From Antedon bifida (Eukaryota; Echinodermata; Crinoidea; Comatulida; Antedonidae): a DNA stretch of 64,000 bases. The stretch spans positions 868,001 to 932,000 of the forward strand of contig OY727096.1 of assembly GCA_963402885.1 (NCBI GenBank), in the 5' to 3' direction. Of the stretch, positions 1 to 64,000 are shown piece by piece; the first letter of the stretch is position 1, and every line of letters begins with the position of its first letter. Below the pieces are notes generated by a model. That model ran no database searches. It worked only from the letters and a program-made list of their open reading frames with translations, and was not told the origin of the DNA. The position numbers and the translations under genes are program-made.

Positions 1-198
1 AGCCCTGACAAAGGAATAGTGTTTTCTGAAACCTTGGCACTTTATTTCTTGCTGTTTTGATTTACCTTTTTGCTTATTTCATTTGTATTCCCATTGAGAT
101 TTTTTCAGTATCTTTCTTTTGAATTTATAAATTATGATAAATACATTTTGCCAATAAATAATGTTACAAATGTTTCATAATCATTTTTTTTTCCTCAG

Positions 199-386
199 GT
201 AACCCGTTGCTATTCCACTCCTCCTACATTGCTATCTGTCGCCCTCATTGTGAACTGTTCAGTGCGCGTGATTTAGTGCAGTTTGGCCGCATGGCTTCAA
301 ATGTGAGAAAAACGGTGATTATATGTTCACTAGATAAACAAGACGCACTTGTGTATACATCAGTACAGTGGACAGGAGTATCATGA
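199..386 (+). CDS. Putative terminal exon of an unidentified gene (partial)
   Basis: A pyrimidine-rich tract ending in CAG at 196-198 precedes a frame that is open for about 62 codons and stops at TGA 384-386. The translated end includes the segments CRPHCELFSARDLVQFGRM and SLDKQDALVYTSVQWTGVS. Two bases precede the first full codon, so the upstream intron would be phase 1. A canonical AATAAA lies at 697-702, which would make 387-about 720 a 3' UTR containing the 61-bp repeats. I do not recognise the protein family. Upstream exons would lie left of the window. It could be a chance frame, but the acceptor, open frame and poly(A) signal together favour a real last exon. Confidence 0.4.
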
Positions 387-470
387 TGATTATACAGGTA
401 ACACTGGCATAGATTCCACAGGCTGACTTCTGGGCCTCTGTTTTGAACTTACATACAGGGTGCCGTCTGA

Positions 471-653
471 CACACTACCTATTCTGTCTTACAAACCATG
501 GTAGTGTGTCTGATGGCGCCCCATACTTGCGCACACTACCTATTCTGTCTTACAAACCATGGTAGTGTGTCTGATGGCGCCCCATACTTGCGCACACTAC
601 CTATTCTGTCTTACAAACCATGGTAGTGTGTCTGATGGCGCCCCATACTTGCG
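471..653. repeat. 61-bp tandem repeat, three perfect copies
   Basis: Units at 471-531, 532-592 and 593-653 are identical. Each contains the inverted pair CACACTACC ... GGTAGTGTG, so each unit can fold into a stem with a loop of about 20 bases. The array probably lies in the 3' UTR of the gene ending at 386. Identity of all three copies points to very recent expansion. Confidence 0.95.
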
Positions 654-1070
654 CATAATGAAACAAAACAAACAAACTGTTTTATACTATTCTTCTAATA
701 AATTGATATATTGAAAATAGTTCTGCTTTTACTTAATAATTTTTGTCAGATTACAATATTTATTATTTATTTATTTCTGTCTTTATTGTGAAGACAACTT
801 CGGTATCGTCGTACTGATATCACTGGTGGATCACATAAACCATACTGCAAGTTATACTGTATGATGATATCAAACAGTATATAAATTATCTGTACAAACA
901 AATTCCAAAACACAATATCCAAAATCCTTCGTGAATGCATTTATTAAAAAACGGCAAAAATGGCTAACATCCTGTATTACTATTAATAATGTGAATATGT
1001 GCATCACATGCAAGCAGCAAAACTATGTGAATGGAAAATGAAATGTTCCCATGCTTTTTAAACACTTCTA
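654..1070. other. Non-coding stretch between left gene and array
   Basis: An AATAAA signal lies at 697-702. The rest is AT-rich single-copy-looking sequence in which I see no gene, RNA or repeat. Confidence 0.5.
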
Positions 1071-1402
1071 CCAGTGGCGGATCCAGGATTTTGAAATAGG
1101 GGGCCCAGGGCCTAAAAGTAGTGAAATGAAATTCTGAACTTAATTTGATGTCCTATCTTTTGCACTGCAATTTGTGAAATTTATAGGGCGCCTGGGGATT
1201 TTTAGAGGGGCCTGGGGATTTTCAGAGGGGGCCTGGGGAATTTTAGAGGGGCCTGGGGATTTTTAGAGGGGGCCGGGGGATTTTCAGAGGGGGGCTTGTG
1301 GATTTTTAGAGGGTCATGGGGATTTTTAGAGGGGAGCCTGGGGATTTAGGGTGCCTGGGGATTTAGAGGTGGCCTGGGGATTTTGAAGGGGCCTGGGGAT
1401 TT
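1071..1402. repeat. G-rich minisatellite, about 11 degenerate units
   Basis: Repeated units of about 20-26 bases share the core GGCCTGGGGATTTTTAGAGG. Runs of four to six G recur across the stretch, so the plus strand could form G-quadruplexes. It begins beside a CAGTGGCGGATCCAG segment of the kind often found at DNA transposon ends, suggesting the satellite grew from an old transposon fragment. It ends just before the left edge of the FReD array. Confidence 0.85.
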
Positions 1403-1416
1403 TTCTAATTTGTTGT

Positions 1417-1448
1417 GGCTAATTGATTCGTGATTGAGATGAAACACT
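1417..1448 (-). promoter_or_regulatory. Orphan copy of the FReD upstream motif
   Basis: This segment carries the core TTCGTGATTGAGATGAAAC that is otherwise found only upstream of the seven FReD genes. No leader exon, TATA box or FReD exon lies to its left. It is fused directly to sequence that normally sits downstream of a FReD 3' end. It is best read as the scar of a lost unit at the left array boundary. Confidence 0.6.
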
Positions 1449-1698
1449 GTGATTAATACTAATTTAAGAAAATTAATTTAATTTTCATATTCTAAAACAT
1501 TTATAAAACAATGAAATGTTTTCCAGAGACAAAAAGTTCTAATTCAAAATTCTAGTTAAATTAAAATAATTAATATAACACTAAAAATGATAGCCAAACA
1601 GGATTGTTGACTTTACTACATCTTGAAAAAAAAATTAAATATTTGCCATTTTGTATATTTATAAATCAAATTACTATAAAGTGATAATGAAAACTCTC

Positions 1699-3817
1699 TT
1701 ATGGTGCTCTTTTAATCATCATCACTGTCTTCTTGAGACTGTAATAATGACCCTTGAAATGAAACCAAACAATGCCATTATGAGTAGAAGAAGATCCTGG
1801 TGTAAGGTAAAGCCCATTCAGGTTTGATTCAGCACAGGACTTGTACCACCAAGCACCTTTGAAATGCTCAGCACAGTTAAGTGTTGAATACACATCATTG
1901 TCTCTATCGTATGTTGTAAATTGTTGACCATTGTGGTATGCCAAAGAATCACCTAAACAAACAAAATATTATATCTTCTTTAAGTTTACAGCATACATAC
2001 AGTTTGTTTAATAGAATGGAGAAAATGAATACTGTATATGCGATGATAAAATGGTAAAATGATACAATACACCCAATGAGTGTTTTAATTATTTATATTT
2101 TTACATTTACATCCTGTTTTAGGGGATTCTAATTTTGTTTTAAATCATAACAATTTTTTCAAAGATAGTGCTCTTGTTATTAGGCTTCTTATATTCTATA
2201 CATTATACAATATGGTTATTTATTTTACTATATAATAATATTTTGTTGGTCATTCAATGTTTGCTAATTATTATTATACTTTTTTTTGTGGGATGACCCA
2301 CATTTAATCATATTACATACAACATAAAATACAACTATGAAAATACAATGATAAACTTGACAGTTGCTAAAACATTAATACATGAAAGAATAAAAATGTT
2401 TTTCAATATTTCATTTGTAATTTTATGTTATTTTCCGTCTACTGTATCTTAATTATTCTTTCTTTTAATTCAAGTATACTTTCAATACAAATGCACTGAT
2501 TTCCAAAAAAACAATGAAAATGAAAGAGTATGATAAAAAACGTTTATACATGCTGGTACATAATTAGATACAACATGGATTCTTATGGTATGTTGAATTT
2601 CCTGGGCTGTAAGCTTGTTTTAACAATTTATCCCAGTCAATGTTCTTATCATTTAACTCGGTATTATATTCAGTTATTATATAAAGTGATAAATGCAACA
2701 ACAACAAAGCGCACAGTGTGTGTTAGTCTATTTTTATTGCAAGGCAGAAAGGTGTAGCTGGCCTACAAAGAAAAATAATAATGTTAGTTCTTTGTTTACT
2801 TGAAATGGGTTTTTAGTGTAAAAATTGATTGAATGTACTAACCTGCAGTTCCTGTGTATCCACTGATTGTCAAATCATAGTTAGAATCCTCAGTATCAAT
2901 ACGAAAGTGAGAATATCTTGCAAACTTCATTACATTCAAGTGATCTGTCAACTCTACTAATAGCTCATAATCACCATCAAATGTTATACGGTTGATCTTT
3001 TCATTACCAAGCCAGAACTCTGAGTGGACATTTCCAAAACCCTTTTTGAAGTTGGCCCAATTGCGGTAGAAATCTTCCGAACCATCCTGTCTTCGTTGTA
3101 TCACCTGGAAAACAAAGAAACTTTACAAAACAGCAGTGGACAATTTATCTTGTAAACTTGATCAAAATTATAGTTTAATAGTTAAGTATAATTATAGATG
3201 AAAAGAAAAGAAATCTTTGCATTTTTTCATTGCTTTTATTAATATTGCTTACTGTCCATCCGCCATCTTTCCTCATGTCACAGTAGACCATAAACTTTGG
3301 CCCTCCATCATTTGGCTCTATCACATAATCACCACTTTGAGCAGAAGGATCATTTTCCAAAATGTCTCCACAATCTCTCATAAGACACTTATCTAAATAA
3401 TATACAAAATATTATACAATTCTTTAAACTAAAAATATTAGTTGGTACTTTTATGATTTGGCCAACTTTGTACTCCTTAATTTTGTTTATTTTCTTCCTA
3501 ATTGTTTAGTAGTATCATTTAATTTTAATAAATTATACAAGATAGTCTCTTTACTAGGTCCATTAAAGTGCTTTAAACAATAAAAAAAAGTGTAAGATTT
3601 AATTTAATTAGGTTTATAGGACAGCTACAAAAATTGTCCACTAGATGACACATTTCTCTTTAATTAAGATACATTTCTACTCTTCTGACCCGTTTCTTAC
3701 CAGCTGTATAGAGTCATTCTACTTACTTCTAGAAGGACATCCACAATCATCTTCTGAACAGCAGGCTGAAGCCATCACCACCAACATACAGCCAATTACT
3801 AACATTCTGCAATCCAT
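1699..3817 (-). CDS. FReD 1: secreted fibrinogen-related (ficolin-like) protein
   Basis: Predicted secreted lectin of the fibrinogen C-terminal domain family, 248 aa. Coding exons on the minus strand: 3727-3817, 3253-3392, 2843-3104, 1699-1952. The sum is 747 nt, with introns of phase 1, 0 and 1 and GT-AG borders. Residues 1-18 form a signal peptide, followed by a short Cys-rich segment (CCSEDDCGC). The fibrinogen domain runs from about residue 37 to the end: C38/C68 pair, the hallmark GGWTVIQRR at the exon 2/3 join, calcium loop D180-x-D182, C191/C204 pair and the signature WWYKSCAESNLNG. There is no collagen or coiled-coil segment. Family members bind acetylated or other microbial sugars; that role here is inferred. 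An acceptor at 3854-3855 joins exon 1 to the leader exon 4581-4630. Confidence 0.9.
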
Positions 3818-4580
3818 TCTGTATCACACTTGAATGCTCCTCACACAATATAACTGACAACAGAAGAGCAAACAACAAATGCAATTCTTATATCTTAAAT
3901 TGAAGATAGTTGATGGGAATTTTCCTTTATTTTCTATCATAATTTGATTTTAGAAAGTTAGGCATATTTTTGCAGACTGAATACTGAATACTCAAAAGCA
4001 TTATCATATAAAATAATAATAGAAATTCTTCTTAAAGATTTATTAATACAATTAAAAACAGATATACATATAAACAATTAAAGCAATTAAAAAATCGAAT
4101 ACACACACACACAATGAAAACAAAAATTATTACACAAAAACTTAAAAAAGATACAATTTAGAAGTTAAAATTTGACAAAATGCATAAAAAGCTTAAAAAG
4201 TTGTAGTTTAAAAAGTAGATACAATTTGGAAAATATGATAAAATGCATAAAATGTTATTGTTTTTAGTAATAATGTAATAAGAATCACAATATGAATGAT
4301 AAAAATATTAATATTTGTTTTGTTTCAAACGCACATTCGACATAAGCCTTATGGGGATTTTAAAAGCCCAAGTGAATAGTACTGTAAATAAAATGATACC
4401 CATCATTGTTACATACAAGAGAAATATTATTGTTATTTTCCAATTCATTATCTTTTCAAGAGAATACTGATTTTAACCAATCACAAGCTTTAGAAAGTCA
4501 CAAAATATTCCAGTGTATCTTTTGCAATTTTAAGCTGTCAATAGACTTAATTAATGTACCAATAGAAATGTAATACTTAC

Positions 4581-5008
4581 AACTGTATGTTCAATGTTCT
4601 CTACACTTCAGCTGAAAGATGAATCTATCTGACAATGCAATGTTGGAACACCTCTCTTTTATGGAGATTGTTTGGAGAACAACCCAGATGTTTTCTAACC
4701 AAATCTTTTCAACTAAAATGTTTATTTATGTAATCTGAATGTTACAAATTGCATTATGCTGAACAATATTTGAATATCATTTAAGTTTGTTTGAATATTT
4801 TTGATAATTTGTTTAGCTAATTGGTTCGTGATTGAGATGAAACTCTTTTTATGAAAACATAAGACAGGATTGGGTTTTCCCAACTACTAATTGGTTCGTG
4901 ATTGAGATGAAACACTTGCTATTGTTCAAGACAGAAGTGGATATTTGTGGTTTTTTAAATTTTTATTTGTAGTAGCTAACTGGTTCGTGAATGAGATTAA
5001 ACACTTTA
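4581..5008 (-). promoter_or_regulatory. FReD 1 promoter and leader exon
   Basis: The TATA-like CATAAAAG reads on the minus strand at 4663-4656. A TCAG initiator-like A is at 4630. The untranslated leader exon 4630-4581 has no ATG and ends at a GTAAGT donor. Three copies of the array-specific upstream motif lie at 4815-4844, 4884-4917 and 4974-5008, about 150-350 bp upstream of the TATA box. Confidence 0.75.
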
Positions 5009-6764
5009 GTAATTGTTTTTTTATCAACAGGACAGAATGATAAGCTATGTAACTACTAATTTCCAGGCACAGTCTCTTTCTACAAGTCTCTGTCTCCATG
5101 TTGTCCATATAGTCAAGTGTATAGTTGCGAATTATACGGAAAATATGGGTGTGTAGGAAATGGTATTTTTTCTAATAACTGTTTATAGAAAATAAAAGGT
5201 TAAAACATGCATACATAATTCTTTAAAACAAGTAAAAACAGTAAAATAACAAATTAAGTCAAAAATATATGTACATTTATGGTAAAAGGAGTGAAAATAC
5301 AAAAAGAATAAAACAAATTTGTAAAAGACCTAAGCACAGATAGTGACTAAAACAGTCATAACTTGGTATTTAGTGATATGCACTTTCTTGGTAGTAGTAT
5401 GTGTATAGATTGTTTAAATCTAATAGTTTTTTAAAGTAGATCCAACATAAATTGTTGATGTCATTTACAAATTTGGTTTGATTTTTAAAAATTATTTTCT
5501 ACATTCATTAGATAACATCGGATCGCACACGTTATTCCTTTATTATAGATGAGGATGTACATTTGAGTTTCCTTATTGAACTCCTGTCAGGTCTGGACAG
5601 TTATGACAGCCTTGACTTTGTTATTGATTTACTTACTTTAATATTGATGGGCATTATGTTTGGCGAAGCAATTTTCTGCATAGAGGGCAGCATAACTAAA
5701 ATAATGATAATCAAGAATACAACATTTGATTTTATTTCAAAATTGTTTGGTATGGTTGTTTTCTTATTTATTGATCAACTATTGATATTGTGGATAACAA
5801 ATGACCAACACAACTGTTGCATAAAGAAAGACAATGTTGTGTAAGGTGCATGACGTTCGTAATTCCTCCAAGACCATTGATCACAAATCATTTGGGATAG
5901 CATCAAGACACTGAGTTAGCCAAAAGTGTTTGTACTCTAAAATAGAGTTTGCATTTTTTGGTGTTTTTTTGTTGTAAAAGTACAATATTGGCTTGGAAAA
6001 AGTGTAAAATCCATAAACCTTATTTTTGCCATGGAGTAAAGAATGTTTTTGCTTATTATCTATTAGCTGTTTCCTGTATAATATTCTCAAGACCAATAAA
6101 ATAAGAGATATAATTAATAGATCATACACATTTCATTGTAGTTTAATTAATTCTTTCAACAATACAGTACAGTTTTGTTCCTGCCAATGATGCCCATCTC
6201 GTCCAAAAATATGCTTGATATGTTTTTGGTCACTATTGTATGGTTTTCAGCGACCAAATACAGTAGTATGTTTTTTTAAAAGAGTTACAGTATTTAGTTT
6301 TCAGAAGATTTCTGATGTGTGTAAATGTATCGTAGCACAAGTTATCTATAAGGATCTTCTGCAGATATCGTTTTATTAATTTGTAAAATTAGTATCAATA
6401 ATACATATGATTTTTAACAATTCTGATAATATAATTATAATAATTATATAATAATAATAAATTATCATAAACAAAATATAAATAGGTACTGTATGTGATT
6501 AATAATAATTTAAGAAAAATTACATTTCAAATTAAATTTATTTTCATATGTTAAAACATTTATAAATTTTTTTTTCAGAGACAAAAAGTTATGAAAATTG
6601 TACCAAATTCTAGTTTTCATTATTAAATTAAAATAATTAATATAACACTAAAAAATGATAGCCGAACAGGATTGTTGACCTCACTACATATTGGAAAAAA
6701 ATTAAATATTTGCCATTTTGTATATTTATAAGTCAAATGACTATAAAGTGATAATGAAACTCTC
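5009..6764. other. FReD 1-2 intergenic DNA with conserved array block
   Basis: About 5173-5350 is an extra segment, bordered by ATAAC on both sides, that is shared with the unit upstream of FReD 3 but missing from units 4-7, so it is probably an inserted element. About 5500-5900 is a block found in most array units (also near 14820, 22130, 26570, 31540 and 36140). It holds an open frame of 93 codons here, but the frame is interrupted or shifted in other copies. The remainder is AT-rich 3' flank of FReD 2. No gene is supported. Confidence 0.6.
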
Positions 6765-8838
6765 TTATGTTGCTCTTTTAACCATCATCACTGTCTTCTT
6801 GAGACTTTCCCACTTGTTCTTGAAATGATACCAATGTATGCCAGTATAAGTAGAAGGAGATCCTGGTGTAAGGTAAAGCCCATTCAGGTTTGAATGAGTA
6901 CAACCGTTGTACCACCAAGCACCTTTGTTATGGTCAGCACAGTTAAGTGTTGAATGTGGATCATTGTCTCTGTCATATGTTGTAAATTGTTGACCATTGT
7001 GCAACGCCAAAGAATCACCTACACAAACAAGATATTAGATACATTATTCAAATACAGTTAACAGGTTTTTTCTTCTACTGTATAAAGTATAGAAACAATT
7101 ATATACGATATAAAATGATTTACAATAAACCCAATGAGTTTTTTGATTCATTTTGTTTATTTATTTTTCTTTAAACTTGTATGCCAGAGATTTACATCCT
7201 GTTTTAGGGGATTTTTAATTCTTTAATCATGGAACTTTTTTTTCATAGATAGTGTTCTTGTTTTTTTTTCTATGAATTATACAATATGGTTATTTTATTG
7301 TTAAGTAAAGTAAAACATGAATAAATTCTAAATTTCTACAAATAAATAAAAAAGAAAATTCAACAAGGAGACTGTTTCCAATCCTATACCATTATGGGAA
7401 ACTTGACTGGAGAGTTTTGCACAATCAGTTTACTGAACATTTGCCAACTTAATTTAATACATTACAACATTTGTTCCTCATTTTCTATTTCATTTGTGGT
7501 AAAGATTCAATTGTTTGTGTCTCACTAATACAAAATGGTGTAGAGCCTTAAAATTAAATTGAAGAATCTTCACCATACAATGTATTACACCCTAGTCAAT
7601 GTTCTTATTTAAGTCAGTATTGTCAGTATATAAATGCAACAACAAAGACACCATGCAGTATGTGACAATAGACCATTTTTATTGCAAGGTACAAATGATG
7701 TATGCCTACAAAAAAAATGTTTTGTGTTTTTAGTGTAAAAAGGTAACCTAACCTGCAGTTCCTGTGTATCCACTGATTCTCATAAGATAGTTCGACATCT
7801 CACTACCAACACGAAAGTGAGAATATCTTGCAAACTTCATTTCATCCAAGTGGTCCGTCATCTCTACTAAGAGCTCAAAATCCCCATCAGATGTTATACG
7901 GTTGATCTTTTCGTTACCAAGCCAAAACTCTGAGTGCACATTTCCAAAACCCTTTTTGTAGTTGGCCCAATCGCGGTAGAAATTTTCCGAACCATCGTCT
8001 CTTCGTTGTATCACCTGGGATAAAAAATAAAAACTTTACACAACAGCTGAACTACAAAAAAACAACAATCAAAATCTAAATAGCACATAATCTATTTCAA
8101 ACTAAATGAGTGACAAATTTAAAGTTATTTATTTTTTGGCTCTCATTAATTTTGGACAATTTATCTATCTTATAAAGCTGTAATTTAATAATTAAGTATA
8201 ATTACAGAAGAGAAATCTTTTTTATTGCTTATTAAAGTTACTTACCGTCCATCCGCCATCTTTCCTCATGTCACAGTAGACCATAAACTCAGGTTGTTCG
8301 TCATGTGGCTGTATCAAATAATCACCACTTTGAGCAGAAGGATCATTTTCCAAAATTTCACCACAGTCCCTTAAAAAACACTTCTCTGAAAATATGAAAT
8401 ATTATCAATTTTCTAAAACTAGAAAATAACTTGCGTTTCATTTATTTACTTAGATATAGTTTGGTACTTTTATTCTTTGGCCAACTTTGTACTCCTTACA
8501 ATTTTTTCTGTTTTCTCTCTCTCTAATTATTAAAAAAAAATCATTTATTAAATTATACAAGATAGTTGTTACTAGATCCATTGTATACTTTAAACATTTT
8601 TATTTAAAAAATGCAAGAGGTAAGATTTAGAGTTTAATCGTCTAATAGATGACATAGATGTCCAATAGTTGACACATTTCTCTTTCTACAGTTTGTACCA
8701 TTTCTACTCTGCTGACCCGTTTGTTACCAACTGTTTAGAGTCATTCTACTTACTTCTAGAAGGGCATTTAAAATCGTCATCAGCAGCAGCAGCCATCACA
8801 ACCAACATACAGCCAATTACTAACATTCTGCAATCCAT
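6765..8838 (-). CDS. FReD 2: secreted fibrinogen-related (ficolin-like) protein
   Basis: Same four-exon design as FReD 1, 246 aa. Coding exons: 8754-8838, 8246-8385, 7753-8014, 6765-7018 (741 nt). The signal-peptide exon is the short type ending AAAADDDFKCPSR, which lacks the paired cysteines of FReD 1. Exon 2 has [11 protein letters not shown] and QPHDEQPEF. Exon 3 is the [18 protein letters not shown] type, almost the same as FReD 6. The loop exon has DRDND for calcium, C/C pair and WWYNGCTHSNLNG, so the residue after the second cysteine is Thr. Intron 3 belongs to the class seen in FReD 5. The 5' acceptor of exon 1 is less clear than in the other genes because the sequence just upstream has diverged. 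Confidence 0.9.
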
Positions 8839-9358
8839 TCTGGATCACACTTGAAAGCTTCCTTGCAAATTTACTCAATATAGAAGTACACTAGGAGAAC
8901 AATAATCAAATGTTGGAAGCAATTATTTTGTTTTATAAATATTTAAATTTTGAAAAAATATACAATTAACCTTTATTTTCTACCATAATTCAATTTTATT
9001 TTCAAAAGATCCATCATTATGTAATAACAATACATTATTATTTAAAAAAATTAGTATGCACTTATGCTGGAGAAACTTTTATAATCCCAGAGGGCTTTAA
9101 GGCTAGTTCCACCAGAAAATAAGAATTCAAAAAGTATATAGAAATGAATATTTTAGTATTTTAATATTGTTGAATGAATTTAATTTTATGCTACATACAA
9201 AATAATATGTCATTGTCATTTTCTAAGTCTTTTCAAGAAAATACTGATTTCAACCAATCACAAGCTTTAGAAAGTGACCCATTTTTTTCACTTTCTAATT
9301 TTAGAATTTAAGTTGTCAGTAGGCTAAATTAATATTCAAGTAGACATGTAATACTTAC

Positions 9359-9728
9359 AACTGTATGTTCAATGTTCTCTACACTTCAGCTGAAAGATGA
9401 ATCTATCTGACAATGCAATGTTGGAACACATCTCTTTTATGGAGATTGGTTGGGGAACAACCCAGATGTTCTCAAACCCTTTCAACTGAAAGGTTTAATA
9501 GTAGGATTTCGCATAATCTCAAAGTTACAAATTATATTATACTGAACAATATTTGAATGTCATATAAGTTTGTTTGGATATTTTGTTATAAATGTATTGG
9601 TAATTGATTCGTGAATGAGATAACACTTTGTAATTTGCTTTTTGTAAACACTGAAGACAGAATTATCTTTGTTAGGACCTTTTAATTTGCTTAGCCAATT
9701 TGTTCGTGAATGAGATTAAACACTTTAG
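9359..9728 (-). promoter_or_regulatory. FReD 2 promoter and leader exon
   Basis: CATAAAAG on the minus strand at 9441-9434, initiator-like A at 9408, leader exon 9408-9359 with GTAAGT donor. Only two upstream motif copies are seen (9601-9630, which has lost bases in the GATGAAAC part, and 9693-9728), the fewest and most degenerate in the array. Confidence 0.7.
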
Positions 9729-10646
9729 TAATTGGCTTTTTCAAGACAGGATGATATTAATGCTTGATTTTGATTAATGTCAATGAATTCCTGGCTATAT
9801 ACTGTCCCTTTCTCCTAGTTTCTCGGCCAGTTGACCATATGGTCCAGTGTTAACAATATCAACAGTAAATAACACAGAAACACTTTCATGCATTTCTCTA
9901 TTTGTTGTATTTATTTCAGAAAAAGTCATTAATAATTAGTTAATCATTAATAAATTATTTTACAACAGGATTTGATGCCTCTCTGTAGTATTTTATGGAC
10001 AAAAACAAGTTTTTCATCCACACTAATATTGAATTGGTTTTCAGACATGAAGAGTAGGTTTTTCTAAAGAGTTATTTAGTTCTCAGCAGATTTCTGATGA
10101 TATGTCTATTGTTGAGATGTATCAATAAAACTATCTATATTTATGATATAAATAAAGCATCTGTAGGTAACGTTTTATTAAATTAGTAAAACTAGTATTA
10201 ATAATATTTATAATAATTCATTAATACCATATGACTAGCCAAAGTAGTAGCTTATACTTAATCAATTTGATTCATTAAGGTATTACTAATATTAGCATAG
10301 ATTTTTAAAATTCTGATATGATTATTATTATTGTTATTTTAATTTATTGTTAACAAATCATAACATATGTAGGCCCACTGTACAGTATGTATGATTAGTA
10401 ATAATAATTAATAGCACATTGTATTCAATTCAACATTATTTTTATGTCGTCATATGTTAAAACATTTTGTTTTCAAGAGACAAAATTTATAAAATTACAC
10501 CAAATTTAGTCTATATTGTTAATTTAAAATATTACTATAATTCAAAAAGTATGATAGCCAAACAGGATTATTGACTACATCTTGTGGAACAAATCAATAT
10601 TTGCCATTTTGTATGTCAAATTACTAAAGTGATAATGAAAACTCTC
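9729..10646. other. FReD 2-3 intergenic DNA lacking the conserved block
   Basis: AT-rich spacer, shorter than elsewhere in the array. The ~400-bp conserved block present between most other genes is absent here. From about 10440 the sequence matches the usual 3' flank of the family. No gene is seen. Confidence 0.6.
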
Positions 10647-13015
10647 TTATGGTGCTCTTTTAACCATCATCACTGTCTTCTTGAGACTTTCCCACTTGTT
10701 CTTGAAATGATACCAACATGTGCCAGTATGAGTAATAGATCCTGGTGTAAGGTAAAGCCCATTCAGGTTTGAATAAGCACAGTTTTTGTGCCACCAAGCA
10801 CCTTTGTAGTAGTCAGCACAGTTACTACTACTCTTATCATTGTCTCTATCGTACGTTGTAAATTGTGCACCATTGCTGTGTGCCAAAGAATCACCTAAAC
10901 AAACAAAATATTATGTCATCTTTAAGTTTACAGCATACATACAGTTTTTTGAATAGAATGGAGAAAATTAATACTATATATGCGATTTAAAATGATACAA
11001 TATACCCAATGAGAGTTTTGATTAATTATGTTTTTACATTTAAATCCTGTTTTAAGGGATTTAAATTTTTTCAAAGATAGTGCTCTTGTTATTAGGCTTC
11101 TTATATTCTATACATTATACAATATGGTTATTTATTTTACTATATACTTATAATAGTTTGTTGGTCATTCAATGTTTGCTTATTATTATACTTTTTTTTC
11201 TTTTTAATGGGGATGACCCACATTTAATCATATTACAAACAACATAAAATACAACTATAAAAATACAATGATAAACTTGACATTACTAAAACATTAATAC
11301 ATTGGAAATGTTAAAATAATAATGAAAGAATAAAAATGTTTTTCAATATTTCATTTGTAATTTTATGTTATTTTCTTTTAACTGAAGTATACTTTCTTTA
11401 TACATGCTGGTACAATTAGATACAACATGATAACAACCATTTTGGTTATTCAAAGAGTCACCTACACAAACAAGATATTAGATACATATTCAAATACAGT
11501 TTTTTCCTTCTACTGTATAAAGTATAGAAACAATTATATACATTAAACCCAATGAGTTTTTTGTTTAATATTTGTTTATTTATTTTCCAGAGATTTACAT
11601 CCTGTTTTATGGAATTTTTAATTCTTTAGTCATGGAACTTTTTTTCAAAGATAGTGTTTTTTTGTCTATGAATTATATTTTATTGTTAAGTAAACTACTA
11701 ACATGAATAAATTCTAAATTTCTACAAATTGAACAAGACTGTTTCCATTGCTATACCATTATGGGAAACTTGACCCGATTCATAACCCCCCCCCCCCCCC
11801 CTGGCTACGTGCCTGTGAAGGTATACTAACCTGCAGTTCCTGTGTATCCACTGATTTTCAAAGTATACTTAGAGTCCTCTGTTCCAATACGGAAGTGAGA
11901 ATATTTTGCGATCTTCATTTCATCCAAGTGGTCAGTCATCTCTACTAAGAGCTCAAAACTGCCATCAAATGTTATACGGTGTATCTGTTCATTACCAAGC
12001 CAGAATTCTGAGTTCACGTTTCCAAAACCCTCTTTGTATTCTGTCCAATCACGGTAGAAATCGACCAATCCATCTTCTCTTCTTTGTATCACCTGATGAA
12101 GACAAAAAAACAAAGGAATTACAGTTGTACACAGCAGTCAAAATCAAAACAAACACATTTTTAAAAAATAGGAAAAAACCAAACAGGTGCAACTAAAAAC
12201 AACTTACTAACAATCTACAATTACAAAACCTACAAGAAATTGACCAACTGCAAACATTTTCAACATTTCAATAAAAACCAGTGTTATAATTATGTAGTTT
12301 ACATTTAAAAGAACTTATAGACAAATTGAAATTATAAATTTCACAAGGCAATTTGTTCCAAAAACGAGTAACATGCGAATATTAAAGTGAACCAGCAGTA
12401 GATGAATTCATGTCATTGTCATGTCATTGCTTTTACTTACTGTCCATCCGCCATCTTTCCTCATGTCACAGTAGACCATTAACTCGGGTCCTCCGTCGTG
12501 TGGCTGTATCAAATAATCACCACTTTTAGCAGAAGAATCATTCTCCAAAATTTTACTACAATCCTGCATAATTCCCTTCTCTAAATATACAAAATAAATC
12601 AATTTCTAACAAAATAACTTTCATGTATTTACTATATAGTTTGGTACTGCTTTGGCCAACTTTGTACTGCTTACAATTGTTCCTGTTTTCTCTTTAATTA
12701 TTTAGTAATATCATTTATTAAATTATACAAGATAGTTTTTACTAGATCCTTTGTATACTTTAAACATTTTTATTACAAAAATTCAAGAGGTAAGATTTAG
12801 AATTTAATCGTTGTAATAGATGACATAGATGTCCAATAGATGACACATTTGTCTTTTTACAGTTTGTACCATTTCTACTCTGCTTACCCGTTTCTTACCA
12901 GCTGTTTAGAGTCATGCTACTTACTTCTAGAAGGGCATTCACAATCATCTTCTGGGCAGCAGGCAGCAGCCATCACAACCAACATACAGCCAATTAATAA
13001 CATTCTGCAATCCAT
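10647..13015 (-). CDS. FReD 3: divergent, chimeric fibrinogen-related protein
   Basis: 246 aa from coding exons 12925-13015, 12441-12580, 11831-12092 and 10647-10894 (741 nt, frame kept). It is the most divergent member. Exon 1 is the Cys-rich type (CCPEDDCEC). In exon 2 the usual KC before the domain is KG, and the start of the domain reads MQDCSKILEND. Exon 3 has EDGLVDFYRDWTEYKEG and EQIHRITFDG. The loop reads DRDNDKSSSNCADYYKG followed by WWHKNCAYSNLNG. The His in WWH departs from the standard fibrinogen-domain signature, which expects an aliphatic or aromatic residue there. Intron 3 contains a leftover exon-4 edge and a 15-16 base C run (about 11787-11802), consistent with fusion of two ancestral genes. 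The acceptor at 13052-13053 joins the leader exon. Confidence 0.88.
11450..11465 (-). pseudogene. Remnant exon-4 splice edge inside FReD 3 intron 3
   Basis: The bases CAAAGAGTCACCTACAC match the 5' end of exon 4 and its acceptor in FReD 2 and FReD 5, and the ~90 bases that follow match their intron 3. The rest of that exon is gone. The usable exon 4 of FReD 3 lies 550 bp away at 10647-10894 and is followed by the other intron class. This is a recombination or deletion scar. Confidence 0.65.
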
Positions 13016-13786
13016 TCTGTATCACACTTGAATGCTCCTCACACAATATAACTGACAAAACAACAAATGTTATAGCAATTCTTATATCATAAATTGAAGA
13101 TAGTTGATGAGAATTGTCCTTTATTTTCATTTATTATTGTTTATTTATATTATTATCATAATTTGATAAAACACAAAATTGTATTTTTTAGAAAGTTAGG
13201 CATATTTTTGGAGACTGAATACTGAATACTCAAAAGCTTTATTTGTCCATTATAATATAAATTAATAATAGAAATTCTTCTTAAAGATTGGCAAATATTT
13301 ATTAGTACAATTAAAAACAGATATATATATATAAAATTAAAACGATTAAAAAATAGAATCACACACACATTATTGCAATAAAGCTTAAGTTTAAAAAGTC
13401 GATACAATTTAGAAGTTAAAATACGATAAAATGCATAAAACGCTTAAAATTATTTAAAATTTTATTGTTTTTAGTAATAATGTAATAAGAATGTGAACGA
13501 TAAAAATATTAATATTTGTTTTGTTTCAAACTCATGTTTGACATAAACCTTATGATATGGGGATTTTAAAAGCCCAAGTGAATAGTACTGTAAATAAAAT
13601 GATACCCATCATTGTTACATACAAGAGAAATATTATTGTTATTTTCCAATTCATTATCTTTTCAAGAAAATACTGATTTTAACCAATCACAAGCTTTAGA
13701 AAGTCACAAAATATTCCAGTGTATCTTTTGCAATTTTAAGTTGTCAATAGACATAATTAATGTACCAATAGAAATGTAATACTTAC

Positions 13787-14315
13787 AATTGTATGTTCAA
13801 TGTTCTCTACACTTCAGCTGAACGATGAATCTGACAATGCAATGTTGGAACACATCTCTTTTATGGAGATTGGTTGGAGAACAACCCAGATGTTTTCAAA
13901 CCAAAACTATTCAACTAAAAGGTTTATTTATGTAATCTAAATGTTACAAATTACATTATACTGAACAATATTTGAATATCATATAAGTTTGTTTGAATAT
14001 TTTTGATAAGTTGTTTAGGTAATTGGTTCGTGAATGAGATGAAACTCTTTTTGTGAAAACATAAGACAGGATTGGGTTTTCCTAACTACTAATTGATTCG
14101 TGATTGAGATGAAACACTTAGTAATTTGCTATTGGTCAAGACAGAAGTGGATATTTGTAATTTTTTTAATTTTTATTTGTAGTAGCTAATTGATTCATGA
14201 TTGAGATGAAACACTTAGTAATTTGCTATTGTTCAAGACAGAAGTTATTGTTTGTGGTTTTTATATTTTTATTTGTAGTAGCTAACTGGTTCGTGAATGA
14301 GATTAAACACTTTAG
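13787..14315 (-). promoter_or_regulatory. FReD 3 promoter and leader exon
   Basis: CATAAAAG on the minus strand at 13865-13858, initiator-like A at 13832, leader exon 13832-13787 (46 nt, 4 nt shorter than in FReD 1) with GTAAGT donor. Four upstream motif copies: 14017-14046, 14086-14120, 14184-14220 and 14280-14315. The third has TTCATGATT instead of TTCGTGATT. Confidence 0.72.
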
Positions 14316-16079
14316 TAATTGTTTTTTTATCAACAGGACAGAATGATAAGCTATGTAACTACTAATATCCAGGTACAGTCTCTTTCTACAAGTCTCTGTC
14401 TCCATGTTGTCCATATAGTCAAGTGTATAGTTACGAATAATACGGAAAATATGGGTGTGTAGGAAATGGTATTTTTTCTAATAACTGTTTATAGAAAATA
14501 AAAGGTTAAAACATGCATACATAATTCTTTAAAACAAGTAAAAACAGTAAAATAACAAATTAAGTCAAAAATATATGTACATTTATGGTAAAAGGAGTGA
14601 AAATACAAAAAGAATAAAACAAATTTGTAAAAGACCTAAGCACAGATAGTGACTAAAACAGTCATAACTTGGTATTTAGTGATATGCATTTTCTTGGTAG
14701 TAGTATTATGTGTATAGATTGTTTAATTCTAATATTTTTTTAAAGTAGATCCAACATTAATTGTTGATGTCATTTACAAGTTTGGTTTGATTTTTAAAAA
14801 TTATTTTCTACATTCATTAGATAACATCGGATCGCACACGTTACTCCTTTATTTTAGATGAGGATGTACATTTGCGTTTCCTTATTGAACTCCTGTCAGC
14901 TCTGCACAGTTATGACAGCCTTGACTTTGTTATTGATTGATTTACTTTAATATTGATGGGCATTATGTTTGGCGAAGCAATTTTCTGCATAGAGGGCAGC
15001 ATAACTAAAATCATGATAATCAAGAATACAACATTTGATTTTATTTCAAATGTGTTTGGATATTCGGGTCGTTTTCTTATTTATTGATCAACTATTGGTA
15101 TTGTGGATAATAAATGACCAACACAATTGTTGCATAAAGAAAGAAAATGTTGTGTAAGGTGCATGACGTTCATAATTCCTCCAAGATCATTGATCACAAA
15201 TCATTTTGGATAGATTGACTAGAGAATCAAGACAGTTATGTTAGCCGAAAGTGTTTGTACTCTAAAATGGAGTTTGCATTTTTTAGTGTTTTTTTTGTTG
15301 TAAAAGTGCAATATTGGCTTGGAAAAAAGTGTAAAACCCATAAACCTTTTTTTTTGCTTAGTATCTATTAGCTGTTTCCTGTATAATATTCTCAAGACAA
15401 ATAAAATAAGAGATAATAATTAATGGATCATACACATTTCATTGTAGTTTAATTAATTTTTATTCTTTCAACAATACAGTACAGTTTTGTTTCTGCCACT
15501 GATGCCCATCTCGTCCAAAAATATGCATGATATGTTTTTGGTCACTATTGTATGGTTTTCAGCGAGCAAATACAGTAGTATGTTTTTTTAAAAGAGTTAC
15601 AGTATTTAGTTTTTAGAAGACTTCTGATGTGTGTAATTGTATCGTAGCACAAGTTTATCTATAAGGATCATCTGCAGATATAGTTTTATTAATTATTATG
15701 TAAAATTAGTATCAATCATACATGATTTTTAACAATTCTGATAATAAGAATTATAATAATTATATAATAATAATAAATTATCATGAACAAAACATAAATA
15801 GGTACTGTATGTGATTAATAATAATTTAAGAAAATTACAGTTCAAATTAAAATTTATTTTCATATGTTAAACATTTATAAATTTGTTTTTCAGAGACAAA
15901 AAGTTATGAGAATTGCACCAAATTCTAGTTTTCATTATTAAATTAAATGAATTAATATAACATTAAAAAAGGATAGCCAAACAGGATTGTTGACCTCACT
16001 ACATTTTGAAAAAAAATTGAATATTTGCCATTTTGTATATTTATAAGTCAAATTACTATAAAGTGATAATGAAACTCTC
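14316..16079. other. FReD 3-4 intergenic DNA with conserved array block
   Basis: It includes the same ~180-bp extra segment as the FReD 1-2 spacer (about 14475-14652) and the conserved block at about 14820-15200. In this copy the open frame of the block is broken early, by a stop and a length change, so it is not a conserved coding sequence. No gene is seen. Confidence 0.6.
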
Positions 16080-19000
16080 TTATGTTGCTCTTTTAACCAT
16101 CATCACTGTCTTCTTGAGACTTTCCCACTTGTTCTTGAAATGATACCAATGTATGCCAGTATAAGTAGAAGGAGATCCTGGTGTAAGGTAAAGCCCATTC
16201 AGGTTTGAATAAGTACAGGACTTGTACCACCAAGCACCTTTGTTTTTGTCAGCAGCACAGTTACCACTACTCTTAATATCATTGTCTCTATCATATGTTG
16301 AAAATTGTTGACCATTGTGGTATGCCAAAGAATCACCTAAACAAACCAAATATTATGTCATCTTTAAGTTTACAGCATACATACAGTTTGTTTAATAGAA
16401 TGGAGAAAATGAATACTGTATATGCAATGTAAAATGATACAATATACCCAATGAGTGTTTTATTAGGTGATCATTTAGAATAAAATGATCACCTATTGTT
16501 ATTGTATAAAATCTTTATTATTTTTTTTCTTTTTATTGTTTCTGTACACTATTTTGTGTAACAATTATCTCAAAAAGTTTAATGTCAATGATTACAAAAA
16601 TTTCAGAATATCTTTCAAATAATATAACTTAATCCTAATAAGCTTTCCAGCGTGATCACTCATCCGTGACGACATTTATACGCCATTTTGCGAAATCACA
16701 TTATCAATCATATCTCCATAATTCATTATCACATATTAATGAAATTCACTACACGTAAACTTCAGATCAAGGGTAAAAATATTAGCAAATAAAAACGCAC
16801 GCACACGTAGTTTCATCACGTGATATCGCGCGTTAAAAATTTAAAACGCTCAAAATTAAGTTTTGATCAATTTAGAGCATGAATTAGGCCATTTGCGTGT
16901 TTCAAAAAATTACTGCGCAAAAATGCGTTTTTGCGCGCGCGATACTTAAAAAGCGTAAAAAATATGAATTTTTTTTACAAATCTCATTCTACTCACCATC
17001 CTTAGTACATTCACCAAATTTGAGTCAGTTCCGACTTAAAATAACGCTATACGAGCACGTTAAAAATGACAAAATGCGCACATTAATTTTACAAAAGTTC
17101 TGAAAATGGTGAAAAATAGGTCTTTTTTAAAATGAAAATAATTCTTCAGAATGCAAGATGACCCCCGATTTTTTTAACTTATTCTGGAAGCCATTGAGTT
17201 GTAGATATGAATTCATGTACACATTTTACGTACAAAATGTTTTGACGTCATCAAATGGCCACTTGAATTTAAAAATTAGGATTTGTTATCTTTTTGTGTA
17301 GATTATCCCATTCAACAGAGCGCATCTTGGTTATGTGTGCTCGAATTTCGCACAACTTTCAGTATGTGCTTGCTTAATTAATTATCTTTATCATGAATTG
17401 ACACTATCTTCATTTTAATGACGTCATCACGCGTAAAAACTTGAATAACGTAGGCCGTGTAATTTCACCTTCGCAGTAAATTTGAATATCTTACAGCTCT
17501 TCAGAATTGAAGGTTACCTTGATGATTATAATTTATTATGAAAGCTGATGAAATGTAGATATTAATTCATATAAAAATTAAGCCTATCGGATGTTGTGAC
17601 GTTAACATATGGCCAGTTGAAGTGAAAAAGTAGTTTTTTCATATTTTTCGTCAAAGTTATACACAATTCAAAGAGCGCGCACAGCGCTTCTACGTGCCAA
17701 ATTTTTTTCCAAATCTTATATTTTTTTGCTCAATTAATTATCTTTCGAAATTGTCATCTTAAAGTTTAGTTTGATAACGTCATCATGCCAAAAAATTAGA
17801 ACATGTGTGTCCCGTAATTTCACCTATGCTACACTGTATATAGATATACAGTACTGTATATACTGTACATATTGTATATGGCATATAAGCACAACTCAGC
17901 ACTATAAGCATATCATAGGATGACATACATCAACATTTTCCGATCGTATGTTAACGTACGTGCATGAAAAAAAAAATTAATTTCAGTAAAATGATAAAAA
18001 TGATCACCTATAATTCGTCAAAGTGACGAATTAAATTCTAGTTTATATTTTTACATTTACATCCTGTTTTAGGGGATTCTAATTTTGTTTTAAATCATAA
18101 CAATTTTTTCAAAGATAGTGCTCTTGTTATTAGGCTTCTTATATTCTATACATTATACAATATGGTTATCATTATTTTACTATATAATAATATTTTGTTG
18201 GTCATTCAATGTTTGCTTATTATTATACTTTTTTTTCTTTTTAATGGGGATGACCCACATTTAATCATATTACATACAACATAAAATACAACTATGAAAA
18301 TACAATGATAAACTTGACATTACTAAAACATTATTACATTGGGAATGTTAAGAAAATAATGAAAATGAAAGAATAAAAATGTTTTTAAATATTGCATTTG
18401 TAATTTTATGTTATTTTCCATCTACTGTATCTTAATTATTCTTTCTTTTAACTTAAGTATACAAATATACTGATTTCCAAAAACAACAATGAAAATGAAA
18501 GAGTATGATAAAAAACGTTTATACATGCTTAGTACATAATTAGATACAACATGGATTCTTATGATGAGGACATCAGAAAATCAAAAATTCAAATTAAGGT
18601 ATGTTAACTGGACTGTAAGCTTGTTTAAACCATTTATTCCAGTCAATGTTCTTATCATTTAACTCAGTATTATATTCAGTTATTATATAAAGTGATAAAT
18701 GCAACAACAAAAAACAAAAAAGCAAACAGTGTGTGTTAGTCTATTTCTATTGCAAGGCAGAAAGGTGTAGCTGACCTACAAAGAAAAATAATAATGTTAC
18801 TTCTTAGTTTACTTGAAATGGGTTTTTAGTGTAAAAATTGATTGAATGTACTAACCTGCAGTTCCTGTGTATCCACTGATTGTCAAATCATAGTTAGAAT
18901 CCTCAGTATCAATACGAAAGTGAGAATATCTTGCAAACTTCATTACATTCAAGTGATCTGTCAACTCTACTAATAGCTCAAAATTTCCATCAAATGTTAT

Positions 19001-19811
19001 ACGGTTGATCTTTTCGTTACCAAGCCAGAACTCTGAGTGGACATTTCCAAAACCCTTTTTGTAGTTGGCCCAATTGCGGTAGAAATCTTCCGAACCATCC
19101 TCTCTTCGTTGTATCACCTGGAAAACAAAGAAACAGCAGTGGACAATTTATCTTGTGAACTTTATCAAAACTATAGTTGAATAGTTAAGTATAATTATAG
19201 ATGAAAAGAAAAGAAATCTTTGCATTTTTTCATTGCTTATTAATATTGCTTACTGTCCATCCGCCATCTTTCCTCATGTCACAGTAGACCATAAACTTTG
19301 GTCCTCCATCATTTGGCTCTATCACATAATCACCACTTTGAGCAGAAGGATCATTTTCCAAAATGTCTCCACAATCTCTCATAAAACACTGATCTAAATA
19401 ATATACAAAATGTTATCCAAATTTTTTAAACTAAAAATATTAGTTGGTACTTTTATGCTTTGGCCAACTTTGTACTCCTTAATTTTGTTTATTTTCTTCC
19501 TAATTGTTTAGTAGTATCATTTAATTTAAATAAATTATACAAGATAGTCTCTTTACTAGGTCCATTAAAGTGCTTTAAACATTTACAAAAAATTGTAAGA
19601 TTTAATTTAATTAGGTTTATAGGACAGCTACAAAAATTGTCCACTAGATGACACATTTTAAGATACATTTCTGCTCTTCTGACCCGTTTCTTACCAGCTG
19701 TATAGAGTCATGCTACTTACTTCTAGAAGGGCATCCACAATCATCTTCTGGGCAGCAGGCAGCAGCCATCACAACCAACATACAGCCAATTACTAACATT
19801 CTGCAATCCAT
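16080..19811 (-). CDS. FReD 4: secreted fibrinogen-related (ficolin-like) protein
   Basis: 249 aa from coding exons 19721-19811, 19254-19393, 18856-19117 and 16080-16336 (750 nt). Exon 1 is the Cys-rich type. Exons 2 and 3 ([27 protein letters not shown]) and the intron between exons 1 and 2 are nearly identical to FReD 7. The loop exon reads [19 protein letters not shown], with an extra residue relative to FReD 1, then [13 protein letters not shown]. Intron 3 is about 2.5 kb because a 1.6-kb Helitron-like element is inserted in it; its removal leaves the intron seen in FReD 6, and the coding frame is not affected. Predicted secreted sugar-binding protein by family. Acceptor for the leader at 19848-19849. 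Confidence 0.9.
16465..18041 (+). mobile_element. Helitron-like (Helentron-type) non-autonomous element 1
   Basis: The element starts with AGGTGATCATTT and forms a terminal hairpin with the inverted AAATGATCACCT six bases further on. Near the 3' end the same AAATGATCACCT recurs, followed by a second hairpin (arms AATTCGTCA and TGACGAATT) and CTAG at the end. It sits between two T bases with no target duplication; deleting it restores the intron-3 sequence of paralogous genes. It has no convincing open frame. A homologous element lies at 46797-48271. End structure and asymmetric inverted repeats fit the Helentron branch of Helitrons; that assignment is inference. Confidence 0.6.
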
Positions 19812-20457
19812 TCTGTATCACACTTGAATGCTCCTCACACAATATGACTGACAACAGAAAAGCAAGAACAAATGTTATAGCAATTCTTATATCTTAAATT
19901 GAAGATAGTTGATGGGATTTTTTTTCCATAATTTGATAAAACACAAAATTGTATTTTTTAGAAATTTAGGCATATTTTTGCAGACTGAATACTGAAAAGC
20001 TTTATTTGTCCATTATCATATAAAATAATAATAGAAATTCTTCTTAAAGATTGGTAAGTATATATTAGTACAAGTAAAAACAGATATATATAAAATATAA
20101 ACAAACAATTAAAAAATAGAATACACACACATTATTGCACAGATACAATCTAGAAGTTAAAATACAATAAAAAGCTTAAAAAGTTGTAGTTTAAAAAGTA
20201 GATACAATGTGGAAGTTAAAAGTTAAAATACGATAAATGCATAAAACTCTTAAAATTATTAAAAATGTTATTGTTTTTAGTAATCAGGATGAGAATCAAA
20301 ATGTGAACGATAAAAATATTGATATTTGTTTTTAATACTGATTTTAACCAATCACAAGTTTTAGAAAGTCACAAAATATTCCAGTGTATCTTTCGCATTT
20401 TAGAATTTTAAGTTGTCTTAGACTTAATTAATGTACCAATAGAAATGTAATACTTAC

Positions 20458-20985
20458 AACTGTATGTTCAATGTTCTCTACACTTCAGCTGAACGATGAA
20501 TCTGACAATGCAATGTTGGAACACCTCTCTTTTATGGAGATTGTTTGGGGAACAACCCAGATGTTTTCTAACCAAAACTATTCAACTAAAAGGTTTATTT
20601 ATGTAATCTGAATGTTACAAATTGCATTATGCTGAACAATATTTGAATATCGTATAAGTTTGTTTGAATATTTTTGATAATTTGTTTAGCTAATTGATTC
20701 GTGAATGAGATGAAACTCTTTTTGTGAAAACATAAGACAGGATTGGGTTTTCCCAACTACTAATTGATTCGTGATTGAGATGAAACACTTAGTAATTTGC
20801 TATTGTTCAAGACAGAAGTGGATATTTGTGGTTTTTATATTTTTATTTGTAGTAGCTAACTGGTTCGTGAATGAGATGAAACACTTAGTAATTTGCTATT
20901 GTTCAAGACAGAAGTGGATATTTGTGGTTTTTTTAATTTTTTATTTGTAGTAGCTAACTGGTTTGTGAATGAGATTAAACACTTT
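20458..20985 (-). promoter_or_regulatory. FReD 4 promoter and leader exon
   Basis: CATAAAAG on the minus strand at 20536-20529, initiator-like A at 20503, leader exon 20503-20458 with GTAAGT donor. Four upstream motif copies at 20688-20716, 20757-20790, 20854-20890 and 20952-20985. Confidence 0.74.
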
Positions 20986-23345
20986 AGTAATTGTTTTTTT
21001 GTGAACAGGACAAAATGATAAGCTATGTAACTACTAATATCCAGGTACAGTCTCTTTCTACAAGTCTCTGTCCCCATGTTGTCCATATAGTCAAGTGTGT
21101 AGTTACAAATAATACGGAAAATATGCAAAATGTGTGTAGGGGATAATATTTATTCTAATAACTTGGTATTTAGTGAACAGATATGCATTTTCTTGGTAGT
21201 AGTAGTATGTGTATAGATTGCTTAATTTTAATAATTTTCACGCTGCTGCTTTAGCCAGGTACGTCCCAAGAGGACTACTCATTCAGAAGCTAAAGCAAGC
21301 AGCAGTTAATAGTTCTAGAGGCCGACGTTTTGGTAATTTGTATACTAGGACAGGTCATGCTAAAATTACAAACCCCAAAGCACGTCTGGGAGAAGAGAGT
21401 TTATGAAAAAAATTGCTGATAACAGTATTATAGATGCATGTAGACAGTAATCTGTAAAATCTTGTTCAATAAATAATGACATTTGTTCTTGCTGTCAACA
21501 TAGGCCAGTATTATAATAATTCACTGTCAAATAATCAAAACATTATTTCTGGTATTTACAATGAGTCCCATTTGACTGTCAATCTAGACCGACTGTAATT
21601 CGCTGTCAGATAATCATTGAATTATTATCAAAACAGTCCATATACAGTAATAGTAAAGTTTTTGGTTTGGTTATTATTTAGACATAATTTTTATTTAGAT
21701 TATTTAATAAGCACATTATCTTTTACAGATTCAGTATTTTTCATTTTTCAATTTCAATTGCCCAATTATGACAAAGTATCAAAAGTATGAATTCTTGTTG
21801 TATTTTACTTCAAATAAAAAATTTATTCACTTCTGTAACAAAAAAATAATATTTATTCATGTATAAAAACAGAAAAGAAATGTTTAATTATAACCCAAAA
21901 ACCATTGTCTGACAGACAATTTAAGTATTATGTGACAATAAAATGACACATTCAAAAACAAATTTGAAATAAAAAATATTTTTCAGGGGAACAATATATC
22001 TTTAAAACTGTTACGTCAACAAGCGAGCAGCGTTTTTTGTAAGAAATATTTCGTGTTTAAAGTAGATCCAACATTAATTATTGATGTCATTTACAAGTTT
22101 GGTTTGATTTTTTTTTATCATTAGTCTACATTCATTAAATAACATCGGATCGCAAACCATATTATTTTATTTTAGATGAGAATGTACATTTAAGTTTCCT
22201 TATTGAACTCCTGTCAGGTCTGCACAGATATGACAACCTTGACTTTGTTTTATTGATTTACTTACTTTAATATTGATGGTCATTATGTTTGGCGAAGCAA
22301 TTTTCTGCATAGAGGGCAGCATAACTAAAATCATGATAATCAAGAATACAACATTTGATTTTATTTCAAAATTGTTTGGTATGGTTGTTTTCTTATTGAT
22401 TGATCAACTATTGATATTGTGGATAATAAATGACCAACACAACTGTTGCATAAAGAAAGAAAATGTTGTGTAAGGTGTAATTCCTCCAAGATCATTGATC
22501 ACAAATCATTTGGGATAGATTGACTAATATAGCATCAAGACAGTTATGTTAGCCGAAAGTGTTTGTACTCTAAAATGGAGTTTGCATTTGTTGGTGTTTT
22601 TTTGTTGTAAAAGTGCAATATTGGCTTGGAAAAAAGTGTAATACCCATAAACCTTTTTTTTTCCTTCGTATCTAGTAGCTGTTTCCTGTACAATATTCTC
22701 AAGACCAATAAAATAAGAGATATAATTAATAGATCATACACATTTCATTGTAGTTTAATTTAATTCTTTCAACAATACAGTACAGTTTTGTTTCTGGCAC
22801 TGATGCCCATCTCGTCCAAAAATATGCTTAATATGTTTTTGGTCACTTGTGTATGGTTACAGCGAGCAAATAGTATGTTTTTTTTTAAAAGAGTTACAGT
22901 ATTTAGTTTTCAGAAGATTTCTGATGTGTGTAATTGTATCGTAGCACAAGTTTATCTATAAGGATCTTCTGCAGATATAGTTTTATTAATTTGTAAAATT
23001 AGGATCAATAATACATGGTTTTTAACAATTCTGATAATTATATAATAATAATAAATTATTAACAAAACATAAATAGGTACTGTATGTGAATAATAATAAT
23101 TTAAGAAAATTACAGTTCAAATTAAATTTATTTTCATATGTTAAAACATTTATAAAACATATGAAATTTGTTTTCCAGAGACAAAAAGTTTTTATTATTA
23201 AATTAAAATAATTAATATAACACTAAAACTATGGTTGGTAGCCAAATAGGATTGTTGACCTCACTACATCTTGAAAAAAAATTAAATATTTGCCATTTTG
23301 TATATTTATAAGTCAAATTACTATAAAGTGATAATGAAAACTCTC
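20986..23345. other. FReD 4-5 intergenic DNA with shared insertion and conserved block
   Basis: About 21238-22056 is an insertion absent from most units but present, shorter and altered, at the same point near FReD 7 (35531-36060). It begins CACGCTGCTGCT and ends near AGCAGCGTTTTTTG, so its ends are inversely related. It contains a 65-codon open frame on the plus strand (21209-21406, about the last 55 codons inside the insertion; segments HAAALARYVPRGLL and RGRRFGNLYTRTGHA) that I cannot assign and that is broken in the other copy. Its right part (about 21870-22002) resembles the TTAA-type MITE at 42981. The conserved array block follows at about 22130-22490. Confidence 0.55.
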
Positions 23346-25051
23346 TTATGTTGCTCTTTTAACCATCATCACTGTCTTCTTGAGACTGTAATAAATAGTT
23401 GCCTTGAAATGATACCAATGTATGCCAGTTTTAGTAGAAGAAGATCCTGGTGTAAGGTAAAGCCCATTCAGGTTTGAAAAACCACAGGACGTGTACCACC
23501 AAGCACCTTTCCAAGACTCAGCACAGTTCTTTGAATATGGATCATTGTCTCCATCATATGTTGTAAATTGTTGACCATTGTGCCACGTCAAAGAGTCACC
23601 TAAACAAACAAAATATTAGATACATTATTCAAATACAGTTTTTTTCTTCTACTGTATAAAGTATAGAAACAATTATATATGATGTACAATGAGTTTTTTG
23701 ATTCATTTTTTTTTTATTTATTTTTTTAAAAACTTGTATGCCAGAGAATTACATCCCGTTTTAGGGGATTTTTAATTCTTTAATCAGGGAACTACTAACA
23801 TGAATAAATTCTAAATTTCTACAAAAAAAATAAAGAAGAAAATTCAACGAGACTGTTTCCATTGCTCTACCATTATGAGAAACTTGACTGGAGAGTTTCA
23901 CACAATCAGTTCACTAAACAATTTGCCAACTTAATTTGTTCCTCATTTTCTATTTCATATGTGGTAAAGATTCAATTTTTTATGTCTCACGTGACAATAG
24001 ACCATTTTTATTGCAAGGTACAAATGGTGTATGCCAAAAAAAAATGTTTTGTGTTTTTAGTGTAAAAATTAATTGAAGGTACACTAACCTGCAGTTCCTG
24101 TGTATCCACTGATTGTCAAAGTATAGTTAGAATCCTCACTACCAACACGAAAGTGAGAATATCTTGCAAACTTCATTTCATCCAAGTGGTCAGTCATTTC
24201 TACTAATAGCTCAAAATTTCCATCAAATGTTATACGGTTGATCTTTTCGTTACCAAGCCAGAACTCTGAGTGAACATTTCCAAAACCCTTTTTGTAGTTG
24301 GCCCAATCACGGTAGAAATCTTGCGAACCATCCTCTCTTCGTTGTATTACCTGGAAAACAAAGAAACTTTATAAAACAGCTGTGGACATAGTTGTATAAT
24401 TATAGATGAAAAGAAAAGAAATCTTTGCATTTTTTCATTGCTTATTATATTACTTACTGTCCATCCGCCATCTTTCCTCATGTTACAGTAGACCATAAAC
24501 TCAGGTTCTCCGTCATGTGGCTGTATCAAATAATCATCACTTTGAGCAGAAGGATCATTTTTCAAAATTTCACCACAGTCCCTTAAAAAACACTTCTCTA
24601 AATATACAAAATAAATCAATTTTCTATTATGTATTTGTATTATGTATTCTAGTATGTATGTATGTATTTACTATATAGTTTGTTACTTGGGCCACCTTTG
24701 TACTGCTTACAATTGTTCCTGTTTTCTCTCTAATTAAATAGTAATATCATTTATTAAATTATACAAGTTTTTTTAAGTTTTTACTAGATCTATTGTATAC
24801 TTTAAACATTTTTATTACAAAAATTCAAGAGGTAAGATTTAGAATTTAATCGTCGTAATAGATGACATAGATGTCCAATAGTTGACAAATTTCTCTTTTT
24901 ACAGTTTGTACCATTTCTACTCTTCTGACCCGTTTCTTACCAGCTGTTTAGAGTCATTCTACTTACTTCTTGAAGGGCATTTAAAATCGTCGTCAGCAGC
25001 AGCAGCCATCACAACCAACATACAGCCAATTACTAACATTCTGCAATCCAT
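23346..25051 (-). CDS. FReD 5: secreted fibrinogen-related (ficolin-like) protein
   Basis: 246 aa from coding exons 24967-25051, 24458-24597, 24089-24350 and 23346-23599 (741 nt). Exon 1 is the short AAAADDDFKCPSR type. Exon 2 has [18 protein letters not shown] and YCNM where the others have YCDM. Exon 3 is a blend: [12 protein letters not shown] and [17 protein letters not shown]. The loop exon is distinctive: YDGDNDPYSKNCAESWKG, then WWYTSCGFSNLNG, so calcium ligands are D-G-D and the residue after the second cysteine is Gly. The segment before the C-terminal beta strand (ATIYYSLKK) also differs. Compact gene, with introns 3 and 2 of about 490 and 110 bp. Acceptor for the leader at 25088-25089. 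Confidence 0.9.
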
Positions 25052-25805
25052 TCTGTATCACACTTGAATGCTCCTCACACAATATGACTGACAACAGAAA
25101 AGCAAGAACAAATATTAAAGCAATTCTTATATCTTAAATTGAAGATAGTTGATGGGAATTTTCCTTTATTTTCTATCATAATTTGATTTTAGAAAGTTAG
25201 GCATATTTTTGCAGACTGAATACTGAATACTCAAAAGCATTATCATATAAAATAATAATAGAAATTCTTCTTAAAGATTTATTAGTACAATTAAAAGCAG
25301 ATATACATATAAACAATTAAAGCAATTAAAAAATCGAATACACACACACACAATGAAAAAAAAAAATTATTGCACAAAAACTTAAAAAAGATACAATTTA
25401 GAAGTTAAAATTTGACAAAATGCATAAAAAGCTTAAAAAGTTGTAGTTTAAAAAGTAGATACAATTTGGAAAATACGATAAAATGCATAAAATGTTATTG
25501 TTTTTAGTAATAATGTAATAAGAATCACAATATGAATGATAAAAATATTAATATTTGTTTTGTTTCAAACGCACATTTGACATTTTAAAAGCCCAAGTGA
25601 ATAGTACTGTAAATAAAATGATACCCATCATTGTTACATACAAGAGAAACATTATTGTTATTTTCCAATTCATTATCTTTTCAAGAGAATACTGATTTTA
25701 ACCAATCACAAGCTTTAGAAAGTCACAAAATATTCCAGTGTATCTTTTGCAATTTTAAGCTGTCAATAGACTTAATTAATGTACCAATAGAAATGTAATA
25801 CTTAC

Positions 25806-26232
25806 AACTGTATGTTCAATGTTCTCTACACTTCAGCTGAACGATGAATCTATCTGACAATGCAATGTTGGAACACATCTCTTTTATGGAGATTGCTTGG
25901 AGAACAACCCAGATGTTTTCTAACCAAATCTTTTCAACTAAAAGGTTTATTTATGTAATCTGAATGTTACAAATTGCATTATGCTCAACAATATTTGAAT
26001 ATCATTTAAGTTTGTTTGAATATTTTTGATAAGTTGTTTAGCTAATTGATTCGTGATTGAGATGAAACTCTTTTTGTGAAAACATAAGACAGGATTGGGT
26101 TTTCCTAACTACTAATTGATTCGTGATTGAGATAAAGCACATTTGCTATTGTTGAAGACAGAAGTGGATATTTGTGGTTTTTATATTTTTATTTGTAGTA
26201 GCTAACTGGTTCGTGAATGAGATTAAACACTT
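25806..26232 (-). promoter_or_regulatory. FReD 5 promoter and leader exon
   Basis: CATAAAAG on the minus strand at 25888-25881, initiator-like A at 25855, leader exon 25855-25806 with GTAAGT donor. Three motif copies at 26040-26068, 26108-26140 (altered, GATAAAGC) and 26200-26232. Confidence 0.74.
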
Positions 26233-27806
26233 TAGTAATTGTTTTTCAACAGGACAGAATGATAAGCTATGTAACTACTTAATTAATTTCCAGGCACAGT
26301 CTCTTTCTACAAGTCTCTGTCCCCATGTTGTCCATATAGTCAAGTGTGTAGTTACAAATAATACGGAAAATATGCACAATTTGTGTAGGGATAACATTTT
26401 TTCTAATAACTTGGTATTTAATGAACAGATATGCAATTTCTTGGTAGTAGTAGTATGTGTATAGATTGTTTAATTCTAATAGTTTTTTAAAGTAGATCCA
26501 ACATTAATGTTGATGTCATTTACAAGTTTGGTTTGATTTAAAAAAATTATTTTCTACATTCATTAGATAACATCGGATCGCACACGTTATTCCTTTATTA
26601 TAGATGAGGATGTACAATGAGTTTCCTTATTGAACTCCTGTCAGCTCTGGACAGTTATGACAGCCTTGACTTTGTTTTATTGATTTAACTTTAATATTGA
26701 TGGGCATTGGCGAAGCAATTTTCTGCATAGAGGGCAGCATAACTAAAATCATGATAATCAAGAATACAACATTTGATTTTATGTGTTTGGATATTCGGGT
26801 CGTTTTCTTATTTATTGATCAACTATTGGTATTGTGGATAATAAATGACCAACGCAACTGTTGCATAAAGAAAGAAAATGTTGCGTAAGGTGCATGACGT
26901 TCGTAATTGCTCCAAGATCATTGATCACAAATCATTTGGGATAGATTGACTAATATAGCATCAAGACAGTTATGTTAGCCGAAAGTGTTTGTACTCTAAA
27001 ATGGAGTTTGCATTTTTTAGTGTTTTTTTTGTTGTAAAAGTGCAATATTGGCTTGGAAAAAAGTGTAATACCCATAAACCTTTTTTTTTTGCTTAGTATC
27101 TATTAGCTGTTTCCTGTATAATATTCTCAAGACCAATAAAATAAGAGATATAATTAATGGATCATACACATTTCATTGTAGTTTAATTAATTTTTATTCT
27201 TTCAACAATACAGTACAGTTTTGTTTCTGCCAATGATGCCCATCTCGTCCAAAAATATGCTTGATATGTTTTTGGTCACTATTGTATGGTTTTCAGCGAG
27301 CAAATACAGTAGTATGTTTTTTTAAAAGAGTTACAGTATTTAGTTTTTAGAAGACTTCTGATGTGTGTAATTGTATCGTAGCACAAGTTTATCCATAAGG
27401 ATCATCTGCAGATATAGTTTTATTAATTATTATGTAAAATTAGTATCAATAATACATGATTTTTAACAATTCTGATAATAAGAATTATAATAATTATATA
27501 ATAATAATAATAAATTATCATGAACAAAACATAAATAGGTATGATTAATAATAATTTAAGAAAATTACAGTTCAAATTAAAATTTATTTTCATATGTTAA
27601 ACATTTATAAATTTGTTTTTCAGAGACAAAAAGTTATGAGAATTGCACCAAATTCTATTTTTCATTATTAAATTAAATTAATTAATATAACAATAAAAAA
27701 GGATAGCCAAACAGGATTGTTGACCTCACTAAATCTTGAAAAAAAATTAAATATTTGCCATTTTGTATATTTATAAGTCAAATTACTAGTGATAATGAAA
27801 ACTCTC
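26233..27806. other. FReD 5-6 intergenic DNA with conserved array block
   Basis: Conserved block at about 26570-26930, then 3' flank of FReD 6. The open frame of the block is shortened in this copy. No gene is seen. Confidence 0.6.
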
Positions 27807-30013
27807 TTATGTTGCTCTTTTAATCATCATCACTGTCTTCTTGAGACTTTCCCACTTGTTCTTGAAATGATACCAATGTATGCCAGTATAAGTAGAAGGA
27901 GATCCTGGTGTAAGGTAAAGCCCATTCAGGTTTGAATGAGCACAGGTCTTGTACCACCAAGCACCTTTGTTGTAGTCAGCAGCACAGTTAAGTGTTGAAT
28001 GCACATCATTGTCTCTATCGTATGTTGTAAATTGTTGACCATTGTGGTATGCCAAAGAATCACCTAAACAAACCAAATATTATGTCATCTTTAAGTTTAC
28101 AGCATACATACAGTTTGTTTAATAGAATGGAGAAAATGAATACTGTATATGCAATGTAAAATGATACAATATACCCAATGAGTGTTTTATTTATGTTTTT
28201 ACATTTACATCCTGTTTTAGGGGATTTTAATTTTGTTTTAAATCATAACAATTTTTTCAAAGATAGTGCTCTTGTTATTGGACTTCTTATTTTCTATACA
28301 TTATACAATATGGTTATTTATTTTACTATATAATAATATTTTGTTGGTCATTCAATGTTTGCTTATTTAAATTATACTTTTTTCTTTTTAATGGGGATGA
28401 CCCACATTTAATCATATTACACACAACATAAAATACAACTATGAACATACAATGATAAACTTGACATTACTAAAACATTAATACATTGGGAATGTTAAAA
28501 AAATAATGAAAATGAAAGAATAAAAATGTTTTTAAATATTACATTTGTAATTTTATCTGCTGTATCTTAATTATTCTTTCTTTTAACTGAAGTATACTTT
28601 AAATACAAATGTACTGATTTCCAAAAACAACAATGAAAATGAAAGATTGTGATAAAAACGTTTATACATGCTGGTACATAATTAGATACAACATGGATTC
28701 TTTTGGTATGTTGAATTTCCTGGGCTGTAAGCTTGTTTTAACAATTCATCCCAGTCAATGTTCTTATCATTTAACTCGGTATTATATTCAGTTATTATAT
28801 AAAGTGATAAATGCAACAACAACAAAGCACACAGTGTGTGTTAGTCTATTTCTATTGCAAGGCAGAAAAGTGTAGCTGGTCTACAAAGAAAAATAATAAT
28901 GTTAGTTCTTTGTTTACTTGAAATGGGTTTTTAGTGTAAAAATTGATTGAATGTACTAACCTGCCGTTCCTGTGTATCCACTGATTCTCATAAGATAATT
29001 AGACATCTCACTACCAATACGAAAGTGAGAATATCTTGCAAACTTCATTTCATCCAAGTGGTCTGTCATTTCTACTAATAGCTCAAAATCACCATCAGAT
29101 GTTATACGGTTGATCTTTTCATTACCAAGCCAAAACTCTGAGTGCACATTTCCAAAACCCTTTTTGTAGTTGGCCCAATCGCGGTAGAAATTTTCCGACC
29201 CATCGTCTCTTCGTTGTATCACCTGGGATAAAAAATACACAACAGCTAATATAAAAAAGACAACAATCAAAATCTAAATACCACATAATCTATTTCAAAC
29301 TGAATGAGTGATTAAAGTTATTTATTTTTTGGCTCTCATTAATTGTGAACTTTATCAAAGCTGTAATTTAATAGTGAAGTATAATTATAGAATAGACATC
29401 TCTGCTTTTTACTTTTTATAATTTTATACATACTGTCCATCCGCCATCTTTCCTCATGTCACAGTAGACCATAAACTCAGGTTGTTCGTCATGTGGCTGT
29501 ATCAAATAATCACCACTTTGAGCAGAAGGATCATTTTCCAAAATTTCACCACAGTCCCTTAAAAAACACTTCTCTAAATAATATACAAAATATTATTCAT
29601 TTATTTAAACTAAAAATGCCTAACATACTTTAGTTTGGTACTTTTATGCTTTGGCCAACTTTGTACTCCTTAATTTTGTTTGTTTTCTTCCTAATTGTTG
29701 TAGTATCATTTAATTTAAATAAATTATACTAAGATAGTCTCTTTACTAGGTCCATTAAAGTGCTTTAAACGTTTACAAAAAAGTGTAAGAGGTAAGATTT
29801 AATTTAATTAGGTTTATAGGACAGCTACAAAAATTGTCCACTAGATGACACATTTCTCTTTAAGATACATTTCTACTTTTCTGACCCGTTTCTTACCAGC
29901 TGTATAGAGTCATGCTACTTACTTCTAGAAGGGCATCCACAATCATCTTCTGGGCAACAGGCAGAAGCCATCACAACCAACATACAGCCAATTACTAACA
30001 TTCTGCAATCCAT
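27807..30013 (-). CDS. FReD 6: secreted fibrinogen-related (ficolin-like) protein
   Basis: 249 aa from coding exons 29923-30013, 29434-29573, 28961-29222 and 27807-28063 (750 nt). Exon 1 is the Cys-rich type (CCPEDDCGC). Exons 2 and 3 match FReD 2 ([25 protein letters not shown]), yet intron 3 and exon 4 match FReD 4, and the exon 1/promoter region matches FReD 1. It is therefore a mosaic of at least three paralogue types. The loop reads [19 protein letters not shown], then [13 protein letters not shown]. The exon 2 donor is GTATGT rather than GTAAGT/GTAAGC used elsewhere. Acceptor for the leader at 30050-30051. Confidence 0.9.
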
Positions 30014-30753
30014 TCTGTATCACACTTGAATGCTCCTCACACAATATAACTGACAACAGAAGAGCAAACAACAAATGTTATAGCAATTCTTATATCTTAA
30101 ATTGAAGATAGTTGATGGGAATTTTCCTTTATTTTCTATCATAATTTGATTTTAGAAAGTTAGGCATATTTTTGCAGACTGAATACTGAATACTCAAAAG
30201 CATTATCATATAAAATAATAATAGAAATTCTTCTTAAAGATTTATTAGTACAATTAAAAACAGATATACATATAAACAATTAAAGCAATTAAAAAATCGA
30301 ATACACACACACACAATGAAAAAAAAAATTATTGCACAAAAACTTAAAAAAGATACAATTTAGAAGTTAAAATTTGACAAAATGCATAAAAAGCTTAAAA
30401 AGTTGTAGTTTAAAAAGTAGATACAATAAAATGCATAAAATGTTATTGTTTTTAGTAATAATGTAATAAGAATCACAATATGAATGATAAAAATATTAAT
30501 ATTTGTTTTGTTTCAAACGCACATTTGACATTTTAAAAGCCCAAGTGAATAGTACTGTAAATAAAATGATACCCATCATTGTTACATACAAGAGAAATAT
30601 TATTGTTATTTTCCAATTCATTATCTTTTCAAGAGAATACTGATTTTAACCAATCACAAGCTTTAGAAAGTCACAAAATATTCCAGTGTATCTTTTGCAA
30701 TTTTAAGCTGTCAATAGACTTAATTAATGTACCAATAGAAATGTAATACTTAC

Positions 30754-31187
30754 AACTGTATGTTCAATGTTCTCTACACTTCAGCTGAAAGATGAATCTA
30801 TCTGACAATGCAATGTTGGAACACATCTCTTTTATGGAGATTGCTTGGAGAACAACCCAGATGTTTTCTAACCAAATCTTTTCAACTAAAATGTTTATTT
30901 ATGTAATCTGAATGTTACAAATTGTATTATACTGAACAATATTTGAATATCATTAAAGTTTGTTTGAATATTTTTGATAATTTGTTTAGCTAATTGATTC
31001 GTGAATGAGATGAAACTCTTTTTGTGAAAACATAAGACAGGATTGGGTTTTCCTAACTACTAATTGGTTCGTGATTGAGATGAAACACTTAGCAATTTGC
31101 TATTGGTCAAGACAGAAGTGGATATTTGTGGTTTTTATATTTTTATTTGTAGTAGCTAACTGGTTCGTGAATGAGATTAAACACTTT
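30754..31187 (-). promoter_or_regulatory. FReD 6 promoter and leader exon
   Basis: CATAAAAG on the minus strand at 30836-30829, initiator-like A at 30803, leader exon 30803-30754 with GTAAGT donor. Three motif copies at 30988-31016, 31057-31090 and 31154-31187. Confidence 0.74.
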
Positions 31188-32742
31188 AAGTAATTGTTTT
31201 TTTGTGAACAGGACAGGATGATAAGCTATGTAACTACTTTACTACTAATTTCCAGGTACAGTCTCTTTCTACAAGTCTCTGTCCCCACAGTTGTCCATAT
31301 AGTCAAGTGTATAGTTACGAATAATACGAAAAATATGCAAAATGTGTGTAGGAAATAGCATTTTTTTCTAATAACTTGGTATTTAGTGAACAGATATGCA
31401 CTTTCTTGGTAGTAGTAATAGTATGTGTATAGATTGTTTAATTCTAATAGTTTTTTAAAGTAGATCCAACATTAATTGTTGATGTCATTTACAATTGGTT
31501 TGATTTTTTAATTATTTTCTACATTCATTAAATAACATCGGATCGTACACGTTACTCCTTTATTTTAGATGAGGATGTACATTTGAGTTTCCTTATTAAA
31601 CTCCTGTCAGGTCTATACACATATATGACAGCCTTGACTTTGTTATTGATTTACTTACTTTAATATTGATGGGCATTATGTTTGGCGAAGCAATTTTCTG
31701 CATAGAGGGCAGCATAACTAAAATCATGATAATCAAGAATACAACATTTGATTTTATTTCAAAATTGTTTTGTGTATTCGGGTTGTTTTCTTATTTATTG
31801 ATCAACTATTGGTATTGTGGATAATAAATGACCAACACAACTGTTGCATAAAGAAAGACAATGTTGTGTAAGGTTTAATTGCTCCAAGATCATTGATCAC
31901 AAATCATTTGGGATAGATTGACTAGAGAATCAGTTATGTTAGCCGAAAGTGTTTGTACTCTAAAATGGAGTTTGCATTTGTTGGTGTTTTTTTGTTGTAA
32001 AAGTGCAATATTGGCTTGGAAAAAAGTGTAAAACCCATAAACCTTTTTTTTTGCTTAGTATCTATTAGCTGTTTCCTGTACAATATTCTCAAGACCAATA
32101 AAATAAGAGATATAATTAATGGATCATACACATTTCATTGTAGTTTAATTAATTTTTATTCTTTCAACAATACAGTACAGTTTTGTTTCTGCCAATGATG
32201 CCCATCTCGTCCAAAAATATGCTTGATATGTTTTTGGTCACTATTGTATGGTTTTCAGCGAGCAAATACAGTAGTATGTTTTTTTAAAAGAGTTACAGTA
32301 TTTAGTTTTTAGAAGATTTCTGATGTGTGTAATTGTATCGTAGCACAAGTTTATCTATAAGGATCATCTGCAGATATAGTTTTATTAATTATTATGTAAA
32401 ATTAGTATCAATAATAAGAATTATAATAATTATATAATAATAATAATAATAAATTATCATGAACAAAACATAAATAGGTACTGTATGTGATTAATAATAA
32501 TTTAAGAAAATTACAGTTCAAATTAAAATTTATTTTCATATGTTAAACATTTATAAATTTGTTTTTCAGAGACAAAAAGTTATGAGAATTGCACCAAATT
32601 CTATTTTTCATTATTAAATTAAATTATTTAATATAACGTTAAAAAAGGATAGCCAAACAGGATTGTTGACCTCACTAAATCTTGAAATATTTGCCATTTT
32701 GTATATGTATAAGTCAAATTACTAGTGATAATGAAAACTCTC
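31188..32742. other. FReD 6-7 intergenic DNA with conserved array block
   Basis: Conserved block at about 31540-31900. This copy preserves the empty form (GTGTAAGGTTTAATTGC at about 31866-31882) of the site that the Harbinger element occupies at 36696. The rest is 3' flank of FReD 7. No gene is seen. Confidence 0.6.
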
Positions 32743-34284
32743 TTAAGTTGCTCTTTTAACCATCATCACTGTCTTCTTGAGACTCTCTAGATTCTTGAAA
32801 TGATACCAAAATATGCCAGTATAAGCAGAAGTAGATCCTGGTGTAAGATAAAGCCCATTCAGGTTTGAATAAGCACAGTACTTGTACCACCAAGCACCTT
32901 TGTTATTGTCAGCAGCACAGTGTATACCACCAACCTTATCATTGTCTCTATCATATGTTGAAAATTGTAGACCATTGCTGTATGCCAAAGAATCACCTAA
33001 ACAAACCAAATATTACATCATACATGGTACATAATTAGATACAACATGGATTTGTATTACATGTCGAAAATCCAAATTAAGGTATGTTGAATTTCCTGGG
33101 CTGTAAGCTTGTTTAAACCATTTAATTCCAGTCAATGTTCTTATCATTTAACTCAGTATTATATTCAGTTATTATATAAAGTGATAAATGCAACCATAAA
33201 AAAGCGCACAGTGTGTGTTAGTCTATTTCTATTGCAAGGCAGAAAGGTGTAGCTGACCTACAAAGAAAAATAATAATGTTACTTCTTAGTTTACTTGAAA
33301 TGGGTTTTTAGTGTAAAAATTGATTGAATGTACTAACCTGCAGTTCCTGTGTATCCACTGATTGTCAAATCATAGTTAAAATCCTCAGTATCAATACGAA
33401 AGTGAGAATATCTTGCAAACTTCATTACATTCAAGTGATCTGTCAACTCTACTAATAGCTCAAAATTTCCATCAAATGTTATACGGTTGATCTTTTCGTT
33501 ACCAAGCCAGAACTCTGAGTGGACATTTCCAAAACCCTTGTAGTTGGCCCAATTGCGGTAGAAATCTTCCGAACCATCCTCTCTTCGTTGTATCACCTGG
33601 AAAACAAAGAAACAGCAGTGGACAATTTATCTTGTGAACTTTATCAAAACTATAGTTGAATAGTTAAGTATTATAGATGAAAAGAAAAGAAATCTTTGCA
33701 TTTTTTCATTGCTTATTAATATAGCTTACTGTCCATCCGCCATCTTTCCTCATGTCACAGTAGACCATAAACTTTGGTCCTCTATCATTTGGCTCTATCA
33801 CATAATCACCACTTTGAGCAGAAGGATCATTTTCCAAAATGTCTCCACAATCTCTCATAAAACACTGATCTAAATAATATACAAAATGTTATCCAAATTT
33901 TTTAAACTAAAAATATTAGTTGGTACTTTTATGCTTTGGCCAACTTTGTACTCCTTAATTTTGTTTATTTTCTTCCTAATTGTTTAGTAGTATCATTTAA
34001 TTTAAATAAATTATACAAGATAGTCTCTTTACTAGGTCCATTAAAGTGCTTTAAACATTTACAAAAAATTGTAAGATTTAATTTAATTAGGTTTATAGGA
34101 CAGCTACAAAAATTGTCCACTAGATGACACATTTTAAGATACATTTCTGCTCTTCTGACGCGTTTCTTACCAGCTGTATAGAGTCATTCTACTTACTTCT
34201 TGAAGGGCATTTAAAATCGTCATCAGCAGCAGCAGCCATCACCACAACCAACATACAGCCAATTACTAACATTCTGCACTCCAT
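32743..34284 (-). CDS. FReD 7: secreted fibrinogen-related (ficolin-like) protein
   Basis: 246 aa from coding exons 34197-34284, 33730-33869, 33338-33596 and 32743-32996 (741 nt). It is the most compact gene; intron 3 is only 341 bp through loss of most of the usual intron. Exon 1 is the short AAAADDDFKCPSR type with two changes: Met-Glu at the start instead of Met-Asp, and one extra Val in the signal core. Exons 2-3 match FReD 4, apart from one codon lost in exon 3 (NYKGFGN instead of NYKKGFGN). The loop reads DRDNDKVGGIHCAADNNKG, then WWYKYCAYSNLNG; it has the most altered residues around the calcium site. Acceptor for the leader at 34321-34322. Confidence 0.9.
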
Positions 34285-34940
34285 TCTGTATCACACTTGA
34301 ATGCTCCTCACACAATATAACTGACAACAGAAAAGCAAGAACAAATGTTAAATCACATCTTATTTCATAAATTCATGAGGTAGTTGATGGGAATTTTCCT
34401 TTATTTTCTATCATAATTTGATAAAACACAAAATTGTATTTTTTAGAAAGTTAGGCATATTTTTGCAGACTGAATACTCAAAAGCTTTATTTGTCCATTA
34501 TCATATAAAATAATAATAGAAATTCTTCTTAAAGATTGGTAAATATATATTAGTACAATTAAAAACAGATATATATAAAATATAAACAAACAATTAAAAA
34601 ATAGAATACACACACATTATTGCACAGATACAATCTAGAAGTAAAAAAATACGATAAAAAGCTTAAAAAGTTGTAGTTTAAAAAGTAGATACAATTTAGA
34701 AGTTAAAAGTTAAAATACGATAAATGCATAAAACTCTTAAAATTATTAAAAATGTTATTGTTTTTAGTAATCAGGATGAGAATCAAAATGTGAACGATAA
34801 AAATATTAATATTTGTTTTTAATACTGATTTTAACCACAAGTTTTAGAAAGTCACAAAATATTCCAGTGTATCTTTCGCATTTTAGAATTTTAAGTTGTC
34901 TTAGACTTAATTAATGTACCAATAGAAATGTAATACTTAC

Positions 34941-35376
34941 AACTGTATGTTCAATGTTCTCTACACTTCAGCTGAAAGATGAATCTATCTGACAATGCAA
35001 TGTTGGAACACCTCTCTTTTATGGAGATTGTTTGGGGAACAACCCAGATGTTTTCTAACCAAATCTATTCAACTAAAAGGTTTATTTATGTAATCTAAAT
35101 GTTACAAATTACATTATACTGAACAATATTTGAATATCGTATAAGTTTGTTTGAATATTTTTGATAATTTGTTTAGCTAATTGATTCGTGAATGAGATGA
35201 AACTCTTTTTGTGAAAACATAAGACAGGATCGGGTTTTCCTAACTACTAATTGGTTCGTGATTGAGATGAAACAATTAGTAATTTGCTATTTTTTAAGAC
35301 AGAAGTGGATATTTGTGGTTTTTTAATTTTTATTTGTAGTAGCTAACTGGTTCGTGAATGAGATTAAACACTTTAG
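34941..35376 (-). promoter_or_regulatory. FReD 7 promoter and leader exon
   Basis: CATAAAAG on the minus strand at 35023-35016, initiator-like A at 34990, leader exon 34990-34941 with GTAAGT donor. Three motif copies at 35175-35203, 35244-35275 and 35341-35376. Confidence 0.74.
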
Positions 35377-36330
35377 TAATAGGTTTTTTGTGAACAGGAG
35401 GATAAGCTATGTAACTACTACAGTCTCTTTCTACAAGTCTCTGTCACCACAGTTGTCCATATTAGTTAACAGATATGCATTTTCTTGGTAGTAGTATTAT
35501 GTGTATAGATTGTTTAATTCTAATAGTTTTCACGCTGCTGCTCTAGCCCGCTACATCACAAGAGATGACTAATTTATAAGCTGAAAGCAAGCAGCAGTTA
35601 TAGTACTAGAGGCTGACGTTTTTGCTAATTTGTAAACTCAACTATAATTTATAGATCCAGCTGCTGGACCCAAAAAACTATGGGAAAAGAGGGTCTATGA
35701 GGGCTCACGGTTGAACGATTTTGGATTCTCGCCCTTTGATTGGTTGACGCAAATCAACAGACCAAAGAATTTTCTCACTTGGCAAAGAATATATATCACT
35801 CTTTGCTTGAAGTTACGTTGTCTCTAGAGGGTATTCAGTTGCATGCCTTGAGGTCACACACACACAGCACATTAAAGTTCAAAATTGACCATTTTTAAAT
35901 GGGCATAATGTGATTCATAATTAAAGAACTGTCTTTGATTTGTATGTATTTTTGGGATTAAAGGACATCCTTTTAATAATTAATCATAAATATATCTGAA
36001 GAAAGAACAATGATTAATTTTAAAATGTCGAGCAGCGTTTTTTGTAAGAAGTATTTCTTGTTTAAAGTAGATCCAACATTAATGTTGATGTCATTTACAA
36101 GTTTGGTTTGATTTTTTATATTTTTCTACATTCATTAGATAACATCAGATCGCACACGTTACTCCTTTATTATAGATGAGGATGTACATTTGAGTTTCCT
36201 TATTGAACTCCTGTCAGGTCTATACACATATATGACAGCCTTGACTTTGTTTTATTGATTTACTTACTTTAATATTGATGGGCATTGGCGAAGCAATTTT
36301 CTGCATAGAGGGCAGCATAACTAAAATCAT
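35377..36330. other. Right end of FReD array: shared insertion and truncated block
   Basis: About 35531-36060 is the second copy of the insertion seen at 21238, shorter and rearranged. The conserved array block starts at about 36140 and is interrupted by the LINE fragment (36331) and again by the Harbinger element (36699). No FReD exon lies beyond it. Confidence 0.6.
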
Positions 36331-36559
36331 TTCATTTTTCATTTATTTATTCGACCAAAACACAGATACAGAACAGAAACAGAGCACAATGGTCAGGGCC
36401 AACTAAAGCAAAACAATTACTATAACTCAAAGAGTCAGTTGCCTCTTAAAAAACATCGAAATACAAAAAATATTTCACCAAGAAAAACATTTGTACAAAC
36501 TTATAAAAAAGTATCTTAAGACTCGGAATGAGTATAAGGGATCGGTACATAAAAATTGG
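36331..36559 (-). mobile_element. 5'-truncated LINE 3' end with 8-bp target duplication
   Basis: The 229-bp insert is flanked by AAAATCAT at 36323-36330 and 36560-36567. Other array units have the uninterrupted site with a single AAAATCAT. On the minus strand the insert ends in an AATAAATAAATG-type tail, typical of non-LTR retrotransposon 3' ends. There is no coding sequence. The target duplication is perfect, so the insertion is fairly recent. Confidence 0.75.
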
Positions 36560-36832
36560 AAAATCATGATAATCAAGAAGACAACAAATTGTTTGGATAT
36601 TCGGGTCGTTTTCTTATTTATTTATTGATCAACTATTGGTATTGTGGATAATAAATGACCAACACAACTGTTGCATAAAGAAAGACAATGTTGTGTAAAG
36701 GCAGGCATACACAGTCATACATTTGTCTGTCATACACATCATACAATGTATGATCAGACAAAGTCTGATCATACATTGTCACATACACACACATACATTT
36801 GTCTGTCATACATGACTATGCATAGTAACAAA

Positions 36833-39028
36833 ATGGCAGACAATAGTCAACATCTGGCTGCTTGTGGGCTCATAATTTCTTTAATTTTACGAAAACAAAG
36901 AAAACAAAGACGGCGGAAACGCAACGTATGGGTGCGGACATGGATTGCCAGGAGGCAACATTTAGGCGCTTACCATACTTTAGTTAAAGAATTGTGCTTA
37001 GAAAATCAAAACGATTTTAAAAACTTCCTGCGCATGGATAAGGCCACCTTTGATGAGCTTGCAAATTTAGTGGCTCCATTGATAAGCAAGCAAAATACTA
37101 CGATGAGAGAGGCAATTCATCACAAGGAAAGATTAGCTGTTACTCTAAGATTCTTGGCAACCGGTTAGTTATTTTTTTCGTTGAATCACTTTATATAAAT
37201 TAACTAATTGATTACTAGGCCTAGTAAGTACTACTACTTGAGTTCTAGGCCTAGCCTATATAGACTAGTAAAAGTCAATACAATCAATGCCAACATTGCA
37301 CTCAATATTTATTAATCAATTGATTATGATATATATTACATTTGCAATATAATTTATCTTTACCAATACTACTTTAAACTACAATATATTATATTACCAG
37401 TCGATAATCACCAGGGATCATTATAATCTGACATTTTTTTAGATTTTAGTTAATTTTATAGTATATTTATTATGTTTTAAAGTATATTAAAGAATAAATT
37501 TGTACAGTGGAATATTTATTTTCTCAAGCATGAAAATTACTCAAATGTTGCCCACATTGGTACTGGATTGAAACTTTGTCATTAATAAAGGTTGTAAAAC
37601 TGTTTTTCTTATAGGAGATTCATATAAAAGTTTGGAGTATACATACAGAATTCCTGCCCAGACAATTGGTAAAATTGTTCCGGAAACATGCAAGGCTATT
37701 TATGAAGTTTTAGCAGACAAGTATCTTAAGGTGAGATATATATTGATTGATTGATTAAAAATTTATTTAAAAAATGTCCATAGTAAGTGAATCATTTTGA
37801 GCTTCAAACAAAAGACAAATTTATTTTGTGTTTTGTGATTAATTTTAGTTTCGGATCTTTAATCGCTTTCAGTTCATCTACAATGTAATTTGCATAATTT
37901 ATATCTGGATCATCTTTTGCAGCCGGTTTGTTTGTAGCCATATCCAAGCAAGTGATGGCCTTTTCCAGAAGCTTCTGCTCATCAACCTCACTTTTTTTGT
38001 TTAATTTTGATTTTTTAAGGGGTCGCTTTGTAGAGAATGATGTTTCTGCAATATCAATATTTTCTTTATCTTCTGTTGCTGATTCTTCCTCCATGTCCTC
38101 AAGCATACAATCAGCATCTTCAAGTGGTGTCTAAAAAATAGATATTATTATATGAGTTAAAATATTTGATTCATGGCTATAAAGTTTTACTTCATTAATC
38201 TTGCAGGTCCCAAATACAGAAGATGAGTGGCAAAAGATAAGTCATGAGTTTGCGACGCGATGGAATTTTGATAATTGCATTGGGGCTTTGGATGGCAAGC
38301 ATGTTGTAGTATCTGCGCCGAATAATAGTGGTTCTTACTATTTCAACTACAAGAACAGCTTCAGCATTGTTTTACTTGCATTGGTAGATGCAGATTATAA
38401 GTTTTCTTATATTGATGTTGGGTGCAATGGTCGAGTTTCTGATGGGGGTGTGTACAAAAATTCAACGCTTTCAGATGCTTTAGATAAAAATCTGCTGAAT
38501 ATCCCTGAAGCCAGACCTCTCTTTGAAGATGGTATATCTATGCCATATGTTGTGGTTGCAGACGAAGCATTCCCATTAAAGAAGTACCTGATGAAACCCT
38601 ACAGCTCAAGAGGCCTTACTGAAGAAAAGCGGATATTCAATTATCGCTTGAGCAGGGCACGAAGAATTGTGGAGAATGCTTTTGGAATTCTGTGTAATCG
38701 TTTCAGAATCTTTCTCAAGCCAGTTAATCTACAACCAGAATCTGTTGAGAAGATTGTGCTGGCAGCCTGTGCGCTTCACAACCTCCTCAGGGGTCAAAGT
38801 GCTAATAGAAACGTTTATACACCATATGGCTATACAGATGTGGAGGACAGGATAACGCATGAGGTGCATGAAGGGCAATGGCGACAGGAGCCTAAAGCAG
38901 GGGAAATGATACCTTTGGCTCCACAGGGTAGCAACTTTTACAGCAACGATGCCAAAGATGTCAGAGACAGATTCTGCAATTACTTCAACTCAGAGGGTCA
39001 GATACCATGGCAGTGGCAAATGATATAG
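36833..39028 (+). CDS. HARBI1-like DDE nuclease/transposase of the Harbinger element
   Basis: 422 aa from exons 36833-37163, 37615-37730 and 38207-39028 (1,269 nt; introns phase 1 and 0, GT-AG). The N-terminal third is basic (RKQRKQRRRKRN) with a helix-rich DNA-binding-like region. The DDE core shows D178 (IGALDGKHV), D268 (VVADEAFPL) and E305 (VENAFGIL), spaced as in HARBI1/PIF nucleases. The ATG at 36833 (MADNSQ) is preferred; an in-frame ATG at 36812 is also possible, whereas the frame's extension further left leaves the element. It acts in the nucleus to cut and join transposon ends, together with the MADF partner (family knowledge). No stop or frameshift was seen. Confidence 0.9.
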
Positions 39029-40344
39029 ATGCTTTATGTGTGGCGACATTAGGCTATAATTTTAAGATAAACGGATCCTGTTATATATTACTCAATAGCT
39101 TACCTCCATATTACAAATTGTTTTTCTTGAGGACAGGCTATCGTTTAAAAAAACAAGCCTATCCATAAATCTCCACCGACTTTTGTATCTCTCACTGGTC
39201 CCACTACCACTCTTTCTTACCCTCTCTTTCATTCTTTCTCGTCTATATTGGCTTCTTATATTGTTCCATTTTCGTTTAATTAGGTCCACTAAAATTTAAA
39301 AACAATTTATATAATTTTGATGATGTCAAATACTGTAAGTGTAAATAAGTAATGATTTAATATTACTTAAATAACAATGATTTTTTATGATTTCAATACT
39401 TTAAACTGAATATGCAATGAATACATTATTACATTGTATGTAGACTTATTGTTAAATACTGTATGAATTGCATTTAGTAATACAGTACTAGAGTTTTTTT
39501 TTAATATTACAGTATAAATATTTTGGCAAAACATTAGAAGAAAAATAAAGATATTGCCTATACAAATAGTAAAAATACTAGTTTGTTTTGTAAAATTTGT
39601 TTTTTACTTCTCCTATAATTTACTAACTAAGCTAGGCCTAGCCTAGGCCTAGTCTTGGCCTACTAGCCTACTACTAGTAGTAGGCCTTTTCTACCTTTAA
39701 CTAGGCCCTAGTAGAGGCCTAGCTAGACCATATATTATTAAATACTATTATTATGATGATTTATGGATGACATGATATTTAAATTATAGCCTAATAGGCC
39801 TAGCTAGCCTAGGCCTAAGGCTAGTTTAGTTGTAGGCTAGGCCTATAGCCTAGATAGGCCTCCTAGGCCTAGTAAACATTTAAAAAAAAGATCTAGGCCT
39901 AGGCCTAGCCTAGGCCTAGGGCCTAGCCTAGGCCTAATTTGAACCACCATGGTCTAGGCTAGGCCTACTGATTTTTATAAAAATAATATTGGCTGAATTG
40001 GGTAAGGACAATAAGCATTTTGGCCAAGGCTAGGATAGCCTTACACTTAGGTTTCGTTTGCTTTTAAGTGGACTGAAGCACTTCTGACAGGCTTTTAAAT
40101 TGAGTTCTAGCCTATATGCCCTAGGCTAGGCCTAGGCCTAGCCTAGTAGGCCTATAGTATAGCCTAGCCTAGGCCTAGCTTTAATCATACCTTCTGATTC
40201 CAACCGTTCAGCAATTTTACTGTAGGTTGCCGTCTTGAGAGTTTTATTGTGATAATCATGGGATTTAACATCCCATAAACATGGATTCTCTTCAAAGAGA
40301 TCAATTAAATTGTCAGTGTCAATAAAATCCTCGCGCTCAACCAT
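37804..40344 (-). CDS. MADF/BESS DNA-binding protein of the Harbinger element
   Basis: 221 aa from exons 40191-40344, 39104-39288 and 37804-38130 on the minus strand (666 nt including stop; phases 1 and 0). The MADF domain covers about residues 13-98: LIDLFEENPCLWD, YSKIAERL, then after the splice WNNIRSQYRRE and YKSRWRFMDRLVFL. A Lys/Ser-rich acidic linker follows, and a BESS-like motif (VDELKAIKDPKLKL) lies near the C terminus. In Harbinger elements the Myb/MADF partner imports the nuclease and binds subterminal DNA (family knowledge). Its last exon lies inside intron 2 of the nuclease gene and its intron 2 contains the nuclease's last exon, so the two genes interlock on opposite strands. 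Confidence 0.85.
39620..40180. repeat. TAGGCCTA-rich tract in MADF intron 1
   Basis: Dense palindromic TAGGCCTA/CCTAGGCC words, locally pure for 30-40 bases, fill most of intron 1 of the MADF gene. The same words occur sparsely outside the element (about 37210-37260, 44285, 44470, 45520, 58530, 59545, 59640). Confidence 0.85.
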
Positions 40345-41111
40345 CTTGATCTTGCAAAAATAAAATAATAGTCTGTCAAAATCTCTGTGCTCTGATTGGT
40401 CAATAGTTAAAATTGTCTTCAGACATTCATAATACATGTATTATGAGTAGAGCATTGTTCTACTCTCATCAGACACTGACAGACACATAAAATGGCAATC
40501 AGACAAAGTCTGATTTAGGCATACACGATCAGATTTTGTCTGATCATACATTGTATGATGTGTATGACAGACAAATGTATGACTGTGTATGCCTGCCTTA
40601 AGGTTTAATTGCTCCAAGATCATTGATCAAATGGCAGACATATACAGTAGAAGGATTTACAAATACAAATAAACATAAATCAAGACAAATTTAAAACCAT
40701 TTTTAGCAAAACTTTATTATAAGTGAAAATATATAATCAGTGTAATTACAAAAATATTTACAAATTTTCAATTATACAAATGACGAATTTTAAACAATTT
40801 ATTACAAAAATGTACAACTATTTGATGATACCAACCTAACTGCTTCAGAATGACCACAAACAGGTCATGGTATACTTATTTATTATTTAAATTATATAAA
40901 AGATCAGGTTTGCTTGACCATACCGTTTTCATTATGCACCATTCTACTACGAGCCTATCACATAAAAAATTCTTTTGCGTGTGGCAGCTGCACATGAATG
41001 ATCGAGTAGCGTGGCATGAAAACAAAAGGTTGTCGTTAGTGGTATGACAAGTATCTAAGCTTAACTTTCTATAAAATGACAATATCGTGGTACAGGTTGC
41101 CAGCAACCTTA

Positions 41112-41243
41112 GGCTTGGTTCGCACTAGAGATGCAACGCAAGTGATTTGACCAATCATAAGCAATTATTCAAACTGTAACTTGTCATTGGTCAACTTGCT
41201 GGAGTTGTTTACGTCATTGCATTGTGTCTCTAGTAGGAGCCAT
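41112..41243. mobile_element. Short palindromic MITE-like element
   Basis: Imperfect inverted repeats run through the whole ~130 bp, with ends reading GGTTCGCACTAGAGA and, inverted, GGCTCCTACTAGAGA. There is no coding capacity. Family unknown. Confidence 0.55.
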
Positions 41244-41272
41244 GATTAACAAGCTTTAAGGGAATCAGTTAC

Positions 41273-41376
41273 TGTTACTAGTTGATACTGTTACCAGTTA
41301 ATACAGTTACCAGTTAATACTGTTACCAGTTAATACTGTTACCAGTTAATACTGTTACCAGTTAATACCGTTACTA
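41273..41376. repeat. 16-bp tandem repeat, about 6.5 copies
   Basis: The unit GTTACCAGTTAATACT is repeated with one or two changes in the outer copies. Confidence 0.95.
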
Positions 41377-41705
41377 TTTTAAAATACTTTGGATGAAAAT
41401 CACTTACTGTACATAGTCATAATCTTAGTACACTGTACTGTACATCAGTATCAATATATAACATTTCAGTTTGGATTAAAAATGGCTTAATTATATTAAG
41501 CACAATCATTGATTGAAACATCAAACTATTCAATCATCAAATTACTATTTAAATGTTCAATTCAAAAATTTATGAAATGAATAGTTTGCACAAATTGAGC
41601 AATTAAAATTTTGTGTCATAAAATACATTTCACAATTTAACATGTAATAAACACCAAACAGTTTGATAAATTGTATGTAACTATTACTACGCAAATTAAA
41701 AAAGC

Positions 41706-44256
41706 TCAGAGACGGCGTAGATTGTTTTTGCTATTCTTACTTCCGACACCGCTACCTTTCTTGATTGTCCGCTTCGGACTAACTTTACATTTTCCGCTAT
41801 GGAAGTTGATTTGGCAAGAGACGCAGAAGTCAAACATACATGAACGCCGTTTACAATTGCCTCGTTGTCTATTCATACTCAGTTTAGCTGGGGAGCAGCA
41901 CCGTGGACATTTTAATAATACTTCATCAGACAGCAACCCAGAAGCGGCCTAAAGAAAAAATAAACACATTTCTTTAAATATTCTACTTATACCAACTGTT
42001 TAAATCTAACGATATATTTCCATGCGAGGGTTAAAACTTAAATGGTGGGTAAAACACAGTACTTATTCTTTCTAAAACAATAACATTTTCTTCTATAATA
42101 TTAACAGTAACGATTGTCTTAAGAAAAGGTGCCCAATGTAAGCAAAACTTTTATTATGGGATCAAAGAAACTAATACTCTGTATATAAGATAGATACTGT
42201 AAGACCAGAGCAGTATTGAAATATTAAATATTTACACGATGGTGCATTAATTGATAAAACAAAGGCGAGGCAAGCCATTATGATTCAGTATTTCAAAATT
42301 TATTTGTTGGAGTATTATATCATACTTAAAGTAGCGCAATTTATAGTCAGTTAAGTCTTTGGCTTATGATGATTTCCAGAAAAATGAGCTTTGCATATTG
42401 CCTAATGAAGTTGGTTACATACCTTTGTGAACATGTTATGCTTGGACGATGACCGACAGGACGATGACTGACTGGACGATGGTGTTTTAAGAGGTGAGTG
42501 ATACTCTTGAACTGTTTTTAATGGTATGTTCATTGAAGTTGTTAATTTTGTATTTCTCCTGTAATTTTCCTAAAAGAAAAAAATTGAATTCATATTAAAA
42601 TTGGTAAAACATAATTGCGTTTAAATTCAGAAAGACCAAAAGATGATGTGAATCGTTAAGTAATGTATAAGTTTTTTTACGTACCTTATTTCTTTGAGAG
42701 ATTACCGATTGTTTCATAATATCTTGAATTAACTTGGAATCTTCACTGAATTCTTTCCATGAACTACAAACACACGAAAAACTGAAAACAGAAAACAAAT
42801 TATCAACGAGTGTTAATTATTTATTGACCTGGTAGGGTCAACAAAGTGTGTTGATTACTAGATGCTGCATTATGGGAGATCTTCATACTGGCTTGATGAT
42901 GTTGGGTCGTTGAAAAGCTTTTAGCTTATGGGACCCATCACATTCTCCTGCTGGCCGACGTAATAGAAAATTGTGTATCGTTAAAGATGTATTGTCCCTC
43001 AAAAATTAAGATTAATTAAATCAGACTTTGAATATGTTATTTTGTAGTTTTAATCAAGTTAATCACTTCAATAGAAAAACAAATGAAAAAAATCAGGTTT
43101 TCACTTATAAAATGACAAAATAAATGGTAAAATTCAACCAAAAATCCATTGGCTGGCAGCCAATTTGACCATTTTTTGCTTTAAATTACATTTTTTCAGG
43201 TAAATACATTTTTTTTTCGATCCAATTTTTTGTCAAAGTGGTTAACTATTATGTTACATTAAAATGGAATATTCAAAATTTTTTTTAAATTATTTTTTCA
43301 GGGGGACAATACATCTTTAAGTAATGTATTTGAACAAATGGTTGTTGGGAAAAGAATGAAATTATAAATGAGTAAAAACAAATTTGCAAGGAATGTTGGT
43401 CAAATGTCAAATATATAAACAGTAAAATAAAAAATAAAAAGAACTTAAAATTAAGATATTTCTAGAAAATGTTAACTGTATTTTGTTTTTATTTGAGAAA
43501 TAAATTTATTGATTGATTGATTAAATTCATAATAATATTTTTGTTTCATTTAAATTCAAGCTATACTGGTGTTTACCTTTGAATATCCTCAGAGCTTAGG
43601 TAAGACACGATTTGGTCAACTATATTAGGTTCCACATTTAACAATTCTGATATAACGTCCAAATGTCTTAACCCCATTTTCTTGCCAATTAAAAAAGTAC
43701 TGTCTAGTGAAGAAGAAATATATCCGCTATCAACTAGAAATTTGTCCAGCGAACTCTGATCAAACGAAGATAAACGTTTGACAAGCGATAATGGTGGTTC
43801 TTGCGTTTGATCAAGTCCGTCATCACTTGATTTTATTTCTTTTTTATAGTTTTCTAGACGGGATTCATCATTATTTTCTGGTTCATTAAATAGATTTTTG
43901 GCAAGGTCTTTTATGTTGATTTCTGAGTTGATAAGTCCATCAATATTGATTTCTTTTGACTGTATAGGGGTCAACCAGTCATCTGACATCCAAGGTTTTG
44001 AGTCCGTCTCCTGAAGTAACGAGTTCACGGAATGATGGTGGAATGCCCACGGTGTACTCGTTAAAATTGGTGATTCGCCGTGCATTTGCTTCGTGCATTC
44101 AAAATGAAATGGTGACGTTAATCCTAAAATGTTTGAGTTTTGTCTTTCTGGTGTAGATGTCCGACTTAGCGGCCATGTTTGAGAGCGTTTTGACATGTTT
44201 CTGACTGAAGATTGCTTTCGTGATCGCTTCGTACAAGAAGCAAATGCCTCTGCCAT
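41706..44256 (-). CDS. FBXO5: Emi1/FBXO5-like F-box inhibitor of APC/C
   Basis: 388 aa from exons 43577-44256, 42685-42781, 42423-42569 and 41706-41948 (1,167 nt; phases 2, 0, 0). The protein blocks the anaphase-promoting complex and so holds cyclins and geminin through S/G2 or meiosis (family knowledge). Seen here: a phospho-degron DSGYIS at residues 176-181; an F-box-like segment at about 195-245 (VDQIVSYLSSEDIQ, then CVCSSWKEF across the splice); a Ser-rich linker; a C-terminal zinc-binding region at about 322-362 (CPRC, C340, C345, FDFCVSC, H358, C362); and the final Arg-Leu (residues 387-388), the tail by which Emi proteins compete at the APC/C. It is somewhat shorter than vertebrate Emi1. 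Invertebrates usually have one Emi gene, so FBXO5 versus FBXO43 cannot be decided. An acceptor at 44292-44293 suggests a 5' UTR exon upstream. Confidence 0.88.
42981..43320. mobile_element. 340-bp MITE bounded by TTAA
   Basis: The ends TTAAAGATGTATTGTCCC and its exact inverse at 43303-43320 form 18-bp terminal repeats. TTAA at both borders matches a piggyBac-type target duplication. There is no coding capacity. It lies in intron 1 of the FBXO5-like gene. A half copy appears at about 21870-22002. Confidence 0.8.
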
Positions 44257-46087
44257 ATTGGTGCACTTTATTGAATTATTATATAGGCCTACTGAAAAAG
44301 AAAAAAAAAATTAATACTAAAATAAAATACCAACAATATATTATTTGTTGTACACTATGCTGTATGGATAGTGAAATATTATCTTGTACAGGTCTAGGCC
44401 CCGGCTAGAGTAGGCAAAACAAAAATTATTTAAAAAAATGTTCTTACACAGCACCAGCTCCACTAAAGTAGCTAGGCCTAATTACTAAACAAAAAGAGTA
44501 GGCCTAAGTGATACCTTATAATTACTTGATTTATAAATATATTAACAACTAATTTTCAGAATTAGAGACCAAATATTATTTGCTTGGCAAGGCTAAAAAT
44601 TGGCGCCGCAACACGACCCCTTCCGCCCGGTTATATCGATTGGATCGATCAGTACACAAACTGATCAGAACAACAGAGAGGGCCTTCCACAAACTGGCAT
44701 TTTTGTTCCAGCAATACTAAAATAAAAATGCCTGAGAAATTGTTAAAAAATGAGATAATATATTAAATTAATTATATAGTGTACCTTAAAAATTATATTA
44801 TATAAATATAGTCGTAGTGGTTCTTATAATATAGCGAATAGTTAAACAAAACATGTGTTACTAACGTATCTGTCCGTCGTGTAAAACACCACAACCTTCC
44901 CTCTTGGCGCTCAGTTTTCTTTGATTTGAAAGTCGATTATTGATTTCAAGTTTCGCGGACTCCCAATCATAATCTTCATAGTCCAGCCGTTTAATGGTTA
45001 ATCTTGAAATACAGCTTAAATTGTTTTAAGTATTTTTACACTTTTAGTATTGAGTAAAATATTTTAAATTAATTATTTTTATAATGGTATGTTATTACCA
45101 AAAATAGTGATCTTTTTTACCTTATTTATTGAAAAACATTGAAATATTCAATAGTTACAATTTAGGTAAAGTCTGGAACTGACAACTAGGTTTGCCCAAT
45201 CGTCGTCAAGAATTTCTATAAGAAATCAATCGACCGTGCGCGTGTGTGCGAGGCCTACAGATTAGGATTGGACGGTAATTTTATTGAAATTTCAGTTATT
45301 TTACCAAAAATGATGAAGTACCATGTAAACTAAGGAAATTATAATGTTCTGGCGCAAATATTTATAGCTTATTATGATTATTTAAAGTGTTTGGTAGCGT
45401 CCTGAGGCCTATGTTAGTTAGGCCACACATACCACTGGACGCAGCACAGCAAAACAGGCAACACATGGTGCTCCAGCTCCACATGAAAAGGGCATAGCAT
45501 AGCTAGTCTCCCTAAACTGGGCCTAGGCCTAGACCCACAATTTAATTGAATAGCATTCTTGTCGTCTGAACTATTGCAATGGAATTATCTTATGTAACAT
45601 TAAGATTAATATGATTTGTTTTGTTTTTTTTTAAAATAAAAAATGATTTAATTACTGAATTTAAAAAAAAAAAAAAATTCTGCCAACATTGTTGAAAGTT
45701 ATGCAGTCCAGTGGTGTAAAGCAAGGGGAAGGCATTGCTCATGCTCTAGGTGGGCTGGGTCGTCATAGCCATATTTATGCCACTGGTGTTAATGAGTATG
45801 TATACGGTCTTTTAAACACAACTGGCCCCCGTTCGATATCTGACACAATATCCTATTGTAATTGCTATGTGTTGATAAGATCAGGACCCTTCCTTGTACT
45901 TGAAACAAAAGAATATCAGTCTGACTAGGGCAAAATGATGGTCTGGGAATTAACCCACAACCACATTCAATCTGATATTTACTCTAAATATTTCTATAAA
46001 TCAATTATTTTGATTAAAAAAGATACTTGTCATTAAGAAATTGACCTTTTTCAGGGAACACTTAATTGCAACACCAGTGGTAACACC
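44257..46087. other. Divergent FBXO5-POLR2K upstream region
   Basis: The stretch between the two start codons holds the likely 5' UTR exons of both genes. For POLR2K an acceptor at 46053-46054 precedes the start-codon exon; the leader itself is not placed. E2F-like words occur at 44599-44606 and 44903-44910. A 79-codon open frame at 45689-45928 has no recognisable similarity and is not called. Poly(A) runs and TAGGCC words are scattered. Confidence 0.5.
44599..44606. promoter_or_regulatory. E2F-like site upstream of FBXO5
   Basis: ATTGGCGC differs by one base from the E2F consensus TTTSGCGC and sits about 340 bp upstream of the FBXO5 start codon. Vertebrate Emi1 is a known E2F target. A second similar word, CTTGGCGC, lies at 44903-44910. 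Confidence 0.35.
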
Positions 46088-49000
46088 ATGGAACAAGGTA
46101 AAGATGCTGCACCACCAGCCCCACCCACAAAACAGGCTATGATCTATATATGTGGAGGTAAGTATGTCTAAGTAGTCTCAAAATGTTGCTCTGACCTTTT
46201 GAGTACAAATCTTAGTTGATTTAATTCAGAGTCTTCATTAATTATTTACTGTAAATGGAGCAAATTCTAATATTTAGAATGTTAGAAACATGATAATTCA
46301 TTGATATATTTAAAAAAAACTCATTCTACATTTCTAACTATGGTTTCAATAATATTCCTTTATGGTACAACATGTATTAAATTGCAAGTGGCCCAGGTCA
46401 TAAGAAGTCCAGACAATGGCATGGGTCAGTTTTTAACGATCTAGTAGTCAATATTATGCAAGAACCCTTTCCTGTATACAATGGCAAACTTATTCCATGG
46501 ATATTTACTATTCAATGCACTAACTACTACTCCACCCATGCTTGTCTCAAATTTTCTCTTTCATTCAAGTGAAACAAACTAAATTGTGATATTGTTTTTG
46601 TTCTAGCACAAGTTAAAGAATATTAAATATGTTTGTAACAGGTTCTACTAAAAGTAATTACAAAATATACAAGTTGTTGTTTTGGTACAGGACTTGTTAA
46701 TGACATTGTTGTTAAGATCATTACTTAATAGTCGTACAAAGATCTTATCATATAATACTGTAGTCGGTGACATTTGGTAAATGTTAACTGCTAATTAGGT
46801 TATATGCATGATATGCATATAACCTCTTGATTCTGTCAGGATCTTTATTTATTTATTTATTTATTTATTTATTCTTTCCTTAGCACTATTTTGTCCGTGA
46901 ATTATCTTGGCATCAGTTTCATCTAGCTAAGTCAATTTTTCAGAGTATATTCCTTATGGCCAGGAATCGAGGTGGTCATGTTTTCACGGTGCGCAATCAT
47001 AAATTACGCGGTCTACGCGCGATTTAATGAAATCACGTTTGTAATCATATCTTCACATGCATGAATCACTTTTAAACAAAATTTGGTACTCATAAATTTC
47101 AGGTCATATTTCATCATATGGCAATATAATTACGTGCGTAGCGCATATAACGCATGCGTACGCGCGCTTAAAAGTTTTAAAATTGTCAAAATTTATTTTC
47201 GATGAAATTAGAGTACGTTTCAGGCAATTTTAAGCGTTAAAAAATTGCCACGAGTGCGCAGAATTTTGCACGCGCACTGCGCGTTAAACGGTAATGCGCA
47301 CTATTTTTTCCCGATTTCTGTTTTACAACCTTTGTTTAATAATATCATCATATTTGATTCACTTTTCAACTCGAAATTGCGTTATACGAGCACGTCAAAA
47401 GTGACAGGCTACGCACGTATAAGTTAACAAAATAGTGAAAATATGCTAAATTTTAAAATTAATATATATCGTCAGAATGCTGGGGAACACCTATTTTTTA
47501 TTTCATTTTCTTGAAGTGTATGTATCATATGTATGATTTATTATCAAATTAAGAGAACAAAAGTTGATTAAGTCATCATTAATTGCATATTGAATTAAAA
47601 AAAATTAATTTCGACAATCAAACAAATTTTGACATTTTCTTAGGCCGAAATAACAAACTTAACATTAACTTTCTTTCTTAAGAAGTTCATATATTAAAGT
47701 TAAAAGTATATAGTTTGACAGTGCATCATTTTTTTAAATTTTTAAAGATGTCATCATAGTAAAAAATTATAATTCATTGCGGTATGTAATAATCTATCTG
47801 CACCAAAGTGGCTACTGAATAGTAAATACACGGAGGAATCTTTATACATGTTTTAGTAAGTTGTGTATGGCTCGGTGGTCTGTGCTCGTGTCTATGGCAT
47901 TCAAGGTACCGAGATCGAGCCTCACCTTGGGTAACGAAACGAAATAAGATTTTTTTTTATTATTTGTATTTCAATTTTATTTCTTAGTGTATAGATTATA
48001 CACATGATTTATAATGAAATCTAGATAAAAAGAAACTTATGTCTTTATTATTATGTAACAAATGTGGTTTATGACATTATGCGCAGAGGGATCTTTGATC
48101 GGATTGCGATACCGGCTATTGTATTTGCGTTAGCAAGATCCTAGCATATATTATAAATAATTAAAGATTCTGAGAAAATCAATCAATCAATATATCTTTT
48201 ACAAATCAATTATCTTTATTTTAATCAATGCATATAACCTATAATTCGTCATAGTGACGAATTAAATCTAGTTTTATTTTATAATCCTTTTGATGGTTTG
48301 TGTTTAACATATTACAAGTTATATATTGACCAGAATTAGTTTTATTAATTAAACTATTATTATTAATCACCTATATTGTATGTAAATAGAGCCACATCAA
48401 ATTTATATACAGTTAAATTAAAAAAATAAAGATTAAAATTAGAGTTAAAAAATTGAAACAACTCTAAAGAAATTAAAAGAAAAAATGTGTAATTTTTAAT
48501 TTAGAAAAAATAAAATAAAAGACAATACAAGGTAATAGAATTTATAAACTAAATTATTTACAGGTAAAAATGTTATTTTTAGTTAAAATAATGCAGTGAT
48601 AATTTACAATGTGTATTTTGAAGACATACACTGTAAGTAAATCTACACAAACATTTTATGTAACAAAAAAATGTGATGTGCTCATATATGGATATGATGT
48701 CAGTACATCACTACCATATTTGGGCACATCACATTTTTTTCTCAAACTAGTTTGATAGTGTAGACAGAGCTTAATAAAACGGAAAATATCTAAAAATGAT
48801 GTGTTTTTGTTGATTAGAATGTCATCAAGAGAATGAGATAAAACCAAGAGATCCAATCAGATGCAGAGAATGTGGTTACAGAATAATGTACAAGAAGAGG
48901 ACTAAAAGAAGTATCCTTTATGATATTAATATTGTTAGTTTTAGTTATTTTGTAGTTTCTCATTGTTTTTATTGTTGCAATATTTTGTTAAAATATTAAT

Positions 49001-50051
49001 ATTTTCCCCTGAAAAAATTTGTAATTTTTATTGCCAATGTAATGTCACATACTGTAATTGTAAGTTATTAATTTTGACCAAAAATTGAAACTGAAAAAAC
49101 CCTTTGAAAGCAAATAATAGTAAACCAGAATACAGTACTTGTTTACCTTTTTGGTCAAATTTAACCTTTTATTTGGTCTTTCTATATGGTGAAATCATTA
49201 TTGTTTTTTCTACACAGAAGTGAATAACTTGATTAAAACTGCAAAATGTTTTTGGGGACAAAAACTGCAAAATGGCCTACATGTTTTTGAGGATATGTGC
49301 GCTGTATAAATCTTATTATTATTACATCTTTGTGAAATTTCTTGTAATTTCATTTGTAAGAAGTACTGGTACCATATTAATGCTTGCCAATTATTTATTT
49401 GTTGTCTACATTTGTAGATTAAATTAAAATTATATTTTTAACCTAGTAAAATCTTCCATGGTAAGGTGATCATTTAAAAAAGCAATTTAGGTTCCCATGT
49501 CTGTGTGTGCGAGAGATAGCTTTTGAGAATACAACATTTTGTGTACAGTTCTTGAAAGGAAGAAAGTTAGTGAGTGACTTAGCATGGCCAAGAACAAAGG
49601 GCTGATTAGTAATTAGAATACCAGTCTGTTGTTGTCAGATAAGTACAGTGACTTCCTTTCACAATTGTAAGCTGTATCTAGATTGCAGCCTTCATTAATA
49701 TTCATGAATCATTTGCTAACTCTCATAATGCAATATATTTAATTTCTTACCAGTTTTTTAGTTTAAAATTTTTGTTAAATCATTTTTAATTTAATTTTGT
49801 TTTTATTTTACTTAAAATATAGTTAAATCACTGTGAAGTGTTAAAATCGATTAGAAGAGGGACATTTTTACCTGACACCAACTATTATTAACAAAACCAC
49901 TGAAGATAGTGTATAACTAACCTGACAACTTTCTATTTAAAAAAAAATGTTTCAGTACTGTTTATCAATTTGATAGCTAACAACATTTTTATAATAATTA
50001 CCACATTTTTCTTAACCAAACGTTACAGTGGTGGTTTTTGATGCAAGGTGA
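46088..50051 (+). CDS. POLR2K: RNA polymerase subunit RPABC4
   Basis: 61 aa from exons 46088-46157, 48818-48910 and 50029-50051 (186 nt; phases 1 and 1). It is the smallest common subunit of RNA polymerases I, II and III, a zinc protein in the assembly platform of the enzyme. The N-terminal ~17 residues are Pro/Ala-rich and variable. The rest is highly conserved: [26 protein letters not shown] and the final VVFDAR, encoded by a tiny last exon of seven codons. The two CxxC pairs bind zinc. Vertebrate RPABC4 is 58 aa. Intron 1 holds a 1.5-kb Helitron-like element and intron 2 is about 1.1 kb. An AATAAA signal is at 50521-50526. Confidence 0.95.
46797..48271 (+). mobile_element. Helitron-like (Helentron-type) non-autonomous element 2
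   Basis: It starts AGGTTATATGCAT and folds with ATGCATATAACCT three bases later. The same ATGCATATAACCT recurs near the 3' end, followed by the hairpin arms ATTCGTCA/TGACGAAT and a final CTAG. It lies between T and T. The internal sequence is related to the element at 16465 (shared words around TACGAGCACGT and CGCGC-rich parts). A (TTTA)n microsatellite is near 46845-46872. No protein frame is convincing. Confidence 0.6.
47866..47935 (+). repeat. tRNA-like segment inside Helitron-like element 2
   Basis: TGGCTCGGTGGTCTGTGC resembles a pol III A box and GAGATCGAGCCTC a degenerate B box, at tRNA-like spacing. It is too degenerate for a functional tRNA. It may be a captured SINE head. Confidence 0.4.
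48651..48771. mobile_element. Palindromic MITE copy (ACACTATCAAACT family)
   Basis: Right end complete (inverted CTGTCTACACTATCAAACT), left end truncated; internal GTGATGTGC ... GCACATCAC inverted pair. It ends about 45 bp before exon 2 of POLR2K. Confidence 0.75.
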
Positions 50052-50967
50052 TTTTTAGAGGCTGTAATTATGTAAGATACACACCAACGGTCAGCACAAG
50101 TCTCAAACATTCCAGGAAAAAGAATTTCTGCTGGTCAAAATCACCACCGCTACTACTCACTATTAGACAGTGACAGAATTACTCTATATTTTGGATTATC
50201 CAAACATTGAATATGTCTGAGATCAAGATTACAAAATCTTTCACTGGCCTGCATGTGTAAATGAAGTTGACCAGTGGAACTTGCTACTGTCCAAGTTGAC
50301 GGTCAGTGATGTATGATGAGAACCAACTCACCTGACCCAACCTTCTAGGCAAGCAATTACTTAAAACATATGTTGACATTTTTTTTAAAAGGTTTGCAAC
50401 TATTTAGCCTATTCTTTATGCTGTATCACAAAGCTTTGAAGATACTGAACAGTTTAAAAACAAATTTTAAATATTGAGAATTAGGTGCCTATATTCTATT
50501 TTGTACAAGTAATATAATGTAATAAACACTGTACTACATGGATGTCTTTAACATGATTTATTATTTGCAGTCCATATAGGTTATCTATAATTACATTATA
50601 TATACAATGGTTCATATTCCAATATTTTGACTAAAATCTCGTTTGTAGAACTTAAGTCTTCCAACATCAACAGAATCGAAACTGATGGTACAGTATAACG
50701 TATCAAGTAAACTTGTGTTACAATTCAACATTACCATCACATAATCATGCAACCTTTAAAGCATGCAAATCTATTCCGATATGAATTTATTAGTCATATT
50801 GTTCAGTGTTTTTTAATTAGACCATGGAGCTATATTTTTATAGCTCCATGATCAGAGGCATGATAAGTCTGCTGAGATGTATGTAATCCAATAGTCTCCA
50901 GAAACCAGACTCTTTCTTATTCCAAAGTTTATTCTGGTAAATTCCAGCCAGTTGCACAAAGTTGATT
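50052..50967. other. Convergent 3' ends of POLR2K and EXOC3
   Basis: The POLR2K poly(A) signal AATAAA (plus) is at 50521-50526 and an EXOC3 AATAAA (minus) at 50562-50557, so the two 3' UTRs abut or overlap. A perfect hairpin with 12-bp arms (CATGGAGCTATA, loop TTTT) is at 50823-50850, inside the EXOC3 3' UTR. Confidence 0.6.
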
Positions 50968-53900
50968 TTATTTAGTTCTAATCTCTGAAAATATAGTTCT
51001 TTGTTGTTGACCAAATCTTTGCCGGTCATCCTCTTCAAGCGTGTCGATCACCATCTGAAATGGAAGTTTAGTATCTTTTTATTTGAAGTTATATATTATG
51101 GTTACAAAGATAAGATATACCGCTGTTGATGGATTGAAAGCATGTAGCATTTGTGTGTAAATGATTATAAGGAATAACAGATTCTATATTTTTACTACCG
51201 TTGCCACTCGTCTGTTTAAATTGGACTTAAGGATGAATATAAATTAGGTTCATTTTGTGCACACATGATAAACATGTTATGATAAACATTAAATAATCTT
51301 ACCTGTCTGGCATTGGATGTTCCCAAGTCTTCTCGCATTGCTAACAAGTTGATCACATGATCTGTTCGTACATCAGGATATTTGCTAACTAAACCCTGTA
51401 AAAATGATAACATTGATAACAATTTAAAACATTGATAACACTTTACAAAATTAAGATAAGCATATTGAAATATTAAAAATGTTTATATTTTTTTAATTAA
51501 AATACATTGAAAGAGAACATACCGATATTTCAAGAGAAAGTAAGGATGTATCTCTGAGTCTAATGAGCTCCACCATTACAGACACAGCATCAATAGGAGA
51601 AGACTGAAAAGAAAACTGACTAGGTTTAGCTTATACTATTTATTTGACATTCTGTTTGATTTCTTAACCACTGACAACTGGACATTCTGTTTGGTCCCTT
51701 GACTACCGACAACGCGTTTCAATCTTGTGTTGCCTCCATTTTAATTACAGTACCCCCTTGGGACTATTAAGGGGACACTTTTGAGTCCCAAAGTTGTACC
51801 CTTAATGGGTTCTACTGTATTTATATAGTTATTTGCTATATTTTATGTAGCATTAAATTTAAACAAACCCCTTCATCTCCAAGTCTCCTAAACAAATTAC
51901 TAATCTGTTCAGATTCTTTGCAAATTTTCTCTGATGCAGTTTTCCTCTCTTCGTAAGTCTTGAATATCATGCGTCTACATGAAAACAAAGTCAGTATAAT
52001 ATGGTTTACGTCTCTGATAAATAGAGTCATTTTGTCTTGCAAGATCACATGACTACAAAGCTTGATTTGATTGGCTGAGGTCACAAACTTCAGCACACTA
52101 GTTTTTCTGCAGTTTTTCTAAAGCATGTCTACACTATCAAACTTTATGTGACAAAATAAATGTGATGTGCCCATATGACTACCATATTTGGGCACATCAC
52201 ACTTTTTTGTCACATAAAGTTTGATAGTGTAGACAGAGCTTAAGAAAGGTTACGGAATGCAATTTTGTATATTTTTCCATTATTTATTTATTATTTTATG
52301 ACGTCGTCTTCCGTTCTGTGAAATGGAACCAGTGTGAACGAAGCTTTACTCATCAGTGGTATTTGTTGGTACTTAAGTTTGATTTCTGATAATACTTACT
52401 TTTCAATGAGTGCCGTGATGTACGCTAATGAGACCCGCTTTTCTGCCTCTTTCATTATTGAAACGAAGTACCGTTTACGTAGATGTACAAAATCGTTGTA
52501 ATAATCTTCCACCGTCACACAAATCGTGTCAACCGAGGGCGAACCATTTATCTGATACCTAGTAAAAAATGTAGTTATTTCTAATCAGCTTTTTAGTAAC
52601 GATATTTAGTAGAGACTCACTAAATATTGTGCATGTATGTTTTGCTGAAGTAGCTCACAAAAACCCAAAAATTCCCAACCAATTTGAATCCGACAGTGAG
52701 CTAATTTTAACTCTTTTAAGACCAAACTGAAACTTTTCTTTCCCAACAATTATTATACTATTTTTACATTATGTACAGGTTATATGCTCCATATAAGAAT
52801 TAACCAAACAGTATTGCTTTTTTTCTATTGTGTATTTATATTGTTTATGCGCTTAAAATTGATATTTGCCCTTGATGGTATCAGTAGCAATCAGTCGTAG
52901 TTAGTAGTAGTATGCTGTTTTCTTACCAAGATCTAGTCAAAAGCTGGTAGTTGTGTGGTTCTAAATCAAGAAAAACCTCATCCAAGAGAAATCCAAGACT
53001 AGAAAGAAATAGAGTTACATAACAATTTCATCATTAGTTTTTTAATCAGCATTATATAATAGTATATTGTTTAATCTTGTCCAGTGAACTCCTTCAAATC
53101 AGATTTGAGACAAGTCTAGCCATTCTGGTTTCATGCCTTGTTTCATTCATATAGTTCTTAGGAGAGCTCTGAAAAAACCCCAAAAAAACTTACGATTCGC
53201 CAGCCAAGCAATCAAAGGCATCCATTAGACTCTGGAAAACAGTTGTTGACCCTTCACCTGGTGGCTGGTTCAAATGACGACGCTTTAGTTTAAAAGAAAA
53301 ACAAGAAGAAAATAGTGAATGATCAAACTAACTTAGCTTACTAGAAGAGAAGCTACTTTTATAGTAGTGATATGACATCATCTTGTCCATATATGGGCAC
53401 ATCACATATTTTTTTCATAGAGTTTGATAGTGTAGAAGCTCTGTCTACACTATCAAACTAGTTTGACAAAAAAGCGTGATGTGCCCAAATATGATAGTGA
53501 TATACCCAATCATGGTTGTGATATGACATCATGTCCATATATGGGCAAATCACATGTTTTTGTCACATAAAGTGTGATAGTGTAGACAGAGCTTTAGTAT
53601 CTGTGTTATTTATTTTTAACATGCTTACCTCAAGTTGCCTTGTGAAGTCTTCAAACTGTTGAAAGCCATTGATTACTGCCACCATGTACTGGAAGTAGTG
53701 ACGTGGTTGACTGCGATCTTGCATGTGCTTATCCTTGTACGTTCTAATAGAAGCTGGTGTAAATAAATAGCATGTTTCTATTTGATATCAAAGTTAAGCT
53801 AGTTTGACAAAAAAAGTTTGCCCAAATATGGTAGTGATATGCCCAAATATGGTAGTGATATGACATTATTAAGTCTATATATGGGCACATTTTTTTGTCA

Positions 53901-56900
53901 CATAATGTTTTATAGTGTAGACAGAGCTTTAAGAGTTTCTCCTATCCAATCAGACTCAGATTCAGAAACCTAAGTTTGCAGTGATGTTTTTCACTCTCAT
54001 CAATATATTGTAGTCTATAATACTTAGCATCTTACTGGTTTGTTTTAAGCACTGTCTACATTATCAAACTTGATGTGATAAAAGAAATGTGATGTGAACA
54101 TATGTGGACATGATGACATCATATTACTACCATATTTGGGCATATCACTACCATATTTGAGCACTTCATACTTTTAGAGTTTCTTTTTGTTTAAAATTAA
54201 AATATATTTTAATTACATCTATAAAACGCAATGAATTCTTGTCAAACAGATTTCATCATCTATACCATAAACCTCTGTCTACACCATCCTCTGTCTAACT
54301 ACTTTGAAAAAACCCCATACATAAAGTTTGACAGTGTAGACCAAGCTTTATAATATAATAAACATCTAAACTCAATGAATTATTGTAGCACATATTTCCT
54401 TATCTGTACCGTTTATAAATATATTAAACTTAAAAACTTACATCTATAAAACTCAATGAATTCTTGTAACACTTCCACACACAATAAGAGCACTTTGGTC
54501 GTGAGATCTTTACTGATTTGAGCTGCTACCTGCATATTCTGCTCAATCATCTGGAACACGATTACAGGCAGCGACGTATGAAGGTAACTCTCCTTGTCTG
54601 CCTCTGGCGGAACTTCTCGATACCATTCCTATTTAATGATGAAACCGCACATATTATGTATGTAGTAGGAAACTTTCAATTTGACCTATGACCTATGGAC
54701 ATTGCTGAAACTAGAATGTTGTGTCAAAGCTGTATCAAGGAATTGAGTGAGGAAGCACACCCCAATGTCCATGTATGCGCACAATGAATTACCATGATGT
54801 AACTACAAGAGTACTTAGGTTGTCGCAAAACTAAAAGCTCCCTAGGCTAGTACAAATCCAGAATATAGCTCTGACCTTAATATCCGTATCCAAGGTATTA
54901 TTAATCCATTTTTGTATGTTAGCATGTAATGTCTTTAAGTACTGTTGTTGCAGAGTCTCAACTTCACGAGGGGGCAGCAGAGGCTCCAATAACTTCACGT
55001 CTATATTTAGCTCATGATGCGCCATTAAGTTTGGTCCACTAAAAAAAATAATGTACAATAAATACAGACTTGGGGCAAGTCTATGGTTATCCTAGCAAGA
55101 TGCTTTACTATGTTTTGGATGGGACATTAAGCTGTTGGTCCTGTGTACATATAATGCACAATAAAGACCTTGATATGAGATATAAGAATTTTTCTGGGAT
55201 GCAAGTAGTTAAAAACTTGTCTAAAGACTTGGCACACTTTCAGAACTATGGTTGAAGAGTGCCTCAAATCTGCACGCACTCATTTTATGACTTGGGATGC
55301 TGCACCAATTTAACCGATTTACCATGCAACTCGTCTAAGATACTACCAAGATAGTAAGAGAAACGTTAAGGTACTTACATATATTCTGTAAGCCACGTTA
55401 GCAATGAAATGATCTCATTGTGTTCTAGCTCATCACATATCATGTTTTGCAGCTGTAATAAAACATAATTTACTTTAATTAAAATTATTTATCAAATATT
55501 TTCAGCATATTTTAAAGACACTAATGCTTGTATACTGTACAAGAGTGATGTGACACTTTTTTTTGACAATTGTTTTTGTATATCTCAGAGCAAACATTAT
55601 TTTCCACTGATGAAGATGAAGGGGTTGCATTGTCTAGTTGAATTTGATGTTTGATACTTACATGTATAGAGAGTGAATCCTTGTACGTTTTCACAAAATA
55701 CTCAAATATTTTGTAGCTAGGTGGAAAACAAGGGCTGCATAGATGCTTAAAAAATATGAACAAAAGATGTCATTAATATTGAGTTTTTAGTTTTCTGGTG
55801 TTTACAAAGTTTACTGAATGAATAATATAGATTCATGCACTAACTTTGACTACTCTTAGATCTTCCAAGATAATTTGCCTCGTTAACTCTAGATGGCGCA
55901 CTAACCACATCCGATCTTGGCTTCGATCTTCAAGTTGATTGCCTTCAATTCTAGAAAATGTTAATAAAGGTTGACAAAAAAAAAATTTTACTTATTACTA
56001 CTGTGGTAGTTAGTGGTAAACTTTTATGTAATGTATGTAAATTAGATTCATTGAAAATGAAAAAAAAAAGGTTTTTTTCACCTGTATGTGACGCATTTCT
56101 CAAGCTCATGAAACATCTTTTCCTTCCATCTTTTTGGTCGACCAGGAGCATGAAATTTAACCATACGCTCTTTGTTTTGACATTCATTGTCTAGTCTGAG
56201 AAAAAAAATTAATTGATGAAATTTTATGATAAAAAAATCATAATCTGTGGAATCAGGGAAGAATGAAATTACAATTTCACTCTTCCCTGGTGCAATATAA
56301 CAAATTAAACACTGGTGCAATATAACAAATTAAACACTGGTGCAATATAACAAATTAAACACTGGTGCAATATAACAAATTAAACACTGGTGCAATATAA
56401 CAAATTAAACACTGGTGCAATATAACAAATTAAACACTGGTGCAATATAACAAATTAAATAATTACTTCTCTTCTCTTTCAATGATTCGTAAACACGTAA
56501 CAACTTTAGTTGGTTCATTCCTCACAACCATAAACACATTCTGCATCAGGTACTTAATCTGTTGGTACATATTCCCAGATAACTGCTCTACCTACAAAAT
56601 GAAAACATTTACAAAATAATAATATTGCATAATGTACAATGTATAAATATAGCAATTAATTATGCTTTTCTGTATGTATAATGTTTAATACAGACAATCA
56701 AGATGATTATAAAGCTGTGTACACTATCAAACTAGTTTGACAAAAAAAAAGTGTGCTGTGCCCAAATATGGTAGTGATGCCCAAATATGGTAGTGATATG
56801 CTCAAATATGGTAGTGATATGACATCATCGTGTTCATATACGGGCACATCACATTTTTTTCACATAAAGTTTAATAGTGTAGACAGAGCTTTAAAAGACA

Positions 56901-58962
56901 AAGATACCTTTGAGAAGTATCGCTCCAGTAGATGGATATCTGTAGGATTTTCAGACGGCTGCTTGTGTAGTTCAAATAACAGGTCATTCCTAGACTGTTC
57001 CAAGTCCATCAGGCCTTTGTGGGCAAGCAGTAACTGTCCGTCTTCTATCTGACGTTCTGTTCTCTCAATTGTTTCTGGCACTGTAAAGATGTGTTTCAGA
57101 TTCTCTACTGCTGCTGCGAGCTGCAAGAGGAATAAGGGTTAAATTTATGATAAACATATTAAGGAAAAGTCCAAACTTAAATCAGTAGTTGCAATCGATA
57201 CTCTTGTTTGTTTTCATACTTTTATTTCTAAAGCTCCGTCTACACTATCAAACTTTATGTAACATTAAATGTGATGTGCCAATATATGGACATGATGTTG
57301 TCATATCACTTCCTAATTTGGGCATATCACTACCATATTTGTTTTCAAAGTTTATTATTGTAAGAAAGAAAGTAAAGTTTTGCCAGATTATTTATTTTTC
57401 TTTCTTCATTGATATTCAATAATAATTTCGTTTTTGAAGACAACAAAAATATATATGTGTGAACATAGCATTAACGTCCTAAAGATCCTAGAGTCTACCT
57501 ACTAAACAGCATAAAGTGCATATTGAAAACCAGACGTTTTTGATTATTCTACTCTTATCAAACTGCACTGTTGCTTAAACCAGGTATCTTTTTAAGGGCT
57601 TTTCTCTGTCCATACCTGACTATGTTCATTAGCAACCTCTCTTACAGACGTCAATTTCATTGCTAATTCAGCACATTCTTGATATTTTTCATTCACCTCT
57701 ACTGTGCTACACAGATCAATGAAAGTAAAACAAAGCATTAATTTATTCACAGTATGTGTGTAAGTTCACTGGTAGCTGTTGAAACAATGACAAGAACCGA
57801 CTACTGTATGGTTGTGTTTCCACACCAATGAATTAACCGTTAGTTAACTGTGTGTTCTGACATTCATTGTGTGTGTGTTTGTGTTTTTAAAGTGGTATAC
57901 CTTTGCCTAATTTCTTTGATGCCTTCATGAGCGCTGCGTAGCTGCAACAATCCTGTTTTAACGCCATCCAGCTGAGACTGCATTGCTGTTTTCAAACGGG
58001 CTTCTACAGATGCCTATGTTAGCAACATAAAAAGATTAAACCTTAAAATAAGTAAATACAACACGTTGTATATGACTTAAATGACTTGTTTTTGTTCAAA
58101 GTGCTTTACTTCAACTCTCACTGGTTTTCCACTATGTCATAAATGTAGTTCTGTATTTGTTGTTTTTATTTGTTCTTCTTTATTGTATCAAACAATTAAT
58201 CAATACAAAAGGTAGCCAAGATATAGCTGAAGCTAATCAAGCTTGGTACCTCTTGGTAAAACATCTTAACTAACTTAAGCTACGAAATTAACAAATAAAT
58301 AACAGAACTTTAAAGAAAATAAAAATTTGATAACGTCAAAAACGAAACAAAAAATTTTGAATAATAATTTTTCATGTTTATAACATTTTTTTTGTTTAAA
58401 TGCATATATTCAAATTGTACTTGCTTTTTTACGAGCTTCTCTTCTTCGATATTGTTCTACCTTTTCCAACTGATCAGGTCTCTGAAAAATATGATACAGG
58501 TTACTAGGTATTTCACAGATATTATAGGTCTAGCCTAGGCCTCCTAGAGTCCTACTCCTCCTAGGCATGTTGTTTGGAAAAAGATGGTGAATTTTTTTTT
58601 AAATCTCCAAACATAATTATGAACATAAATAAACAATTCCACTACAAAATAGCCTAGGAATAATGATCTAGAAAAACATAACATGATAATTTTGTTCCAG
58701 TTGGATAATCGGCCTATTTAATACAAGTGTAAAGTCTAGGCCTTCCCAAACGTAATCTTCCTAGGCTGAAGGACTGCCCTTTACCGCCAGTCTGTCACTT
58801 CCTCCAACCACAAATCGAAGCCTAGCATTGGCCAACGCCCATTTAATTATGATTATTGCCAAACTTATACATAATTTTGTCTACCTTAAGCATATTCTCT
58901 ACATGCTTTCTAGCAGATTCTAAAGCATCTAGTTCTGCTTGCCCAAAGTCGTCAGAATACAT
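50968..58962 (-). CDS. EXOC3: Exocyst complex component 3 (Sec6)
   Basis: 738 aa from 20 coding exons (human about 745 aa): 58885-58962, 58425-58481, 57901-58013, 57616-57706, 56908-57120, 56467-56591, 56082-56195, 55845-55950, 55662-55745, 55379-55452, 54876-55038, 54442-54628, 53629-53753, 53194-53282, 52927-52998, 52400-52558, 51869-51974, 51523-51603, 51303-51395, 50968-51054. The sum is 2,217 nt and every junction keeps the frame. EXOC3 is part of the octameric exocyst that tethers secretory vesicles at the plasma membrane. Recognisable segments: coiled-coil-prone N terminus with [61 protein letters not shown]. Intron 2 has a GC donor (GCAAGT). The exon 13 acceptor (53754-53755) was chosen because it keeps the frame. 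Introns are full of small MITEs. Confidence 0.95.
52121..52241. mobile_element. Palindromic MITE, full copy
   Basis: Near-perfect foldback of about 120 bp: TGTCTACACTATCAAACTTT at the left, inverted at the right, with internal GTGATGTGCCCATAT and GGGCACATCAC. It lies in EXOC3 intron 16. Confidence 0.85.
53368..53594. mobile_element. Two abutting palindromic MITE copies
   Basis: A right half (53368-53436) is joined to a full copy (53437-53594) of the same family, in EXOC3 intron 13 close to the acceptor side of exon 14's upstream intron. The full copy has an expanded centre. Confidence 0.75.
53796..53930. mobile_element. Palindromic MITE copy with internal duplication
   Basis: Ends as in the family. 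The internal word CCAAATATGGTAGTGATATG is present twice in tandem. EXOC3 intron 12. Confidence 0.75.
54048..54350. mobile_element. Degenerate palindromic MITE copies
   Basis: A left-hand part at about 54048-54180 and a right-hand part at about 54273-54350, both diverged, in EXOC3 intron 12. Confidence 0.6.
56288..56459. repeat. 25-bp tandem repeat, seven copies, beside a splice donor
   Basis: The unit GGTGCAATATAACAAATTAA (plus five bases) is repeated seven times almost without change. On the gene strand the repeat begins one base after the 6-bp donor of EXOC3 exon 6 (donor 56466-56461) and fills about two thirds of the 271-bp intron. Confidence 0.95.
56711..56892. mobile_element. Palindromic MITE copy with internal triplication
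   Basis: Family ends at both sides. The internal CCAAATATGGTAGTGAT word occurs three times in tandem, one copy shortened. EXOC3 intron 5, ending 15 bp from exon 5. Confidence 0.8.
57229..57341. mobile_element. Palindromic MITE, left part only
   Basis: CCGTCTACACTATCAAACTT start and centre present, right end missing. EXOC3 intron 4. Confidence 0.7.
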
Positions 58963-59309
58963 TGTTGACGGTTTGTTTTTATTTTGATTTCTTTCAATAT
59001 TACCGTCAACACAAGGCTGACATTTTGTTACATGTCTCCTCGTTCTACAGGAAGTCTGTGCATTTCAAAATACATTACATTCTAAACACTTAGGCCTAGT
59101 AAATATTATATCTAAAAATATCTGGACTAAAATTTATTATTAAATATAGAAACGTTACTTCTATAACTATTTATATTTTTGTTTTTCTTTAAAATGACAT
59201 TATACTATTTATATTTATTATAATTATGTTGCACCGGTGGTCAAAGGTTACCTGACGGCAATTTTAATTCCGACTTGCCTGGGAAATTTTTTTCATAAAA
59301 TTCAACATT
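58963..59309. promoter_or_regulatory. Bidirectional EXOC3/DLAT promoter region
   Basis: Only 347 bp separate the two start codons, which point away from each other, so both genes must share this region. A direct repeat resembling a nuclear-receptor DR1 element, TGGTCAAAGGTTA, lies at 59238-59250. No clear TATA box was seen for either gene. Confidence 0.55.
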
Positions 59310-62300
59310 ATGCAGAGAAATATATCAAATTGCGTACTCAGAGCTTGCAGAAAGCAAACTCTACAAACTTTGCCAAAGCCAAGAATTAATAATGTAGCGT
59401 ATATTACAGCTAGAAGAGGCTTTAAAACACTTCGTTCTGTCAGGTAGGCCTCACATTTTTTTACACCACGTCTGCTGTGGGACGGTAGCGGGCGCCGGTT
59501 GTGTCTGAAGCGGTCGCAGAATAGGATGTGCCGTAATAAATCTAGGCCTAGCCTAGGACATTCACAAAAGTTTGTTTTGTCAATTTAGGACACTTCATCA
59601 TATGGCATATGATTATATGACAGTGAAATTTCATATAGCCTAGGCCTAGGCTATATAGGCCTAGGCTATAATTTATTTATTAAAACAATATAATTGAAGC
59701 ATGCCATAGATAGGCCTAGCCTACCTTAGCCTAAAGCTAAGGCCTACCTCATATCATAAAACAATGTAATGAATCATAATTAATAAATAAATTAAAAGTA
59801 TAAATAATAATTTTTTTTTTCAACCATCAATCACAAAAAAATCAAAGTAACATTTGTTTATTTCCTTCATTCATAAATGTAATTTCTTACAATAATTAAT
59901 AATATATAATATTATTATTAATAATAAAGTTTTCTACAATAATAAAATAAAAAAAAGTAATAATAGAAAATACTACAGTATATAGAAACTATAGGTGTAG
60001 ATAGGTGTAAATAGCAAATTTAACTTAATACTTATATATTAATCACTGTTCTATCCAAGTAGGTTCATAATAAAGGCAAAAAACACAAGAAGGTTTCACA
60101 ATTCTAATGCCACCCACACAGAACCCACTACCCTGCTGCTAGCCAAACTTCCTAACCACAACTGCAATGTCAGTACCTAAATACAACATGATTTCAGAAT
60201 ATTTTTAACCTTTTTTTTCATTTACAGTTTTGCTGACCAATCAAGAAAATGCAATCAAACTGTCCTCAGATTGTCTAGTCGCCTGTATTCAAGTGATGGT
60301 AAGTTTAAGACCATCATTATTATTTCAAACTAACTCATCCCATACTTATAGTACAAAATGAAAACAAAACAAATGTTTTTTTTATTTCATACGCAACAGG
60401 GCATAAACTCGCCAATTACAGGATGGATAACTATTTTATTTTATAATTTATCATGCCTATAAAGTCTCATTTTAGGCTTATGGAGAGGAGTTGAAAGAGT
60501 CGTGAGTTACAACCCTGGCACTAGGTCAGGATTGAACCCTGGACCTTGGGATTGGAAGGCACGCATGTTAACCACCAAGCTACAGCGGCACTTTTAAAAT
60601 GATAATGAATACTGATTCATGTTGCCTATTGCCTCACAGGTTTGCCAGGTCATTTTATTGTAACACTACCAGCTCTGTCTCCAACAATGGAAATGGGTAC
60701 TGTAGTAAGGTGGGAAAAACAGGTACGTAGATTTATTTCATGTACCATAAGTTGTTTGTTATCATTTTATCTTAAAAAGATAACAAACAACTTATGTTAT
60801 CTGTTTATCTTAAAAATGTGTTCATTTATTGATAACATTGCAGCTGAATAAAGACACACTATTCAAAGGGCAACAATCAATAGAGGTGGGAATCTGTTAT
60901 GAACATCTGCATGCCTTGTACTCTTTGGATCAGTTATTACAACCATGGTTACGTTCAACTCAATGCTTATATAATGCACTTGTCAATTGTATGACCCACT
61001 ATACAACCCCATGGAGAGGTGCATCAATTGTCCGATATGCATCATACCTTATGAATACCATGACACACCTGTGCGTAAAAAATATGACTTGCCTTTGGTG
61101 GCCATGACGCACCCATTTTGACGCACTATGACCATGTTGTTTATAATATGGTGGGTTGTAAAGTGACGGACATTGACCCACCATTGTTCATTGATGTGAT
61201 GTACCATCTAGGTTTTTTGATGCACCCCTGCGTCAGTAATTATTTGTAAATGACGCACCCATGATGCACCTCTCCCGATGGTCATATAGTGAGTCATACA
61301 ATTGACAAGTGCATAATCACCTCTATTGATTGTTGCCCTTTTAATAATGTGTCTTTATCCAGGTGATGTCTTATCTCACTAAGTTTATCTCTTATCAACC
61401 TATTCACATTACTAAAGTTAGCACTTTTTATACTCAGCTTCATTATTCGATCCTGTTTTGATGAATTAACTGTTTGCTGCCCTCTAGAGATTTTAATGAT
61501 GTGAAACTTTTTTCTTTCACTTTTACCACACAGAATGTGCATAAGATATCTTAGGTCTATGTTTATATGTATTTTTTGTCATTTTTGGAAGAATACAAAT
61601 GTAAAATTGTTTATCCTGATGCTAGAACAAATAATAAACATTACAGAGGTTAATAAAAAAACAAACAAATATTTGGAATCATTTAGCATTCTGATGCTAA
61701 AACAAGTAAAACAATAGAAAACAACTCCAAAAAACGTTTGTAAGGGATTGCACAAGGAATCATCGGTCAAAGTTAGCATTATGAATATACACTGAGTGAA
61801 TGAATTTCTTTATATTAATTTTAAATAATAATGTCATTTTAGGTTGGTGACTCTATCAATGAAGGTGATGTATTATGTGAGATTGAGACAGACAAAGCAA
61901 CGATGGGAGTTGAGTCCAGTGAGGAAGGATTCTTAGCAAAGGTCTTTGTAGAGGAGGGTACAAAAGATGTTCCAATTGGCAGGGTAACATTGCCTCTTAT
62001 TATTATTTTCATACACAGTATTAAGACTGAAGGATTGTAATAAAATTTATCATTTAAACTGACTCTTTTTTTGTGTGTTACATTTGTGTCTTAAAATCAT
62101 CTTATTATCTGAAAAAGATATTTAATGTCACAGCTCACTGAAGAACTTGTCATTTCACAACTTTTTTCCCATAATTTCTAGATTTTATTCATCTTACACT
62201 TCTCGCTTGGTTTAAGTAATAATATAATAATCATATTGATGTAAGTTATTTCATTTTTTTAGCTTCTTTGTATAATAGCTGAAAATGAAGGTGATGTTGC

Positions 62301-62367
62301 AGCATTCAAAGATTACGCCGATACTGTCATGGTAACAGAGGGCGCTGCAACTCCATCAAAACCTAAG
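59310..62367 (+). CDS. DLAT: Pyruvate dehydrogenase E2 component, 5' part (partial)
   Basis: First five coding exons: 59310-59443, 60228-60298, 60640-60722, 61843-61983, 62263-62367 (534 nt, 178 aa). The gene continues beyond the window. Residues 1-65 are a basic, Ser/Arg-rich mitochondrial presequence ending near RLYSSDG. A lipoyl domain follows: [19 protein letters not shown], then IETDKATMG with the lipoylated lysine at K114, and [21 protein letters not shown]2 transfers acetyl groups from E1 to CoA in the matrix. The lipoyl wording (ALSPTM, TKDVPIG, LLCII) is closer to DLAT than to PDHX, but PDHX is the alternative. No later exon was found in 62368-64000; the second lipoyl, binding and catalytic domains must lie to the right. 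Confidence 0.82.
60480..60592 (-). repeat. tRNA-like SINE or tRNA pseudogene
   Basis: On the minus strand, TAGCTTGGTGGTTAA resembles an A box and GGGTTCAATCC a B box, with tRNA-like spacing. The rest does not fold as a clean cloverleaf. It lies in DLAT intron 2. Confidence 0.5.
60843..61366. repeat. Inverted-repeat (foldback) segment in DLAT intron 3
   Basis: About 45 bases at 60843-60888 (with GGGCAACAATCAATAGAGGTG-like core) recur inverted at about 61318-61366. Nested inside, TGCACTTGTCAATTGTATGA at about 60977 is inverted at about 61293-61313. The centre holds several GACGCACC words. It is probably a composite or foldback transposon. Confidence 0.65.
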
Positions 62368-62518
62368 GTATGTATTATATAAGGTGATTTACCTTGATTA
62401 CTGCAAGTCCTTCATATCTGGCTTGATGTTTCAAATTAAAACAAATAAAGATTCAATTATTCTACCCATGTTTAAATGATAATATACTTTGTGTTGTATA
62501 AACATTAGTAAATTTAGG

Positions 62519-62885
62519 TTTTTTTTTTTTTTTTTTCATTATGTAAACTTTCATCCATCCAAGGGGTTACTGACTGTCACTCATTCCAGGCTGCTACACC
62601 ATCTCTCCACTTCTTCCTGTCTTGCACATCATGTTCCTACAAACCAACTTTCCTTCTTTCTTTACCATATCTTTCCACGTCACCATTGGCTGTCCTCTTT
62701 CTCTTTTACCTCCAACTTCTAAATGCCAAGCTCTCTTTACTGGTTTATCTTCATCATTTCTTAGAATATGTCCCATCCATCTCAAGCTACTCCACATAGC
62801 AACCTAGACATTACATGAGCTCCTTCTTTCTTTCCTGCCATCTTAACACCACTCATCTTTCTTATCATTGCACTTTCTGTTCTGT
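62519..62885 (-). mobile_element. 5'-truncated LINE with poly(A) tail
   Basis: On the minus strand the frame encodes RWMGHILRNDEDKPVKRAW and KRERGQPMVTWKDMVKKE, the C-terminal signature after the reverse transcriptase of many non-LTR retrotransposons. An upstream AMIRKMSGVK segment is in another frame, so a frameshift separates them and the fragment is dead. It ends in an A run (T run on the plus strand, about 62519-62536). Confidence 0.75.
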
Positions 62886-63516
62886 TATAAATGATATATA
62901 ATAATGTACTTTATTTGTCAAATTAAAATGTATAAATAGAAAAATTATTTAAAAATATATATTTTTATACTTTTCTTTAAATCTATTCATATTTGTTTAT
63001 ATAATATGAAATACATTTTTATGAGAAAGCCATGGCAACCTTGTTTGTTTTAATTTGTTTTTATTGGAAAATTTAATGTATTTTACAATTCAATATTAAT
63101 CAATATCGTAAAAGCTATTTTTAGATGTGATATAATTATATTTCGTCATCTGTGACTTGTTTCCTTAAAATGTAATGTTTTAAACGTCAAACATATTTTA
63201 ATGATATTGCAATTCCTTTATAATGTCGCGTCTAAACTCAATTTCTGTATTGATTATATCATATAAATTTTATTTTATTCTAACAAAAAATTATTACATT
63301 CTTTTATGAAGTATGTGATATTGATTTAGTAATAATTGAGGCTTGATTATTACTTAATTACTTGTTTCTATGATGCTAGTAACCATTGCAAACACATACT
63401 ATTGCTAGGTGTTTACCATTTCTAGAATCTTAAAAAAAGTACAAAAAACATCACATGACAATGGATAATTATGGTAATGATATTTGTTTGGTCACTAAAG
63501 AATGGAAACTAGAGTT

Positions 63517-63666
63517 AAGCCCTGTCTACACTATCAAACTTTATGTGACAACAAAAATGTGATGTGCCCATATATGGACATGATGTCATATCACTACCAT
63601 ATTTCAGCATATCACTACCATATTTAGGCACATCACACTTTTTTTTGATAGTGTAGACAGAGCTTT
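63517..63666. mobile_element. Palindromic MITE, full copy
   Basis: Both ends present (CTGTCTACACTATCAAACT and inverse), internal CACTACCATATTT word duplicated. It is the only full copy of the family right of EXOC3. Confidence 0.85.
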
Positions 63667-64000
63667 AGAATAGGCTAAACTTCAAACAGATTCTTCACTT
63701 GGTAAACAAATAGTATAATAATAAAATGAATAAAAACAAATATAAAACAGACAACTGATAAAATAGATACAAACTACAACTGTTTGAGCATTTGAATTTA
63801 AACGTTTATAGTTACGGAATTCTTAAAACTAATTGTCTTGTCATAGAAAATGATTTAGCATTCCACAAGTTTTAGATGAGTTTTTAAACAAATTCAATCC
63901 AAAAGTTGCCAGACTAACCCGGCCTAAATCATTTATTATCTGAATTTATATAATTTATTATATGTTTCATTTTAAATTTATGATTATGAAACTTGTTTTC

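Follow-up and report, generated by a model that had tools for sequence, protein, structure and literature searches.

A tandem array of seven apparently secreted fibrinogen-domain genes in Antedon bifida with protein change concentrated in one exon

Expansions of fibrinogen-domain (FReD) proteins are common among invertebrates, where a role in recognition is the usual explanation for their diversity. The acetyl pocket of the domain is described in the cited passages as formed by Tyr405, His415, Tyr431, Trp443 and Ala432 in FIBCD1 numbering (PMC3908420; PMC1242226), and the equivalents of the first four in TL5A, a soluble horseshoe crab protein (PMC3908420), are Tyr210, His220, Tyr236 and Tyr248. 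The FREP/FBN family of Anopheles gambiae is reported to number 53 genes, some of them in tandem, and it has been proposed that altered pocket residues diversify its carbohydrate recognition (PMC1242226); the mosquito gene FBN32 carries population-genetic signs of positive selection (PMC3516473). Gastropod FREPs (Biomphalaria) are described as diversified by duplication, gene conversion and exon shuffling (PMC10875847), with positive selection on those of B. glabrata as cited in PMC8678459, and the FBG domains of snail sFReDs are reported to be more diverse than those of FREPs, which was read as broader recognition (PMC7588048). A nemertean survey lists 14 FReD proteins without collagen, most without any other domain, and for one nemertean FreD-C member expression in blood and induction by Vibrio are described (PMC9835746). 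Expanded, positively selected families of this kind, as the cited accounts of FBN32 and the Biomphalaria FREPs illustrate, are already known; what is new here, judged against the literature consulted, is the mosaic make-up of the copies and the concentration of protein change in exon 4.

The genes described here (G1 to G7) lie in a 64-kb window, the whole stretch of DNA that was analysed. An earlier note, made from the letters of this DNA, had described seven genes on one strand in about 34 kb, each with the same exon phases and an intact frame, and this description holds: coding exons span 1699-34284, all on the minus strand, with TATA-like sites reaching to 35030 and upstream elements to 35368 (Table 1). 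Coordinates of the coding exons are based on tblastn and spliced gene models for all seven genes. Each G1 exon peptide returned seven strong copies (tblastn, E up to 10, 64-kb window), whose exons can be aligned along their whole length, and every gene has four coding exons with intron phases 1-0-1 (7/7) and GT-AG borders (21 of 21 introns), giving full-length frames of 248, 246, 246, 249, 246, 249 and 246 aa for G1 to G7 after splicing. Across the 64 kb, the four G1 exon peptides detected no further copies, fragments or pseudogenes, every match beyond the seven copies having E >= 0.24, so the statement that no pseudogene is present is true of the window at the tblastn sensitivity used. That absence argues only weakly for selection to keep all copies and was dropped as proof of it: several copies are either of very recent origin or lately homogenised, G4 and G7 being 0.4-0.8% apart from intron 1 to exon 3.

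A leader exon was found in 7/7 genes, as the note had said; the TATA box was borne out in part, in that each gene has a TATA-like site, but one that reads CCATAAAAG, not TATAAAAG. Upstream of every gene lie two to four copies of a 26-bp element, and because the promoters are shared in this way all seven genes may be expressed together. The ends of the array seem to lie inside the window. At the left edge, 360 bases of the G1 3' flank were compared with G6 and G7 and their homology is gone in the final 120, and a lone promoter element is found; at the right edge a spacer relic adjoins a transposon.

Table 1. Positions in the 64-kb window of the exons, putative promoter features and edge sequences of the array
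Feature	Position	Strand
G1 coding exon 4 (P-subdomain, pocket, stop)	1699..1952	-
G1 coding exon 3	2843..3104	-
G1 coding exon 2	3253..3392	-
G1 coding exon 1 (leader + Cys-rich tail, CC type)	3727..3817	-
G1 putative TATA-like site + 5' leader exon	4581..4670	-
G1 upstream 26-bp elements, 3 copies	4817..5001	-
G2 coding exon 4	6765..7018	-
G2 coding exon 3	7753..8014	-
G2 coding exon 2	8246..8385	-
G2 coding exon 1 (A type)	8754..8838	-
G2 putative TATA-like site + 5' leader exon	9359..9448	-
G2 upstream 26-bp elements, 2 copies	9600..9720	-
G3 coding exon 4	10647..10894	-
G3 coding exon 3	11831..12092	-
G3 coding exon 2	12441..12580	-
G3 coding exon 1 (CC type)	12925..13015	-
G3 putative TATA-like site + 5' leader exon	13787..13872	-
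G3 upstream 26-bp elements, 4 copies	14019..14307	-
G4 coding exon 4	16080..16336	-
G4 coding exon 3	18856..19117	-
G4 coding exon 2	19254..19393	-
G4 coding exon 1 (CC type)	19721..19811	-
G4 putative TATA-like site + 5' leader exon	20458..20543	-
G4 upstream 26-bp elements, 4 copies	20690..20979	-
G5 coding exon 4	23346..23599	-
G5 coding exon 3	24089..24350	-
G5 coding exon 2	24458..24597	-
G5 coding exon 1 (A type)	24967..25051	-
G5 putative TATA-like site + 5' leader exon	25806..25895	-
G5 upstream 26-bp elements, 3 copies	26042..26227	-
G6 coding exon 4	27807..28063	-
G6 coding exon 3	28961..29222	-
G6 coding exon 2	29434..29573	-
G6 coding exon 1 (CC type)	29923..30013	-
G6 putative TATA-like site + 5' leader exon	30754..30843	-
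G6 upstream 26-bp elements, 3 copies	30990..31181	-
G7 coding exon 4	32743..32996	-
G7 coding exon 3	33338..33596	-
G7 coding exon 2	33730..33869	-
G7 coding exon 1 (A type)	34197..34284	-
G7 putative TATA-like site + 5' leader exon	34941..35030	-
G7 upstream 26-bp elements, 3 copies	35177..35368	-
Single 26-bp promoter element, left array edge (possible relic of another promoter)	1419..1444	-
Spacer relic, right array edge (pieces 36058-36330 and 36560-36698, 87-92% identical)	36058..36698	-

All seven proteins have the same layout: a leader followed by a short tail and then a single fibrinogen domain. The hydrophobic leader, M(D/E)CRML(V/L)IGCMLVV in 7/7, was judged by eye and may be a cleaved signal peptide; the proteins are probably secreted. 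The tail (about 10-20 residues with 2-5 cysteines in all seven sequences) may support disulfide-linked multimers through its cysteines, and because exon 1 encodes two tail types, CC in G1, G3, G4 and G6 and A in G2, G5 and G7, two kinds of assembly are suggested. Three of the seven whole proteins, G1, G3 and G7, were scanned against Pfam, where Fibrinogen_C is matched at E 6.1e-73, 1.7e-67 and 7.4e-62, values that exclude chance for the FReD identity; the PF00147 match is full-length (245.7, 227.9 and 209.5 bits, gathering cut-off 22) and is the sole domain above its own cut-off, matches to COLFI (fibrillar collagen C-terminal domain) in two of the three falling below theirs. Pfam gave no IgSF domain in these three, and the tails of all seven are too short for one. 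Read in all seven sequences, only the short Cys-rich tail precedes the FReD, with no collagen-like Gly-X-Y region and no room for an N-terminal coiled coil. The absence of collagen and coiled coil that the note had stressed is therefore upheld by the tails of all seven and by Pfam on three, but a lack of collagen is not special, as the nemertean survey shows. Separately, when viral contigs were scanned with the frame of one exon 3, a single weak locus came up, whose best segment (query residues 46-88) was 44% identical.

Protein change is concentrated in exon 4, and exons 1-3 are under purifying selection. The comparison of dN/dS across the seven copies that the note had proposed (seven sequences from one haplotype) gave M0 omega 0.32 for exons 1-3 (2 delta lnL 40.5 against omega = 1), where M2a improved on M1a by 2 delta lnL of 1.3. 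For exon 4 the improvement was 31.8, with 23% of sites at omega 5.9, in codon fits whose models were without recombination inside the exon. This signal persists on the star tree and other trees, with gap columns removed and in both halves; null simulations reached a maximum of 4.6 (n=26).

The favoured exon 4 sites cover 7 of 11 published FIBCD1/TL5A ligand contacts (hypergeometric P 4.6e-4), a list of contacts that is this analysis's own choice; with the S3 residue Lys390, invariant here, they cover 7 of 12 (P 9.9e-4). Contact columns hold a mean of 3.36 different residues, compared with 1.51 elsewhere in exon 4, and 0 of 85 rotations performs as well. The pocket codons of main interest are columns 170, 186, 188, 196, 204, 207, 223, 227 and 234. 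At the position of Tyr405 (column 196) the seven proteins read FNYNWNN, with Tyr in 1/7; at His415 (column 206) ATATGAA, with His in 0/7; at Tyr431 (column 222) TTTTTTA, with Tyr in 0/7; and at Ala432 (column 223) HYHYKYY, with Ala in 0/7. The Trp443 position (column 234) reads HKKKTK-, with Trp or Tyr in 0/7, and because it adjoins a gap its alignment is the least certain of the pocket columns. The pocket disulfide cysteines (columns 191 and 205) are invariant in 7/7, as are the loop aspartates (columns 182 and 184), which we take to be the calcium binders of the calcium loop. The predicted proteins thus do not preserve the classical acetyl-pocket residues, but they retain the pocket cysteines and loop aspartates; the scaffold and the FReD cysteines are likewise conserved in all seven. 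The note had contrasted their design with that of ficolins; this stands as regards collagen, but the main difference, the acetyl-pocket residues that are not kept, had been missed.

We give a probability of roughly 0.74 to the reading that the cluster would be a germline repertoire, small in size, of recognition proteins that are secreted and FReD-only, in which the scaffold is fixed, the pocket is non-canonical and diversified, and copies exchange segments. The earlier interpretation is partly supported as a whole; its main inference, a secreted recognition repertoire, is given real support by change at homologues of ligand contacts, by constraint on exons 1-3 and by the 50 of 86 exon 4 columns that are invariant. 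The altered S1 region would bind different targets, probably glycan, and selection from varying targets such as microbes may maintain the diversity. A recognition repertoire outside immunity, whether for reproduction or self-recognition, for choosing symbionts or in secreted mucus or gland products under diversifying selection, might be expected to leave the same pattern, no feature of the window links the genes to defence, and FReD proteins are reported in allorecognition and neuronal development (PMC9835746); several invertebrate FReD proteins are, however, tied to innate immunity in the cited accounts (PMC1242226; PMC2429915; PMC9835746), and we regard a non-immune role as rather unlikely.

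There is less reason to favour neutral or nearly neutral concerted evolution, in which conversion homogenises promoters, introns and exons 1-3 and exon 4 escapes and drifts under relaxed constraint. The copies are strongly mosaic (28 of 30 tree tests rejected at 0.05), M0 omega for exon 4 as a whole is 0.92 and so not above 1, and the M2a signal is lost (0.41) when gap and multi-nucleotide columns are removed (22 of 86, 64 kept). That filter also strips the most diverse sites, and the exons were therefore fitted again under a model with multi-nucleotide change included, in which omega > 1 is still supported (2 delta lnL 8.07 for exon 4 and 0.00 for exons 1-3; 0 of 136 null simulations reach 8.07). 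Against drift in a relaxed exon, exon 4 is bimodal, with about half of its sites at omega near 0; its change falls on ligand contacts; and its mean dS (0.141) is below that of exons 2-3 (0.225 and 0.238), which means that this segment is not older. Among G2, G4, G5, G6 and G7, 8 of the 10 pairs differ more in exon 4 than in the 3' flank (P < 0.01), and the count is 8 of 21 overall; in G6/G7 the difference is 13.8% in exon 4 against 1.1% in the flank. The other 13 of 21 pairs, which do not exceed the flank at P < 0.01, comprise 11 that include G1 or G3, both with diverged flanks, together with G2/G4 and G2/G6. In 17 of 21 pairs the divergence of exon 4 does not exceed that of intron 3. In a separate comparison, deletions had left several pairs without homologous intron 3 tails, and it was restricted to the 3' flank and to those pairs whose tails could be aligned. 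Neutral or nearly neutral concerted evolution appears quite improbable.

Segments have been swapped among the seven copies. G4 and G6 show 18 differences inside one stretch of about 100 bp with identical stretches on either side, which could be a single conversion tract, a point that weighs against the selection reading. A bolder extension of the repertoire reading, which we hold to be doubtful, is that the FReD pocket would act as a germline hypervariable site: on a fixed scaffold, with an exon 4 pocket without acetyl binding, pocket segments of about 100 bp (as between G4 and G6) might be swapped among copies, perhaps from a larger genomic pool, and yield new specificities without new genes. 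Near-identical stretches such as those of G4/G7 and of G1/G6, which differ by 0.6% in the leader intron, might also be expected if some copies were haplotypes or collapsed duplicates misplaced in tandem by the assembly, but such duplication is unlikely as a full explanation because exon 4 is distinct in every copy; intron lengths and flanks are individual too, copies match different partners in different segments and the array ends are recognisable, which leaves an artefact very improbable.

The closest PDB match for G1 is ANGPTL2 (E 8.7e-62), ahead of tenascin-R, FIBCD1 (E 1e-55) and ficolin-2 (E 2.2e-55), with TL5A at E 1.7e-50, and an Ala follows the second pocket cysteine in ANGPTL2 and in 4/7 proteins. 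Angiopoietins and ANGPTLs are defined by an N-terminal coiled coil. Angiopoietin-like or developmental signalling ligands, with the variable patch as a receptor-binding surface, are nonetheless scarcely credible here, since the short tail leaves no space for that coiled coil and a seven-fold duplication with a diversifying surface would be unusual for signalling ligands.

The favoured reading, that of a recognition repertoire, rests on an apparently complete array of seven genes in which change is concentrated in one exon, and there at the ligand surface, and the rest of the unit is more uniform and reshuffled. This pattern makes the repertoire hypothesis testable by binding assays on seven closely similar proteins. 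The array also suggests that conserved acetyl binding need not be retained in FReD expansions.

The seven proteins share with TL5A and FIBCD1 the domain itself, the loop aspartates and the pocket disulfide cysteines, and differ from both in the absence of the acetyl-pocket residue set; FIBCD1 is in addition a membrane protein, whereas these are apparently secreted. Ficolins have the same recognition domain, but the present proteins are without their collagen-like region and differ in pocket residues. Snake venom multigene families are alike in mode of change only, the radical replacement of short exon segments in the cited accounts (PMC2711939; PMC2474615); those proteins are unrelated, and the array bears no sign of venom. 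Nemertean FreD-C and snail sFReD proteins are likewise FReD proteins, many without a second domain, but the portions of those accounts cited here are without pocket-level analysis. The mosquito FREP/FBN genes resemble the array in their FReD proteins and tandem clusters; most FBG domains of mosquitoes reportedly have the funnel residues, in contrast to a full set in 0/7 here, and the reported FBN32 signal is of sweep type in one gene, whereas G1 to G7 show pocket-focused change between copies. Gastropod FREPs, also FReD proteins with diversified copies, carry IgSF domains that these proteins are without, and their FBG domains are described as relatively conserved (PMC7588048), the reverse of what is seen in this array.

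The array combines intact genes with a constrained scaffold, a diversified pocket region and exchange between copies. Each of the seven minus-strand fibrinogen-domain genes (G1–G7, numbered left to right) has four coding exons of 85–91, 140, 259–262 and 248–257 bases, with intron phases 1, 0 and 1 throughout, GT–AG borders at all 21 introns and a protein of 246–249 residues, which bears out an earlier note that described seven same-strand genes with common exon phases and full-length frames. The same note saw no pseudogene in the cluster, and this also holds: by tblastn each exon peptide of G1 found seven strong copies in the 64-kb window, where all remaining matches had E >= 0.24 and no further exon copy or fragment emerged. 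The proteins consist of a hydrophobic leader (judged by eye), a short tail of type CC.EDDC.CPSR (G1, G3, G4 and G6) or DDDFKCPSR (G2, G5 and G7) and a single fibrinogen domain; in the three of seven whole proteins scanned, Fibrinogen_C spans nearly the full Pfam profile at 245.7, 227.9 and 209.5 bits (cut-off 22 bits), and no other Pfam domain exceeded its cut-off. The tail has no room for collagen or coiled-coil domains, which the earlier note had described as lacking. Among solved chains ANGPTL2 is closest to G1 by sequence (E 8.7e-62), tenascin-R, FIBCD1 (1e-55) and ficolin-2 (2.2e-55) come next, and tachylectin 5A (TL5A) gives E 1.7e-50. G3 (10647–13015) lacks one tail cysteine (Gly at alignment column 33) and has an additional cysteine at column 227 in the pocket region. 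N-glycosylation sequons occur at residue 44 of G3 and residue 150 of G5.

Exon 4, which encodes the P-subdomain, the pocket and the stop, carries the signal of diversification. Mean pairwise dN/dS (NG86) is 0.34, 0.43, 0.33 and 1.12 in exons 1 to 4, with exon 4 at a dN of 0.157 (vs 0.079–0.096 in the other exons) and a dS of 0.141 (vs 0.225–0.277). In codon models implemented for this analysis, exons 1–3 gave an omega of 0.32 without supporting any sites above 1 (2 delta lnL 1.3). For exon 4 the M0 omega was 0.92, not distinguishable from 1 (2 delta lnL 0.11), but M2a was preferred to M1a (2 delta lnL 31.8) and placed 23% of the sites at omega 5.9. This signal persisted under a star tree (64.3) and the exon 1–3 tree (54.8), without gap columns (33.7) and also without their neighbors (37.1), and in either half of the exon (16.1 and 15.9), while 26 null simulations reached a maximum of 4.6. 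It was gone (0.41) once gap and multi-nucleotide columns were removed, with 64 of 86 columns left. Because this control spoke against the signal, and because multi-nucleotide changes are a known source of false selection signals (available text of PMC10329266), models with double and triple changes were fitted. Under these, omega above 1 was still preferred in exon 4 (8.07, with 31.5% of sites at 3.2), a value that none of 136 null simulations reached (largest 6.15), and there was no such preference in exons 1–3 (0.00); the double-change rate was 0.28–0.38 in exon 4 vs 0.026 in exons 1–3, roughly tenfold. On the per-site dN/dS test suggested in the earlier note, both kinds of model support exon 4 sites above 1 and the column-removal control does not.

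Among G2, G4, G5, G6 and G7, which have similar 3' flanks, 8 of 10 pairs are more divergent in exon 4 than in the flank (P < 0.01), for instance G4/G7 (11.0% vs 1.9%) and G6/G7 (13.8% vs 1.1%). In those pairs the coding exon outdiverges its non-coding surroundings, the opposite of the usual pattern. The count across all pairs stays at 8 of 21 (P < 0.01) because the flanks of G1 and G3 have diverged, and exon 4 is more divergent than intron 3 in 4 of 21.

Ligand contacts were mapped through a G1–FIBCD1 alignment (FIBCD1 residue number = chain position + 235), the set being the exon 4 residues named as ligand-touching or site-lining in the accessible parts of PMC3908420 and PMC10825690: Lys381 (entered through TL5A Arg186), His396, Glu398, Tyr405, Arg412, Asn413, Cys414, His415, Tyr431, Ala432 and Trp443. 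Seven of these 11 lie within the 16 columns (of 86 in exon 4) for which omega above 1 is favored (P 4.6e-4), nine within the 21 columns of the multi-nucleotide model (P 2.6e-5), and contacts average 3.36 different residues per column vs 1.51 in the remaining exon. None of 85 rotations through exon 4 equaled the real set on any of three measures, and when the set was slid from -3 to +3 variability was highest in register. Two residues of S3 were excluded: Lys390, which is invariant in G1–G7 (column 179), and Arg297, which is not in exon 4. The overlaps become 7/12 and 9/12 with Lys390 added (P 9.9e-4 and 8.9e-5), and 6/10 and 8/10 (P 2.3e-3 and 1.3e-4) without Lys381, whose density is described as poor in the FIBCD1 text available. 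The acetyl funnel of TL5A comprises Tyr210, His220, Tyr236 and Tyr248 (PMC1242226, in part). From G1 to G7 the corresponding columns read FNYNWNN, ATATGAA, TTTTTTA and HKKKTK-, and the Ala432 column at the pocket base reads HYHYKYY. The pocket cysteines (columns 191 and 205) and two loop aspartates (columns 182 and 184), which would bind calcium as in the family, are invariant. Judged from the alignment, the scaffold is kept in G1–G7 and the classical acetyl site is not, and the variable residues would form one surface.

The six segments compared (leader intron, intron 1, exons 2+3, intron 3, exon 4 and 3' flank) give conflicting trees, 28 of 30 foreign trees being rejected at 0.05 in approximately unbiased tests; only exon 4 failed to reject two of them, those from the leader intron and from intron 3. 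G6 matches G1 and G5 in its leader intron (99% identity), G2 in exon 2 (99%), G1 and G4 in intron 3 (96%) and G7 in the 3' flank (99%). Since the trees disagree and the partners of G6 change by segment, the copies are mosaics whose segments were exchanged by conversion or unequal crossing-over. G4 and G6 share an identical 120-base end of intron 3. Within exon 4, 18 of 103 bases differ in the part running from 10% to 50% of its length, against 1 of 154 elsewhere in it; past the exon, the counts are 0 of 56 directly after it and 6 of 120 over the following two bins. This pattern favors segment exchange, at least in that pair, a reading qualified by the fact that the divergent stretch also holds the variable loop. 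The exon 4 pattern may have arisen through point changes favored one at a time, or through short stretches copied from other paralogues and then retained.

A leader exon and TATA box had been ascribed to every gene, and a TATA-like CCATAAAAG site with a leader exon of constant layout was indeed found upstream of all seven, 84–88 bases from site to splice donor; the leader introns measure 485–735 bases, lengths that depend on where we placed their 3' end. A 26-bp element, TTTMATCTCAWTCACGAAYCARTTAG, occurs 23 times in the window (<=3 mismatches) vs 0.00 expected, and 22 of these lie upstream of the TATA-like sites (3, 2, 4, 4, 3, 3 and 3 in G1–G7). The G2 promoter region is an outlier at 75–79% identity to the other six, which share 92–97%. 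Tandem repeats of 96–97 bp (~2.4 copies) that contain the element lie upstream of G3 (14089–14320) and G4 (20760–20992), and because these are the four-element genes, element number may vary via repeat number.

Around the array (table), the Harbinger-like DNA transposon appears to sit within the right-hand spacer because spacer homology ends at 36698 and restarts at 40606–40629 (24 nt). Two of the four Sec6 ORFs score above the curated cut-off and two below, one at E 0.0071. The lipoyl-domain exon is probably part of a dihydrolipoamide acetyltransferase gene. The inverted-repeat pairs and a 21-nt tandem motif that recurs (TGCCCAAATATGGTAGTGATA and its relatives) are perhaps small non-autonomous transposons.

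Features of the window outside the seven genes
Feature	Position	Strand	Remarks
Tandem repeats (two)	471–655 and 1180–1404		left of array; 61-nt unit x3, exact; 20-nt G-rich unit x ~11
Lone TTTMATCTCAWTCACGAAYCARTTAG element, 26 bp	1419–1444		near left edge of array
DNA transposon	36698–40599		apparently within right-hand spacer of array
Terminal inverted repeats	36698–36770 and 40527–40599		of transposon; 73 nt, 99% complementary
DDE_Tnp_4 ORF	38183–39028	+	in transposon
MADF ORFs	39092–39295 and 40138–40440	-	in transposon
Open frame, 245 codons	43573–44310	-	sole Pfam match WSN, E 0.037, below cut-off
Exocyst Sec6 (EXOC3) gene exons	51216–55091	-	4 ORFs matching Pfam Sec6
Inverted-repeat pairs	53819–54163, 56782–57341 and 60831–61375		arms 56–75 nt
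Lipoyl-domain exon	61843–62040	+	Biotin_lipoyl, E 2.6e-13

We infer that the proteins would be secreted, given the leader judged by eye, and may be joined into multimers via their tail cysteines, each copy with its own ligand; common promoters would lead to co-expression of G1–G7, and changing targets could exert the selection. Immunity is the likeliest setting by analogy with reports on such proteins, as far as their available text goes (PMC1242226, PMC2429915, PMC3516473, PMC9835746); a reproductive, allorecognition or other role instead would fit the same data.

In the open-access literature searched, to the extent that its text was available, neither quantitative proof of change focused on the pocket of the fibrinogen-related domain (FReD) between tandem copies nor a FReD array with the acetyl site missing in every copy was found. 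Related systems are described in the accessible portions of several papers. Tandem fibrinogen-domain families are known in mosquitoes, where altered pocket residues were suggested to widen recognition (PMC1242226) and one family member shows signs of positive selection (PMC3516473). In snails, positive selection is cited for FREPs (PMC8678459), which diversify through conversion and exon shuffling (PMC10875847), and the FBG domains of sFReDs are diverse (PMC7588048).
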